From Dysidea avara (Eukaryota > Porifera > Demospongiae > Dictyoceratida > Dysideidae): a stretch of DNA of 64,000 nucleotides. This document shows positions 1 to 64,000 of this stretch, one piece after another (the first letter of the stretch is position 1; each line of letters starts with the position of its first letter). The stretch spans positions 1,631,001 to 1,695,000 of the forward strand of contig NC_089275.1 in assembly GCF_963678975.1 (NCBI RefSeq). The letters run 5' to 3'. Below the pieces are notes generated by a model. That model did not search any database. It was not told the origin of the DNA and was given only the letters and a program-made list of their open reading frames with translations. Both the position numbers and the translations under genes were made by a program.

Positions 1-261
1 AGCTATCAAGACTGAGCCTACATACCCCAGCTGGATTATGTGCACTTATCAGTCTGGGATCACAGTTATTGAAAACTTCCTGAACCTGAAACCCCCTCTG
101 AAATCCAACACTGAACTGCCTGGTGTTCAGGTTCTTGACATCTGTTCCATTAAGTATTTAAGGTATTTCCAAGAAGTTATACTTTATTTGGCCATCTTAT
201 GAGGTATCCATGCAATGGATACAATAAAGCAGTAGCAGCCTCTAGTACCATCCTGAAATGT
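1..261. other. No gene recognised
   Basis: I see no coding region, RNA gene or clear repeat in this left edge. It is the flank of the outermost inverted-repeat element that starts near 262. Confidence 0.4.
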
Positions 262-441
262 GGACACCTTGATAATTGTCCATGGTCACATTTAGGCCAG
301 TTTCACATAAGGCCTTAAGAATGCAATCAGTGTTAATTGTCTATTGCGTAACCACTGGATGCTGTGGGTGCCCATAAAAATGTATTGAAGCCATTGGGAA
401 AACGATGATAACCGGCAGCAAAACTTCGGTAACTTACAAAG

Positions 442-508
442 TATAGAGGTCTTCAGAAGATTACGAAGTCACGCATATCATCGTATACCGCATGACGCTA
501 TCGAGGAT
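442..508. repeat. Left TIR of ISL2EU-type element, split by hAT
   Basis: This stretch matches the reverse complement of 8444-8510 with few substitutions. It continues after the hAT element at 4118-4179, where the match to the right repeat resumes through the GCCATTTTGGACGTGTTCTA block. The join shows that the site was one continuous repeat before the hAT inserted. Confidence 0.85.
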
Positions 509-748
509 CAGGGGCTGATCCAGGAATAAATGAAAGGGGGTGGCTGGCTTAGTTCACAAGCTTTACATGTGCAGTAAGGGTGTAGCTATACACTGGTGAG
601 AGAGGTGACTGCAGACAGCGTGCGGAGCACGCTTAGCGAAGTGCGAAGCACGAGCTGTCTAGGGGGGTCTGGGGGCATGCCCCCCCAGGAAAATTTTTAA
701 AATTAGGTGTTCAAAACATGCTATTTAGATCAAATTTTACTTAGTTTC

Positions 749-942
749 AAAACTTTTGTTCTTATACAGTAACTGTTGGCTGCTACTGCTACTGCCCTAA
801 CTACACTATAGTGTACAGATACAATATCCTAAAAGGGTCCCTTTAGGATAAATTGTATCTGTACACTGTAGTGTAGTTAGAGCAGTAGCAGCTAAGAAAA
901 GCAGTAGCAGCTAACAGTTACTGTATAAGAACAAAAGTTTTA
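749..942. repeat. Near-perfect palindrome in hAT 5' leader
   Basis: The sequence from AAAACTTTTGTTCTTATACAG (749) onward is mirrored as its complement ending at 941-942, with the centre near 836-846 (CCTAAAAGGG / CCCTTTAGG). The right arm contains an extra CAGTAGCAGCTAAGAA-like duplication. It looks like a fold-back MITE that inserted between the hAT end and its gene, or an internal duplication of hAT sequence. Confidence 0.7.
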
Positions 943-1252
943 CCGTAGCCCCCTTCCCTCCACCCTGAATCCACCAAAGAATTAGATTGAATCTGGAAGT
1001 GATTTTGACTGAAAAGAACAATTGTATGTAGCTACTAGCTAGAATTTCAGACAGTGTACTAGCTGTTTAGAAGAAACACTGTAAAGCTAGCTACAGCATA
1101 TAGTTTAAAAACTTGTTGGCAGCTGTGCTATTATGTCCATTTAACAACTGCAGCTGTAAATGAACAAAACCATAATAATAAATGTCCACCTGAAGGTTTT
1201 GCTTCAAATAAAGTGCACTGTTAGTGTAGATGCCATGTGCTAGTTTGTACAG

Positions 1253-4015
1253 ATGTCCAGGTCTATTTTAGATTATTTTAGATCAAAAGTTATAGCCCAA
1301 CAAGGACAGAATCCTCTAAGTGAAACCCTTACTACTGATGGAAGTAACAGTGACAGTGAAGTTGGGGAAGAAGGTTTGATTGACAATGAGACTGAGTCTG
1401 GAAGTGAAACTCCAGTCACAATCACTAATGAAAGTGGTATCAACAATGACAGTGATGGGAATGAATGTCAATCTCAGGGCATAAATGAAGAGACAGAGGC
1501 TACCCCTTCCACTACTGAAAGTATTAGAGTTAATGCGGATTTCATTGAAGCAGCTAACTGGCCAGATAATTTGACAGTGAGCCTTCAACAATCAACTGGT
1601 GAGCTTTGCCGTGAGGTTGCACCAGAAACTTTCCATGATAGTGATCCTGTTGAATTTAATAGCAATGGTGAGCCATCTTATCCTAACGTGAACTTTGTAT
1701 CTAACTCAGAATCTAGTGATATTCTGCAAGTGGCCATTAGTAGATCAAGAATAATAAAAGATCATGAAAAATATGAATTGATTACTTCATCACAAAGCAA
1801 TCTAAGGAGCACTGATTTTGACACAGTCTACTTCACTGTTTCTGGAGGAAGGAAAAGAAAACAGATAACTTTTCAATCTCGATGGCTTCAAGATTACAAA
1901 TGGTTACGTTATGGTTTGGAGAATAGTCAAGGAGGATGGTGTTTGCCCTGCATTTTGTTTTTAACTGACAGTGAAAAGACACATCTCGGTGCATTTGTGT
2001 GTACGCCCTTCAAGAATTACAACAAATCCAAGGAGTTGATGGAGAGGCATGCCAAACATGCATATCATTTGAGAGCAGTAGATCATGCCTTTGAATTTAC
2101 AAGAAGGTGGGCTAATCCTGAATCAAGAATCGATAGTCAGTTAATTGATAAAAGCTCTAAGAATTTTAAATTTAATACTGAAGTATTGCCAACAATTGCT
2201 GAGACAGTATTATTGTGTGCAAAGCAATGAATTTCTCTCCAAGGTCACAATCAGGATAAGGTGAACTTTACACAGGAGCCATTAAGAAATGAAGGAAATT
2301 TCATTGCCATACTTAGATTGCTGGCAAAGAACAATAAAGCACTGAGCGAACACTTAATACTTGGTCCAAAGAATGCAAAATATACCAGTAAGACCGTTCA
2401 AAACGAGATACTGGAAATAGCTGCTGACCAAATTCGTGCATTTTATCGAACCTGCATACAGAAGTGTCCACATTTTTCATTAATTGCTGATGAAGCTACA
2501 TCTCATGGTAAGGAGATTTTGTCGGTTTGCTTAAGGTTCTTGGAAATTGATAATGAAAATTTTCGTGTGAAGCCAATAAAGCACGAAGTGTTACTTGACT
2601 TCCATTTTCTTCAGAGGATAACTGGGAAAAGCATTGCAGATGGCATCTTGCAAGTTTTACAAAAACATGAAATTGATGTTAAAAATTGCCGAGGGCAGGC
2701 ATACGATACAACAGCTTCCATGAGCTCTTCAAATTCTGGTGTACAAGCACATATAAAGAATAATGCACCAGATGCAGAATTTCAAGGTTGCTGCCTGCAT
2801 AGTTTGAATCTAGTAATATGCCATTCTTCAAAGGTTCAAGCTGTAAAAAATATGATTGATAACTGTCATCAGGCGTTCTTATACTTCCACAACTCTCCAA
2901 AGAGACAACGGTTTCTTGAACACATAATTCAGCGCTTGTGTCCATCTGCCAGGAAATCTAAGATAAATGGGCTGTGTAAAACAAGATGGGTTGAACGGCA
3001 TAATACTTTCACCACAATTTTAGAATTGTATCCTTACCTTATTAAGACTTGGGAACATATTTGTTCACCTGCTGATGATGACAATGAAATTTATCCTGAT
3101 GGAAATACTTGGAACTGGGATTCTGAATCTCGTAGCACTGCTAATGGTTTGAAGCACATTTTTACTAGCTTTGAGCACGTGGTTGCATTTTTGCTATCAA
3201 AAGAATTATTGGAGCCGATTAAACCAATTGCAGAATGTTTACAAGGTAGACTACAAGAGGTATACTTTGGTTTTAAAAAAGTTGATGAAGTCAAGGAGCA
3301 TTACAAGCAACTTCGTGAAAATGTAAATGCTGAACATAATAGAATTTATCATAAAGCTCTAAATCTATGCAGGGATATTAGCAGCAGCGAAAGTATGCCC
3401 CGTGTTATAAGAGGCCGTCAAACTAGACCAAACCCTACAGTAAGCTCACCAACTGATTACTGGAGAGTGACAATTACCATTCCTTTGTTAGACTCAATTA
3501 TAAGTGAATTGGAAGCCAGATTTTCTGTAGATACACGAGCACATTATGAACTGTGTGCATTGGTGCCCACTGTAATTACCACAAAAGACGAACATCAACT
3601 GTGTACCATCTTAAAATCTAAATGGAGTCATTTGCTACCAGCAGAAGATGACCTTGACAGTGAACTTGCTAGATGGAAAGCTCACTGCAATAAATTCCAT
3701 GCCACTTTAAAGGAGAAGTCTATAACTCACTTGCTGAGTGAAGATGCAGATCCAATATTCTTCCCCAATATAAGAGAACTCCTGTGCATATTGGTAATAC
3801 TTCCGATTGGAAGCACTGAAGCAGAAAGGACCTTTTCTTGTCTCAGGCAAATTCATTTGTGGTTGCGCACCACTATGACGGATGAAAGACTGGGCAACCT
3901 TGGGGTGTTAGCAATGCAAGGATTTAGCTTTCAACTGAATGTTGAACAAATATGTAAAGAGTTTGCAACTAAACATAGCAGAAAAATGTGTACAAGTAGT
4001 GTTTTATATGATTAG
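1253..4015 (+). pseudogene. hAT transposase with one in-frame stop
   Basis: One frame runs from ATG 1253 to the stop at 4013-4015 with a single internal TGA at 2228-2230. The product would be about 920 aa. It starts MSRSILDYF, has an acidic low-complexity leader, then a TTF-type zinc finger (about 1850-2100, with GGWCLPCILF and a following HAKHAYH), then the DUF4371/hAT RNase-H-like core. Core signs are ADEAT near 2486 (first Asp), AYDTTAS near 2700 (second Asp), CCLHSLNL near 2790 (the CxxH of the hAT insertion domain) and the C-terminal dimerisation block around 3760-3930 with STEAERTFS. Relatives read straight through where the TGA lies (NEGNF follows shortly after), so the stop is probably a CGA-to-TGA change. 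Unless the stop is read through, only a DNA-binding N-terminal piece would be made. Confidence 0.85.
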
Positions 4016-4310
4016 TATGAGCTGTTAATGCTTAATTTGCATGCCGTGATATATAGTTTAATCCAGGGTGGGTGGCTAGCCACCCCATCCACCCCCCCTG
4101 GATCAGCCCCTGAGGATTACGTAACCCAATTTGACCGTGTTTTGACGGTCGCCATTTTGGACGTGTTCTAAATAATGCCGTTAGTTGCTTGATCTCGTTA
4201 GTTTAACTTGCAATCGCTTTCCAGAGAAACCTGTATTATTCGAGGTGTAGGTCAGTTCGTATTGAAGACTCTTGGCGACAAGAATTTCTTAGAGCCTTGG
4301 AACCTACGTG

Positions 4311-5282
4311 ATGCAGTAAGTTGCTCGCACTATTATCGGTTGGCCAGCTTAGCTCCCTAGGGGTAATGTTCTGGGCGGTTTGGGCTATGGCTGTTGTTAA
4401 ATTGCAGTGATTACATTTATGCATTGTTTGTTTTACCACAGAGTTCGTATTCGTGGTGAGCCATCCTGCCAGCTGAGTGATTATGCTCAAAGCCTGGAAA
4501 AAGAAGCTAAAGAGAGATATGTTGAGAAATTACTGAAGGTTGGATGCACTGTAGATCCTTACCTGGATTCGTATGCTAATGAATTGTCATTGTTGCCAGC
4601 AGTGAAGTATTCTCATATTTATGACTTCATTGGTAATCATATGATCAACGGAAGTGATCCACAAAGGGCATTTAAAAGCTTAGACGGTTACCACATGGTT
4701 GTTTCTAATGGATGGATGGGGGGTTTGTATGTAAAGAAGTGGCCACATGCTGTTATAGCTAAATGCGAAGTAAAACCATCACAGCGGAGTGGTATTATAT
4801 ACAAATCATGGGTAGCAATCAAGCCATGTGGATCTGTGCAGAGTGGTCATTGTACATGCATGGCTGGTTTGAGTGAGGTATGCAATCATGTTGGTGCAGT
4901 ATTATACAAGACAATGCATGAGGTTTCTACCCTTTCCCAAATTTCTTGCACATCACTACCCAACGCATGGTTACCAGCAACAGTTAAGAAGACCGTCTCT
5001 CCGTCTGAAATATGTGACATCGATTTTCGGGTTCGAAAACTGAATAGGTGTGAGTCAGCTATTGCAAATCCCAAAAGGATCAAGCTTTCAGCCAAGTCAC
5101 AATTTCTAAATTTCACTGAGCCATCTGAAGCAATTCAAGAAGAATTTTTTGAGAAGCTCAGCCAATCAAAGTACAAGCGGGGAATTTTATCTGTTCATGA
5201 AAAGTATAATGCACCTTACTTGCCACTGTCACAACAGAAGAAATTACCACCAACTGTTAGCTCACTATATATACATGGCTGA
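4311..5282 (+). CDS. SWIM zinc-finger part of ISL2EU second protein
   Basis: The open frame runs from at least 4407 to the TGA at 5280-5282. Its signature is GHCTCMAGLSEVCNHVGAVL near 4845-4905, a CxCx(n)CxH SWIM zinc finger, preceded by a region found beside YqaJ nucleases in animal transposons (GYHMVVSNGWMGG). Start choice: TTTTACCACAG at 4431-4441 looks like a 3' splice site and ATGCA|GTAAGT at 4311-4321 like a start plus 5' splice site. Joining 4311-4315 to 4442 keeps the frame and gives MQVRIRGEPSC; the intron would be 126 bp. The alternative start is ATG 4407. The frame ends where the nuclease frame begins (MADKL, 5275), and the two were probably one protein before a 1-nt shift within the TATATATA run at 5266-5273. 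The SWIM finger likely binds DNA or protein for the transposon. Confidence 0.7.
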
Positions 5283-6261
5283 TAAGCTGTCTTCAACTTA
5301 TTCTGATCTCGTGCACTTAGCTCAAGCAAAGATGAGCTCTTATAAAATAACCAATGAAGAAATCCAGAATCTAGAACAAGCTACTCAACTTCAGTCCAAA
5401 TGTAGGTTATGGAGTGCTCATAGGGCTGGTAGAATAACTGCCAGCAACTTTAAATCTGCAGTTAGAACTGATCCTTGCAAGCCATCTGTTTCTTTAGTCA
5501 AAAAAATTTGTTATCCACAACAGCATGTATTCAGTAATAGTGCAACAAGGTGGGGCTGTGAACATGAAGCGACTACTGTTGAAGAGTTTCTGGATTGGTT
5601 TGCTGTGGAACATAGTGATTGCAGCTTTAGCAATTCTGGTTTTATAATAAATTCAGAGTTTCTCTTTTTAGGTGCAAGTCCAGATGGCATTGTGTGTTGC
5701 TCATGCCATGGGAGGTACCTTTTGGAAGTAAAATGTCCATATAGATGTTGCGACAAAGGACTGCATGAAGCAGTAAAAGATCGTTCCTTTTTTCTCAAGG
5801 AAAATGATGATGGTACTTTGGCACTAGACACTTTACATGCGTATTATTATCAAGTGCAGTGTCAACTGGGTATCAGTGAAGCTGAGAAGTGCTTCTTTGT
5901 TGTGTGGGCACAAGAAAGTGTACATATAGAGGAGATAAAGGTTGACATACCCTTTTTTCAAGCTAATGTGCTGAAAGCAAACCATCTAATTGAAACGGCA
6001 GTGCTTCCAGAAATAATTGGTTGCTGGTTTACGAGGCCAAGAGAAAATACTGTGATAGCTAACCAGGAGGAAACTGCAGATGTAGTCACCAATACTGATG
6101 AGGCTACATATTGTTACTGCAAAGGAAAGGACGATGGCAGTAAGATGATTTGCTGTGAAAATGAGAATTGCTCTAGTGGACAGTGGTTCCATTTTAAATG
6201 TGTAAATTTAAGAAGAGCTCCACGTGGGCAGTGGTTCTGTAAGGAATGTTCTAATGCTTGA
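5275..6261 (+). CDS. YqaJ-like nuclease with C-terminal PHD finger
   Basis: The frame is open from about 5149, with the first sensible ATG at 5275, and stops at 6259-6261. The YqaJ/lambda-exonuclease-like fold is shown by WSAHRAGRITASNF (about 5410-5450), WGCEHEATTVEEF (about 5551-5590), GASPDG (5671-5688), LLEVKCPY (about 5719-5742) and YYYQVQCQLGIS (about 5842-5877). Asp of SPDG, Glu/Lys of EVK and the final Gln are the expected PD-(D/E)XK residues, and all are present. At the end, about 6106-6255, is a C4HC3 PHD finger (YCYCKGKDDGSKMICC to WFCKEC) that resembles the PHD of ING proteins, which read methylated histone H3. I infer a nuclease that helps transposition and may be tethered to chromatin. 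Compared with the SWIM frame upstream the register is shifted by one base, so the original gene was probably SWIM-YqaJ-PHD in one protein. Confidence 0.8.
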   Translation: MADKLSSTYSDLVHLAQAKMSSYKITNEEIQNLEQATQLQSKCRLWSAHRAGRITASNFKSAVRTDPCKPSVSLVKKICYPQQHVFSNSATRWGCEHEATTVEEFLDWFAVEHSDCSFSNSGFIINSEFLFLGASPDGIVCCSCHGRYLLEVKCPYRCCDKGLHEAVKDRSFFLKENDDGTLALDTLHAYYYQVQCQLGISEAEKCFFVVWAQESVHIEEIKVDIPFFQANVLKANHLIETAVLPEIIGCWFTRPRENTVIANQEETADVVTNTDEATYCYCKGKDDGSKMICCENENCSSGQWFHFKCVNLRRAPRGQWFCKECSNA

Positions 6262-6405
6262 CTTAACTCCCTTAGTTATTATTATCTGTACAGCATATTG
6301 TGCCCATACTTACAATGTTTAATGAATGTAACTCAATTTTATGCGTATTTACTTTATGTATTCGTGTTTAACATTAGAACGACAGTAACATACTTATAAT
6401 TATAA

Positions 6406-8387
6406 TCAATTACTAGGTACAATGGGTTCACATAAGTTAACCAATGCGCAGCATATAGTCATTAACTTGTCTGCAACACTGAGTTCAGCACCATCGGCCT
6501 TAATAAAGTTTATTGGCAATCTTTCCTCTAAAACTGAATATTTCTGCTTTATTACACCTATGATCCTCTCCACATGAATTCTTACAATAGCCAAGTCTCT
6601 AGATTCTTGAACTTCTTTCGCAGACAACTGGGTCTTTCCCTTCGTAAAAGCTGGTAGCTTAGCTTCAGCCTGATGAATGCCGACAAGTTCGTAAATATTG
6701 AAGCCTCTATCAGCTAATATCACATCACCAGGTAACAGTAACTTAAGAATTCCACACTCTTGTGTAATATGCTTGTCCGAGACTCTCCCTCCCCATGCTT
6801 TTGACACAAACGACACGGTTCCCTGTGGAGTGATCCCAATCAAAAACTTAATGGTATTGTGTGATTTATAGTTGGACCAAGTCTGTGATCTAGCTAAAAG
6901 ATTGGTGGCTCGTTCGATGAACACCTCTGTGCAATCAATGATTACCACTGCATCTTTAAATTTAGGCCGGAAGCATTCTGGGAGAGTAGCTCTTATCTCT
7001 TCTCTTGTTGGCCAGCGTATCAGGAAATTTAACGACACATACAAAATGTTTAACCATTTGTGAATGATGTTGGATACGGTTGATTCTGCAATTCCAAAAC
7101 GAAAGGCCAAATCAGCATTCCGGAGGTTTAATCTGAGTTTTACTATGGTCAATAAAAATTCATCGTCATTGGTAAGCTTGCGTAATCCATGTGGCACAGT
7201 TGATTGCAGACTTTTACAAGCTAAGTCTAGTACAGCCTTCAATGTATCGTAATCTGGTAGTCCTGTGTAAAAATTTATAAATTTTTCATTCTCCATGAGG
7301 GACTCCATGCTTAAACATTTTGATTTCAATGCTGCTATCTTCTCTTCCATATCTTTTTTCCCATCAAAACTTTGTGCTTCGAAAAATGAAACCTTTTCTT
7401 TTAACTTTGCATTAATTTCTTCCAAATCTGTATTCTTTTTACACAACTCGTCAATGTTCTGTTCTAATTCTGCTTTTTTAACCTCACACCCAGTCACAAT
7501 ACTTTCTAATACCTTTGTTCTAGTATTAACTGCTGTCATAAAACTGTCTACCTCCTTTTCCCTGGCATTAAAAGCTGTTACTATGCTCTCTAGTTCTTTT
7601 CCTCTTGCATTAAGCAGTACCACAGCAGACTCTAATTCTTTGCATCTTTCTTCCTTTTCTGCTACCTTTGAAGTTAACTCTTCAATCAATTGTAAGGCCT
7701 TTAGAAGCTGTTCATCTTCCTCTGCCACAACACATTCCAATTCTTTGCATCTTTGTTCCTTTTCTGATATCTTCGAACTTAACATCTCAATTTGTTGTAA
7801 TGCCTGTTGAAACTGGTCATTTTCATCTGCATTGTTTCCCATTGCAGAATCATTATCTATGCTGCAAGAGATCTCAGGTTCCATACTGGAGTCATTCTCA
7901 GTATGCAACAGCTCATCCACGTCATTACCATCACTTGTAGTTTGCTCAGCTGCACGGTCAGCTAGCGAGTTCTCATTATTTTGCCTAGTATTCTTCTGGT
8001 TAGCCACACTTCTTCTTTGATTCTCAAGTCTTTTCTTTCTCATTGAAATCATCAGCTCATGTTTTCTAACTTTTCGTTTCAGTGCTGCTACCTCTTCTGT
8101 AGTTGTAAATGAGAACAGCGTAGGTACGTAGTCTACGTGAGTTGGATCCTTTGACGGTTTGCCTATTCACAGGAGTATTCAACATTTTAAAAGTCGAGTT
8201 GGTGTTAGCCATGCTTACCCGTGACAAAATGTGCTCCACACAAGCGACTGTACTCCGTAGACTTCCAACCTTCGCGTCGAATCGCTGCCTCCCAAGCTTC
8301 CCTCCTATTCTCTGGGAAGCGATGAAAACTATACTCGCAGGATCCCTGCTCATAGTCACAATTGTACCCAACACAGTTGAAAGGCAT
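6406..8387 (-). CDS. THAP / coiled-coil / DDE_Tnp_4 transposase
   Basis: The gene has two exons on the - strand: 8387-8219 and 8162-6406, with a 56-bp intron (8218-8163; GTAAGC...GAATAG). The split codon G|GC joins HFVTG to KPSKDPTHVDYV, completing a C2CH THAP finger (CVGYNC, FHRFP, W, LCGAHF, then YVPTLF). The product is 641 aa. After the THAP domain comes a long heptad-rich coiled coil (about nt 7290-7860) with an internal duplication (SEKEQRCKELE and AEKEERCKELE). The catalytic domain follows: HTH-like RFGIAESTVSNIIHKW, first Asp in IIDCTEV (6922-6942), second Asp in ILADRGF (about 6701-6721), Glu in HVERII (about 6559-6577). All three catalytic residues are present and the frame has no stop. 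It should bind the terminal repeats and cut and paste the element. The start codon lies at the inner edge of the right TIR. Confidence 0.9.
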
Positions 8388-8510
8388 TACTTAGAACACG
8401 TCCAAAATGGCGACTGTCAAAACACTGCCAGATTCGGTTACGTAATCCTCAATACGTCATGCGGAATACGATAATATGCGTGACTTCGTAATCTTCTGAA
8501 GACCTCTATA
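8383..8510. repeat. Right TIR of ISL2EU-type element
   Basis: About 128 bp here are the inverse of the left repeat (442-508 joined to 4118-4179). The outer end is GACCTCTATA. The initiator ATG of the transposase (8385-8387 on the - strand) falls at the inner edge of this repeat, so the repeat probably also carries the transposase promoter and 5' leader. Confidence 0.85.
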
Positions 8511-9068
8511 CGGTATGTTCTAATTTTCTGTACACGGAAAGAAACTACATTGATTTCTCTTTCGTTTCGTGGTTGTCCACTGTGAATAGGACGAAAGATT
8601 CCCTAGTTATAGGGTGGCGAAGTTAGAAATGTCACCACACAAGGCCTTCCACAGCTGATATTTGTAAGTTCGAAGTCAGAAAATAACACAGGAACTTCAA
8701 CAAGTCTTAACAATAGTTTTTGTTGCAAATCGCTTCGCAGGAAAGCGCTGAATTGGCATGAGAGCTAATAAGTTAACCGCTTGTTCAGGGAGCCCAGATA
8801 CATCATCCAGGTGATAGTACGGCTTGCTCTTGTACTGTACATCTGGTAAACAAGAATAACAAGCAGCTGCTTGTGTGTTTCGTCTCCAAAAAACATTTTT
8901 ATCACGCATTCTAATCTTTATTGGCTCATAACTCGCTAGTGGCTTAGCGTATTTACAGCAGACAAACACCACAGGGCGTAGAAATCAATGTAGTCTACAG
9001 TGCTGCTTTAAAAACTCGGATATTTCCATTACATTCTATGTGACAATAGATTTTGTGTCCGTGGTTGT
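8511..9068. other. Interior of outermost element, no recognised gene
   Basis: A 91-codon open frame on the - strand (8697-8972) is present, but I recognise no domain in it and would not call it a gene without homology. GTGGTTGTCC recurs at 8570 and 9061. Confidence 0.3.
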
Positions 9069-9241
9069 CCGTTTCCCAATGGTTTCTGTACATTTTTATG
9101 GCTAACCACAGCATCCAGTGGTTGCGCAACCACAATTAAAAGATCAATTAAAATACTTTCCCTTACATGAAACTGGCCTATCAGGATAATTTCCAATAAG
9201 GACACTTAGTAGAGTCCAAAGGTGTCCTGTATAAGGTGTCC

Positions 9242-10381
9242 AATTTATTAATATATAAAACATATAGAAAGCTGCAAAGCATAGTATTAAGGCATGCAAC
9301 AATAGAAGGATCTACATGTATAGTATAGATCAATGGTAGCTATGAAATTACTACAAAACTTACTTGAAGCAGTGTTTTCGGATAATACTGTTCAAGCTGA
9401 CTTGTACAAATTATATCACCATTTAACTATATCACTACTCTGTTAAGTCAAGTAAACTTTATAATGGTCCATCCACAGAAATGCTAATTATCAACATTGA
9501 TTTTACTAAATCTTGTATTTTAGTACCAGCATGAAAACATTATAAATAATGAACAAGTGATCTTGGGACTATAGTAGGTACAACTGAGGCAGCTGCAGTG
9601 GTAGAATGAAGTCAGTGATATGAAGTCAGTTCCACTATATCACTGTACTCCTCTAGCTATATTATGTAGTATAGTGAAAGAAAGAACAAGTACTGTAGGC
9701 AACGCATACATTATGCATGTATGACTGTGCCTATATCTTTATTGATATTGTTGTACTGAAGTTATATCTGTTTGCATTGTTGACAATGATCTCAATCACT
9801 TCTGCTCATACATAGTACCTTTGGCTATTTTGACTGAAATGGCTATCAAACCAAATTATTTAAGGTATGTTATTCTCCTACACTTGCATGTTGCATGAGT
9901 ATTTTAGTAACCTTGCAATTTAGCATGTAAGAGAGAGAATTTTCAATGATACAAAAGTGCTCAGTATGTGTGTATCAGCCAATTTGTAACCAAATTTTCA
10001 GGAAAGGCCTTCCGTGCACGGCAAATGTTACCTACTTCAATGATTCATAACTTGAAATAAGCTATATGAATTGAAATTTTGCCAGCTGTGAGCCATAACA
10101 TAGAGCATCAGATAAAGAAAATTGCATTTGTATGTTACTATGAAACAAAGTTATTTATGCAATTGCAATTAGATGTGTGTAGAACACACAAATCAAGCTA
10201 TTTCAAGCATTCATTGCATTATAATCTGATTTGCTCTCATTGTTTATTTAAAAGCAATTACGATAACAAAATTTAACTTGAAAAAGTCTTTCCTACTACC
10301 ACAAAATTGTTCCGCTACAGTTTTTCTTTAATTCATAATAGTGTATGCTGACTCTATATTCTGTTTCTACATATTAACATA
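9242..10381. other. Gene-free stretch
   Basis: AT-rich non-coding sequence. Only a small local repeat is seen (GAAGTCAGT twice, 9608-9630). No coding or RNA signal was found. Confidence 0.4.
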
Positions 10382-11031
10382 ATATGTGACCAGATTTTAC
10401 AAAACCGATCCAAATCGCATATCAGGCAAAATCAAACTAACACCACCAGTGGATAGCTACACTATCGTACTACTAGTTTTGACCCTCAGTACTAGTCTAA
10501 CTACTCGAGGCTGGTTTTAACAGACGTCTTTTCTGGGTGGTGTGGAGTGCTCCAATGGCGGTTTCAGGCCTTGTGAAGGACCTGGCTTGGCAAGAATCAG
10601 TGGTTTACTGGTGGACAGCCTTATAATGTTGGCCAGACGTTTTATCTGTTGATTTTGCTACATATCAGCCACTAAGGAGCCAGCACAGCCCTGTAATCTC
10701 GTGTCTGGACTCCATTCGTGGCCTGCCTCCATTCTGAGGTGTATCTCTTGCCCTCCCCGCCGCACCCTCCACCCCTTTGTGAGCACTCGTGATACTACTT
10801 CGCTCGTCCAACTGCTCAGATTTTCTATCTTATTTGGCGGGAAACTCTACAAGCAGCTACAAGTACTGGAAGTGGCCTGAAAGATAACAGATTGATGCAT
10901 CTTTTGTGTAAAATTCATACGCGTGCTTGCTATCCTTAGAGACGTATGCTGGCTTCAATTGTTTTAAACCGTTTATCTCAAAACTTCTAATGTGCGATTT
11001 GGATCGTTTTTCCAAAATCCAGTCACATATT
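10382..11031. mobile_element. 650-bp non-autonomous element with ~40-bp TIRs
   Basis: ATATGTGACCAGATTTT... at 10382-10422 is matched in inverted form at 10990-11031 (GGATCGTTTTTCCAAAATCC then GTCACATAT). The inside is more GC-rich than the surroundings and has no transposase frame. The right 160 bp recur at 23585-23735, so this is a dispersed family. No clear target duplication: the flanks are themselves palindromic AT. Confidence 0.7.
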
Positions 11032-12120
11032 ATGTATTGCGTACATGCAGTGTTCTATGAAATACAGTAGTAGATTGGGACCTTGCTCGATTCCAATAAA
11101 TCCATAACAGTCAAGCTGTGAAAGAAATGTAGTGGCATTAGAACTGCAGAGTTATAAACAAAAAGTAAAATTATTGGTCTGATTAATCGAATGCTCCTAG
11201 TTATCGTAACACAGCAGTTATTTCTCTGTACAGCAGTTGCTTACAAGTGATTAGCAACTGTGTTTACTGCTCAGATGTGTTGTTTTGGACCAAGGTCAAG
11301 TACACCAATGATGCCACAATCCAGGTCACAGCTGACCTGAGTAAACAAAAGTTGGTGGAACATTTAATGCAATATCTGATAGTCAAGTGCTTCCATCCCA
11401 TTATTATTACAGTCTTATTTTTCCCAGCACTTTACCACATAGTGCTGGGGGTGGTGGCAAGGGGTGCTGGCCATCCAGGGATAAAAAATAGTATCCGTTA
11501 TAAAAAATACTTAGCTGCAATCTAAACTTTTAATCATTGCAACAATTTCTCGGTGGCTGGTTTTCATTTGATTTTAACAGTTTGGTGGCTATTCTGTCAC
11601 AGCTTGGTTATTTTGGCACAGATCCCATCACTCACTACTTTACATGTGTTCTATTCAAGGTCCAACAAGGCAGAAAAAGTCAAGCTGATTTTTGTAAAAA
11701 GAACGTATGCAGGTTGCTTATGTAAAACTAAAAACCATTAATTAAATGACATTACATTAAATTTAATTACTACAAATTTGTTAAGCATAAAAAAGATAAT
11801 AAACCTGTGCATTCCGGTCACTTTTGGACCTGTCTTACAGGTGTATTATGGAGGTGGTTGCATTAAACATGTTAATGTCATTGTGTACACAAATGACACA
11901 ATTAGGGAGACTGTTACAATGGTCGGTTTAAGTCAGGTGACCTTACTATACAGTGATTCAATTAGACGGGTTTCACTGTATGGTTGAGTATTAAAAGTAT
12001 TGCAGAATCAAAAATATAATAAAATCTACTGTAAAGCAAACAGGCAAAACACAGATTACGATCAAAGGAATCAAATGAAACTTGGTGTATGACTTTATCT
12101 CATGACAAGTACACAGAAAC
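11032..12120. other. Gene-free stretch
   Basis: Several short open frames occur (for example 11247-11525 and 11778-11987), but none has recognisable homology or splice context. No repeat structure was seen. Confidence 0.35.
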
Positions 12121-12383
12121 GTTTGGAGTTTTCGACTAGAGTAGGGACCATAGCACATCAATAAAAAGTACTGAAACAAGTTTGAGTAGGCATGATATTA
12201 AATCACAGTAAAACAATAAGAAGTGTTATATCCCTACCGTGCTCAAGATACCATAATGGAAATGCACAGTAGGGATATGGCACTTCTTATTGCTCTACTG
12301 TGATTTATTATCATGCCTACTCAAACTTGTTTCAGTACTTTTTATCGATGTGCTATGGTCCCTACTCTAGTTGAAAGTTCCAA
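12121..12383. mobile_element. 263-bp fold-back MITE
   Basis: Arm 12121-12236 is mirrored by 12270-12383 over its whole length (for instance GTAGGGACCATAGCACATC with GATGTGCTATGGTCCCTAC). No gene inside. The TAGGGACC/GGTCCCTA words recur at 13270-13285. Confidence 0.8.
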
Positions 12384-12462
12384 ATTTTTCTGTGTACTTG
12401 TTTGTTAACTATTTTTGTAAATAATTATTATGACTGGTGAACCCACGCATATATACCACATC

Positions 12463-12950
12463 TGAAATGGCGCCGCGCGCCCCAGCTATATAAATTATTG
12501 TCTGAAAAGTGAAGTATCCATTATGCTTCGTTGTCAGCTATGTTCAACCGGTTACACAGCATTTCCAATCAAGAACTGTTCGAAAAGCACCTCTGCAATC
12601 CACCATATACTAAAGAAAGAAATGGTGCCACGTGCCCCAGTTATATTAATTATCATCTGAACAGTCATTACGCTTCATTGTCTGCTATGTTCAACCCGTT
12701 ACACAGCAGTACGAATCAAGAACTGTTCGAAAAGCATCTCTGCAATCAAAATAGCCACTACGAAAAATGTGGACTATTTCCGTTAAAAGGGAAGCCATCG
12801 CATTCTACCACCAAACCGACACTTTTTGCTGTCAGCAAAGATGAATGGGACACAAAGGAGGACACTGGTAAGTCCATGAAGAATGCATTGTACGTACTGC
12901 GGTATGCCAAAAGGCACCAGTCAGGCCGAAGTGATGTCAAACAGTGAAAA
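12463..12950 (+). repeat. 150-bp tandem duplication with a 138-codon open frame
   Basis: 12463-12614 and 12618-12762 are two tandem, diverged copies of one unit (shared words CAAGAACTGTTCGAAAAGCA and CTCTGCAATC). A frame from 12531 to 12947 reads through both and therefore repeats MFN-LHS--NQELFEKHLCN. The right part (12850-13010) with its adjoining GTCA run occurs again, inverted, at 37940-38135, so this is part of a dispersed repeat. I do not recognise the protein, and the second copy is full of stops, so a working gene is unlikely. Confidence 0.6.
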
Positions 12951-13000
12951 AATCTAGCCCATAGCCTTAGCCATTATTGAGTTATGCTTTTCTGAAGGCA

Positions 13001-13082
13001 TCAGTCAGTCAGTCAGTCAGTCAGTCAGTCAGTCAGTCAGTCAGTCAGTCAGTCAGTCAGTCAGTCAGTCAGTCAGTCAGTC
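13001..13082. repeat. (TCAG)n microsatellite
   Basis: About 20 perfect tetranucleotide units occur without interruption. It directly follows the repeat ending at 13000 and probably represents that element's tail, since the inverted relative at 37955 also ends in short GACTGGCTGACT units. Confidence 0.9.
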
Positions 13083-13584
13083 AATCAGTCGGTAGAAAAT
13101 TCCTTTAAATAAATTATTTTTTAAATTCTGTAGCAACTTGTTGAAAGCATTTCGGGTCAATCTGAAAGTTGGTTTGGGCTTAGTTTTACCTAACCAATAC
13201 TGCCTCATCATCGTCAGGGAAAATTGAGGCTGGTTTTTGGATGATATTATTTTGTGGGCCATGCCTACTCCTTTGTGGTCCCTACTATACAGTAACTATC
13301 GTATTGTATGATACATTGTATTTGTGCCGATTTTGAAGAAATTTGAAAAGAGTTGGTCAACATTATAATTTCTCTACATGAAGTGACCAAAATACTAGAA
13401 TTTCCTGAGTTAATATCCCAATTTTCCCAATGCTGACAGAGATCCAGCAGGTGGTTTTGAGTAGTCCATAGATTGAAGAAATGTTAATTTTTGTGACAAA
13501 ATTAACTATAAACCATATTGCAAGATTCAGCCAAAAAGCCACTTCTTCTGCTAGATTATATTAAAAATTATCAATTTATTGGAG

Positions 13585-13790
13585 TGAGGATCCAAGTGAT
13601 AAAAAGTACTTTAAAAAGAGAAGAATGGTGGTATTACAGTATAGCTTGTTGGGAAAATCCCTACTTTAGCATTGAACAAAATGATTGCTATAATATGCCA
13701 ATGTAGGGATCTTCCTACTGAGAGCTATGCTGTAATACCATCATTCATCTCCTGTTTCACTACTTTTATTGCTTGGATCCCTACTTCATT
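13585..13790. mobile_element. ~205-bp fold-back MITE
   Basis: Left arm AGGATCCAAGTGATAAAAAG (13587 on) pairs with the right arm ending GCTTGGATCCCTAC (13771-13784). TGGTATTACAGTATAGC and GCTATGCTGTAATACCA form the inner part. A half copy lies at 25408-25500. Confidence 0.75.
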
Positions 13791-13964
13791 TTTAAATTAA
13801 TAATTTTTAATATATATTAGTAATATATAAGTGGATAAAAAATATAAAGCATCAAAGAATATACTTCAAGACCATTTTGAGCATTCTGAAATCAGATTAA
13901 AGCTAACAATCATGTAAACTCAATGCTTTAAACTGTGTAATAACATTGGGTTTCTGTTGAAATA

Positions 13965-14105
13965 ATAGCCAAACTCTGTACATGGTGACTTGTTATTTAG
14001 CTAAACTCTTTACAAGGTGAATAATAACGTAGTTGAATTCTACATTGATGACTTGTTGGTAGCTAAAATCTGTAGGGCGACTTCTTACAAGTAGCTACAG
14101 ACATG
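13965..14105 (+). repeat. Decayed 31-bp satellite monomers (relic of large element)
   Basis: Four to five diverged units are visible: CCAAACTCTGTACATGGTGA, TAGCTAAACTCTTTACAAGG, TAGTTGAATTCTACATTGAT, TAGCTAAAATCTGTAGGGCG. They have the phase and spacing of the satellite in copies A-D and lie upstream of the decayed 3' module at 14820-15406. Confidence 0.6.
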
Positions 14106-14279
14106 ATGGTGATTATAAATGAACACAGTAGTTATAATTATATTGCATTATCTGACTTTTTGGTAATATTATTGTAATACTCTAATAAAGTGTATATTTT
14201 TGACGAATTCTATTAGAACACATATAGAATGTAATCTAGTGTACATTGGTAAATCTATAAATAGGCCTGAATAAAAATT

Positions 14280-14640
14280 TTGCGTAAAATACTTTCAGGA
14301 TTTTCTCAAATTTTTCACCTAATATGCAGTGTTCCCATTATGCTTGCATCATGCACCTACATTAGGAAAAATTTTTACAATTATCTTGGAACATTTTAAT
14401 CAGTGAATGCTCTATTGGAGTATTTCACTACAAGTGATTGTTCTATTAGGGAGTATCATGTATGGAGCTACGTACAATGTGTTTGAGTACTCTATTGCAG
14501 TTTGCAGTTTCCACTGACTGCTCTTTAGGGGGTATCAATCTATTTTCATGGAAGTAAGCTCCATAGTTTGAAATATCCACCTAATATGCTAGCATTATGC
14601 TGGATATTATGCTGGCATATTTGATGCAGGCCTATCAATG
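14280..14640. repeat. Dispersed repeat, second copy at 49560-50570
   Basis: Long stretches match 49560-49857 and 50496-50570. Examples are CTTGGAACATTTTAATCAGTG, TTCCACTGACTGCTCT and TATCAATCTATTTTCA followed by GTTTGAAATATCCACC. The second copy is interrupted by a LINE, which gives the order of insertions. Confidence 0.75.
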
Positions 14641-14704
14641 AAATTATAAGATTTCACTGTTAAGTAGATTTTAACTGGAATTTTCATAAATTAAGTGAGG
14701 TGAT

Positions 14705-14795
14705 GAATAGCTATGATAGCAGCAGCTCAGTGGTTAAGGATTTGAGTGTTCAGTATGGAAGTCTCTAGTTCGAACACTAGTATTTTCGAAATTTT
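14705..14795 (+). other. Possible tRNA-derived SINE head
   Basis: TAGCAGCAGCTCAGTGGTTA (about 14716) resembles a pol III A box with D-arm, and CTAGTTCGAACACTAG (14769-14784) a B box inside a T-stem with a 5-bp pair. The spacing of about 50 bp fits a tRNA. The acceptor stem does not close convincingly, so a SINE head or tRNA pseudogene is more likely than a working tRNA. Confidence 0.4.
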
Positions 14796-14819
14796 TCATG
14801 CACTCTTACCACACTGTGA

Positions 14820-15406
14820 TTGTTCTATTGTAGTATCTCAATACAGTTATTTGGTTTTTTTCCTTGTAATCCTGTATCTGCTACATCTTTGTTTTTCTAA
14901 CCACCAAAAGGCAATGTTATGATCTCTAGCCTACAGTATATACAACCAAATTTTGAGGTATTCCCATAAGCAGTTTACCCTAATAGTTATGACAATGGTT
15001 TTACCCTAATATATAAATGTTTATAGCAACATGGAAACATATCATCAAATTCCTTGCAAACTTATTAAATGAGTTCACCTTTTTATGCTCTTTGTCTGTA
15101 CCAAGTTTCAAGGTAATCAAATTGCATATTTACATTTTATAGCAAGTTTTGCAAGCAGGATTCAAGAAATGAAAAATATTTACTTTTGGTCACTCATATC
15201 TCACAAATGTCTACAGCTCATTTAATCAAATTTGCTATGTGGCTTACTCTAACTTGTGGACAGCTATAATGCAAAAATGGTGTGCTTTGGAGAAGTGACC
15301 AAGGAACTATGCAGGCATGAAATCACCTTTCTTTCTCTCTGTCAACTTACACACAGTGTGACGTACCAGCTTTCTTGGTTGCACAGCACACTACCATGTA
15401 TCTTGA
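14820..15406 (+). mobile_element. Relic of the large element's 3' module (copy E)
   Basis: Strongly diverged but collinear with 34729-35534. It has GTTCTATTGTAGTATCTCAA, CTAACCACCAAAAGGCA, AAGCAGTTTACCCTAATAG, TTTTATAGCAAGTTTTGCAAG, CTTTCTTTCTCTCTGTCAA, and finally ACACTACCATGTATCTTGA ending at 15406. The terminal TCTTGA is conserved, but the next base is C rather than T. Together with 13965-14105 this suggests an old full copy that has been eroded and invaded. Confidence 0.65.
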
Positions 15407-16710
15407 CAGTTGAGTTTTCCTTGTACATGTCTTGTAATAATTATTTAGAGTACTGTGGAAAGAATATGCAGTGATGAAATAGGTTGGTAATTACATACAG
15501 AAGACTTATCCCAGATTTGTAAATAGGAACCACTCATTAAGTACACCAATTCTTAGGGGGGAATAGTACTATTATGTAGGCTTGTGATGAAAGTGACAGC
15601 TAACTTGAAGCAGAGGTACAGCACAGTATCTAGGGTAGGGTCCGCAAACCAAAAAATTGATATCTTCAAAATAACTTGCAAAGTATTGTTTTGTGTAGGG
15701 GTGGGTCTAATCAAGAAAACACTAATGTGGCAGCAGATTCCATGCATTCCTTGTAGTGGAAATATCAAGAAATACCTTGAAATCGAGCCATTTTTGGCTG
15801 TGGCATTCTGCAACCTTGTTCATTTCAGCCAACTCTCCTTCTCAAGATTCATGAGTATATTCCCTCTAACTCAAAGACATAAGTAGCTTCTTTCGATTGT
15901 TGGTATGGTTGCAGTAGCACTGTTTTCTTCACCGATCGGTGGATTTTTTTATATTTGTAACCTGGACAATGACAGAATTGCAGGATGTACTGCAACATTT
16001 ACCAGAATGGTCATACCTAAGTCAAGTACCTGTGTGCAGAATATGGTGATAATCAGAGCTTGCTGACCATCTGGTTGAGACACGCAGATTTCGATACTGC
16101 TGAGAAATCAACGCAATTCAATAAAAATGATATCACTGGAACATTTAATCCCTACAGATGTGCAAAACTATTGAACATTAATGTATTTGCATAGCTTAAA
16201 CCTTGGTGCAAGTTTCCAACATATAAGCATGGCCAAGCTCAGCTTTATGTAACCTGTAACACGTCACCACTGGGTGTAGTCGCACCTCATGATATTAATG
16301 AAACTTTATGTGTTATTGGAGGTTTCCTATTGGTTATTATCTAGATTCACAAGTCAGTCACAGGGAGGCTCCATACAGGAGATTCCTTCATGGGTTCACA
16401 ATATAGTTAGTGACGCATGGAAGATAAATATAATGCAGTCACCCCCAATACTACATTAAGCCTTTATTAATATAATAGACTATGGTAAAATCAACTTCAG
16501 AGAATCTAAATACCTTTTAAAGTTTCTCTAGAGGAGCAATCCCTTATGCACTACCCCGAAATTAGCTGTTGTTTAATTGCAATTTTACATGCTAAGTTTA
16601 CTTTGCTTCATAATAAGGCGAATATATATATATATATATATACCACTTTCACACCGCAGATCAAAGGAAATCCAGTGCATATATATCACATATCGCATTG
16701 ACTCAAAATG

Positions 16711-16754
16711 TTAATGAGATATACGCACTGCTACCAGTGCGTATATCTCATTAA
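16711..16754. repeat. Perfect 20-bp stem hairpin in a palindrome cluster
   Basis: TTAATGAGATATACGCACTG (16711-16730) is followed, after CTAC, by its exact complement (16735-16754). The same word recurs inverted again at 16770-16804 and 16812-16838, so 16705-16845 can fold in several ways. Confidence 0.85.
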
Positions 16755-16907
16755 GGCAGTGCGTGTATCTCATTACACACTGCCTTAACGAGATATACGC
16801 ACTGTCACCAGTACATATATCTCTCATTAACTTGAGACATTACACACCAGATAGGAGTGCACACTATATCCAGAAATCATCAGATTTCTTTGATGTTATG
16901 CTGTTAT

Positions 16908-17205
16908 CCTCTTCTCTTATATAGGGAATCAAGCAAGCTGTGATTGTGGGATTGAATTCTGCCAAACAACCTGTGATTGTGGGATTCAAGTTTAAGACAT
17001 CAACAGTAGTTTGCTTTTTACTTTTGTGAATGTAGCAATTAATGTAACATAATTAACACTAGTCTCTTAAAATTGCTATATTAGCAAAAATAAAATCAAA
17101 CTACTCTTTGATGTATTAAAATTGAATCCCACAATCACAGTTTGTTTGAAAAATTTCAATCACACAAGCACAGTTTACTTGGTTCCCTATATAAGAGAAG
17201 GGTAT
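16908..17205. mobile_element. ~300-bp fold-back element
   Basis: CTTCTCTTATATAGGGAA (16910s) pairs with TTCCCTATATAAGAGAAG (17180s-17200). TGTGATTGTGGGATT occurs twice in the left arm, and its complement once in the right. No gene inside. Confidence 0.7.
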
Positions 17206-18139
17206 AGCAACTAAAGATTTTGCCAATTAGGAAGGTCTACAGTGCTGGCACTCATAAATGTCCACAAAATACGTGTTAAAATATGCATGTCTTTAAACAA
17301 ACTGCTATAACTTAACAATTGATTATCCCAACCACTGCCATTCTGTTCACCACTTCGAGGCGAATACAGAGGTATAAATAATTAGGCTCCCAAACCATTG
17401 TGAAGGAAGGTAAGGATCAATATAAACAGTTTTCTAGCATTCCAGCTATATTCGCAGCTGTAACTCTTTCCTCATTCGTTGTACGAAGCTGAAATAAGCA
17501 TCAAAAGAATCATTACATCATAACAAATCAGCTGGTATACAAGATCACGTGATTCAAACAAAGCAAGATGGCGGATTGATATAGAATGCGTTTCTGTTTA
17601 AGAAACATATGGGAAATGATTATCACATGCGTTAGTCACAGGAAAGAAAGTGAAGTCTGAAGGACCACTACAATAACTGTTTAGAAGATGATGCTTAATG
17701 CTTCGGTGAGATGTTAGTATAGTCTGTTCAGGTTCTACTGATGTGCAACATGGGAGATTGTTGTTACTACTTTGGGAGAAATGTCGAATACATGTTAAAC
17801 AACACAAGATTCGATGACTGTACACCTGTAATTAAGTTTAGAGGTAAAATTTTCTGTGAAAAGTTGTATAATATAAGTGGTAATGTGTGTGTAAAATTTC
17901 AACCATATACCATAACTGGTTATGCAGAAATTACTCAAAATGTTTAAAACTATGTTTGCATGTTACACCCAAAGTGGGCGTGTCACCCCTTCCACTATTG
18001 GATATATTGTACATCATGTCAATTACCATTTGTCCTTAAAACAGAATGCTGATATCTACATCAGAATATGAGATATTAAACTTGAAAATTATGGAGCTTT
18101 ATGAGTGCCAGCACTATACATGCTAAAGTAGAACATATT
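17206..18139. other. Gene-free interior of the 5-kb element
   Basis: A 68-codon frame (17741-17947) is present with no recognisable domain. No clear repeat. Confidence 0.3.
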
Positions 18140-18254
18140 AGTTATACCAAGGGCACTCATGCTTTGTCTGTATATACACACTCACACTCGGGCCTGCGGC
18201 CCTCGTGCTTGTGCGTATATATCAGGCAAAGCACTCGTGCCCATGGTATAACTA
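18140..18254. repeat. Long hairpin with GC-rich tip
   Basis: AGTTATACCAAGGGCACTCA (18140) pairs with its complement ending at about 18254. The tip is CTCGGGCCTGCGGCCCTCG (18186-18204). TA repeats follow at 18258-18300. Confidence 0.75.
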
Positions 18255-18924
18255 TTACATATATATAATATATATACATATATAATATGTATATATATAA
18301 ACATGTGTTCAGGCATCACTGAGCCTTCTTTTCTACATAACTTTAGCTGTAATGTAATGCAAACCATATTATAGCTACTGTATAGGCCTTGCATGTAACA
18401 TAGATTCAAAATTAATTTGTTTCTGGAACCACTGATATAGCTATAGTTAGGATGGAAATTACTGAAACATAAGCTAGGAAGAGTAAATTATTCCGAAGTT
18501 AATTAGTTAATTATATTGTACTTTAGTAATGGGGTGACTGCTCTATTAGGGTATATCTTGTTTTTGCCTGACAAATTATTGCAAGAACCTCTTGTAGGTA
18601 GCCCAAGCCTGTAAGGATTTTTCAGAGGGGTTCAACTTTGACACATTATACAGTCACTAAAACAGTGGTACAGCTTCTAAATGCTGACAACACACTTCAA
18701 TATTATGCAAATGTTTTAGTTTATCTCAAATTGATTATACACATTGATGTCTCCAATGAGCTACTGCATGTGTATAATTCTGACCCTCACAGCTATGACC
18801 TATAAACTCAAAGTTTCATTTCAACTTTAGGGTGTGTTTGAATTAAATATTATGTATAGAGGAGTGTCAAGACAGTTGAAATAATCATCACAGTATAATG
18901 CTTAGTACCATTGTGCAGTTTTTT

Positions 18925-19320
18925 AATTTAAATTATGATTATGATGTGATTTGGGTTGAGGCTTAGAAGCCTGTACACCCATTCAATTACATACATATAC
19001 ATACACAAACTAGATGCAATAAACAAAAATCAACTATGAATATAATTATTACATTAACATAAATCTAAAGTCATAAAAGTAATTATCTATAGCTGATTTA
19101 AATTATTTAATGAAGAATTTCCTACAATATCACTTGTAAGATTGTTCTAGTCATTAATTACTCTAGTGCTAAAATAGTTGACCAGACATGAATGGTGGGC
19201 AGGGGGCTTATGTAATTTATATACATGACCTCTAGTTTGTGTGTTGTGAGTGAAAAAGTTGGAGTGATCCAGATTGAAGTGACCATTCAACAGCTTGAAA
19301 AGAAATAATATTAAGTTGCT
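18925..19320 (-). pseudogene. LINE reverse transcriptase 3' remnant
   Basis: Read on the - strand, 19316 down to about 19090 gives a decayed C-terminal tail of a CR1/Jockey-like reverse transcriptase: NFFTHNTQTRGHVYKLHKPP, then NYFSTRVIND, a stop, and NNLTSDIVGNSSLNNL. The downstream 3' end has the ACAGGCTTCTAAGCCT hairpin and an ATAATC-type tail near 18925-18975, like the LINE at 43262-44449 (ACAGGCTGTTTAGCCT). It is truncated and cannot be functional. Confidence 0.65.
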
Positions 19321-20600
19321 CATGCATTAGTGCATGCTTATTCAGAATAACTTCATTTGCTCAATTGCTCAGTAATTTTCATGCTAACTAGCTATAATAT
19401 ATACGACACGTGTATCACAATAAGGCCAATGGATGATTCCAGAAATCAATTACTTTTGAATCTAGTCATTATATGCAAGCCCTATTATAGTAGCTATACA
19501 TATAGATTGCATTACAGTTGAAGTTATATGTAGAAAGGAAGGCATAGTAATGCCTGGACACATGCATATATATACATGCCTTATTGTGAAGCAAAGTAAA
19601 ATTACGATGTAAAATTGCTGAAGTATAAGTTTATGACAGCTAATCTAGGGGTATATAGTGCATGAGAGAATTTAATGCTCCTGTAGAGAAATTTTATATA
19701 AAAGGTATTTAGATTCCCTGAAGTTGATTTTACCATGGTCTATTATATTAATAAAGGATTAACTGTATTATTGGGGGTGACTGCTCTATTAGGATATTAT
19801 ATTTGATCTTGCATGAATGACTAACTATTGTGAACTCATGAAGGAACCTCCTGTATGGAGCCTCCTATGTGATTGACTTGTGAATCTAGATAATAACCGA
19901 TAGGAACCCCCTAATAACACATAAAGTTTAATTAATATCATGAGGTGTGACTACACCCACTGGTGACGGGTTACAATTTCCATAAAGCCATGCTCGGTCA
20001 TGCTTATATGTTGGAAACTTGCACCAAGGTTTAAGCTATGCAAATACATTAATTTTCAATAGTTTCGCACATCTGTGGGGGTTAAATGTTCTAGTGAAAT
20101 CATTTTTGTTGAATTGCGCCAATTTCTCGGCAGTATCAAAATCCGCATGTCTCAGCCAGATGGTCAACAAGCTCCGATTATCACCACATTCTGCACACAG
20201 GTACTTGACTTAGGTATGACCATTCTGGCAAATGTTGCAGCATATCCTGCAATTCTGTCGTTGTCCAGGTCACAAAATATTGCTGATCGGTGACGAAAGC
20301 GATGCCACTGCGACTATGCCGACGATCAAAAGAAGCTACTTATGCCTTAGAGTTAGAGGGAATATACTCACGAACCTTGAGAAGGAGTGTTCGCTGAAAC
20401 AAACAAGGTTGCAGAATTCCACAGCCAAAAATGGCTCGATTTCAAGCTATTTCTTGATATTTCCACCACAAGAAAAACACGGAATTTGCTGCCACATTAG
20501 TGTTTTCTTGATTAGACCCACCCCTACACATAACAATACATTGCAAGTTATTTTGAAGATATCAATTTTTTTGGTTTGTGGACCCTATCTAGGGCAATTC

Positions 20601-21777
20601 TACTTACTTTGCTAGTGTCGAGGGATGTAAGAATATCAAGTACATCAGATAGGGATATTTAATGTCATGGTGTGTATCAGAACTAGCTAGGTGTTTTGTG
20701 TCAAAATCATTATTACTAGATGAATATACAGAGTTAAAGTAATCATTAAATAGGATGCTTGTTTATTATTATAAAACATTTGAGTAGGATGACAGTCATG
20801 ATTTTTGATACTGAAAACATATTAGATAATTTTGTTCTTGTTAGAAGTAAGAATGGGGCTTCAGCAATCATTAATAATTGGAATTATTCTTGCAAATTAG
20901 TTACTTTAAGCTTTGTACTTTCAGTGGGATGATTACTGTATGTAGTTTGCTTTCATTGTACATCATCACTTGATATTGTAGAATTAAACCACTTAGGTTA
21001 ATATTTGATAACTGGAAGAAGTGACTTAGTATATGTATGACCTGCATGTGGGAGTGGGCAATTGCTCAGTTTTATCATAAAACAGTGATACACAAAAACG
21101 AAAAGATACTTATAATGTCCGAGAAATTATACCATTACAATAGTGATATTCCCACTGCATTTAGCACTAATGATTAACAGAATGCCTGCCCTACAATACT
21201 AGTGTTGTTCAGAATGGGTATACAATCAAGCAATGTAAGAAAAATTCAATTGAAAATTTCATCATTTTTTTAAAATTAATTTTTTGTACATTTGGATATA
21301 GCGAACTTTCTACACTTTTGTGAGTAGAATTCCAGAATTACAGATGTTTGCAAGTATGATAAGAATACTTGGGCATCAACGGGAATAGTTGATGGAAGAG
21401 GGTGCAACTCTTCTGAATTAGCAAAAAGGATTCTAAGAATGAGATCTTGCTGGTGTTAGATTTTGTAGGGTGAAAACTGCTAATGTGTACTCCAATAAAG
21501 CATTCTAATATAGCAATCATCATTTTGTCTTATCTTCTGCTAAATGAAGGGATGGAACTGCCCATTGTGAAACATGAGTATCTCATATACATACTACTAC
21601 AAGTCTCAAAAAAGCTACTGTACTGTATAGCTAGATCTCTATAGCTAAATGCTAAAAATTTGGCTATAACTTTTCTTGAAATGAACTATACAAGTGCATG
21701 CAATAAGTAAAAATAACTTCACCTAACAGTTAGAAGGCTGATGTTAGAAATGGAATGATTTACGTATATGCCTACAG
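20601..21777. other. Gene-free stretch
   Basis: AT-rich, no repeat pair and no coding signal recognised. Confidence 0.35.
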
Positions 21778-22974
21778 TAGTGATGTGCGATATATCGAAA
21801 AATATCGATTTCGCGATAATTTTGTCGATATCGTTATCGTATCGATTTTCGATACTGCTTTAGCAGATTTCGATATTAATCACATAGTGGTTTAATTTGC
21901 CATACGTTAGTCCCAATAGTAGGAGTGCAATTAATCCCAAATCACACGGCCTTGTTTCTGTAATTGCACTGTAAAGTAGCCAATAAAATAGCAGAATAAC
22001 AGAAGCCTTTTAAGTGCAACAAGAAAGTGATATAATGAATAGCCAATCAAATAAGCTGACAATAGAAGCCTTTTAAGTGCAACATATGTAGACATTTTGA
22101 GTAGCCAATCAGAATTGCTGACACGTGAAGCCTTTTAAGTGCAACAACAAATGATGTAATACAAAGAAGGATGATGCAATCACCTGGTAGAAGTTAATGG
22201 CCACATAGAACTGGATAGATGTGTACTACAAACCACGAAGGGTGGTCACTATGTGATTAGTAGGCAATCACACGCATTTTCGTGCAATTATGGAATAATT
22301 GTACTCATAACAGCCAAAATTGCACTCGGCTTCGCCTCGTGCAATTTTGACTGTTACTCGTACAATTATTCCCTAATTGCACTCAAATGTGTGTGATTAC
22401 CTATACTTATCGAAAAGGTGATATTTTGCGATAATAAGATTATTTCGATAAATCTACAGCATTTAGTGTATGATTGCGCAATCACGCTAGAAATAAAGGT
22501 TGGTTTTGTATCTAGCCACTTTAAAAACTTGTCTGCCAGTTTACTAGGCTTATTATTAATATTATGCAATAATTTGTGTGCAAATTGTATTTCAAGCATA
22601 TTTATAAATATCGTCCGCCCACGCAATTACACCACCCACACAATTAAATTTTATCGAAAATCGTATCGAAATTTCGATATTTACCCCAATATCGTATCGA
22701 TATAATATCGAATAAAAATCCTGATATCGCACACCACTACTATCTAGCCACTTTAAAAACTTTTCGTCTGCCAGTTTTCTAGGCTTATTATTAATTTTAT
22801 GCAATAATTTGTGTGCAAATTGTCTTTAAGCATATTTATAAATATCAGCCACCCACGTAATTTCACCACCCACACAATTAAAAATTATCGAAAATCGTAT
22901 CGAAATTTCGATATTTACCCCAATATCGTATCGATATAATATCGAAATAAAAATCCTGATATCGCACACCACTA
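21778..22974. mobile_element. ATCGAT-rich TIR element, copy 1, partly duplicated
   Basis: It begins TAGTGATGTGCGATAT (21778) and ends ATATCGCACACCACTA (22739). Both ends are packed with ATCGAT/CGATAT words. 22740-22974 is a tandem second copy of the last 235 bp. Comparison with copy 2 (27151-27600) shows that 21878-22406 is a later insertion. No transposase; the length fits a MITE. Confidence 0.8.
21878..22406. mobile_element. Insertion inside ATCGAT element
   Basis: This block is absent from copy 2. AATCACATAGTG (21878) pairs with CACTATGTGATT (about 22247-22258). Between them are three tandem units around AAGCCTTTTAAGTGCAACA (near 22000, 22065, 22130). 22264-22403 is a separate long palindrome with the tip CTCGGCTTCGCCTCGTG. 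It is therefore a composite of two non-autonomous pieces. Confidence 0.7.
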
Positions 22975-25407
22975 GCTTACAGCTAAATTAGTTTTAAAGA
23001 GCGATATTATAGTGACTTATAATGACTATACATGCATGCTTAGGTAAAAAGCAGGTAATGAACTTTATTGGAATGTATGGAAATATAATAGGTAAAATTT
23101 TTGGGGAGTGTTGGAAAAAATAATCGGTAAATTTTGAGCATATTAGGCTCAGGCCTAATTGTTTCCTGATCAAGACTTTTTAAAGGAGAGGGTTTTCACT
23201 CTGTAAAATAGCCACCTATTCATATTGATTCATAGCAAAAAATGACTCTCCAGTAATGTTTCACTGTTTACTGAGGAAAAGCCATCTTGTAAGAGAAAAA
23301 TATAAGCTTTTGCAAAAGAATAATATTCTTGCAAGACTGCAAAAATTGCAGCTGCTTCTTGCAAGAATTTTTCTTAAAAGAAGGGATTTTTGTGGAATCT
23401 GACAAGATCTTGCAGGATGGGAATCTTGCCATTACAACTTTGTAAATGCAACATAAGCCTATAGACATAGATGTAATAGCAGCAAACATGAAAAAGATAA
23501 TTTTCTTTTCATGTATGAAGATGCTGGGAAAGCAGTTTCAAGTGATTTTGCAGTAAAATGAGTTTTATGTCATAACAAGACTTACAATATGGAAGTGGTC
23601 TGCAAGGTAAGAGATTGATGCATCTTTTGTGTGAATTTCATACACGTGCTTGCTATCCTTGGAAAGTTATACTGACTTGAATTCTTTAAAACCGTTTATC
23701 TCGAAACTTCTAATGTGCAATTTGGACAGTTTTTCCAACATAATTATTTCAAATCATTTACAATTCCTTGACAATCCTTAATAGAGCAGTCAATAGAACT
23801 GCAATGGAACACTCAAAATGATTGTCATATCCATATTCCTACATTCCAAATTATTGCCGGCAAAACTAGCACATTCCTAAATATCATGCCAATAGCATTT
23901 GTAAAACTTTGGGTATCTCATAAGCCAGCAACAGTATAATATGGTAATCACAATAAATAGTAGAGTAAATACCTTGCAATTATTAATCTTGCATACTTAA
24001 GTATATAATCAGTGATGTAATTATATGTAAACACTTTTGATACAACCAGCACAATGATACCATTCTAATACAAGTTAAATATTTGCTGTTTTGCTTATGC
24101 CTTATCAGCAGAAGTAGAATACCTGCTAGTGATTTCACTTCATTGGGTTTGAGTCTTTGAACTGTTCATGGTCTTTGGCCTCTGTAGCTAGTAACTGAAG
24201 GAATCATTACAGATTGGTTAAGATTCAGAGAAATAGGGAGCAGAAGAGTAACTTTCCCTCACTTTAACTCCCTTTGAAAAGTGGAGGGGCCATGCCCATT
24301 CACTTATTCCAATGCCAATTCCCAGAAGCTAAGTACAGCAACTATTCTACTAATACTGACTCACGTATTATTCCATTCTTGCATAACCTTAGTTATTTCT
24401 TAAATCAATGCAAGGTAAGTTGGCTTAGGACTTAAAAAGGTAGTGCACATGGTTGAGTTACTCTAATAGTGCAGTCACCCAACAATAGAACTTTGAGCGG
24501 AATGATTGTAAGTTGGCTCTACTGTGCAATTCATTCAATCTATCAGCATCAAACGTTCTATACATAATAAAGTGTATGAGACATGTATCTAGTGCTTTCA
24601 TTTTCTATTGTATCTACTTGAACAATATCTTTATGATAGTGCATGATGTTATAGTAGTATCTTATTCTAGTACACATCTACCACTGAAAATGCTCTAATG
24701 TTTAATATCAAATTCTTTCTGTGGTGATTTTTCCTGTGGTGGAATGCACCCATACCCCCACATGCTTTGTATGCTAGTGCATTTTTGTAGAGTAAAATTC
24801 AGTTAAATATTTTCAAGAACTTAACCCACATAATTATTATTGAGTGCTGTTCTCTACCCCTCAATTGGTTTACACACATCATTACAACATCTGAATTTTG
24901 TTTCAAACAGTGTGGTAGTACTTTAAGCAGGGATCGCTCCAAAAATGACAAGCATTGCTAAAATTCTGCCTTTAAAAGTCATCCTAGACATATCTTATGT
25001 GCTAAAATTCACCTCATATCTAGGTGTTAATTTTACATATTAACACTTTCCTTGAGCAGAATATTTATAATTTACATGCCACATAATCTTTACACTACTG
25101 TGAAAAGTATTTGACACCCGGTAGATACTTGTAATTTCACTATGGGTTCTGGACCATGCACATTAAAAATCTAGGTTGATTAATAACTATCGAGAACGGA
25201 GATTATACCTCTGAACATTCTATGTACTAGAACACAATGACCTAACCCGCTTATTAGTATAGCTGTATTTATAATGATATCACAGTGAAAATAAGGAATA
25301 TTGACCTTGATAGATGTGAGGCTTGAAATACTCTAATACAGTAATCACCCTAATAGAACAGTCACACAACACTTACTCATATAAACAAACTAGTATTTTA
25401 ATTTACA
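22975..25407. other. Gene-free stretch with one repeat fragment
   Basis: 23585-23735 is a truncated copy of the right part of the 10382-11031 element (GATGCATCTTTTGTGTGAAT, AACCGTTTATCTCGAAACTT). No gene is recognised in the remainder. Confidence 0.5.
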
Positions 25408-25500
25408 AATGAAGTAGGGATCCGAGTGATAATAGTAATGAAACAAGAGAGGAATGACAGTATTACAGCATAGTTTGCCTACTTTAGCATTTAACAAAAT
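25408..25500. mobile_element. Half copy of the 13585 MITE
   Basis: AATGAAGTAGGGATCCGAGT through AGTATTACAGCATAGTTTG matches one arm of the element at 13585-13790. The other arm is missing. Confidence 0.6.
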
Positions 25501-25977
25501 CTGTACCAGTTTCTTCTTGGACCATGACCATAAAAGGAGCCAAGAAGGTGCCAATAGCTGGAGTTGAAGACAAAGGGTAGATTACTGTTGTATTGCACCT
25601 ACAATAAAGGGAGATTTCTACTAACCTAACTGATTTATTAGAGAAGGCCAAAGTTTCATAGCAATTGGCACAATACGTTTACCTCAACACACAGAGACAA
25701 TGGATCAAACACTTTACAGCATTTTCCATACATCAAAAGGATGTGGTCTTCCCAATGAGCAACATGCTTTATGCAATTAGAACTGGATATTGTTGGCAGC
25801 TTTTAATGAGACATTTGGTTTAACAATTCTTCTAAATTTAACTGTTCACCTTATCAAAGGTGGTTTCATGTACATTTACTTGGCCAGCATGACACCGTTT
25901 TGTTGAAAATGTTGTCCAGTACCTACTTTTGATAATGAATGACTTGAATTGTGTTAGCAGTACAACCAAGTACAACT

Positions 25978-26205
25978 TTCTCTAGATCTTGCATCAGTGT
26001 TCTACACATAGTACATGTCTGTCATAAGAAATCCACATCAGTACTATTTATTAAAAAGAAATTCTCATTACTTGGTTGACTTAACAGAACTCTGTTGCAA
26101 GATCTAGAGAAAGTGGTAATTAATGAGAATTGCTTTTTAATAAATAGTACTGATATGGATTACTTATGACAGATATGTACTGCGTGTGAGTGATAAAATA
26201 TATTA
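25978..26205. mobile_element. Fold-back element
   Basis: GTACATGTCTGTCATAAG (26020 area) and AGTACTATTTATTAAAAAG (26041) are mirrored at 26120-26182. The unique tip includes CTCTAGATCTTGCA (25981) and its complement (26097-26112), so the arms are partly rearranged. Confidence 0.65.
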
Positions 26206-27083
26206 AGGAGAACTATCCAATTAACGTATATTGATGGCTGAAGCAATTATCTACAGTTCACTATCATCATTATTATTGTCACCTAAGATCTTCTATGAGT
26301 CACTTAGCTTTTATCATCATCGTTTTTATGTTGTGGATGAGAATAGCAAACTATCGCCCTGTTCTAGTGGCCTTATTGAGAGCTTGATATAGATACAGCT
26401 AGTATTGATAAGTACTTCTTGTCTTTACTTGACATTGTTATATTTGGCCGAATTTGACAAACACAGCTTCCACACACATCCAGTTTTACGACGTTGAAGG
26501 AACATAACCTAATGTAGGACTATACGCCATCAGTTTCAAATTTTGACCTGTTATTTCACAATCCTATTTAAGAATTATGTGAAAAATTTAGAGTATATAA
26601 TAGCTTACTGAGTAGTCAAGTAACAGTTGGTTAAAGTCAGATAATCAGATGTGTATGGAAGCCTTGTTTTATCAAATACGGTCACAATTATATAGACCTT
26701 GCCTCATTACCTTGTATAACTGATCATGCAAACAGTTTTCCATCTAGCTCAATACTTTAGAGCTATATACCAACAAATCAATACTTACAAGGAACCTCCA
26801 TACCCCTTGTAGTAGATCTCTTCAATACTGGTACCTTACATTTATAGTTATAATGCAAGTAATAAAGACACCACATTATAAATTAGAAATGTGGTGTGGA
26901 ACATAGCCTACCATCATTGAACAGTCAAGTACAGATGCAGCACATCTGTCACTTGGGTTACCCTCCTCTAAACAGCTCTTCCCTGATCACACATGTCCAT
27001 ATAATAATGTTAAATATGAATTATGTAACTGTTGCATTAGAGTATCTTGATAGGCACTTGCATTCATCTATAGTCTTATGGTG
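26206..27083. other. Gene-free stretch
   Basis: No coding or structural signal was recognised. Confidence 0.35.
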
Positions 27084-27673
27084 TTACAATTCTATGATGA
27101 TCCTCAGACATTGTGCTCTTGTTTATAGGATGATTTGTTCTTTGGCTAGGTGGTGGTGTGCAATATCAGGGTTTTTATTTCGATATTATATCGATACGAT
27201 ATTGGGGTAAATATCGAAATTTCGATACGATTTTCGATAATTTTTTATTGTTTGGGCGGTGTAATTGCGTGGGCGGCCGATATTTATAAATATGCTTGAA
27301 ATACAATTTGCAAACAAATTATTGCATAAAATTAATAATAAGCCTAGAAAACTGGCAGACAAGTTTTTAAAGTGGCTAGATAGTACAAAACCAACCTTCA
27401 TTTCTAGCGTGATTGCGCAATCACACACTAAATGCTGTAGATTTATCGAAATATTCTTCGATATTTCGATAATTAAGGCAAAATATCACCTTTTCGATAA
27501 ATATCGAAATCTGCTAAAGCAGTATCGAAAATCGATACGATAACGATATCGACAAGATTATCGCGAAATCGATATTTTTTCGATATATCGCACTTCACTA
27601 TTACAATTCTATGATGATCCTCAGATATTATGCTCTTTATTTAGAGGATGATTTGTTCTTTGGCTAGGTGGTG
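27084..27673 (-). mobile_element. ATCGAT element copy 2 between 73-bp direct repeats
   Basis: 27151-27600 is the element in reverse orientation relative to copy 1 and without the insertion. The flanking sequence 27084-27156 (TTACAATTCTATGATGATCC...) is repeated directly at 27601-27673 with a few changes. This is far too long for an ordinary target-site duplication and points to a later duplication or recombination. Confidence 0.8.
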
Positions 27674-28069
27674 AAGTAGGTTTATAAGTAATTAGTGTAG
27701 TTATCAATAAACAGTAAATTAAAGTGAGTGTTAACTTTTGCCTGTAAAATATTTGGCATAATAGGTGCAATTTTTGTGAAGTGGACACTATAAATAACAT
27801 AGAGTTTGGTCAAAAGATTGAGATACTCTAGTAGAACAGTCACATGCAATACATAGCTAATAGTTGTTAAGGAAAGTACTAATAAGATGGAATAGCTACT
27901 TATGAATCTATAACAAAAGCTACTATTACAACTAATTGAGGGTTTCTAAAAACCCCAGAAAACAAGGCCTGTGCTCGTGTACCTCACCAGCTAAAGTTAT
28001 TTTGGCTTTCTTTGGCTATATGGATTTTAATACATGTATCCATATCACATATCTTGTGTACTATTATAG

Positions 28070-28168
28070 GGTCAGGTGACTCCACTGCACCTTGCTGCTT
28101 GTTACAATAATGTTGAAGTAGTGGAGTCACTTATCAAATCAGGAGCAGATGTTAATGCTGTTAGAAAG
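28070..28168 (+). CDS. Ankyrin exon 1 seen
   Basis: [20 protein letters not shown] and the rest of one repeat. Acceptor ATTATAG, donor GTGAGT. Phase 0 at the acceptor means that at least one upstream exon exists. Confidence 0.85.
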
Positions 28169-31100
28169 GTGAGTTGGTGTGTGCAATGAGGATAGTAGAC
28201 AGTACAATACCATATACTGTACATTCATTATGTGTCTTCTTTAGGATCAGTGGACTCCACTTCACTGTGCTGCTTATAATGGTGATGCTGAAGTAGTGGA
28301 ATTTCTCATCAAATCAAAATCAAATGTTAATGCCAATGAAGTGGTGAGTTGGTGTGTACAATGAAACTAACAAAATTAATACAAATAAAAGATGTCAAAG
28401 AAAGGCATTTAAAATGCTATTTTTAAAGGAAAAATATTAATTATAAGTTATTGTTACAACTCGGATGGCTATCAGCATGTTAGTAGTATTTTGTGATTAC
28501 ACATTATAACAGCACATCATATGCAACCAGCTGAGTATAAACTAGTTGTTTTCGTAAAATTCAGTTTTGCTATATAAACTCAGTAATAATTATATACTTA
28601 CTACATAAAAACAATTACAACAGTTTTAATTGCTTTGGTACACACTGAAAAGTCTCAATCGTATTTATGATGCAGTAGAAATGAAATTTATCATTACAGT
28701 ATTTTTGTTGGAACCTTCTTCTTTGTCCACACTTACTACAGATAACAGAAATAGAATTTGAGGAATGTGCAAATATGTGTGTGTCTGTGTAGTAGGCCAT
28801 TAATTATTATCATCATTGCAACCATTTCTTGACCACCACCATTGATTCACAGCTTCTAGTTTTTAAGAAGTGTATTTCATGCCCTAAAGCAAACTTATTA
28901 TAATGTTGGGTTGTGGCTTGGATTGCCTCTTTCTTTCTGCAGGCAAAATAGTGACTGTCAGATTGCTTTTATATTTTGCATATTACCATGTGTTTCATGT
29001 GTTGGAATATAATTTTGAATTTGATTTATATTGTTCTAACAGTAGCTACTCTATGATTGTACTATGTAAGCAGCTTTCTGATTTAGAATAAAATGTGTAA
29101 AGTAATGTGAAGTGTGTGAGATATTAATAGTGTACAAAGCATCTCTAAAATCTTTAGGATAAGTGGACTCCTCTCCATATTGCAGCTCATGAAGGGCATA
29201 ATCAAATCATTGAAATACTGGTGAAATCAGGAACAAATATCAATGTGGTTGACAAGGTTAACTGTGTATTGATATATGAGTAGAGTTGCTTACAATGTAA
29301 ATGATGTCTTTAGACTACATCAACTCCTCTACACTTTGCTATTCAAAATGGTCATGTTACTGTAGTGGAGATACTAATCACATTAGGAGCTGATGTCAAC
29401 GTTGTTAACAATGTGAGTCTTTAATGAAACAAGCCTACAACATTCACAGCACAGATTGTATACTTTACTGCATTTGCATGTTTTAGTTTGTGAAGTGTGT
29501 ATTGTATATGTTGGTGTATTGTACATGTTGGTGTATTGTATATGTTGGTGTATTGTATGTGTTGGTGTATTGTGCATGTTGGTGTATTGTATGTGTCGGT
29601 GTATTGTGTATGTTGGTGTATTGTATTTGTTGGTGTATTGTGTATGTTGGTGTATTGTATTTGTTGGTGTATTGTATATGTTGGTGTATTGTATTTGTTG
29701 GTGTATTGTATAAGTTGGTGTATTGTATATGTTGGTGTATTGTATATGTTGGTGTATTGTATATGTTGGTGTATTGTGTATGTTGGTGTATTGTGTATGT
29801 TGGTGTATTGTCTTTGTTGGTGTATTGTATATGTTGGTGTATTGTATATGTTGGTGTATTGTATATGTTGGTGTATTGTATATGTTGGTGTATTGTATAT
29901 TATGTTGGTGTATTGTATATCTAATCAAAAACAGCCAAGCTGTAAAAAAAGGTGCGGCCCCCAAAAAGGCCATGGTGAAAAAAGATGTGAAATCCAAGGT
30001 GGCGGCCAAGAAATGGCTGTGATGGTAGGTTAATGGTTACATTTTAATAACAACAATTCAGGTGAATTTGGTGCCAAGACCAAGCGGCACAAAATTAACC
30101 TGAATTGTCGTTATTAAAATGTAACCATTAACCTACCATCACAGCCATTTCTTGGCTGCCACCTTGGATTTCACATCTTTTTTCACCATGGCCTTTTTGG
30201 GGGCCGCACCTTTTTTTACAGCTTGGCTGTTTTTGATTAGATATCACTTCTTTCTGTATTTGTATACTGCAAAGCCGGCCTATGGCTGGCTTTGGGGCTT
30301 TTTTAACCCATGTGTTTTTTTCTTTACTACAGGAAGAAGAAAAGAACTTAAAGAAGAATTTTAGTACTTCAATTATTTTTGATTTTATTATACAAATTAT
30401 ATATATATATTTATTACATGCCCATTTTGCCCCACAGGATATTTTTTTGCAGCTGATCTCTCTACTGGGTGACTTGAAATGTAGCTGAACTATATACAGG
30501 ATGGTTTCTTTGTAGCTGAACTCTCTACAAGGTAACCTCTTCTAGCTGGTCTCTCTACAGGGTATTTTGTTTCTAGCTGAACTCTCTACAGGTGATTTGT
30601 TTGCAGCTAAACTCTCTACATGGTGGTGTCTTTGTAGCCGAACTCTCTACATGATGGTTTCTTTGTAGCTGAACTCTCTATAAGGTGACTTCGTCTAGCT
30701 GAACTCTCTACAGGGTGATTTTTTTGTAGCTGAATTCTCTGCAGGGTGATTTTTTTTGCAGCTGAACTGTCTACATGATGGTTTCTTTGTAGCTGAACTC
30801 TCTACAAGGTGACTTCGTCCAGCTGATCTCTCTACGGGGTGATTTGTTTCTAGCTGAACTCTCTACAGGTGATTTGTTTGCAGCTAAACTCTCTACATGG
30901 TGGTTTCTTTGTAGCTGAACTCCCTACATGATGGTTTCTTTGTAGCTGAACTCTCTACAAGGTAACTTCTTCTCTACAGGGTGATTTGTTGTAGTTGAAT
31001 TCTCTACAAGGTGGTTTGTATGAGGCTGAACTCTCTACATGGCGGTTTCTTTGTAGCTGAACACTCTACAAGGTGACTTCTTCTAGCTCATCTTTCTACA

Positions 31101-34100
31101 GGGTGAATTGTTGTAGCTGAACTATCTACAAGGTAACTTCTTCTAGCTGATCTCTATACAGGGTGATTTATTTGTAGATGAATTCTGTACAGGTGGTTTC
31201 TTTGTAGCTGAACTCTTTACAAGGTGACTTCTTCTAGCTGAGCTCTCTACGGGGTAATTTCTTTGTAGCTGAACTCTCTATAATTATGATGGTTTCTTTG
31301 TAACTGAACCCTCTACAAGGTAACTTCTTCTAGCTGATCTTTCTACTGGGTGATTTGTTTGCAGCTGAACTCTCTACATGGTGGTTTCTTTGTTGCTGAA
31401 CTCTCTACAAGGTGAATTCTTCTACCTGATCTCTCTACAGGGTAATTTGTTTGTAACTGAACTCTGTACAAGTGCGTTTTTGTGGTGATCTCACTGCAGG
31501 TTGATTTGTTTGTAGCTGAACTCACTAAAGGGTGATTTTGCTTGTAGCTGAACTCCTTGCATTGTATCTAGTTTCTAGCTGATCTCTCTGCAGGGTGATT
31601 TGTTTGTAGCTGATCTCTCTACAAGTTGATTTGTGTGTAGCTGATCTCTCTGCAGGTTGATTAATTTGCAGCCGATCTCTCTACAAGGTAATTTGTTTGT
31701 AGCTGAACTGTCTATAAAGTGATTTATTTGTAGCTGATCTCTCTGCAGGTTGATTTGTTTTAGCTGAACTCTCTACAGGGTGATTTACTTGTAGCTGAAC
31801 TCCTTACTTTGTGTCTAGTTTGTAGCTGATCTCTCTACAGGGTGATTTGTTTGTAGCTGAACTCCTTACATTGTGTGTAGTTTCTAGCTGATCTCTCTAC
31901 AGGGTGATTTGTTTGTAGCTGATCTCTATACAAGTTGATTTGTGTGTAGCTAATCTCTCTGCAGGGTGATTTGTTTGTAGCAGATCTCTCTACAAGGTAA
32001 TTTGTTTATAGCTGAACTATCTATAAGGTGATTTGTATGTAGCTAATCTCTCTGCAGATTGATTTGTTTTAGCTGAACTCTGATTTGTTTTTAGCTTATC
32101 TCTGTACAGGTTGATTTGTGTGTAACTGATCTCTCTACAAGCTGATTTGTTTGTAGGTGATCACTCTGCAGATTGATTTGTTTCTAGATGATCTCTCTAC
32201 AGGTTGATTTGTTTGTTGCTGATCGCTCCAAAGGTTGATTTGTTTGTAGCTGAACTCTCTGCAAAATGTTTTGTTTGTAGTTGATCTCTCTACAAGGTGA
32301 TTTTTTGTAGCTGACCTCTCTTCAGGGTGATTTGTTTCTAGCTGATATCTCTACAGGGTGATTTTTTGTAGCTGACCTCTCTTCAGGGTGATTTTTTGTA
32401 GCTGACCTCTCTTCAGGGTGATTTGTTTCTAGCTGATCTCTCTACAGGGTGATTTGTTTGTAGCTGATCTCTCTACAAGTTGAATTGTGTGTAGCTGATC
32501 TCTCTGCAGGTTGATTTGTTTGTAGCCGATCTCTCTACAAGGTAATTTGTTTGTAGCTGAACTGTCTAAAAAGTGATTTGTTTATAGCTGATCTCTCTGT
32601 AGGTTGATTTGTTTTAGCTGAACTCTCTACAGGGTGATTTATTTGTAGCTGAACTCCTTACGTTGTGTGTAGTTTCTAGCTGATCTCTCTACAGGGTGAT
32701 TTGTTTGTAGCTGATCTCTCTACAAGTTGATTTGTGTGTAGCTGATCTCTCTGCAGGTTGATTTGTTTGTAGCCGATCTCTCTATAGGGTAATTTGTTTG
32801 TAGCTGAACTCTCTATAAGGTGATTTGTTTGTAGTTGATCTCTCTGCAGGTTGATTTGTTTGTAGCCGATCTCTCTACAGGGTAATTTGTTTGTAGCTGA
32901 ACTCTCTACAAGTTGATTTGTGTGTAGCTGATCTCTCTGCAGGTTGATTTGTTTGTAGCCGATGTCTTTACAGGGCAATTTGTTTGTAGCTGATCTCTCT
33001 ACAGGGTGATTTTTTTGTAGCTGACCTCTCTTCAGGGTGATTTGTTTCTAGCTGATCTCTCTACAGGGTGATTTTTTGTAGCTGACCTCTCTTCAGGGTG
33101 ATTTGTTTCTAGCTGATTGCTCTACAGGTTGATTTGTTTGTAGATGAACTCTCTACAGGGTAATTTGCTTGTAGTTGAACTCCTTACTTTGTGTAGCTGA
33201 TCTCTCTACAGGGTGATCTGTTTGTGTAGCTGATCTCTATACAAGTTGATATGTGTGTAGCTGTTCTCTCTGCAGGGTGATTTGTTTTAGTAGCCGATCT
33301 CTCTACAAGGTAATTTGTTTGTAGCTGAACTATCTATAAGGTGATTTGTATGTAGCTGATCTCTCTGCAGATTGATTTGTTTTAGCTGAACTCTCTACAG
33401 GGTGATTTGTTTCTAGCTTATCTCTCTACAGGTTGATTTGTTTGTTGCTGATCGCTCTAAAGGTTGATTTGTTTGTAGCTGAACTCTCTGCGAAGTGTTT
33501 TGTTTGTAGTTGATTTTTCTACAAGGTGATTTTTTGTAGCTGACCTCTCTTCAGGGTGATTTGTTTCTAGCTGATATCTCTACAGGGTGATTTTTTGTAG
33601 CTGACCTCTCTTCAGGGTAATTTGTTTCTAGCTGATCGCTCTACAGGTTGGTTTGTTTGTAGCTGAACTCTCTACAGGGTGATTTGCTTGTAGCTGAACT
33701 CCTTACATTGTGTCTAGTTTCTAGCTGATCTCTCTACAGGGTGATTTGTTTGTAGCTGATCTCTCTACAAGTTGAATAGTGTGTAGCTGATCTCTCTGTA
33801 GGTTGATTTGTTTGTAGCCGATCTCTCTACAAGGTAATTTGTTTGTAGCTGAACTGTCTATAAGTTGATTTGTTTGTAGTTGATCTCTCTGCAGGTTGAT
33901 TTGTTTTAGCTGAACTCTCTACAGGGTGATTCGTTTGTAGCTGAACTCCTTACATTGTGTGTAGTTTCTAGCTGATCTCCCTACAGGGTGATTTGTTTGT
34001 AGCTGATCTCTCTACAAGTTGATTTGTGTGTAGCTGATCTCTCTGCAGGTTGATTTGTTTGTAGCCGATCTCTCTACAGGTAATCTGTTTGTAGCTGAAC

Positions 34101-37100
34101 TCTCTATAAGGTGATTTGTTTGTAGCTGATCTCTCTGCAGGTTGATTTGTTTTAGCTGAACTCTCTACAGGGTGATTGCTTGTAGCTGAACTCCTTACAT
34201 TGTGTCTAATTTCTAGCTGCTGTCTCTACAGGGTGATTTTTTTTAGCTGAACTCTCTACAGGGTGATTTATTTCTAGCTTATCTCTCTACAGGTAGATTT
34301 GTGTTGATTTGTTCATTGCTGATTGCTCTAAAGGTTGATTTGTTGCAGCTGAACACCCTGCAAAGTGTTTTGTTTGTAGCTGATCACTCTAAAGGGTAAT
34401 TTGTTTGTAGCTGAACTCTCTCCACAGTGACTTGTGTGTAGCTGAATTCTGTGTAACTGAATTCTCTAAAGAGTGACTTAATTGTAGCTGAATTCTCTAC
34501 ACAGTGCATGACTTGTTTATAGCTGAACTTTCTTCAGTGTGACTTGTAATGTTCTGAATCTCTATAGTGATATATTTGCTTAACTCTCCACATGGTGACT
34601 GTCTTCTTGCTGAACTGTCTATAAGATTAACTGTTTGCAGCTGAACTCCCTACAGAATAACTTGTGATGTAATAAAATTCTATAATGGAATAAATAAATT
34701 AGCCGAATGATCTATTAGGGTGACTGTTCTATTAGAGTATCTCGATCTCGCATTTGCTACACGGAGTTGGCTTTCGAATCATAACTCAGTGGTTTGTAAT
34801 CCGATTCTTCTGTACTACTGCAAAGACTTTCTATGAAGATTATTCCAGCTATACACCGATTTTCAGCTCATTGCTCTAAGCGGTTTGCCTAGTAGGCGTA
34901 AAAACTAATACTTTTTTATTACCAAAAATCGATCGCGTAATTGTGACACAGGTTGGGTTTTGTGTCATATCTCCGTGGTCTTTATCTCGATTCCTTTCAA
35001 ACCACCAAAAGGCACTCCTACGATGGTTACTCCATCTATATAGCAATTTTCAACTCATTCCATGAAGCGGTTTACCCTGTAGGCGTGACAACTAGTCGAT
35101 CTTGTTTTACGCGAATAATCGGTCATAACTCCTGAACCATTCATCGGATTTGTACCAAATTTGATGCTAGGATTCGCCTTTGGACTTCTTTTCTGTGTGC
35201 CAAATTTCACGGCGATCGGAGTACGGGTTTGCTTGTTATAGCAATTTTTGCAAGTGTGCGAAAAGACGAAGAAGAAGAAGAAGAAAAAAACCAAGAAAAA
35301 AAAACGAAACTTTGGCAGCTCGTATCTCGGAAATGGCTGGAGCGATTTCCTTCAAATTTGGAATGTAGACTCCCTTGGCTGGCGGGAAACTGTGTAGCAA
35401 ATTTGGTTCCAATCAGATAAGTGATCACTGAGATACAAATGTGTGCAAATGACGTTTTCGTTCTTCCTGTCAATATACTCAAGGTGTGGCGCGCCGGCTT
35501 CTTGGGCCGCACGACACACTACCGTGTGTCTTGATGTTGGTGTATTGTATATGTTGGTGTATTGTATGTGTTGGTGTATTGTATTTGTTGGTGTATTGTA
35601 TGTGTTGGTGTATTGTATATGTTGGTGTATTGTATGTGTTGGTGTATTGTATGTGTTGGTGTATTGTATGTGTTGGTGTATTGTATGTGTTGGTGTATTG
35701 TATGTGTTGGTGTATTGTATGTGTTGGTGTATTGTATGTGTTGGTGTATTGTATGTGTTGGTGTATTGTATATGTTGGAATATTATTATGTGCTCTAATA
35801 AAAACAGCTGTTTAATTTTTATATGACTACTCTATTACAGTTACTGACTGTTCTATTAGAGCACATTTTCATCAATTTTTCCATAATAGGTAGTGTCTAA
35901 TTGATTACGTCTTTAACTATTTCTTTTACAGGATACGTTTACTCCACTACATCTTGCAGCTCAACATGGTCATGTTCCTATAGTGGAGTTGTTGATTAAA
36001 TTGGTAGCAAGAGTCAATGTTCCCACTAAGGTCAGCATAACTAAATAAATTGGTAGTAGCTATAATTTCTATAGGATGGATCTACTCCTCTACACATTGC
36101 TAGTCAACATGGCAAAGTTCAGGTAGTAGAAACACTGATCAGATCAGGAGCAGACAACAATGCTGCTAACAAGGTCATTATTTTGTAACAGCTATATCCT
36201 GCTAAGGCTTCATGCTTCTGTGACATACATGCCTACTAGCATAGCTTCAGTAATTTTTTTTCTTTCTTTTTTCTGGTACATTTCTCTGAATGCAAATTGC
36301 ATGGGATTTACAATTATTGTCAAGACAATAACCACTGTGTAAACTCTTTGCTGTACAGTTTCACTTTATGACAGCAATATTTGAATGATATCTCCTAGAA
36401 TTTTTTCTATCACACCAGTGTTTATTCCCCATGATGTTATAAGGGATTCCCCCAAAATATATAAATTCCTTCTCCCCATTGTGGAGCGTAACTTCACTGT
36501 ACTAAGTTAACGTTGTTCTTGAAATGATGCACAAAAACTGTCATAATGCTCTCAGATTCAATCTCAGACAGTTCAATGTCCCCCTGTAGACCTCTTAAGA
36601 AGAAAACAGTGGAAACGTAGGCTGCCCATATATATCAAGATTAACTGAAGAAAATTCAATCATATTGGCTGTATTTCCTACCCTCAGATATAATACAAAT
36701 ACTTTGGAGAAGCATGTGCGGAAATCTTATTTTCTTTCTTCCAGTCAATATGATGTAATGCACCAGCTTTCTGGCCATGCAATTCACTGCTGTGTGTTTT
36801 GATAATAGAGTGCAATTTTACATATCCAAAATCAATAATGTTATGACCTCACAACCTCCTATCCTAAAGTTTGTTACTTGTCATGATTATACATGATCCA
36901 GCACATGATGTATTGAGGCTGATTTTGTACATTCAGAGTGTAACTGTTTAGGGTATTCATTACTGAGTAGTATAGCAATTAAATAGTCTTCATTAACTTA
37001 ATGTACTCTATTGGCCAATCAAATGTCATTAACAAGCTCAATGCTAGTCATTGCACTGCTTCAAAGTCAGAATGATTAAATGTTTGGATATTAGTTTTCA

Positions 37101-40100
37101 TTATTTAATTGTAGCTTTAGTAACATGGTGGGCCTGTGTGTGGTACCCAGCCAAAGCAATCATATTATTTATAAAATCTAAGGTTTACAGATCCTTGTAA
37201 TTTGAATTATAACTAACCACTATAATATATTGCTTATCCTACATAGAGTGGATCTACTCCTCTACACCTTGCTGCTCAGCATGGTCAAGGTCAAGTGGTG
37301 GAGACACTGATCAGATTGGGAGCAGGTGTTGGTGTAGTTGATAAGGTTAAGAAAAGCTGTGTAGTTACTAATTGAAATATACCTGATATTTTCATGCTAT
37401 AGAGTGGCTATACTCCACTGCACCTTGCTGTTCATCACAATAAAGGTCAACTGGTGGAGGTGCTGATCAAATTAGGAGCAGATGTCAGTGCAGTCAATAA
37501 GGTTAACTAATCTAGTTACTAATGGAAATGTATCTAATCACTTTGATATTATTATACTATAGAGTGGATATACTCCTCTACATCTTGCTGTTCAGCGTGG
37601 CCTTATTCCAGTGGTGGAGACACTGATCAGACTACAAGTAGATGTTAATGCCATGACAATGGTAATGACATGACTTGGACAGTTATCATATCTACTACAA
37701 GTACACCATAAATTTGAGCAGATTCCATGATTAACTTTAGTAGTAAAAAGCCATTCCTAATGTGTACTCGTAATAAAGAACTGGAATTATCCAGCCAAAA
37801 ATATCACCCTAAAGCCAGCCTCAGTTTCCCTTCATGACAGTTTGGCAGCATTGGTTAGGCACAGCCAAGCCCAAAAATGTCTTCAGAACAACTCCAAACC
37901 CTTCCAAAAAGTTTCTAAGGGATTTCAAAACAATTCTATTAACAGGAGTTTATGCTGACTGGCTGACTAACTGATGCCTCCAGCCAAGCATAACTAGACA
38001 ATGGATGAGGCTATGGGCTTGATTTCTCATTGTTCGATGTCACCTCATCCTGAGATGTGCCTTTTCACTAACCACAGTATGTACAATACACCAGTGCATC
38101 ATGGACTTGCCTTTATCCTCCTTTGTGTTTCAGTTCTTTTTGAAGTGTTGATTCACGATAGTGCAATGAGGAATTCCTGTGGCTTATGTTATCGCTTGTA
38201 TTTTCCATAGCAACTGGCAGAAACTCTTCTCTGGCATACTGTTCTTCATCTGTAACATTGTGTATTCTCCTTTATGTAGTAGTAGCTAGTTATGTAGTCT
38301 TTTGTAACTTACACCTCCATATATCCTAACAAAATGGGTAAAATATAGCTGAAAGTAAACTGTAATGGCCACCTCCTTTTCTGTTACGTAACTGAATGTT
38401 TGGTTGGGCACTCATTCTATCATAATGCAAAATTTGGCAATCCTGGAGCCATTCTTTCTTTTGATGCAGTATGTGCTGGCTCATTTTCCATAACTATGTT
38501 ATAAAAATAAAACAAATAGAAAGAAAAATTAGGAATTTCAAGTTGGCTTAAGGATCAAAGTAAAAACAGTGGTGAAACAAGGACATAGCTAAAAGTGGTG
38601 AAACAAGGAAGGTTGCCTATACCTGTAGATGTACTAGTGGACATTTAATCCTTAATTCAATCTAAATTCAGTCCATAATACATAATCCTTAATTCAGTTA
38701 TATTTATAAAGATTTAATGTCCACTAGTATATCTGTAGGCGTAGGCAACCTTCTTTGTTTCACCACTTTATAGCTATTCCTTTGTTTTCACTATATACTT
38801 TTCTCTTTAATCTCTAATTTAACTTAATATTCCCTTCTCCTTATTAATTCACACACATAGATTAGCTGAAATCTTCTGCTACATGAAATTTTGTGCTAAC
38901 TGTAGTGTTTTTATTACCATAGTTTGGAAAATTTTTAACTGAAACTATAGTTACTGGATGACATTTCATGACTGCAGACCGATGTCGAAAAAATTATGTG
39001 AACAAAATAATGCTTGAAAGCATTATTGCAGTATATTCTTAAAAGAAAGCTTGATTGAGCATGAGGGCTAGTTGTAGAGTATAAAATGGAAGCTGCAAAT
39101 TCCAAAGCTGAAAGTATTGCTACTACTCTCTAGTACTACACTGATTCAGAGTTAAACACTATTACTGTATTGCTGTATACAGAATAATTGTCTTCATAAA
39201 AGTTCTTAATGAATTTTGTGAACCTTGTTTCCCAGGAGAGAGTAATAGTGACAGATATGGCTTTTATGACTAACTAATTATGGCAATGTGTATCACAAGA
39301 TGCTATATGTGGCCCAGTCCGGGAAATCCCGTCTTATCGCCTATTTAAAAATATCAAGAAATGCCGGTTTTAAGTATTTAGAGTGTTAGCTCGCCAATGG
39401 TTGAAGCTATGTGTACCAAATTTTTGTATGTTTTACTTACCTTCAAAAGGGTGGGAAGTAGGGGCCTAAAAAGAGGGCAAGAGACTGTTTAAAAATCGTA
39501 AAGGAAGGTGTAGCGATGAATTAGACAAAGTTATGGGCCATTCATATATCAAAACTGGCTTAAATGAAAGGAGTTTTACAGCACAGGTCTTTATTCAAAG
39601 CCATGTAGCTGTACAGTCAAACACAGCCATCCCCAGGCTGACCAGAGGTCCATTAAGGCCCCACACTGCACATACGGATTGAGAAAAGCAGCTAGCAAAA
39701 AGCAGACCAATCAAGTCTAGCTGTGAAATTAGATAGTTTATTCATGTTGTGTTCTTGGTGAAAAATTAAATCTGTTGACATGGGAAATAAGACCGGTTTT
39801 CCCAGACCCAGCCACATATGTAGCAGGAAAACTGGATATCGCATTAAACTACTAATTAAAAATCTTTGGAATACTTGTGTATGATAACTGAATGTTTTAT
39901 ATCTGTATACAGAAGGCTATACATTCAAATGACTACATGACTTACACATTGAATGAAATACATGCTATATACACTGAAGTGGGATACTCCTCCACTATAT
40001 AATGAACTCTTTGATATTCAGTAAACATAATGATATGATAGCATGTGATTTTCTTAAATAGAGTGGATCTGGTTCTCTACACATTGCTAGTCAACATGGT

Positions 40101-42790
40101 CATGTAAAGGTGGTGGAGATGTTGATCAGATCAGGAGCAGATGTCAATGCTGTCAATAAAGTTAGTTTCTACAAATGCAAAATGTATATTAGTACTTTGA
40201 TCACATCTTATTGCAGATTGGCTACACTCCATTACTTCTTGCTGTTCAGAATGGTCATGTTCAAGTAGTGGAGAGATTGATCAAATTAGGAGCAAATGTT
40301 AATGCTCTAACTATGGTAATAATTTACAGGGTGCATGAAATGCTGTAATGTCCTCAGTGCACAATGTACAATGCAAAACATAATACCAAACAGTGTGAAT
40401 TTGTTTGTTTGAAGCTTAGGACTAATCAGAATGTATTTTGTATACAGTACCAAAAGTAATTGTCTGAGATTTTGTTTGAGGAATTTGGCATCTATTATTA
40501 TTAAGATATCTTTTCACAAAAGACTGAGACATTCTAAAGATAGCAACTGACCACTCTAATAGAACAGTCCCACATAGGTAAAATTAGCTGCTAGTTTACC
40601 AGTAAAAATGCAGTGAAAATACTGCTTCAAATTTTCTTCCTAATAGCAATCATGTATGTTACAAATTCCACTTTATAATTTTATTGCAAAAGTTGTCCCC
40701 ACTTCTTGGCCTACTCTACTATCTCTGTTACACAACAAACTATACAATCTCATTTTCATACAATGATAATTTAGCTCAGCTGTCAATGCATATACATCAG
40801 TAGCAGATGTATATACATACTGTAAATCGCTATATTAATATATTTTCGTGCAAAAAATTTTCGTGATAAAATTTTGTGTATAAAAATATTTTCATATGAT
40901 TTACGTGAATGACTGCTTTATTAGAGTAGTTCAATCTTATGTAAAAAGTTTCATGTAGGAAATTTTTGTACAAGTTGTTGCATGTGAAAATTATTTTATA
41001 ACAAAAAAATCAAATCACGGTACATTATTACATTCATATATGAACTGCCATGTCACTATAAAACACTGTTGTTGCTCTGTCATACTAAAACTCTAGTGTA
41101 AATAACTTTGAAGTTGAACATGCATCTATACTTCTAACTCCTAACAGATGGGAGACACGGCTCTCCATCTTGCTTCACAAGAAGGTTTGGCTGAAGTGGT
41201 TGAAATGTTGACAAGTGCAAAAGCTGACCTGAACATTGTCAACAAAGTGAGCACACATCATCACAATGTAATACAATGATATTCTCTACTACTGCACTAT
41301 AGGCAAACAGGACACCACTACTAGAGGCAGTATGGCATCGTCGAAAAAGTGTTATACACTATTTTGTAGAGGAGGTCAAAGTGGACACTACTAATATGAC
41401 TAAGGTGATCACTTAGTGGTACATGATTACATCATCTTCATGTTCCTGTACACATCACTGATACTGTGTGTATTGTTGTAGTACATAAAGCAGTGGATGG
41501 AACGACAATTGGATGAATACAAAAATGAACCAAAGAGTCCTGGTAAACTTCCTGAATATGGTAAGATTCAGTACTGCCTTAAAGTGTTGTTTCAAAAAGA
41601 TGTATTTACACATTAACTGGTTTGTTTGGTTATGTTGCTACAATTATTCATCTGTAGTTGTTTGTAGGCATCTTTTCTGTTGGGTATATTCTTTAGGCCT
41701 TTGAGCTTTCATTTTACACTGGATTTCATGTCCATTGTCCTATTCAAACTTGTGCATGCATTTCATTTATGTGAACAGCCACAGTCATTCAAATGCTCAT
41801 GTCATACGCATGCGCAAGTTTAAATAGGTCAATAGACTTGAAATCCAGAAAATATTCCTAGTTTTTTCATAGATGTGTGGGAGGAAGGTAGTACCATTAG
41901 GACCAAGGGAAAAATATACATAACAATTGTGGAGCTTTATGATGTCACTGAGAGTGATCAAACAGTATACAGCAACAATTATAGTGGCAGATCCAGCACG
42001 AAGCATTCGAAACAGATCTCACCCCAAACTGTCTTCCCTTTCCTTCCACTTTCAAAAGTGCAGCTCTTTGCATTATGTATGTATTCATGGTATACAAGGA
42101 TTGTATATACAAGAAAAAGCCTTATTACACACTCTTCGTTGGAGATGGGCACTGGCATCCCTCTCCTGCTTACCAGACATAATAGAAAAGAATTTTGTAG
42201 CAATGAGATACTGTAATACAGCAGTCAATAACTCAAATTAAAGTCATTGCCCTTTCATTTTGCTTGACTCAACTGTTACTGCTCAATTAAACCAACAGTT
42301 TCACTGATCTATACACCACAAGTAGACTACTCAGATGCAATAGTACATGGTAGTTTTATTCTTATATTGATGTTGCCCTAAAAGCTACTGTAATTGTATG
42401 CAATCATATCAGGCAAGTTTCTAATGTTTTATGAAATATATAGCAGACTGAATGACACAGTTGTTCACATGTACATGTCATCTATTAGACCATGATACAT
42501 GTTATTATGTACACAACAATAATTACCTCCTAGTAACTACTTGTGTGTTACTCAATGTAGAATCTGATGAGGCACATTCTGATAGAAGTTCTGGTCATGA
42601 ATCTGGTGCATCAGATGGTGAGTGAATACATTAGAATACAATAATAATGTTACAAAAAGTAAACAAAGAAGTATAAGGACATAATATGTACTGTACATAA
42701 TCTTATACTGTTAAATTTCACTGTTATTGTTGGTTGTCAGTAGTCATTTGATCACTGTTTGTTATCTTATACCATCATGTAGAGGAGTGA
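28070..42790 (+). CDS. Ankyrin-repeat protein, 3' part of gene
   Basis: Sixteen exons can be joined: 28070-28168, 28245-28343, 29158-29256, 29314-29412, 35932-36030, 36075-36173, 37247-37345, 37403-37501, 37563-37661, 40062-40160, 40217-40315, 41148-41246, 41303-41404, 41482-41560, 42561-42617, 42783-42790. All introns are GT-AG. The first twelve exons are exactly 99 bp, phase 0, and each encodes one 33-residue ankyrin repeat (DxxTPLHxAAxxGHxxVVExLIxxGADVNxxNK). Exon 13 (34 aa) is a degenerate repeat. The tail reads [20 protein letters not shown], then a Ser/Asp/Glu-rich end. The repeats should stack as a protein-binding solenoid; partner and domain context are unknown because no initiator or upstream domain was found. 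Introns alternate between 44-77 bp and 0.8-6.5 kb; the largest holds mobile element copy A. No stop or frameshift was seen in any exon, so the gene is probably active. Confidence 0.85.
28245..28343 (+). CDS. Ankyrin exon 2
   Basis: [20 protein letters not shown]... one full repeat. Donor GTGAGTTGG is the same as in exon 1, suggesting exon duplication. The intron before it is 76 bp. Confidence 0.85.
29158..29256 (+). CDS. Ankyrin exon 3
   Basis: [20 protein letters not shown]... one full repeat. It follows an 814-bp intron. Confidence 0.85.
29314..29412 (+). CDS. Ankyrin exon 4
   Basis: [20 protein letters not shown]... one full repeat. Its donor (GTGAGT, 29413) opens the 6.5-kb intron with the minisatellite and mobile element A. 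Confidence 0.85.
29507..29919 (+). repeat. 17-bp minisatellite, left part
   Basis: About 24 units of TTGGTGTATTGTATATG with small variants. The array is cut by mobile element A and resumes at 35535. As 17 is not a multiple of three and the unit lacks stops, all frames stay open and give spurious Cys/Trp/Val-rich frames. Confidence 0.95.
29920..30241. repeat. 5' terminal fold-back of copy A
   Basis: TCTAATC...GATTAGA arms of about 150 bp fold on a tip at about 30070-30095 (GGTGCC-AAGACCAAGC-GGCAC). The + strand of the left arm reads as a basic peptide [20 protein letters not shown] before a stop, similar in style to histone H1-like tails. The same reading survives in copy B. Confidence 0.85.
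30447..34690 (+). repeat. 31-bp satellite array of copy A
   Basis: Over 130 diverged monomers with the pattern TAGCTGAWCTCTCTACAG followed by GGTGATTTGTTTG. Each monomer has TGTAG and CTACA about nine bases apart and can form a 5-bp hairpin. Variants alternate (AACTCTCTACAAGGTGAC with TTCTTC; GATCTCTCTACAGGG). The first third carries more TTTCTTTG units, the rest more TTTGTTTG units. No gene. Confidence 0.95.
34719..35534 (+). repeat. 3' module of copy A
   Basis: It begins with the motif GTGACTGTTCTATTAGAGTA, contains the TCTCGATCTCGC block, GCGGTTTACCCTGTAGGCGT, an (AAG)n stretch at about 35267-35310, GGCGCGCCGGCTTCTTGGG, and ends in the hairpin plus TTGA. It is the best conserved part between copies. 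Confidence 0.85.
35535..35780 (+). repeat. 17-bp minisatellite, right part
   Basis: About 14 units continue the array of 29507-29919 in the same phase: the left part ends GTATA and the right begins TGTTGG, which is the normal unit junction. The right part is richer in the TGTGTTGG variant. Confidence 0.95.
35932..36030 (+). CDS. Ankyrin exon 5
   Basis: [20 protein letters not shown]... one full repeat after the 6.5-kb intron. Acceptor TTCTTTTACAG is strong. Confidence 0.85.
36075..36173 (+). CDS. Ankyrin exon 6
   Basis: [20 protein letters not shown]... The preceding intron is only 44 bp, the shortest in the gene. Confidence 0.85.
36715..36802 (+). mobile_element. Relic 3' terminus of the large element (copy F)
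   Basis: TTTTCTTTCTTCCAGTCAAT, CACCAGCTTTCTGGCCATGC and GCTGTGTGTTTTGA|T follow the 3' end of copies A-D in order and spacing. The preceding part is too eroded to read. It sits in an ankyrin intron. Confidence 0.6.
37247..37345 (+). CDS. Ankyrin exon 7
   Basis: [20 protein letters not shown]... one full repeat; acceptor ACATAG. Confidence 0.85.
37403..37501 (+). CDS. Ankyrin exon 8
   Basis: [20 protein letters not shown]... one full repeat, 57-bp intron before it. Confidence 0.85.
37563..37661 (+). CDS. Ankyrin exon 9
   Basis: [20 protein letters not shown]... very close to exon 8, so probably a tandem exon duplicate. Confidence 0.85.
37940..38135 (-). repeat. Second copy of the 12850-13010 repeat, inverted
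   Basis: CTAACTGATGCCTCCAGCCA, AGCATAACTAGACAATGG, CTATGGGCTTGATTT and CATGGACTTGCCTTTATCCT match the reverse complement of 12850-13010. It lies in the ankyrin intron between exons 9 and 10. Confidence 0.75.
38561..38793. mobile_element. Fold-back MITE in ankyrin intron
   Basis: GGTTGCCTATACCTGTAGAT with TACTAGTGGACATTTAATC (38611-38649) is mirrored at 38711-38760. GTGGTGAAACAAGG occurs twice in the left arm. Confidence 0.75.
39305..39819. mobile_element. 515-bp TIR element in ankyrin intron
   Basis: ATATGTGGCCCAGTCCGGGA (39305) and its inverted counterpart ending GCCACATAT (39819) form TIRs of about 31 bp. The interior is non-coding. The target duplication is not clear because the outer TATA is symmetric. 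Confidence 0.75.
40062..40160 (+). CDS. Ankyrin exon 10
   Basis: [20 protein letters not shown]... The TPLH turn is altered to GSLH. Follows a 2.4-kb intron filled with repeats. Confidence 0.85.
40217..40315 (+). CDS. Ankyrin exon 11
   Basis: [20 protein letters not shown]... The His of TPLH is Leu. Confidence 0.85.
41148..41246 (+). CDS. Ankyrin exon 12
   Basis: [20 protein letters not shown]... one full repeat. Confidence 0.85.
41303..41404 (+). CDS. Degenerate ankyrin exon 13
   Basis: [20 protein letters not shown]... 34 codons, a capping-type repeat closing the solenoid. Confidence 0.8.
41482..41560 (+). CDS. Post-ankyrin exon 14
   Basis: [20 protein letters not shown] then GKLPEY and a split G codon (phase 1). 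Charged linker; donor GTAAGA. Confidence 0.7.
41719..41848. mobile_element. 130-bp MITE in ankyrin intron
   Basis: CTGGATTTCATGTCCATTG then CTATTCAAACTTGTGCATGC is mirrored by GCATGCGCAAGTTTAAATAG then CAATAGACTTGAAATCCAG. Confidence 0.75.
42561..42617 (+). CDS. Ser/Asp-rich exon 15
   Basis: Joined in phase 1: [19 protein letters not shown], then a split G codon. Acceptor CAATGTAG, donor GTGAGT. Assigned from splice phase and composition only. Confidence 0.55.
42783..42790 (+). CDS. Possible terminal exon 16
   Basis: AGGAGTGA after CATCATGTAG supplies Glu-Glu-stop in the correct phase. So short an exon is uncertain; transcript data could place the end elsewhere. Confidence 0.35.
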
Positions 42791-43254
42791 GGTGTGAAGA
42801 ATTGTAGTAAGACACTTCAAGTTTTTAAATTGTTTTGATTTTACATATTAAGAGTTAGCAGCTGTGTAGTATCATACATATTAAGTGTTTCTTTTTGTAT
42901 ACATACACACACATAGCTACATCGCATATCAAGTCATAATAATATTTTGTGGTAGGAACAGTTTATAACAGATTTAGATAGTATACCATATTTTATGTTA
43001 TAAATAGTGGTAATAATGTATAATCTCTGGTGCATTTGGTGGTACTAGTAAATTAGTAGTATTATAGTAAATGTAAGTAATCAAGATGAGAGGTGTTTTT
43101 GAATAGGTTTGTGCTAGGAACTCTGTGTGTGTGTATGATAAAGGAAGTTAGTGTCAGCAATCAATTATCAGCTGTGTTGTATGTCAACCTCGTTCAAAAC
43201 AATATAAAAACTTTTAACCCTTTGATAGGTAATGTTAATACTCTAGGTGCCTAC
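42791..43254. other. Downstream of ankyrin gene, no gene
   Basis: Possible 3' UTR and flank. I see no canonical AATAAA close to the proposed stop. It ends at the target site of the LINE. Confidence 0.35.
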
Positions 43255-43261
43255 AACATAC

Positions 43262-44449
43262 AATTTTGGACAGTGGTAATTCAGTAGATGTTTTGTACCT
43301 TGACCTTAAGAAGGCTTTTGACTCTGTTCCTCATGAAAGGTTGCTCAAAAAGATTTATGCATATGGTTTTAGAGGTGATCTGTTTAATTGGATACAAGAC
43401 TTTTTGAAAGGACGCAGACAAAGAGTTTCTGTGAATGGTTCAATGTCTGGTTGGAGTGATGTAATAAGTGGAATACCTCAAGGATCAGTCTTGGGTCCTC
43501 TCTTCTTTGCAATTTTCATCAATGATCTGCCATCACTATTAAGAAACAAAATTCTTTTATTTGCAATAATATATTCCAGCATTAGTCTTGCTAACCCAAT
43601 ATCCTCCCTGCAAGATGATATTAATGCTTGCATTAAATGGTCAGTAATGTGGCAGTTGCCTTTCAACATTTCTAAATGTAAAATACTACATATAGGTCAG
43701 TTTAATCCAAGATATTGTTATAAGATGGATGGGATGGACATTGTTAAGGTAAATGAGGAAAAGGATTTGAGGGTGTTGATTGATTGCAATCTCAAGTTTC
43801 ATAGTCAGTGTTCAGCAGTGGTTAACAAAGCTAATAATAGACTTCTTGGCCTTATTAAACAGACCATTTCGGATATTTCTGTAGATTCATTTACATGTTT
43901 ATACAAATCAATAGTACGTCCTATTTTAGAATATGGTAACTTGGTTTGGGGACCTTACTATAAAACAGACATCCAAAAATTAGAAAAAATCCAGCGGAAA
44001 GCAACTAGAATGATCAAATCTATAAAAAATCTTGACTACGAGGAATGATTGAAAGTACTTAACTTGCCACCATTACATTATAGACGTTATAGAGGTGACA
44101 TGATTGCTGTCTACAACATGCTACATGATAAGTATGATATAGACTATTCTGACTTTTTTACTTTTTCACCCATTACCAATACCCCAGAGGTCACACATTT
44201 AAGCTATTTAAATATTTTTCAAGAACAGATGCCAGGAAATAATTTTTTACAAGATGAGTTGTTGAACCATGGAATAACTTACCCCAAGAAGTAGTATGTG
44301 CAGCATCAGTTGATGATTTTAAGAAATTGATTGACCAGTATTCATCTAACACTATGTATAAATGTATGTAATTAGTCTACTTGTACTTTTTTACCTGTTG
44401 ATCAGGTGTAACAGGCTGTTTAGCCTTATAAATTACCTGTAATAGATAA
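43262..44449 (+). pseudogene. CR1/Jockey-like LINE, 5'-truncated reverse transcriptase
   Basis: The reading begins in the middle of the RT domain (DSGNSVDVLYLDLKKAFDSV), with PQGSVLGPLFF and the finger/thumb region RPILEYGNLVWG and IQRKATRMI. The active-site box FADD is missing: the sequence runs LLFA directly into IIYSS, an in-frame loss of about three codons that removes both catalytic aspartates. A stop (44046-44048) and a frameshift near 44215 follow; the true C-terminus (EPWNNLPQEVV, then DDFKKLIDQY) continues to about 44370. The 3' end has ACAGGCTGTTTAGCCT and a (TAA)n tail that continues at 49401 after element B. AACATAC at 43255-43261 and 49408-49414 is a probable target duplication. 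The element is dead. Confidence 0.85.
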
Positions 44450-44979
44450 TCTAATCAAAAACAGCCAAGCTGTAAAAAAAGGTGCGGCCCCCAAAAAGGC
44501 CATGGTGAAAAAAGATGTGAAATCCAAGGTGGTGGCCAAGAAATGGCTGTGATGGTAGGTTAATGGTAAAAATTTTAATAACGACAATTCAGGTTAATTT
44601 GGTGCCAAGACCAAGCGGCACAAAATTCATCTGAATTGTCGCTATTAAAATTTTTACCATTAACCTACCATCACAGCCATTTCTTGGCCGCCACCTTGGA
44701 TTTCACATCTTTTTACACCATGGCCTTTTTGGGGGCCGCACCTTTTTTTACAGCTTGGCTGTTTTTGATTAGATATCACTTCTTTTTGTATTTGTATACT
44801 GCAAAGCCGGCCAATGGCTGGCTTTGGGTTTTTTTTAACCCATGTGTTTTTTCTTTACCACAGGAAGAAGAAAAGAACTTAAAGAAGATTTTTAATACTT
44901 CAATTATTTTTGATTTTATTAGTAATTATACAAATTATATACATATATTTATTACATGCCCATTATTCCCCACAGGATA

Positions 44980-47790
44980 TTATTTTGCAGCTGATCTCTC
45001 TACTGGGTGACTTGAAATGTAGCTGAACTATCTATAAGGTGACCTCTTCTAGCTGATCTCTCTACAGGGTGATTTGTTTCTAGATGAACTCTCTACAGGC
45101 GATTTGTTTGCAGCTAAACTCTCTACATGGTGCATGGTTTCTTTGTAGCTGAACTCTCTACACGATGGTTTCTTTGTAGCTGAACTCTCTACAAGGTGAC
45201 TTCTTCTAGCTGAACTCTCTACAGGGTGATCTTTTTGTAGCTGAACTCTCTACAGGGTGATTTGTTTGCAGCTGAACTCTTTACATAATGGTTTCTTTGT
45301 AACTGAACACTCTACAAGGTGACTTCTTCTAGCTGATCTTTCTACAGGGTGCTTTCTTTGTAGCTGAACTCTCTATATGATGGTTTCTTTGTAGCTGAAC
45401 TCTCTACAAGGTGACTCCTTCTAGCTGAACTCTCTACAGGGTGATTTGTTTGTAGCTGAACTCTTTATATGATGGTTTTTTTGTAGCTGAACTCTCTACA
45501 AGGTGCCTTCTTCTAGCTGAACTCTCTACAGGGTGATTTCTGTGTAGCTGAACTCTATATGATGGTTTCTTTGTAGCTGAACTCTCTACAAGGTGACTTC
45601 TTCTAGCTGATCCCTCTACAGGGGGATTTGTTTGTAGCTGAACTCTCAACAAGTGATTTATTTGCAGCTGACCTCTTTATGTGGTGGTTTCTTTGTAGCT
45701 GAACTCACTATAAGATGACCTCTTCTAGCTGATCTCTCTCCAGGGTGATGTGTTTCTAGCTGAACTCTCTACTGGTGATTTGTTGCAGTTAAACTCTCTA
45801 CATAGTGGTTTCTTTGTAGCTGAACTCTTTACAAGGTGACTTCTTCTAGCTGAACTCTCTACAAGGTGATTTCTTTGTAGCTGAACCCTCTACATGATGG
45901 TTTCTTTGTAGCTGAACTCTCTACAAGGTGACCTCTTCTAGCTGATCCTTCTACAGGGCGATTTGTTTGTAGTTGAATTCTCTACATGGTGATTTGTTTG
46001 AGGCTGAACTCTCTACATGGCGGTTTCTTTGTAGCTGAACTCTCTACAAGGTATCTTCTTCTAGCTGATCCCTGACATCCCTCTACAGGGCAATTTGTAG
46101 TTTAATTCTCTACACGGTGATTTGTTTGAGGCTGAACTCTCTACATGGCGGTTTCTTTGTAGCTGAACTCTCTACAAGGTGACCTCTTCTAGCTGATCTC
46201 TCTACAGGGTGATTTGTTTCTAGTTGAACTCTCTACAGGTTATTTGTTTGCAGCTAAACTCTCTACATGGTGATTTCATTGTAGCTGAACTCTCTACACG
46301 ATGGTTTCTTTGTAGCTGAACTCTCTACAAGGTGACTTCTTCTAGCTGAACTCTCTACAGAGTAAATTTGTTTGCAGCTTAACTCTCAGAGTCTACATGA
46401 TGGTTTCTTTGTAGCTGAACTCTCTACAAGGTGACTTCTTCTAGCTGAACTCTCTACAGGGTGATCTTTTTGTAGCTGAACTCTCTACAGTGTGATTTGT
46501 TTGCAGCTGAACTCTCTACATGATGGTTTCTTTGTAGCTGAACTCTCTACAAGGTGACCTCTTCTAGCTGATCTCTCTACAGGGTGATTTGTTTCTAGCT
46601 GTGTGAACTCTCTACAAGTGATATGTTTGCAGCTGAACTGTGGTTTCTTTGTACCTGAACTCTCTACAAGGTGACTTGTTTCTAGCTGATCCCTCTACAA
46701 GGTGACTTCCTCGAGCTGATCTCTCTACAGGTTGATTTGTTTGTAGCTGAACTCTCTACAGGGTGATTTGTTTGCAGCTGAACTCTCTACAGGGTGATTT
46801 GTTTGTAGCTGAACCCTCTACAGGATGGTTTCTTTTGTTACTGAACTTTCTACAAGGCAACTTTTTCTAGCTGATCACTCTACAAGGTGACTTCCTCTAG
46901 CTGATCTCTCCATAGGGTGACTTGTATCTAGCTGAACTATCTACAGGATGATCTGTTCATAGTTGAAATCTCTACAGGTTAATTTGTTTGTAGCTGAAAC
47001 CTCTTGTTTCAAACTGATCTCACTGTAGCATAACTTCTTTGTAGCTTAACTCTCTACAGAGTGATTTTTTTGTAGCTGAACTGTATATAGGGTGATTTGT
47101 TTGTACCTGAACTTTCTACAGGGTGATTTGTTTATAGCTGAATGCTCTGCAGGGTGATTTGTTTGTAGTTGATCTCTCTACAGGGTTTCTTTGCAGCTGA
47201 GTTCTCTACAGGGTGACTTCTTCTAGCTGAACTCTCTCTTGCTTCTAGCTGATCTCTCTACAGAGTAACTTGTTTGTATAGCTGAACTCTTTACAGAGTA
47301 GTATTTTGGTTGCTGAACTCTCTACACGGTGACATTTTTGTAGCAAAATTCTTTACAGAGTGACTTGGTGGTAGCTGAATTCTCTACAGAGTGACTTATT
47401 TGTAGCTGAATTCTCTACAGAGTGACTTACTTGTAGCTGAACACTGTATAAACTATAAAGTGACTTGTCTGTAGCTGAACTCTCTTCAGGGTTACTTGTT
47501 TGCAGGTGATCTCTATAGGGTAACTTGTTTGTATAGATGAACTCTTTACAGGATAGTTTCTTTGTAGCTGAACTCTCTCCACAGTGACTTGTTTGTAGCT
47601 GAATTCTCTAGAGAGTGTAGCCGAACTCTCTACAGGGTGCATGACTTGTTTATAGCTGAACTCTCTTCAGTGTGACTTGCAATGTTATGAATCACTACAG
47701 CGATATATTTGTAGCTGAACTCTCTATAGGGTGACTTGCTTCTTGCTGAACTGTCTATAAGATTAACTGTTTGCAGCTGAACTCCCTACA
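44980..47790 (+). repeat. 31-bp satellite array of copy B
   Basis: About 90 monomers of the same type as in copy A, with a different order of variants. Most alternate between the GGTGACTTCTTC and GGTTTCTTTGTAGC types. Confidence 0.9.
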
Positions 47791-48406
47791 GAATATGGTA
47801 ATAGAATTCTATAATGGAGTAAACAAATTAGCTGAATGCTCTATTAGGGTGACTGTTCTATTAGAGTATCTCGATCTCGCATTTGCTACACGGAGTTGGC
47901 TTTCCAATCATAACTCAGTGGTTTGTAATCCAATTCTTCTATACTACTGCAAGGACTTTCAATGAAGATTATTCCAGCTATACACCGATTTTCAGCTCAT
48001 TGCTCTAAGCGGTTTGCCTAGTAGGCGTGAAAACTAATACTTTTTTTATTCCTAAAAATCGATCGCGTAATTATGACACAGGTTGGCTTTTGTGTCATAT
48101 CTCCGTGGTCTTTATCTCGATTCCTTTCAAACCACCAAAAGGCACTCCTACGATGGTTACTCCATCTACATAGCAATTTTCAACTCATTCCATGAAGCGG
48201 TTTACCCTGTAGGCGTGACAACAAATCGATCTTGTTTTACGCGAATAATCGGTCATAACTCGTGAATCATTCACCGGATTTGCACCAAATTTGATACTAG
48301 GATTCGCCTTTGTACTCCCCTTCTGTGTGCCAAATTTCAAGGCGATCGGAGTACGCGTTTGCGTTTTATAGCAATTTTTGCAAGTGTGCGAAAAGACGAA
48401 GAAGAA

Positions 48407-49129
48407 CACTGTAAATTCAAATGGGTACAAATGACCCAAAATTTTGGGTTGTTTTACCTGCAATTCAAACGACCGATTTTTTGGTAGTAATGACCCAAGG
48501 ATGTACTTCGTTATTTTAACTTTATAAGATATAGTCATATTACCCAGATGCCCTAAAGTCTCTTCAACCTCTAGCCAAGTGTTTGAAATAACCTTGCCAT
48601 CATGGTTGTTTTAACCATCTGTCGTAAAATTAACTCATGTCACAAAATAATTATTTGTTTGTTTGTTTACATTAATTAACAAGTCAGTCATCATTAGTAA
48701 TAACATACAGTAATCTGTCTATGACACATATTCACAATAATTGTTACATACATACTGCATCTTAATACTTTAACATACCTAATCTTATAGAGTTTTCAAA
48801 TTGTATATAAAACCTATGTTATCCGTGTTCACTTTTGATTGTGGGATGTAACACAAATGTTACAACGGTCAGTGTACTGTAAATTTAACCATGTAGCTGG
48901 TCATCTAATCTGTGCCATAGTAGACTTGACCATACACACTGAAATTACCCAAATGTGTTATTTCAACATCCTAAGTGAACAGTTATATTGACCTACCCTA
49001 GTTATTATGACTGATTTAGTCCAAAAGCCTACCTTAGTTATAACTACTTTTAGATGGTAATTTTTACAAAAAAATTTGTAGTTTAAATTAACCCATGGAG
49101 ATTGAATTGATCCATTTGAATTTACTGTG
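48407..49129. mobile_element. 723-bp TIR element inside copy B
   Basis: CACTGTAAATTCAAATGGGT (48407) pairs with ATCCATTTGAATTTACTGTG (ending 49129). Flanks AAGAAGAA and AAGAACAA give an 8-bp target duplication with one mismatch, which fits hAT. It is absent from copies A, C and D at the same site. No transposase frame. Confidence 0.8.
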
Positions 49130-49559
49130 AAGAACAAGAAGATGAAGAAAAAAAAACGAAGAAAAAAAAACGAAACTTTGGCCACTCGTATCTCGGAAAT
49201 GGCTTGAGTGATTTCCTTCAAATTTGGAATGTAGACTCCCCTAGCTGGCGGGCAACACTGTAGCAAATTTGGTTCCAATCGGATGTGGTATCACCGAGAT
49301 ACAAATGTGTGAAAATGACGTTTTCTTTCTTCCTGTCAATATACTCACGGTGTGGCGCGCCGGCTTCTTGGGCCGCACGACACACTATCGTGTGTCTTGA
49401 TAATAATAACATACCAGCTCCCCAGGCAGTGGCATTCTTCAGTAGCATCTGGCCATAGACAGTGGTGTGCAGAATTGATTATCGACAGTCGACATCATTA
49501 TTATCCATCTGTTAACTTGAGTATATTGATTATTAACCGGCTTGAGGTATTTCACTAGG

Positions 49560-50570
49560 CCTGGTCAAATATACTCATAATTTTTCCAAAAATGCTTTCA
49601 GGGATTTCCCTAGATTTTCACCTATTATGCTCTTCAGTGTTGTCATTATGCTTGCATTATACTTCTAGGTTAGTAACATTTCTTACAAATGATAATCTTG
49701 GAACATTTTAATCAGTGAAAACTCTATTATATAGAATATTTCACTAAAAGTGACTGTTCTATTAGGAAAGATGATCTAAGGAACTATGTGAAATGCATTT
49801 GAGCTGTGCTCTATTACAGTTCGAATTTTCCACTGACTGCTCTATTAGTGAGTATCATATCAATAACATCAGCTCTAATACTCAATCAGTGAAAATTAAG
49901 CCTTCATACAAATAAATCTAAAACCTGTTTATCTTATCTCAAGCTAAAGTGTTATAACACCGACAGTAGAGTATGTTGACCCAGTCTGGTCATCTCATAC
50001 CTGTAAAGATATTGAACAGCTTGAATGAGTACAAAGACATTGTGCAAGATTTATAACAGGTGATTATGCGCACTTCAGTAATGTAACTAAACTAACTTGC
50101 GTCCGAGTCTTAACATCGCCAGTCTTGAACATAGAAGAGAAGTCTGTAGTATCATATGCATCATATTCTATAAGATTGTTAATGATTTGATTGAAGTCCC
50201 TCATCCTACTGACCTTATTCCTGTTAACTCATTCACCAAAGGTAAATGAGTTAACAGGAACATTCCAAAGATTTCGTCACATCTATGCTCAACACAAAAA
50301 TTCCTTTTCTCCAAGATCATTCAGGCTATGTATGGAACATGCTACCTGAAGATCTTATCTAACAATCATCACTATCTATCATAGTATATTATGCAACATA
50401 ATGACTCTTTTAATTATGTAATATTAGCTTAGTGTAATTTAATGTAGATATGTGCATTTTATCCTTACAAAGTTATTAATAATAAGTAAGTAAGTATCAA
50501 TCTATTTTCAAGGAATTAAGCTCCATCATTTGAAATATCCACCTAATATGCTAGCATTGTGTTAGTGCAG
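49560..50570. repeat. Dispersed repeat, interrupted copy
   Basis: 49560-49857 and 50496-50570 together match 14280-14640. The 49858-50499 block between them is a LINE insertion. Confidence 0.7.
49858..50499 (+). pseudogene. LINE 3' fragment with TAAG tail
   Basis: Around 49965-50080 it reads as a reverse-transcriptase C-terminus with stops: VEYVDPVWSSHTCKDIEQLE, then VQRHCARFITGDY. Further on IFYKIVNDLIEVPHPTDLIP in another frame, so frameshifts are present. It ends in AATAAGTAAGTAAG, and AGTATCA flanks it at 49851-49857 and 50493-50499 (target duplication). 50221-50261 is a local hairpin. Confidence 0.7.
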
Positions 50571-53500
50571 ATCTAGCTGATGTATATCACAGGAAAGTTA
50601 AGGTTTTATAGTTTAGGATCATTGTTGTGCCTATTATGCTAGCATTATGCTTGGTGCTTCAAAGCACATATTATATTATATGCTGAAAATTGTGCCAGAA
50701 TAATAGGCTGGTGCCTAATAGGGCATGTGGGCACAAACTGCAGCCCATCACTTAACAGGTTATAATGGAATAGAATATCGGTAATCTGTAACTTGTATTA
50801 TAAATCCAACTCAGTGTTTAATTATTGTGTAAATATTTCATGGCCATAACTTGATGAGTTACGTATATATCACTAAACTTTTAAAAAAGTAGACACAAAT
50901 TTTGTTCCCATGGCCACATGCTCTATATTTGCAGGCGTGGTCACATAGTATAGGTGTATTTTCTGTAAATGCATCGAGATACTGTGATAGAGTTGGAGCA
51001 TTCACTAAGTCTAATGCAAATTAGAAAATAATGATACTTTCTATTAAAACAGTATACGTGGTTGAGCACAGTCCTGCTTGATTTTGAAAGCATATTAATA
51101 AATATTATAATAGACTTTATTTTCAATGCCATTTTAGCATAGTTGGCTCTAGCCTCTAGCCTACTTTGGAAAGACCATTCTGAACATGATGTTGATCTTT
51201 TGGCTACACCTATACTTATAGGGAACATTTTCAAGTTTAACTACTACGTACGTAATAACAATTATCAGTTATTTTAGATCATGCACTAATAATACTTCTG
51301 GATACACTAGGAAATTTAATCAAGTAATAAACCCACAAGTTTAATATCATTAATTTGTAAATTATAAGCAGATTCCTTATTAGCACTACAATGAGAAGTT
51401 GTGAAGAAAAGAAATGAGCTATTTCAGACCTGTGGACCTGCACAGTTCATGACTGGAACAGTTTGGAGAAATTGCAAATCAAAGTATATTTTGATTGCAA
51501 TTGATTGTAGCTCACTTAGGCTTATAGATAGAAGAGTAGGCATAGGCTATTATGCTCCAAAAATTGAGCATTATGATTTTGAGCAGTGCTCAAAAATCAC
51601 CTATTATGCCTTTGAGAATTGCCCATTATTCCCAAAATTATGCCACCATAATTGGTTAATTTTCATTGATGTTTGAGCTTCAAATGGTCTTGAGTTCTTT
51701 AGCTGTTTGATGTATTAGAGTATTTCATTTCAATGTGACTGCTTTATTACAGTAAATAATATTCAGTGTCTGTTCTATTTAAGTTTCTGACTACTCTATT
51801 AGAGTATCTCGATCTTTTTTAACGGAATTGTGCAATCTGTAGATTTTCCTACTATAATCACCTCCAAATGCTAGCTGGTCTGTGTATTGAACAGCACTTG
51901 TGTCAAACAGTTGGTCAAAGTTTTCTCTTAGAGAAAAAATTGTGTGGAGCATAACAGCTACAGATTTTCCTCAGTCATCATATTGTGCACAAATATATTC
52001 AAGGAGGTCACATTTAAGCATTTTAACATGCTAACATGTCCATTCAGTTATTATGTCTACAGAATTATTTTAGAACAGTAACATCCATGTCACTAAGTAT
52101 ACAATCATGTTTGACTTAATGTTTTCATGCCTACAGTGTGATAATCACAACTAAAAATTATTATTGTTAATCTGATGGAATAAACATTAGGGATCAGCTA
52201 ATTAAATTTGTATTCCCAGTAATATACATGTGCTATTCGTATAATCGGTTATATAATTTACATACATATTTAGCACAACCTGTAGCTGTTATCTAAAGCA
52301 ATATGAAGAACAACTGGTATAGTAGCAGCAGAGCTGGAAACAAACACATAAATCATTATGAAGTATTAATGTACAGATTGATAGAGACTGTAATACAGTA
52401 GTCGTGTTTCATTTTAGACGACTGTACTGTTAAGGAAAGTGATTGTTCTGTAGCATCTTTATTTTAGATTTAAGAATATTCACAATACAGTAGCTAATTA
52501 AGCCTGAAAATCTTTAATTCTAAACAGAGAGCTTATCGTGTTACTGTATGTTAGATAAATGGAGGCAGAAGAAAGGATCAATGGTTAAAGTGTCTCAGTT
52601 AGCAGTAGAGCCACTAACTGAGACACTTTAGCTGTTGATCCTTTCTTCTGTCTCCATTTGTCTAACATACGATAAGCTCTCTCCTTAGAACCGTCATGGT
52701 CACAGAATACCTCTTCCATCTCATACTCTTGAACTTCTAGATCAAGTAATCATCCTACTATACGCCATTTTTCAGTTACGTAAGTAACACAACCAGCAAG
52801 CTCTGATCACCATTAATGTCACTAATTAATATTCCTTCTGCTATGCTACTCTTACTAGATAAATAAGTGATACTTTGTAATCGTCATCTTCTCTAAAAAC
52901 CTTTTGTAGATGTTCAGACTGGCCTGATTTACACAATGATCTGAATAACTGTTCTAACTCAATAGAGTTATGTGGTGGGTATTGTCACCATTGTAGTAAT
53001 GTTTGATAGCATTGTCCATCGCAGTCTAAATGTTTTACTACTACTACTGACTATCTTCATAGCAATTTTAATTATAATTAATAGTATACTATTTGGTGAT
53101 CTCATGTGGTAGTAAGTCAAGAATGACATCATCCCTGTAGCTAAGTGACCATGAAATATAAAATAAGCTTATTTGACACAGGCCTACTAGCTGTTTATCT
53201 GTGAATAATTTTTCACAGGTGTGTTGGCATATGACTCATAGCTGTACCATATAACTAGTCATAACTAGTCATAAAAAACTTTAGCTTGCTACTATCCAAC
53301 TAATAAGACAATCTTTAGTACTTTGATCCTCTCATGAAAAATTCCATATTGGATGATGAAGGATTTAATGATTTTATTGATATATTTTATGAAAGATACA
53401 GTTAGTATTAACACTAATTGCAGTAAAATTTAGCAGTTTGTTGTGTAACTGATGGCTTCATATCAGCTAGGCATCAGCCTATTATGCTTTTAATTTTTCC

Positions 53501-54270
53501 TAATATGCTATGCTGCAGTGCTCAAAATTTTTGCCTATTATGCTCACAATTATGCTCAAAATTTTTGCCACAGTTCTAATGTTTTGTTACTTCCTATGGA
53601 TAATAATAAACTTTGGCTTATGAACAACTGGTTAAATGTAAAAAGTGCTTATTGTTCATTAAGAATTTGGCTGCATTGTAAACTATAATAACAGTTGTGT
53701 CAGATACTTACTTGATGTCATATAAGTGATATCGACTGTTTTATTATTGTAAGTCAACCTTATTCTGTGGAATGCATTTTTGCTTACAGTATGACAATTA
53801 TTCTGCCTATTGTGCTAGCATTACGTATGCTATTATGCTATTATGCTGCTATTATGCTGCTATTATGCTATTATACCTATTATGCTCAAAATTATGCTGG
53901 CATAATAGGCTGGTGCCTAATATCAGCTAAAATTATTATTACGTATGTTCATTAGTACTTATTCTGTTCTTCTGGCTTCTGCATCTTATTGGCCTGCGGG
54001 GATGAGGATAAATGTGACTGGTTGATCATGTACTGTATGTGAGTGATTTCTATCAAACGTAAACTAGAGAAAAGATAATTAATATGTGAGCCTGTTTTTC
54101 TTAAACTAAACAGCACAAACAGTACATACACAAGGTTGTTTTCTGTATGTGTCAGAATGTATATAAATGTTGAGTGATGTATCTCTATCATGATATCATC
54201 TTAACCCAGTCACCTATTGAGAAGTAAAAGTCCTTAACTTTGGCTTGTTCTTTGTGGTAGTAAAGATCTA
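50571..54270. other. Gene-free, repeat-bearing stretch
   Basis: No gene is recognised. It contains blocks of loose CTATTATGCT repeats (50629-50725, 51541-51650, 53480-53575, 53803-53925), a CTATTAGAGTATCTCGATC motif at 51788-51810, and the hairpin listed separately. Confidence 0.5.
52526..52682. repeat. ~70-bp stem hairpin
   Basis: 52526-52602 pairs with 52614-52682 with few mismatches (AAAGTGTCTCAGTTAG with CTAACTGAGACACTTT at the tip, AGAGAGCTTATCG with CGATAAGCTCTCT at the base). The loop is about 11 nt. It could be a small MITE; a hairpin of this quality could also yield small RNAs if transcribed. Confidence 0.85.
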
Positions 54271-57200
54271 TCTAATCCAAAACAGCCAAGCTGTAAAAAA
54301 AGTGTGCGGCCCTCAAAAAGGCTATGGTGAAAAAAGATGTGAAATCCAAGGTGGACAAAATTCACCTGAATTGTTGTTATTAAAATTTTTACCATTAACC
54401 TACCATCACAGCCATTTCTTGGCCGCCACCTTGGATTTCACATCTTTTGTCACCATAGCCTTTTTGAGGGCTGCACACTTTTTTTACGGCTTGGCTGTTT
54501 TTGATTAGATTTCACTTCTTTTGTATTTGCATACCCCAAAGCCGGCCTATGGCCAGCTTTGGGACTTTTTTAACCTATATTTTTTTCTTTGCCACAGGAA
54601 GAAGAAAAGATGAAGCAGATGTACTTTAGATATTTCTGATTTTATCAGTAAATGTACAAATTATATATATAATACATATATTTATCACATACGTAACTCT
54701 CTATGGTGGTTTCTTTGTAACTGAACACTCTACAAGGTGACTTCTTCTAGCTGCTCTCTCTACAGGGTGAATTGTTTGTAGCTGAACGATCTACAAGGTA
54801 ACTTCTTCTAGCTGATCTCTCTACAGGGTGATTTGTTTGTAGCTGAACTATCTACAAGGTCACTTCTTCTAGCTGATCTTTCTACAGGGTGATTTGTTTG
54901 TAGCTGAATTATGTATAGGTGATTTGTTTGCAGCTGAGCTCTTTACAGAATGGTTTCTTTGTAGCTGAACTCTCAACAAGGTAATTTCTTCTAACTGATC
55001 TTTCTACAGGGCAATTTGTTTGTGGCTGAATGTTTACAGGGTAATTTCTTTGCAGCTGAACTCTCTACATGGTGGTTTCTTTGTAGCTGAACTCTCTACA
55101 CGGTAATTTCTTCTAGCTGATCTTTCTACAGGGTAATTTGTTTGTAGCTGAATTCTGTACAGGTGATTTGTTTGCAGCTGAGCTCTTTACAGAATGGTTT
55201 CTTTGTAGCTGAACTCTCTACAAGGTAACTTCTTCTAGCTGAACTCTCTACATGGTGGTTTGTTTGTAGCTGAACTCTCTGCAAGGTGACTTCTTCTAGC
55301 TGATCTTTCAACAGGGTGATTTGTTTGTAGCTGAACTATCTACAAGGTAACATCTTCTAGCTGATCTCTCTACAGGGTGATTTGTTTGTAGCTGAACTAT
55401 CTACAAGATAACTTCTTCTAGCTGATCTCTCTACAGGGTGATTTGTTTGTAGCTAAATTCTGTACAGGTGATTTGTTTGCAGCTCAGCTCTTTACAGAAT
55501 AGTTTCTTGTAGCTGAACTCTCTACGAGGTAACTTCTTATAACTGATCTTTCTACAGGTTATGGCTGAATTTTCTACCGGGTGATTTCTTTGCAGCTGAA
55601 CTCTCTACATGGTGGTTTCTTTGTAGATGAGCTCTCTACAAGGTAATTTCTTCTAGCTGATCTCTCTACAGGGTTATTTGTTTGTAGCTGAACTCTCTAC
55701 AAGGTAACTTCTTCTAGCTTATCTTTCTACAGGGTGATTTGTTTGTAGTTGAATTCTGTACAGGTGATTTGTTTGCAGCTGAGTTCTTGCAGAATGGTTT
55801 CTTTGTATCTGAACTCTCTACAAGGTAACTTCATCTAGCTGATGTCTCTACAGAGTCACTAGTTTATAGCTGAACTCTCTACATGGTGGTTTCTTTGTAA
55901 CTTAACTCTCTACAAGGTGACTTTTTCTAGCTGATCTTTCTACCGGGTGATTTGTTTGTAGCTGAACTCTCTACAAGGAAACTTCTTCTAGCTGATCTCT
56001 CTACAGGGAAATTTGTTTGTAGCTGAACTCTCTACAAGGTAACTTCTTCTAGCTTATCTTTCTACAGGGTGATTTGTTTGTAGTTGAATTCTGTACAGGT
56101 GATTTGTTTGCAGCTGAGTTCTTGCAGAATGGTTTCTTTGTATCTGAACTCTCTACAAGGTAACTTCATCTAGCTGATGTCTCTACAGAGTCACTAGTTT
56201 ATAGCTGAACTCTCTACATGGTGGTTTCTTTGTAACTGAACTCTCTACAAGGTGACTTCTTCTAGCTAATCTTTCTACCGGGTGATTTGTTTGTAGCTGA
56301 ACTCTCTACAAGGAAACTTCTTCTAGCTGATCTCTCTACAGGGAAATTTGTTTGTAGCTGAACTCTGTACAGGTGATTTGTTTGCAGCTGAACTCTCTAC
56401 ATGATTGTTTCTTTGTAGCTGAACTCTCTACAAGGTAACTTATTCTAGCTGATCTCTCTACAGGGTTATTTGTTGGTAGCTGAATTCTGTATATAGGTGA
56501 TTTATTGCAGCTGAGCTCTTTACAGAATGGTTTCTTTGTAGCTGAACTGTCTACAAGGTGACTTCTTCTAGCTGATCTTTCTACAGGGTGATTTGTTTGC
56601 AGCCGAACTACCTACAAGGTAACATCTTCTAGCTGATCTCTCGACAGGGTGATTTGTTTGTAGCTGAACTATCTACAAGATAACTTCTTCTAGCTGATCT
56701 CTCTACAGCGTGATTTGTTCGTAGCTGAATTCTGTATAGGTTATTTGTTTGCAGCTGAACTCTCTACAAGGTAACTTCTTCTAGCTGATGTCTCTACAGG
56801 GTCACTAGTTTGTAGCTGAATTCTCTACATGGTGGTATCTTTGTAACTGAACTCTCTACAAGGTAACTTCTTCTAGCTTATCTCTCTACAGGGTGATTTG
56901 TTTGTACGTAGCTGAATTCTGTACAGGTTATTTGTTTGCAGCTAAACTCTTTACAGAATGGTTTCTTTGTAGCTGAACTCTCTACAAGGTAACTTCTTCT
57001 AGCTGATCTCTCTACAGGGAGATTTGTTTGTAGCTGAACTCTCTACATGATGGTTTCTTGTTAGCTGAACTCTCTACAAGGTAACTTCTCCTAGCTGATC
57101 TCTCTACAGGGAGATTTGTTTGTAGCTGAACTCTCTACAGGTGATTTATTTGCAGCTGAGCTCTTTACAGAATGGTTTCTTTGTAGCTGAACTCTCTACA

Positions 57201-59306
57201 AGGTGACTTCTTCTAGCTGAACTCTCTACATGGTGGTTTGTTTGTAGCTGAACTCTCTACAAGGTGACATCTTCTAGCTGATCTTTCTACAGGGTGATTT
57301 GTTTGCAGCCGAACTACCTACAAGGTAACATCTTCTAGCTGATCTCTCTACAGGGTGATTTGTTTGTAGCTGAACTATCTACAAGATAACTTCTTCTAGC
57401 TGATCTCTCTACAGGGTGATTTGTTTGTAGCTGAATTCTGTATAGGTGATTTGTTTGCAGCTGAACTCTCTACAAGGTAACTTCTTCTAGCTGATGTCTC
57501 TACAGGGTCACTAGTTTGTAGCTGAATTCTCTACATGGTGGTTTCTTTGTAACTGAACTCTCTACAAAGTAACTTCTTCTAGCTGATCTCTCTACAGGGT
57601 AATTTGTTTGTAGCTGAACTCTCTACAGGTGATTTGTTTGCAGCTGAACTCTCTACATGATGGTTTCTTTTTAGCTGAACTCTCTACAAGGTAACTTCTT
57701 CTAGCTGATCTCTCTACAGGGAGATTTGTTTGTAGCTGAACTCTCTGCAGGTGATTTGTTTGCAGCTGAACTCTCTACATGATGGTTTCTTTTTAACTGA
57801 ACTCTCTACAAGGTAACTTCTTCTAGCTGATTTCTCTACAGGGAAATTTGTTTGTAGCTGATCTCTCTACATGATGGTTTCTTTGTAGCTGAACTCTCTG
57901 CAAGTTAACTTCTTCTATTGATATCTCTACAGGGCGATTTGTTTGTAGCTGAATTCTCTACATGGTGGTCTCTTTGTAACTGAACTCTCTACAAGGTAAC
58001 TTCTTCTAGCTGATCTTTCTACAGGGTGATTTGTTTGTAGCTGAACTCTCTACAAGGTGACTTCTTCTAGCTGATCTTTCTACCGGGTGATTTGTTTGTA
58101 GCTGAACTCTCTACAAGGAAACTTCTTCTAGCTGATCTCTCTATAGGCGATTTGTTTGCAGCTGAACTCTCTACGTGAAGGTTTCTTTTTAGATGAACTC
58201 TCTACAAGGTAACTTCTTCTAGCTGATCTCTCTACAGGAAGATTTGTTTGTAGCTGAACTCTCCACCTGGTGGTTTCTTTGTAGTTGAACTCTACAAGGT
58301 GATTTCTTCTAGCTGAACTATCTCTTTCCATAGTTGCATGAACTCCCTACTTCTAGCTGATCTCTCTACAGGGTGGATTGTTTGTAGCTGATCTCTCTAC
58401 AGGGTGACTTGTTTGTAGCTGATCTCTATACAGGTTACTTGTTTCTAGCTGATCTATTGAATTCTCTTCAGGGTGACTGCTCTATTAGGATGACTGCTCT
58501 ATTAGAGTATCTCGATCTCACACTTGCTACACCAAGTTGGATTTCGTGTTATAACTCCGTGGCTTTAAGTCTGATTCTTCTACACCATTGAAGAGCCTTT
58601 CTAAGATGATTACTCCATCTGTACAGCAATTTTCAAAGCATTAGCCCAAGCGGTTTATCTGGTAGGCGTGGCAAACAGTCGTTTTTTATTAGCTAATCTC
58701 GATTGCGTAATTGTTACACACTGTTGGTTTTTTCATTGTATCTTCGTGGTTTTTAACTCGATTCCTTTCAAACCACAAAAGGTTTGAGGTTCAATAGGTA
58801 ACCTATTCACCCACCGATTTTCAGCTTCTTCCCATACGCGGTTTACCCTGTAGGCGTGACAACATATTGGTGTTAGTTTTAGTGAATAATCGCTCATAAC
58901 TCTTTGCCTGTTTATGGTATTCCAGCTAAAGTTGGTACCGAGATGCGCCTTTATACCCCCCTTCTGTGTGCCAAAGTTCAAGGCAATCGGATATGGCGTT
59001 CGCGTTTTATAGCAGTTTTTGTAAGTGTGCGAAAAGAGGAAGAAAAATAAGAAGAAAAAAAGCGAAGAAACTAAGCCAATATTTGAAGTCGCATATCTCG
59101 GGAACGCCTGAAGCGATTTCGCTCAAATTTGGAATGTGGAGTCCTGAACTTGGAGGGAGTGAGCATAGCAAAAATCGTCTTGTTTCATCAAGGCAGCACA
59201 GAGCTACGAAGGTGCGAAAATTGCGTTTTCTTTCTTCCTGTCAATATACTCACGGGGGTTGCGCGCCGGATTCTTGGGCCGCACGACGCACTACCGTGTG
59301 TCTTGA
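54271..59306 (+). mobile_element. Large satellite-bearing Helitron-like element, copy C
   Basis: 5036 bp from TCTAATCCAAAACAGCC (54271) to GTGTGTCTTGA (59306), between A and T. The fold-back 54271-54509 has lost about 85 bp of its left arm and tip. Satellite about 54690-58490, 3' module 58482-59306. The terminal hairpin has one changed base (GACGCAC for GACACAC). It is a subfamily somewhat different from A and B and closer to D in its 5' end. Confidence 0.85.
54690..58490 (+). repeat. 31-bp satellite array of copy C with segmental duplications
   Basis: About 120 monomers. A 335-bp block around 55716 is repeated at 56051 almost unchanged, and a block around 56601 recurs about 706 bp downstream at 57307. 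This shows recent unequal exchange or slippage inside the array. Confidence 0.9.
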
Positions 59307-59735
59307 TGCACTATCATCTTTGGAGGATATAGCATATCATCAACTTTCTTTTTCAGTCACAAAAGCGTGGTCAAAGTCATCTTCATACAGTATATGAATT
59401 ATCTAGTTGATACATCACCTTCACGTTCCTATATAAATAAGAACACCAGTACCCACTGAACATTGTATATGAAAGGGACATTATAGAAAAGTGAATTAGT
59501 CACTTGGTTTCAGCTTCGTATGCATGGTTTCCTGTTAGCAGCCCTAAACATGAAGAACAGTACATGAACTTGATCCATCACTTCTACTGTAGCAGACATG
59601 ACAAAAACTTTATGTATATGTGTCTGGTTTTGTTGTATGTGATAGTAAACTGACTGGAACTATTGATGAACTCTTCTTTTGCCAGGAGACACTATGGGGG
59701 ATGAAAGAAAGCCCACAATTGTACTACCTTTGGTA
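59307..59735. other. Spacer between copies C and D
   Basis: 429 bp of non-repetitive sequence. I recognise no gene, though 59500-59650 has an open stretch after TTGGTTTCAG that could be an exon. Confidence 0.3.
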
Positions 59736-62700
59736 TCAAGACACACGATAGTGTGTCGTGCGGCCCAAGAAGCCGGCGCGCCACACCGTGAGTATATTAA
59801 CAGGAAGAAAGAAAACGCAATTGTCACACCTATGTAGCTCTGTGATCCCTTATCCGATTGGAACCAAATTTGCTGGAGGCCTGCCGTCCAGTTATGGGAG
59901 TCTACATACCAAATATGAAGAGAATCGCTCCAGCCATTTCCGAGATATGAGCGAACAAAAGTTCGTTTTAATCTCTTCGTTTTTTTCTTCTTCTACTTCT
60001 TCATTTCGCAAAATCCGCCATAAAACACGAATGCGTGCTCGGATCGGGCTGAAATTTGGCACACTTAAAGGGCTCATTAAGGCGGATCTCTGTACCAACT
60101 TTAGTAGGAATCCGATGACCATTCACGGAGTTATGACCGATTATTTGCGTAAAATAAGGTCGAAGGTCTGTCACGCCTACAGGGTAAATCCCTTGGAGGA
60201 ATCAGTTGAAAATTGATATGTAGATGGAGCAACCATCGTAGGAGTGTCTTTTTGTGGTTTGAAAGGAATCGGAATGGAGATATGACACAAAACCCGACCT
60301 GTGTCAAAATTACGCGATTGATTTTTATGAATAAAAAAACTATTAGTTTTCGTGTCTACCAGGCAAACCGCTTAAAGCAACGTGCTGAAAATCAGTATGT
60401 AGCTGGAATAATCATCATGGAAAGTTCTTCCAGTAGTACAGAAGAATCGGATTACAAATCACTGAGTTATGATTCGAAAGGCAACCATGTGCAGCAAATG
60501 CGAGATCGAGATACTCTAATAGAACAGTCACCCTAATAAAGCATTCAGCTGCATGTATAATTTACTCAATTATATTACATTGTAAGTTATTCTGTAGAGA
60601 ATTCAGCTACAAACAAGTCACCCTGCAGTCAGATTAGCTAGAAGAAGGTACCTAATAGAGAGTTCAGATACAAAGAAGCCATCATGTAGAGAGTCCAGCT
60701 GAAATAAATCACCCTGTAGAGAATTCAGCTACAAACAAATTGCCCTGTAGAGAGATCAGCTAGAAGAAGTTACCTTGTAGAGAGTTCAGTTACAAAGAAA
60801 CAATCATGCAAAGAGTTTAGATGCAAACAAATCACCCAGTACTCAGAAAGTTCCGCTATGAACAGATCACACTGTAGAGAGTTCAGTTAGAAACAAGTCA
60901 TCCTGTAGAGAGATCAGCTAGAAGAAGTCACATTGTTGAGAGTTCAGTTACAAAGAAACAATCATGCAAAGAGTTTAGCTGCAAACAAATCACCCAGTAA
61001 AAAGTTCCGCTATGAACAGATCACACTGTAGAGAGTTCAATTAGAAACAAGTCATCTTGTAGAGAGATCAGCTAGAAGAAGTTACCTTGTAGAGAGTTCA
61101 GTTACAAAGAAACAATCATGCAAAGAGTTTAGCTGCAAACAAATCACCCAGTAAAAAGTTCCGCTATGAACAGATCACACTGTAGAGAGTTCAGTTAGAA
61201 ACAAGTCATCCTGTAGATAGATCAGCTAGAAGAAGTCACTTTGTAGAGAGTTCGGCTACAAAGAAACCACCATGTAAGAGAGTTCAGCTGCAAACAAATC
61301 ACCTGTAGAGAGTTCAGCTAGGAACAGGTCACCCTGTACAGAGATCAGCTAGAAACAAGTCATCCTGTAGAGAGTTCAGCTAGAAGAAGTTACATTGTAG
61401 AGAGTTCAGCTACAAACAAATCACCCAGTAGATAGTTCAGCTAGAAACAAGTCACCCTGTAGAGAGATCAGCTAGAAACAAGTCACCCTGTAGAGAGTTC
61501 AGCTAGAAGAAGTTACATTGTAGAGAGTTCAGCTACAAAGAAACTACCATGTAGAGAGTTCGGCAGCAAACAAACCGCCCTGTAGAGAATTCAGCTACAA
61601 ACAAATCACCCTGTAGAAAGATCAGCTAGAAGAAGTTACCTTGTAGAGAGTTCAGCTAGAAACAAATCACCCTGTAGAGGGTTCAGCTACAAACAAGTCA
61701 TCCTGTAGAAAGTTCAGCTAGAAGAAGTTGCATTGTAGAGAGTTCAGCTACAAGAAACTACCATGTAGAGAGTTCAGCAGCAAACAAATTGCCCTGTAGA
61801 GAATTCAGCTACAAACAAATCACCTTGTAGAAAGATCAGCTAGAAGAAGTTACCTTGTAGAGAGTTCAGCTACAAACAAGTCACCCTGTAGAGAGATCAG
61901 CTAGAAACAAGTCACCCTGTAGAGAGTTCAGTTAGAAGAAGTTACATAGTAGAGAGTTCAGCTACAAAGAAACCACCATGTAGAGAGTTCAGCTGCAAAC
62001 AAATTGCCCTGTAGAGAATTCAGCTACAAACAAATCACCTTGTAGAAAGATCAGCTAGAAGAAGTTACCTTGTAGAGAGTTCAGCTACAAACAAATCACC
62101 CTGTAGAGAGTTCAGCTAGAAACAAGTCACCCTGTAGAGAGATCAGCTAGAAACAAGTCACCCTGCAGAGAGTTCAGCTAGAAGAAGTTACATTGTAGAG
62201 AGTTCAGCTACAAGGAAACTACCATGTACAGAGTTCAGCTGCAAACAAATTGCCCTGTAGAGAATTCAGCTACAAACAAATCACCCTGTAGAAAGATCAG
62301 CTAGAAGAAGTTACCTTGTAGAGAATTCAGCTACAAACAAATCACCCAGTAGAGAGTTCAGCTAGAAACAAGTTACACTGTAGAGAGATCAGCTAGAAAC
62401 AAGTCACCCTGTAGAGAGTTCAGCTAGAAGAAGTCACATTGTAGAGAGTTCAGCTACAAAGAAACTACCATGTAGAGAGTTCAGCTGCAAACAAATTTAC
62501 AAATTGCCTTGTAGAGAATTCAGCTACAAACAAATCACCCTGTAGAAAGATCGTCTAGAAGAAGTTACCTTGTAGAGAGTTCAGCTACAAACAAATCACC
62601 CTGTAGAGAGTTCAGCTACAAACAAGTCATCCGGTAGAGAGATCAGCTAGAAGGGTCACTTTGCAGAGAGGTCAGCTACAAAGAAATCACCCTGCTTCAT

Positions 62701-63125
62701 CTTTTCTTCTTCCTGTAGTAAAGAAAAAATGCCAGGTTAAAAAGTCCTAAAGCCGGCCATAGGCCGGCTTTGGGGTATACAAATATAAAAAGAAGTGAAA
62801 TCTAATCCAAAACAGCCAAGCTGTAAAAAAAAAGTGCGGCCCTGAGAAAGGCTATGGTGAAAAAAGATGTGAAATCCAAGGTGGCGGCCAAGAAATGGCT
62901 GTGATGGTAGGTTAATGGTAAAAATTTTAATAACGACAATTCAGGTGAATTTTGTGCCAAGACCAAGCGGCACCAAATTCACCTGAATTGTTGTTATTAA
63001 AATTTTACCATTAACCCTATCATCACAGCCATTTCTTGGCCGCCACCTTGGATTTCACATCTTTTTCACCATAGCCTTTCTCAGGGCCGCACTCTTTTTT
63101 TACAGCTTGGCTGTTTTGGATTAGA
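59736..63125 (-). mobile_element. Large satellite-bearing Helitron-like element, copy D
   Basis: On the - strand it begins TCTAATCC at 63125 and ends GTGTGTCTTGA at 59736, again between A and T. 3390 bp, the shortest copy. Fold-back 63125-62801; hairpin AAAGCCGGCC-ATA-GGCCGGCTTT at about 62750-62772 is perfect here. The AT-rich block before the satellite is missing. Satellite about 60590-62700, 3' module 60538-59736. Its 3' end faces that of copy C. Confidence 0.85.
60590..62700 (-). repeat. 31-bp satellite array of copy D
   Basis: About 68 monomers seen as complement (GTAGAGAGTTCAGCTAGAAG, CAAACAAATCACCCTG). Blocks of about 250-300 bp recur several times between 61370 and 62560, a higher-order repeat. 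Confidence 0.9.
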
Positions 63126-64000
63126 TTGTAATGTCTGTGATATTGTAATACCTTTGTATTGTAATAACCTGTGGTATTCTAAAGGACACATGCTGGATAC
63201 AAGCAAATAAAGATGCAGGAATTATATTTTCAGGAATAATGATAGTGTAAAAGAAATGAGAATTTTAGGGAGTTTGAAGTGGTAGTTTCATCTCTCTATT
63301 ACATTAGTCACAAACCATCTTAATAGATTTCCACCGTAGTTGGTACAACTTATTATTAACACTTTACAGTGACCAGCACTGAAGGTCTGACAGCAACATG
63401 TGCTGCAGCCTTATATAGGATTACCTAACCTAATTTAAAGGACAGACTTAATGACTGATAAGGCTTAATGACTTGACTTAATGACTGAAAAGGTGTAACA
63501 GAAAAGGGCACTGCTTGAAGGTTCTTAGTTTACTAATTTGTTAAGATGCCTTACTGTAGTTACACTGATAGTAAAGTGTCAGTAAACTTAAGTATATGGA
63601 ACATAATTATTTTACTAAGTTTTAAACTCTCAGTAAAACATAAGTGAATGCGGGTTTACTGAAAAACTACTAAAATAACAAACAATTAACTGTTCCATAT
63701 ACTGGGGATATACCACTGTAGTAAACTAAGATACTTCTAGCAGTGGGGGCCAAAATAAAGGAAAAAAGGGGCCAACTACTATAGCTGTTTCAATTTCTTG
63801 CTGAACGTCTCAGATTACAGAGAGGAAGAAAGATTATATAAAGATTGGGAATATTTTTAGGAATCAGTAGTTCATTTTGCAGTTATTTAAAGCATAATGT
63901 CAAGATAAATTCAAAATAGAAATCTTTAAAATAAAATTTGCAAGGCGGCCTAGGTGCAAGGTGAAGACACTTATGGCTGTTATTAGTATACACCTGTGTT
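63126..64000. other. Gene-free right edge
   Basis: Only small repeats: AGTATATGGAAC (63591) with GTTCCATATACT (about 63692), and AATGACTGA/TTAATGACT words at 63450-63490. No coding signal. Confidence 0.35.

Follow-up and report, generated by a model that had tools for sequence, protein, structure and literature searches.

A high-copy family of mobile elements with internal 31-bp satellite arrays and a head-to-tail bias among neighbouring copies

We describe a family of mobile elements that carry arrays of a 31-bp satellite, have defined ends and high copy number, insert exactly between A and T, and lie next to copies of their own kind in the same orientation far more often than inverted; one train is composed of copies from different subfamilies. 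The evidence set out below supports that these elements are mobile and that the arrays spread with them. The family is probably a non-autonomous rolling-circle element that is moved in trans by a putative HUH/RepHel-like enzyme and reuses a one-sided target. The question addressed is how satellite arrays scatter and then lengthen; an array-bearing element that adjoins its own copies nose-to-tail is one way in which satellite DNA could be sown and lengthened. The genome-wide census of junctions provides a sign, open to testing, that insertion is strand-specific and that growth is serial and in the same orientation, and the thousands of copies allow target choice and the growth of arrays to be measured on a sample.

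The window, that is, the whole 64,000-bp stretch of DNA analysed, corresponds to C4:1631001-1695000 in a genome of 550.8 Mb and 108 contigs. An earlier note on this DNA had proposed four copies with shared termini and a shared order of parts, and this was confirmed for all four, each consisting of a 5' fold-back, a GC hairpin, the 31-bp array, a 3' module, a terminal hairpin and TTGA (Table 1). The predicted RNA energies of the fold-backs in the window range from -278 to -152 kcal/mol, and of 14 further fold-backs that were measured, 13 have lengths of 319-329 nt, the fourteenth having escaped the search pattern. The 3' end has the consensus GACACAC-TAYC-GTGTGTC-TTGA (with GACGCAC in E3), in which the 7-bp stem of the hairpin is followed immediately by TTGA. 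The element nested in E2 is 723 bp long, has 18-nt inverted ends (CACTGTAAATTCAAATGG) and is flanked on both sides by AAGAA; we take it to resemble a small CACTG-type DNA transposon. Read by eye, the fold-back arm of E1 (window 29972-30022) forms a short lysine-rich open frame, possibly a product of chance, and a 156-bp tandem repeat (window 37234-37629) looks like ankyrin-type coding repeats.

Table 1. Positions of the four element copies, their parts and the E1 target within the window.
Feature	Positions	Strand	Remarks
E1 element copy, 5,615 bp	29920..35534	+	TC start, TTGA end, A|T flanks
E1 5' fold-back, 322 nt	29920..30241	+	MFE -278 kcal/mol
E1 GC hairpin AAAGCCGGC...GGCTTT	30271..30293	+	
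E1 31-bp satellite array, 139 cores	30434..34496	+	
E1 3' module, 800 bp	34735..35534	+	
E1 terminal hairpin, 7-bp stem	35513..35530	+	TTGA next, 35531-35534
17-bp minisatellite, left part of E1 target	29497..29919	+	
17-bp minisatellite, right part of E1 target	35535..35778	+	Register kept
E2 element copy, 4,951 bp	44450..49400	+	Includes nested 723-bp element
E2 5' fold-back, 324 nt	44450..44773	+	
E2 31-bp array, 98 cores	44984..47792	+	
E2 3' module	47864..49400	+	Broken by 48407-49129 insert
E3 element copy, 5,036 bp	54271..59306	+	
E3 5' fold-back, 239 nt	54271..54509	+	
E3 31-bp array, 126 cores	54705..58455	+	
E3 3' module	58505..59306	+	58515-58634 corresponds to the empty site of a nested C1 insertion
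E4 element copy, 3,390 bp	59736..63125	-	Inverted
E4 5' fold-back, 325 nt	62801..63125	-	
E4 31-bp array, 69 cores	60584..62694	-	
E4 3' module and terminal hairpin	59736..60516	-	

Array units were counted by their recognisable cores. The array accounts for 76%, 57%, 74%, and 63% of E1, E2, E3, and E4, respectively, in agreement with the proposal that it makes up most of the element. Among the four window arrays, the mean nearest edit distance between units was 0.74-2.62 within an array and 2.07-3.54 between arrays, with a small margin in E2 (2.62 vs 2.72). Because units are on average closest to units of their own array, the arrays also change by local amplification. Elsewhere in the genome, 26 of 30 end loci picked for an atypical last base were preceded by four or more array cores in the adjoining 1.5 kb. 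Among the four array-poor end loci, L072 retains no more of the module than its final ~340 bp; at L083 the 3' module is present and an array is absent from the stretch examined; the module at L097 is broken by ~750 bp, and any array would fall outside the stretch examined; and L075, a divergent copy, does not have four or more cores in the 1.5 kb upstream.

Genome-wide, the start motif TCTAATCMAAAACAGCC has 8,721 + 8,694 = 17,415 exact matches, often two per copy, and a 26-base end motif has 3,334 + 3,474 = 6,808, while reversed control patterns gave none, placing the family far above chance; these counts comprise exact motif matches and leave mutated copies uncounted. Of the first 100 start matches on contig C1, 78 formed 39 fold-back pairs and 22 were single. 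When starts were paired with ends, as the earlier note had suggested, in the first 3.41 Mb of C1, 23 of 28 exact ends had an exact start on the correct strand within 9 kb. These 23 copies have a median length of 4.5 kb and sum to 95 kb, or 2.8% of the 3.41 Mb; extrapolating from the 6,808 ends, the family may occupy very roughly 4-5% of the genome. The size of 3.4-5.6 kb initially given for the elements describes the four window copies as they stand, but the own length of E2 is nearer 4.2 kb after subtraction of the nested element and the C1 copies range from 2.1 to 5.6 kb.

All 14 complete copies read at both flanks (four in the window and ten fetched from C1) have the form A|TCTAATC...CTTGA|T. 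Across the genome, the final A is missing from 64 of 6,808 ends, the following T from 84 of the 6,744 ends with a final A, and the preceding A from 158 of 17,415 starts (both fold-back arms counted). Two comparisons of filled and empty sites, a check proposed beforehand, each revealed an exact insertion. E1 is flanked on each side by a perfect unit of a 17-bp minisatellite, with the register kept across the insertion. A C1 copy (L059/L060) splits the 3' module of another copy, and its joined flanks give an ungapped 120-bp alignment (95%) with window 58515-58634. Because the element ends in A ahead of a T, both comparisons fit insertion without duplication and duplication of AT alike; the claim that the elements lie between A and T without duplication is, therefore, borne out for A|T, whereas its second part is unprovable since an AT duplication would look identical.

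The same 14 flanks, both empty sites and the near-invariant A and T are fitted equally well by a cut-and-paste, DDE-like element CTAATC...CTTG with a strict AT target that is duplicated on insertion. We nevertheless consider such an element distinctly unlikely, as no inverted repeat links the two ends, which have in common just a 9-bp match (GTGCGGCCC) with a score that shuffled ends can exceed. Moreover, among the matches listed for C1-C5, 43 right ends without A and at least 95 starts not preceded by A yielded a single pair no more than 10 kb apart, with a strand consistent with an inner arm; no correlated non-AT duplication was, therefore, seen among them. That copies spread by segmental duplication rather than transposition is scarcely credible: two loci (L099 and L100) have an identical 20 bp of right flank, but the flanks of the 14 complete copies all differ, which excludes this as the main route, and exact empty sites exist. 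With mobility, defined ends and precise A|T insertion, the proposal that the arrays spread with the transposing element is supported.

The target signal is asymmetric. On the left flank, each of positions -1 to -9 is A/T in 11-14 of the 14 copies, and positions -10 to -14 are A/T in 7, 10, 5, 5, and 5 of 14; accordingly, mean AT is 0.84 over bases 1-10 and 0.56 over bases 11-20. The corresponding values on the right flank are 0.74 and 0.65. Because the enrichment is stronger and sharper on the left, the signal is located mostly on the 5' side.

Neighbouring copies have a strong orientation bias. Seamless head-to-tail junctions (CTTGA|TCTAATC) occur 115 times genome-wide, and seamless tail-to-tail junctions at two places (a palindrome, matched on both strands), while no seamless head-to-head junction was found. 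By chance, 1.3 seamless pairs would be expected if all A|T sites were equal and 10.3 if only sites with 9/9 AT on the left are counted, the density of such sites being taken from the non-element parts of the window. Head-to-tail pairs separated by a 1-31-bp spacer number 100, of which two were dropped, their 17-bp spacers being inner-arm sequence; the remaining 98 compare with 21 spaced inverted pairs (nine tail-to-tail and 12 head-to-head), where random orientation predicts equal numbers. This also bears on a DDE-like element with AT duplication, for which the palindromic target would leave orientation free beside a resident copy. Because the seamless pattern matches the start motif in either arm of the fold-back, outer or inner, the orientation lock rests mainly on the spaced class. 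Seamless junctions might in fact arise by insertion at any A|TCTAATC arm, including the inner arms of inverted residents, in which case this class would not be locked in orientation; the search pattern indeed fits both arms, and an inner arm is joined in 2 of the 100 spaced pairs. We regard this as very unlikely: the outer start was found in 7/7 seamless junctions read among the 115 (from two clusters chosen for same orientation), for the junction at C1:6867181 the next listed end on the same strand is 4.4 kb further on, as an outer start gives, and 98 of 100 spaced pairs are free of doubt about the arm. We found no report of an orientation census in the openly accessible literature on head-to-tail or tandem Helitrons.

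Seamless junctions also form trains. At C3:35130552-35154598, five in a row join six copies, with steps of 8.7, 4.1, 6.0, and 5.2 kb between junctions. The 3' modules of copies 1-5 are E4-, E4-, E1-, E3-, and E1-like, respectively, and the 5' arms, read in copies 2-6, are E4-, E1-, E3-, E1-, and E1-like; thus, in copies 2-5, for which both ends were read, the 5' arm and the 3' module are of matching subfamily. Identity between adjacent 3' modules is 98.0% for copies 1-2, and 84.5, 82.6, and 82.9% for copies 2-3, 3-4, and 4-5. The mixed subfamilies argue that most of the growth of this train occurred by serial insertion in the same orientation and not by duplication of one unit; for copies 1 and 2, duplication is possible. 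In a second train (C1, L106/L107), the 5' arm of the middle copy is E4-like, but its 3' module resembles the E4 group at just 87-89%.

Trains could also be concatemers produced in one transposition event with the terminator bypassed, or tandem duplications. Tandem and adjacent Helitrons have already been published, and PMC4067079 ascribes tandem arrays, in bat and silkworm, to bypass of the end; the near-identity of C3 copies 1 and 2 fits this explanation, and so does the identical 19-bp spacer of the pairs at C3:35158325 and C3:35161969, which may be duplicates. Still, with seven junctions read in all, the divergence and differing subfamilies of neighbours 2-3, 3-4, and 4-5 in the C3 train and its uneven steps of 4.1-8.7 kb make concatemers or duplications unlikely as the source of the trains.

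Spacer length among the 100 spaced head-to-tail pairs peaks at 8 bp (36 pairs), 9 bp (12), and 10 bp (15). Pure (TA)n makes up 62 of the 100 spacers; of the remaining 38, 22 measure 8-9 bp. Neither this peak nor the rarity of inverted pairs inside (TA)n tracts is explained by reuse of the same site alone, and tethering to the end of a resident copy is an alternative. Specifically, an enzyme held on the 3' hairpin of the resident would invariably cut one and the same strand, either at that end (0 bp) or roughly a helical turn further downstream (8-10 bp), in line with the spacer lengths and with the scarcity of inverted pairs, TA tracts included. On the other hand, the AT-rich 5' flank apparently required for insertion in general is also 8-10 bp long, and the 62 pure (TA)n spacers are likely a hot spot; on balance, we find tethering somewhat unlikely. 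As a tentative proposal, possible rather than probable, a rolling-circle family may target its own copies in fixed orientation, either seamlessly or one helical turn off, so that independent insertions of array-bearing elements are coupled into compound satellite blocks. If true, transposition would offer a way for short, dispersed arrays to become long satellites.

Returning to the rolling-circle element with a reused, one-sided target, which we favour, we infer the type of enzyme, the transfer of a strand, the role of the terminator and the reuse of the same site from the TC start, the A|T target with its one-sided signal, the 3' hairpin and the strand-biased insertion, all of which point to a rolling circle; a strand-transfer or circular intermediate was not seen. 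In this model, a rolling-circle (HUH/RepHel-like) enzyme would act in trans on a high-copy family without recognised coding sequence. It would nick one strand at the 5' end of the element (A|TC) and nick an A|T target selected by the ~9-base AT-rich stretch 5' of the site. The element strand would then be displaced and copied, with the 3' hairpin and TTGA serving as terminator. The stretch that selects the target would remain upstream of the resident copy, the own T of which would complete A|T again. Because this stretch stays in place and the nick would be strand-specific, re-entry in the same orientation becomes possible, and later copies would enter at or near the same place to build head-to-tail trains of unrelated copies. 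Because AT is self-complementary, an enzyme that cuts both strands would be blind to orientation, whereas a single-strand nick would be sensitive to it. The 31-bp array would travel as part of the element and subsequently be altered by local amplification.

Rolling-circle enzymes exist in this genome: at least 150 matches to the Helitron_like_N profile (PF14214) were scored among 230 candidates, many of them in long open frames. Many Helitron copies (L009-L039, L061-L070) contain long open RepHel frames, and pairs within a subfamily are about 97-99.7% identical, which suggests, as judged from sequence, recent Helitron activity. L039 encodes Helitron_like_N and PIF1 domains, and L040 additionally an OTU domain. 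By comparison of copies, the 3' ends of RepHel elements were defined for L039 with L061-L064, for L065-L068 and for the pair L069/L070; in these families (two clear, L069/L070 probable), a hairpin is followed after 11-12 nt by CTAG|T. The autonomous element with Rep/helicase and the same ends that the earlier note had called for was, therefore, not among the best-scoring RepHel families with definable ends, which were rejected as partners on account of CTAG instead of TTGA. Element sequence near three RepHel loci (L067, L068, and L023) looks like separate copies inserted nearby and not like common ends. L040 likewise gave no sign of being the partner within the 2.9 kb past its open frame, where no hairpin was found to end in TTGA or CTRR. 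Downstream of its RepHel and OTU gene lies a tandem array (L040:5480-6870), the units of which, judged by eye, are roughly 50 bp long.

A coding element carrying the ends of the family was not found, and the family is without a recognised gene. One open frame, starting RLDRPGDVFHPDF (L075, C1:38366555-38369581), lies between pieces of a divergent 3' module. It was rejected as a coding relative, having no Pfam match at E 0.1 and no frame of at least 120 aa on the same strand in the next 4 kb; since pieces of the divergent module flank the frame, it is either an insert or a fragment.

Compared with known classes, the family is like Helitrons, as had been proposed, in its TC start and A|T insertion (14/14 copies), its 3' hairpin and the orientation bias of neighbours. 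The likeness does not extend to the 3' end: canonical Helitrons have a hairpin about 10-12 nt before the 3' end, while here 4 nt separate the two in 4/4 window copies, and the final bases are not CTRR but CTTGA in 6,744 of 6,808 ends, so that the TTGA end and hairpin position had rightly been called non-canonical. The canonical Helitrons of the same genome (L039, L061-L068) have in common with the family a 3' hairpin and a T after the 3' end, but end in CTAG 11-12 nt past the hairpin, whereas in the family, which has no recognised gene, TTGA follows the hairpin directly. DDE elements and MITEs have terminal inverted repeats across both ends; in the family, the long inverted repeat is confined to the 5' end.

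Like HINE elements, the family combines a 5' inverted repeat, central repeats and a 3' palindrome, but its target is A|T instead of TT with oligo-T boundaries, and where a HINE has subterminal inverted repeats (subTIRs) of 11 bp or more close to its two ends, all four window copies have the 9-bp GTGCGGCCC. This repeat was rejected as a HINE subTIR, its length being insufficient to make it distinctive; with a shuffled 3' end, E1 gives a higher score. According to PMC4067079, DINE-1/HINE elements and Helentrons have in common with the family an inverted repeat at the 5' end, repeats in the centre (which account for about 50% of some Culex copies), a 3' stem-loop and high copy number. They differ by a TT target, T-rich boundaries and subTIRs that lie a few nt from the 5' end and measure 12-15 bp (mite), where the sole common block of the family is 9 bp long and lies 32-33 nt from the 5' end.

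The closest description of satellite-like arrays within such elements in these sources is that of Cg_HINE in Crassostrea gigas, a non-autonomous Helitron-like element, and the spreading of satellite-like arrays by elements of this kind is already known (PMC7492417). Cg_HINE and the family are both non-autonomous and dispersed genome-wide, with a left inverted repeat, a central satellite-like array and a right palindrome; for Cg_HINE, no partner has been assigned and no sign of duplication is reported. However, Cg_HINE prefers TT and has inverted repeats of 7-12 bp and subTIRs of 11-12 bp, in contrast to A|T and a fold-back of 239-329 nt in the family. Moreover, Cg_HINE arrays have monomers of 138-181 bp, on average 3.62 per array and at most 29.3, and occupy 0.85% of the assembly, whereas the 31-bp units of the family reach 69-139 cores and 57-76% of the element in the four window copies. 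Pearl elements of bivalves also carry central tandem repeats between conserved flanks, in their case up to six of ~160 bp (as described in PMC7492417). With A|T instead of TT, TTGA instead of CTRR and a huge fold-back, the anatomy of the family fully fits neither the Helitron nor the HINE definition; this unusual anatomy and the strong orientation bias between close neighbours distinguish this variant.
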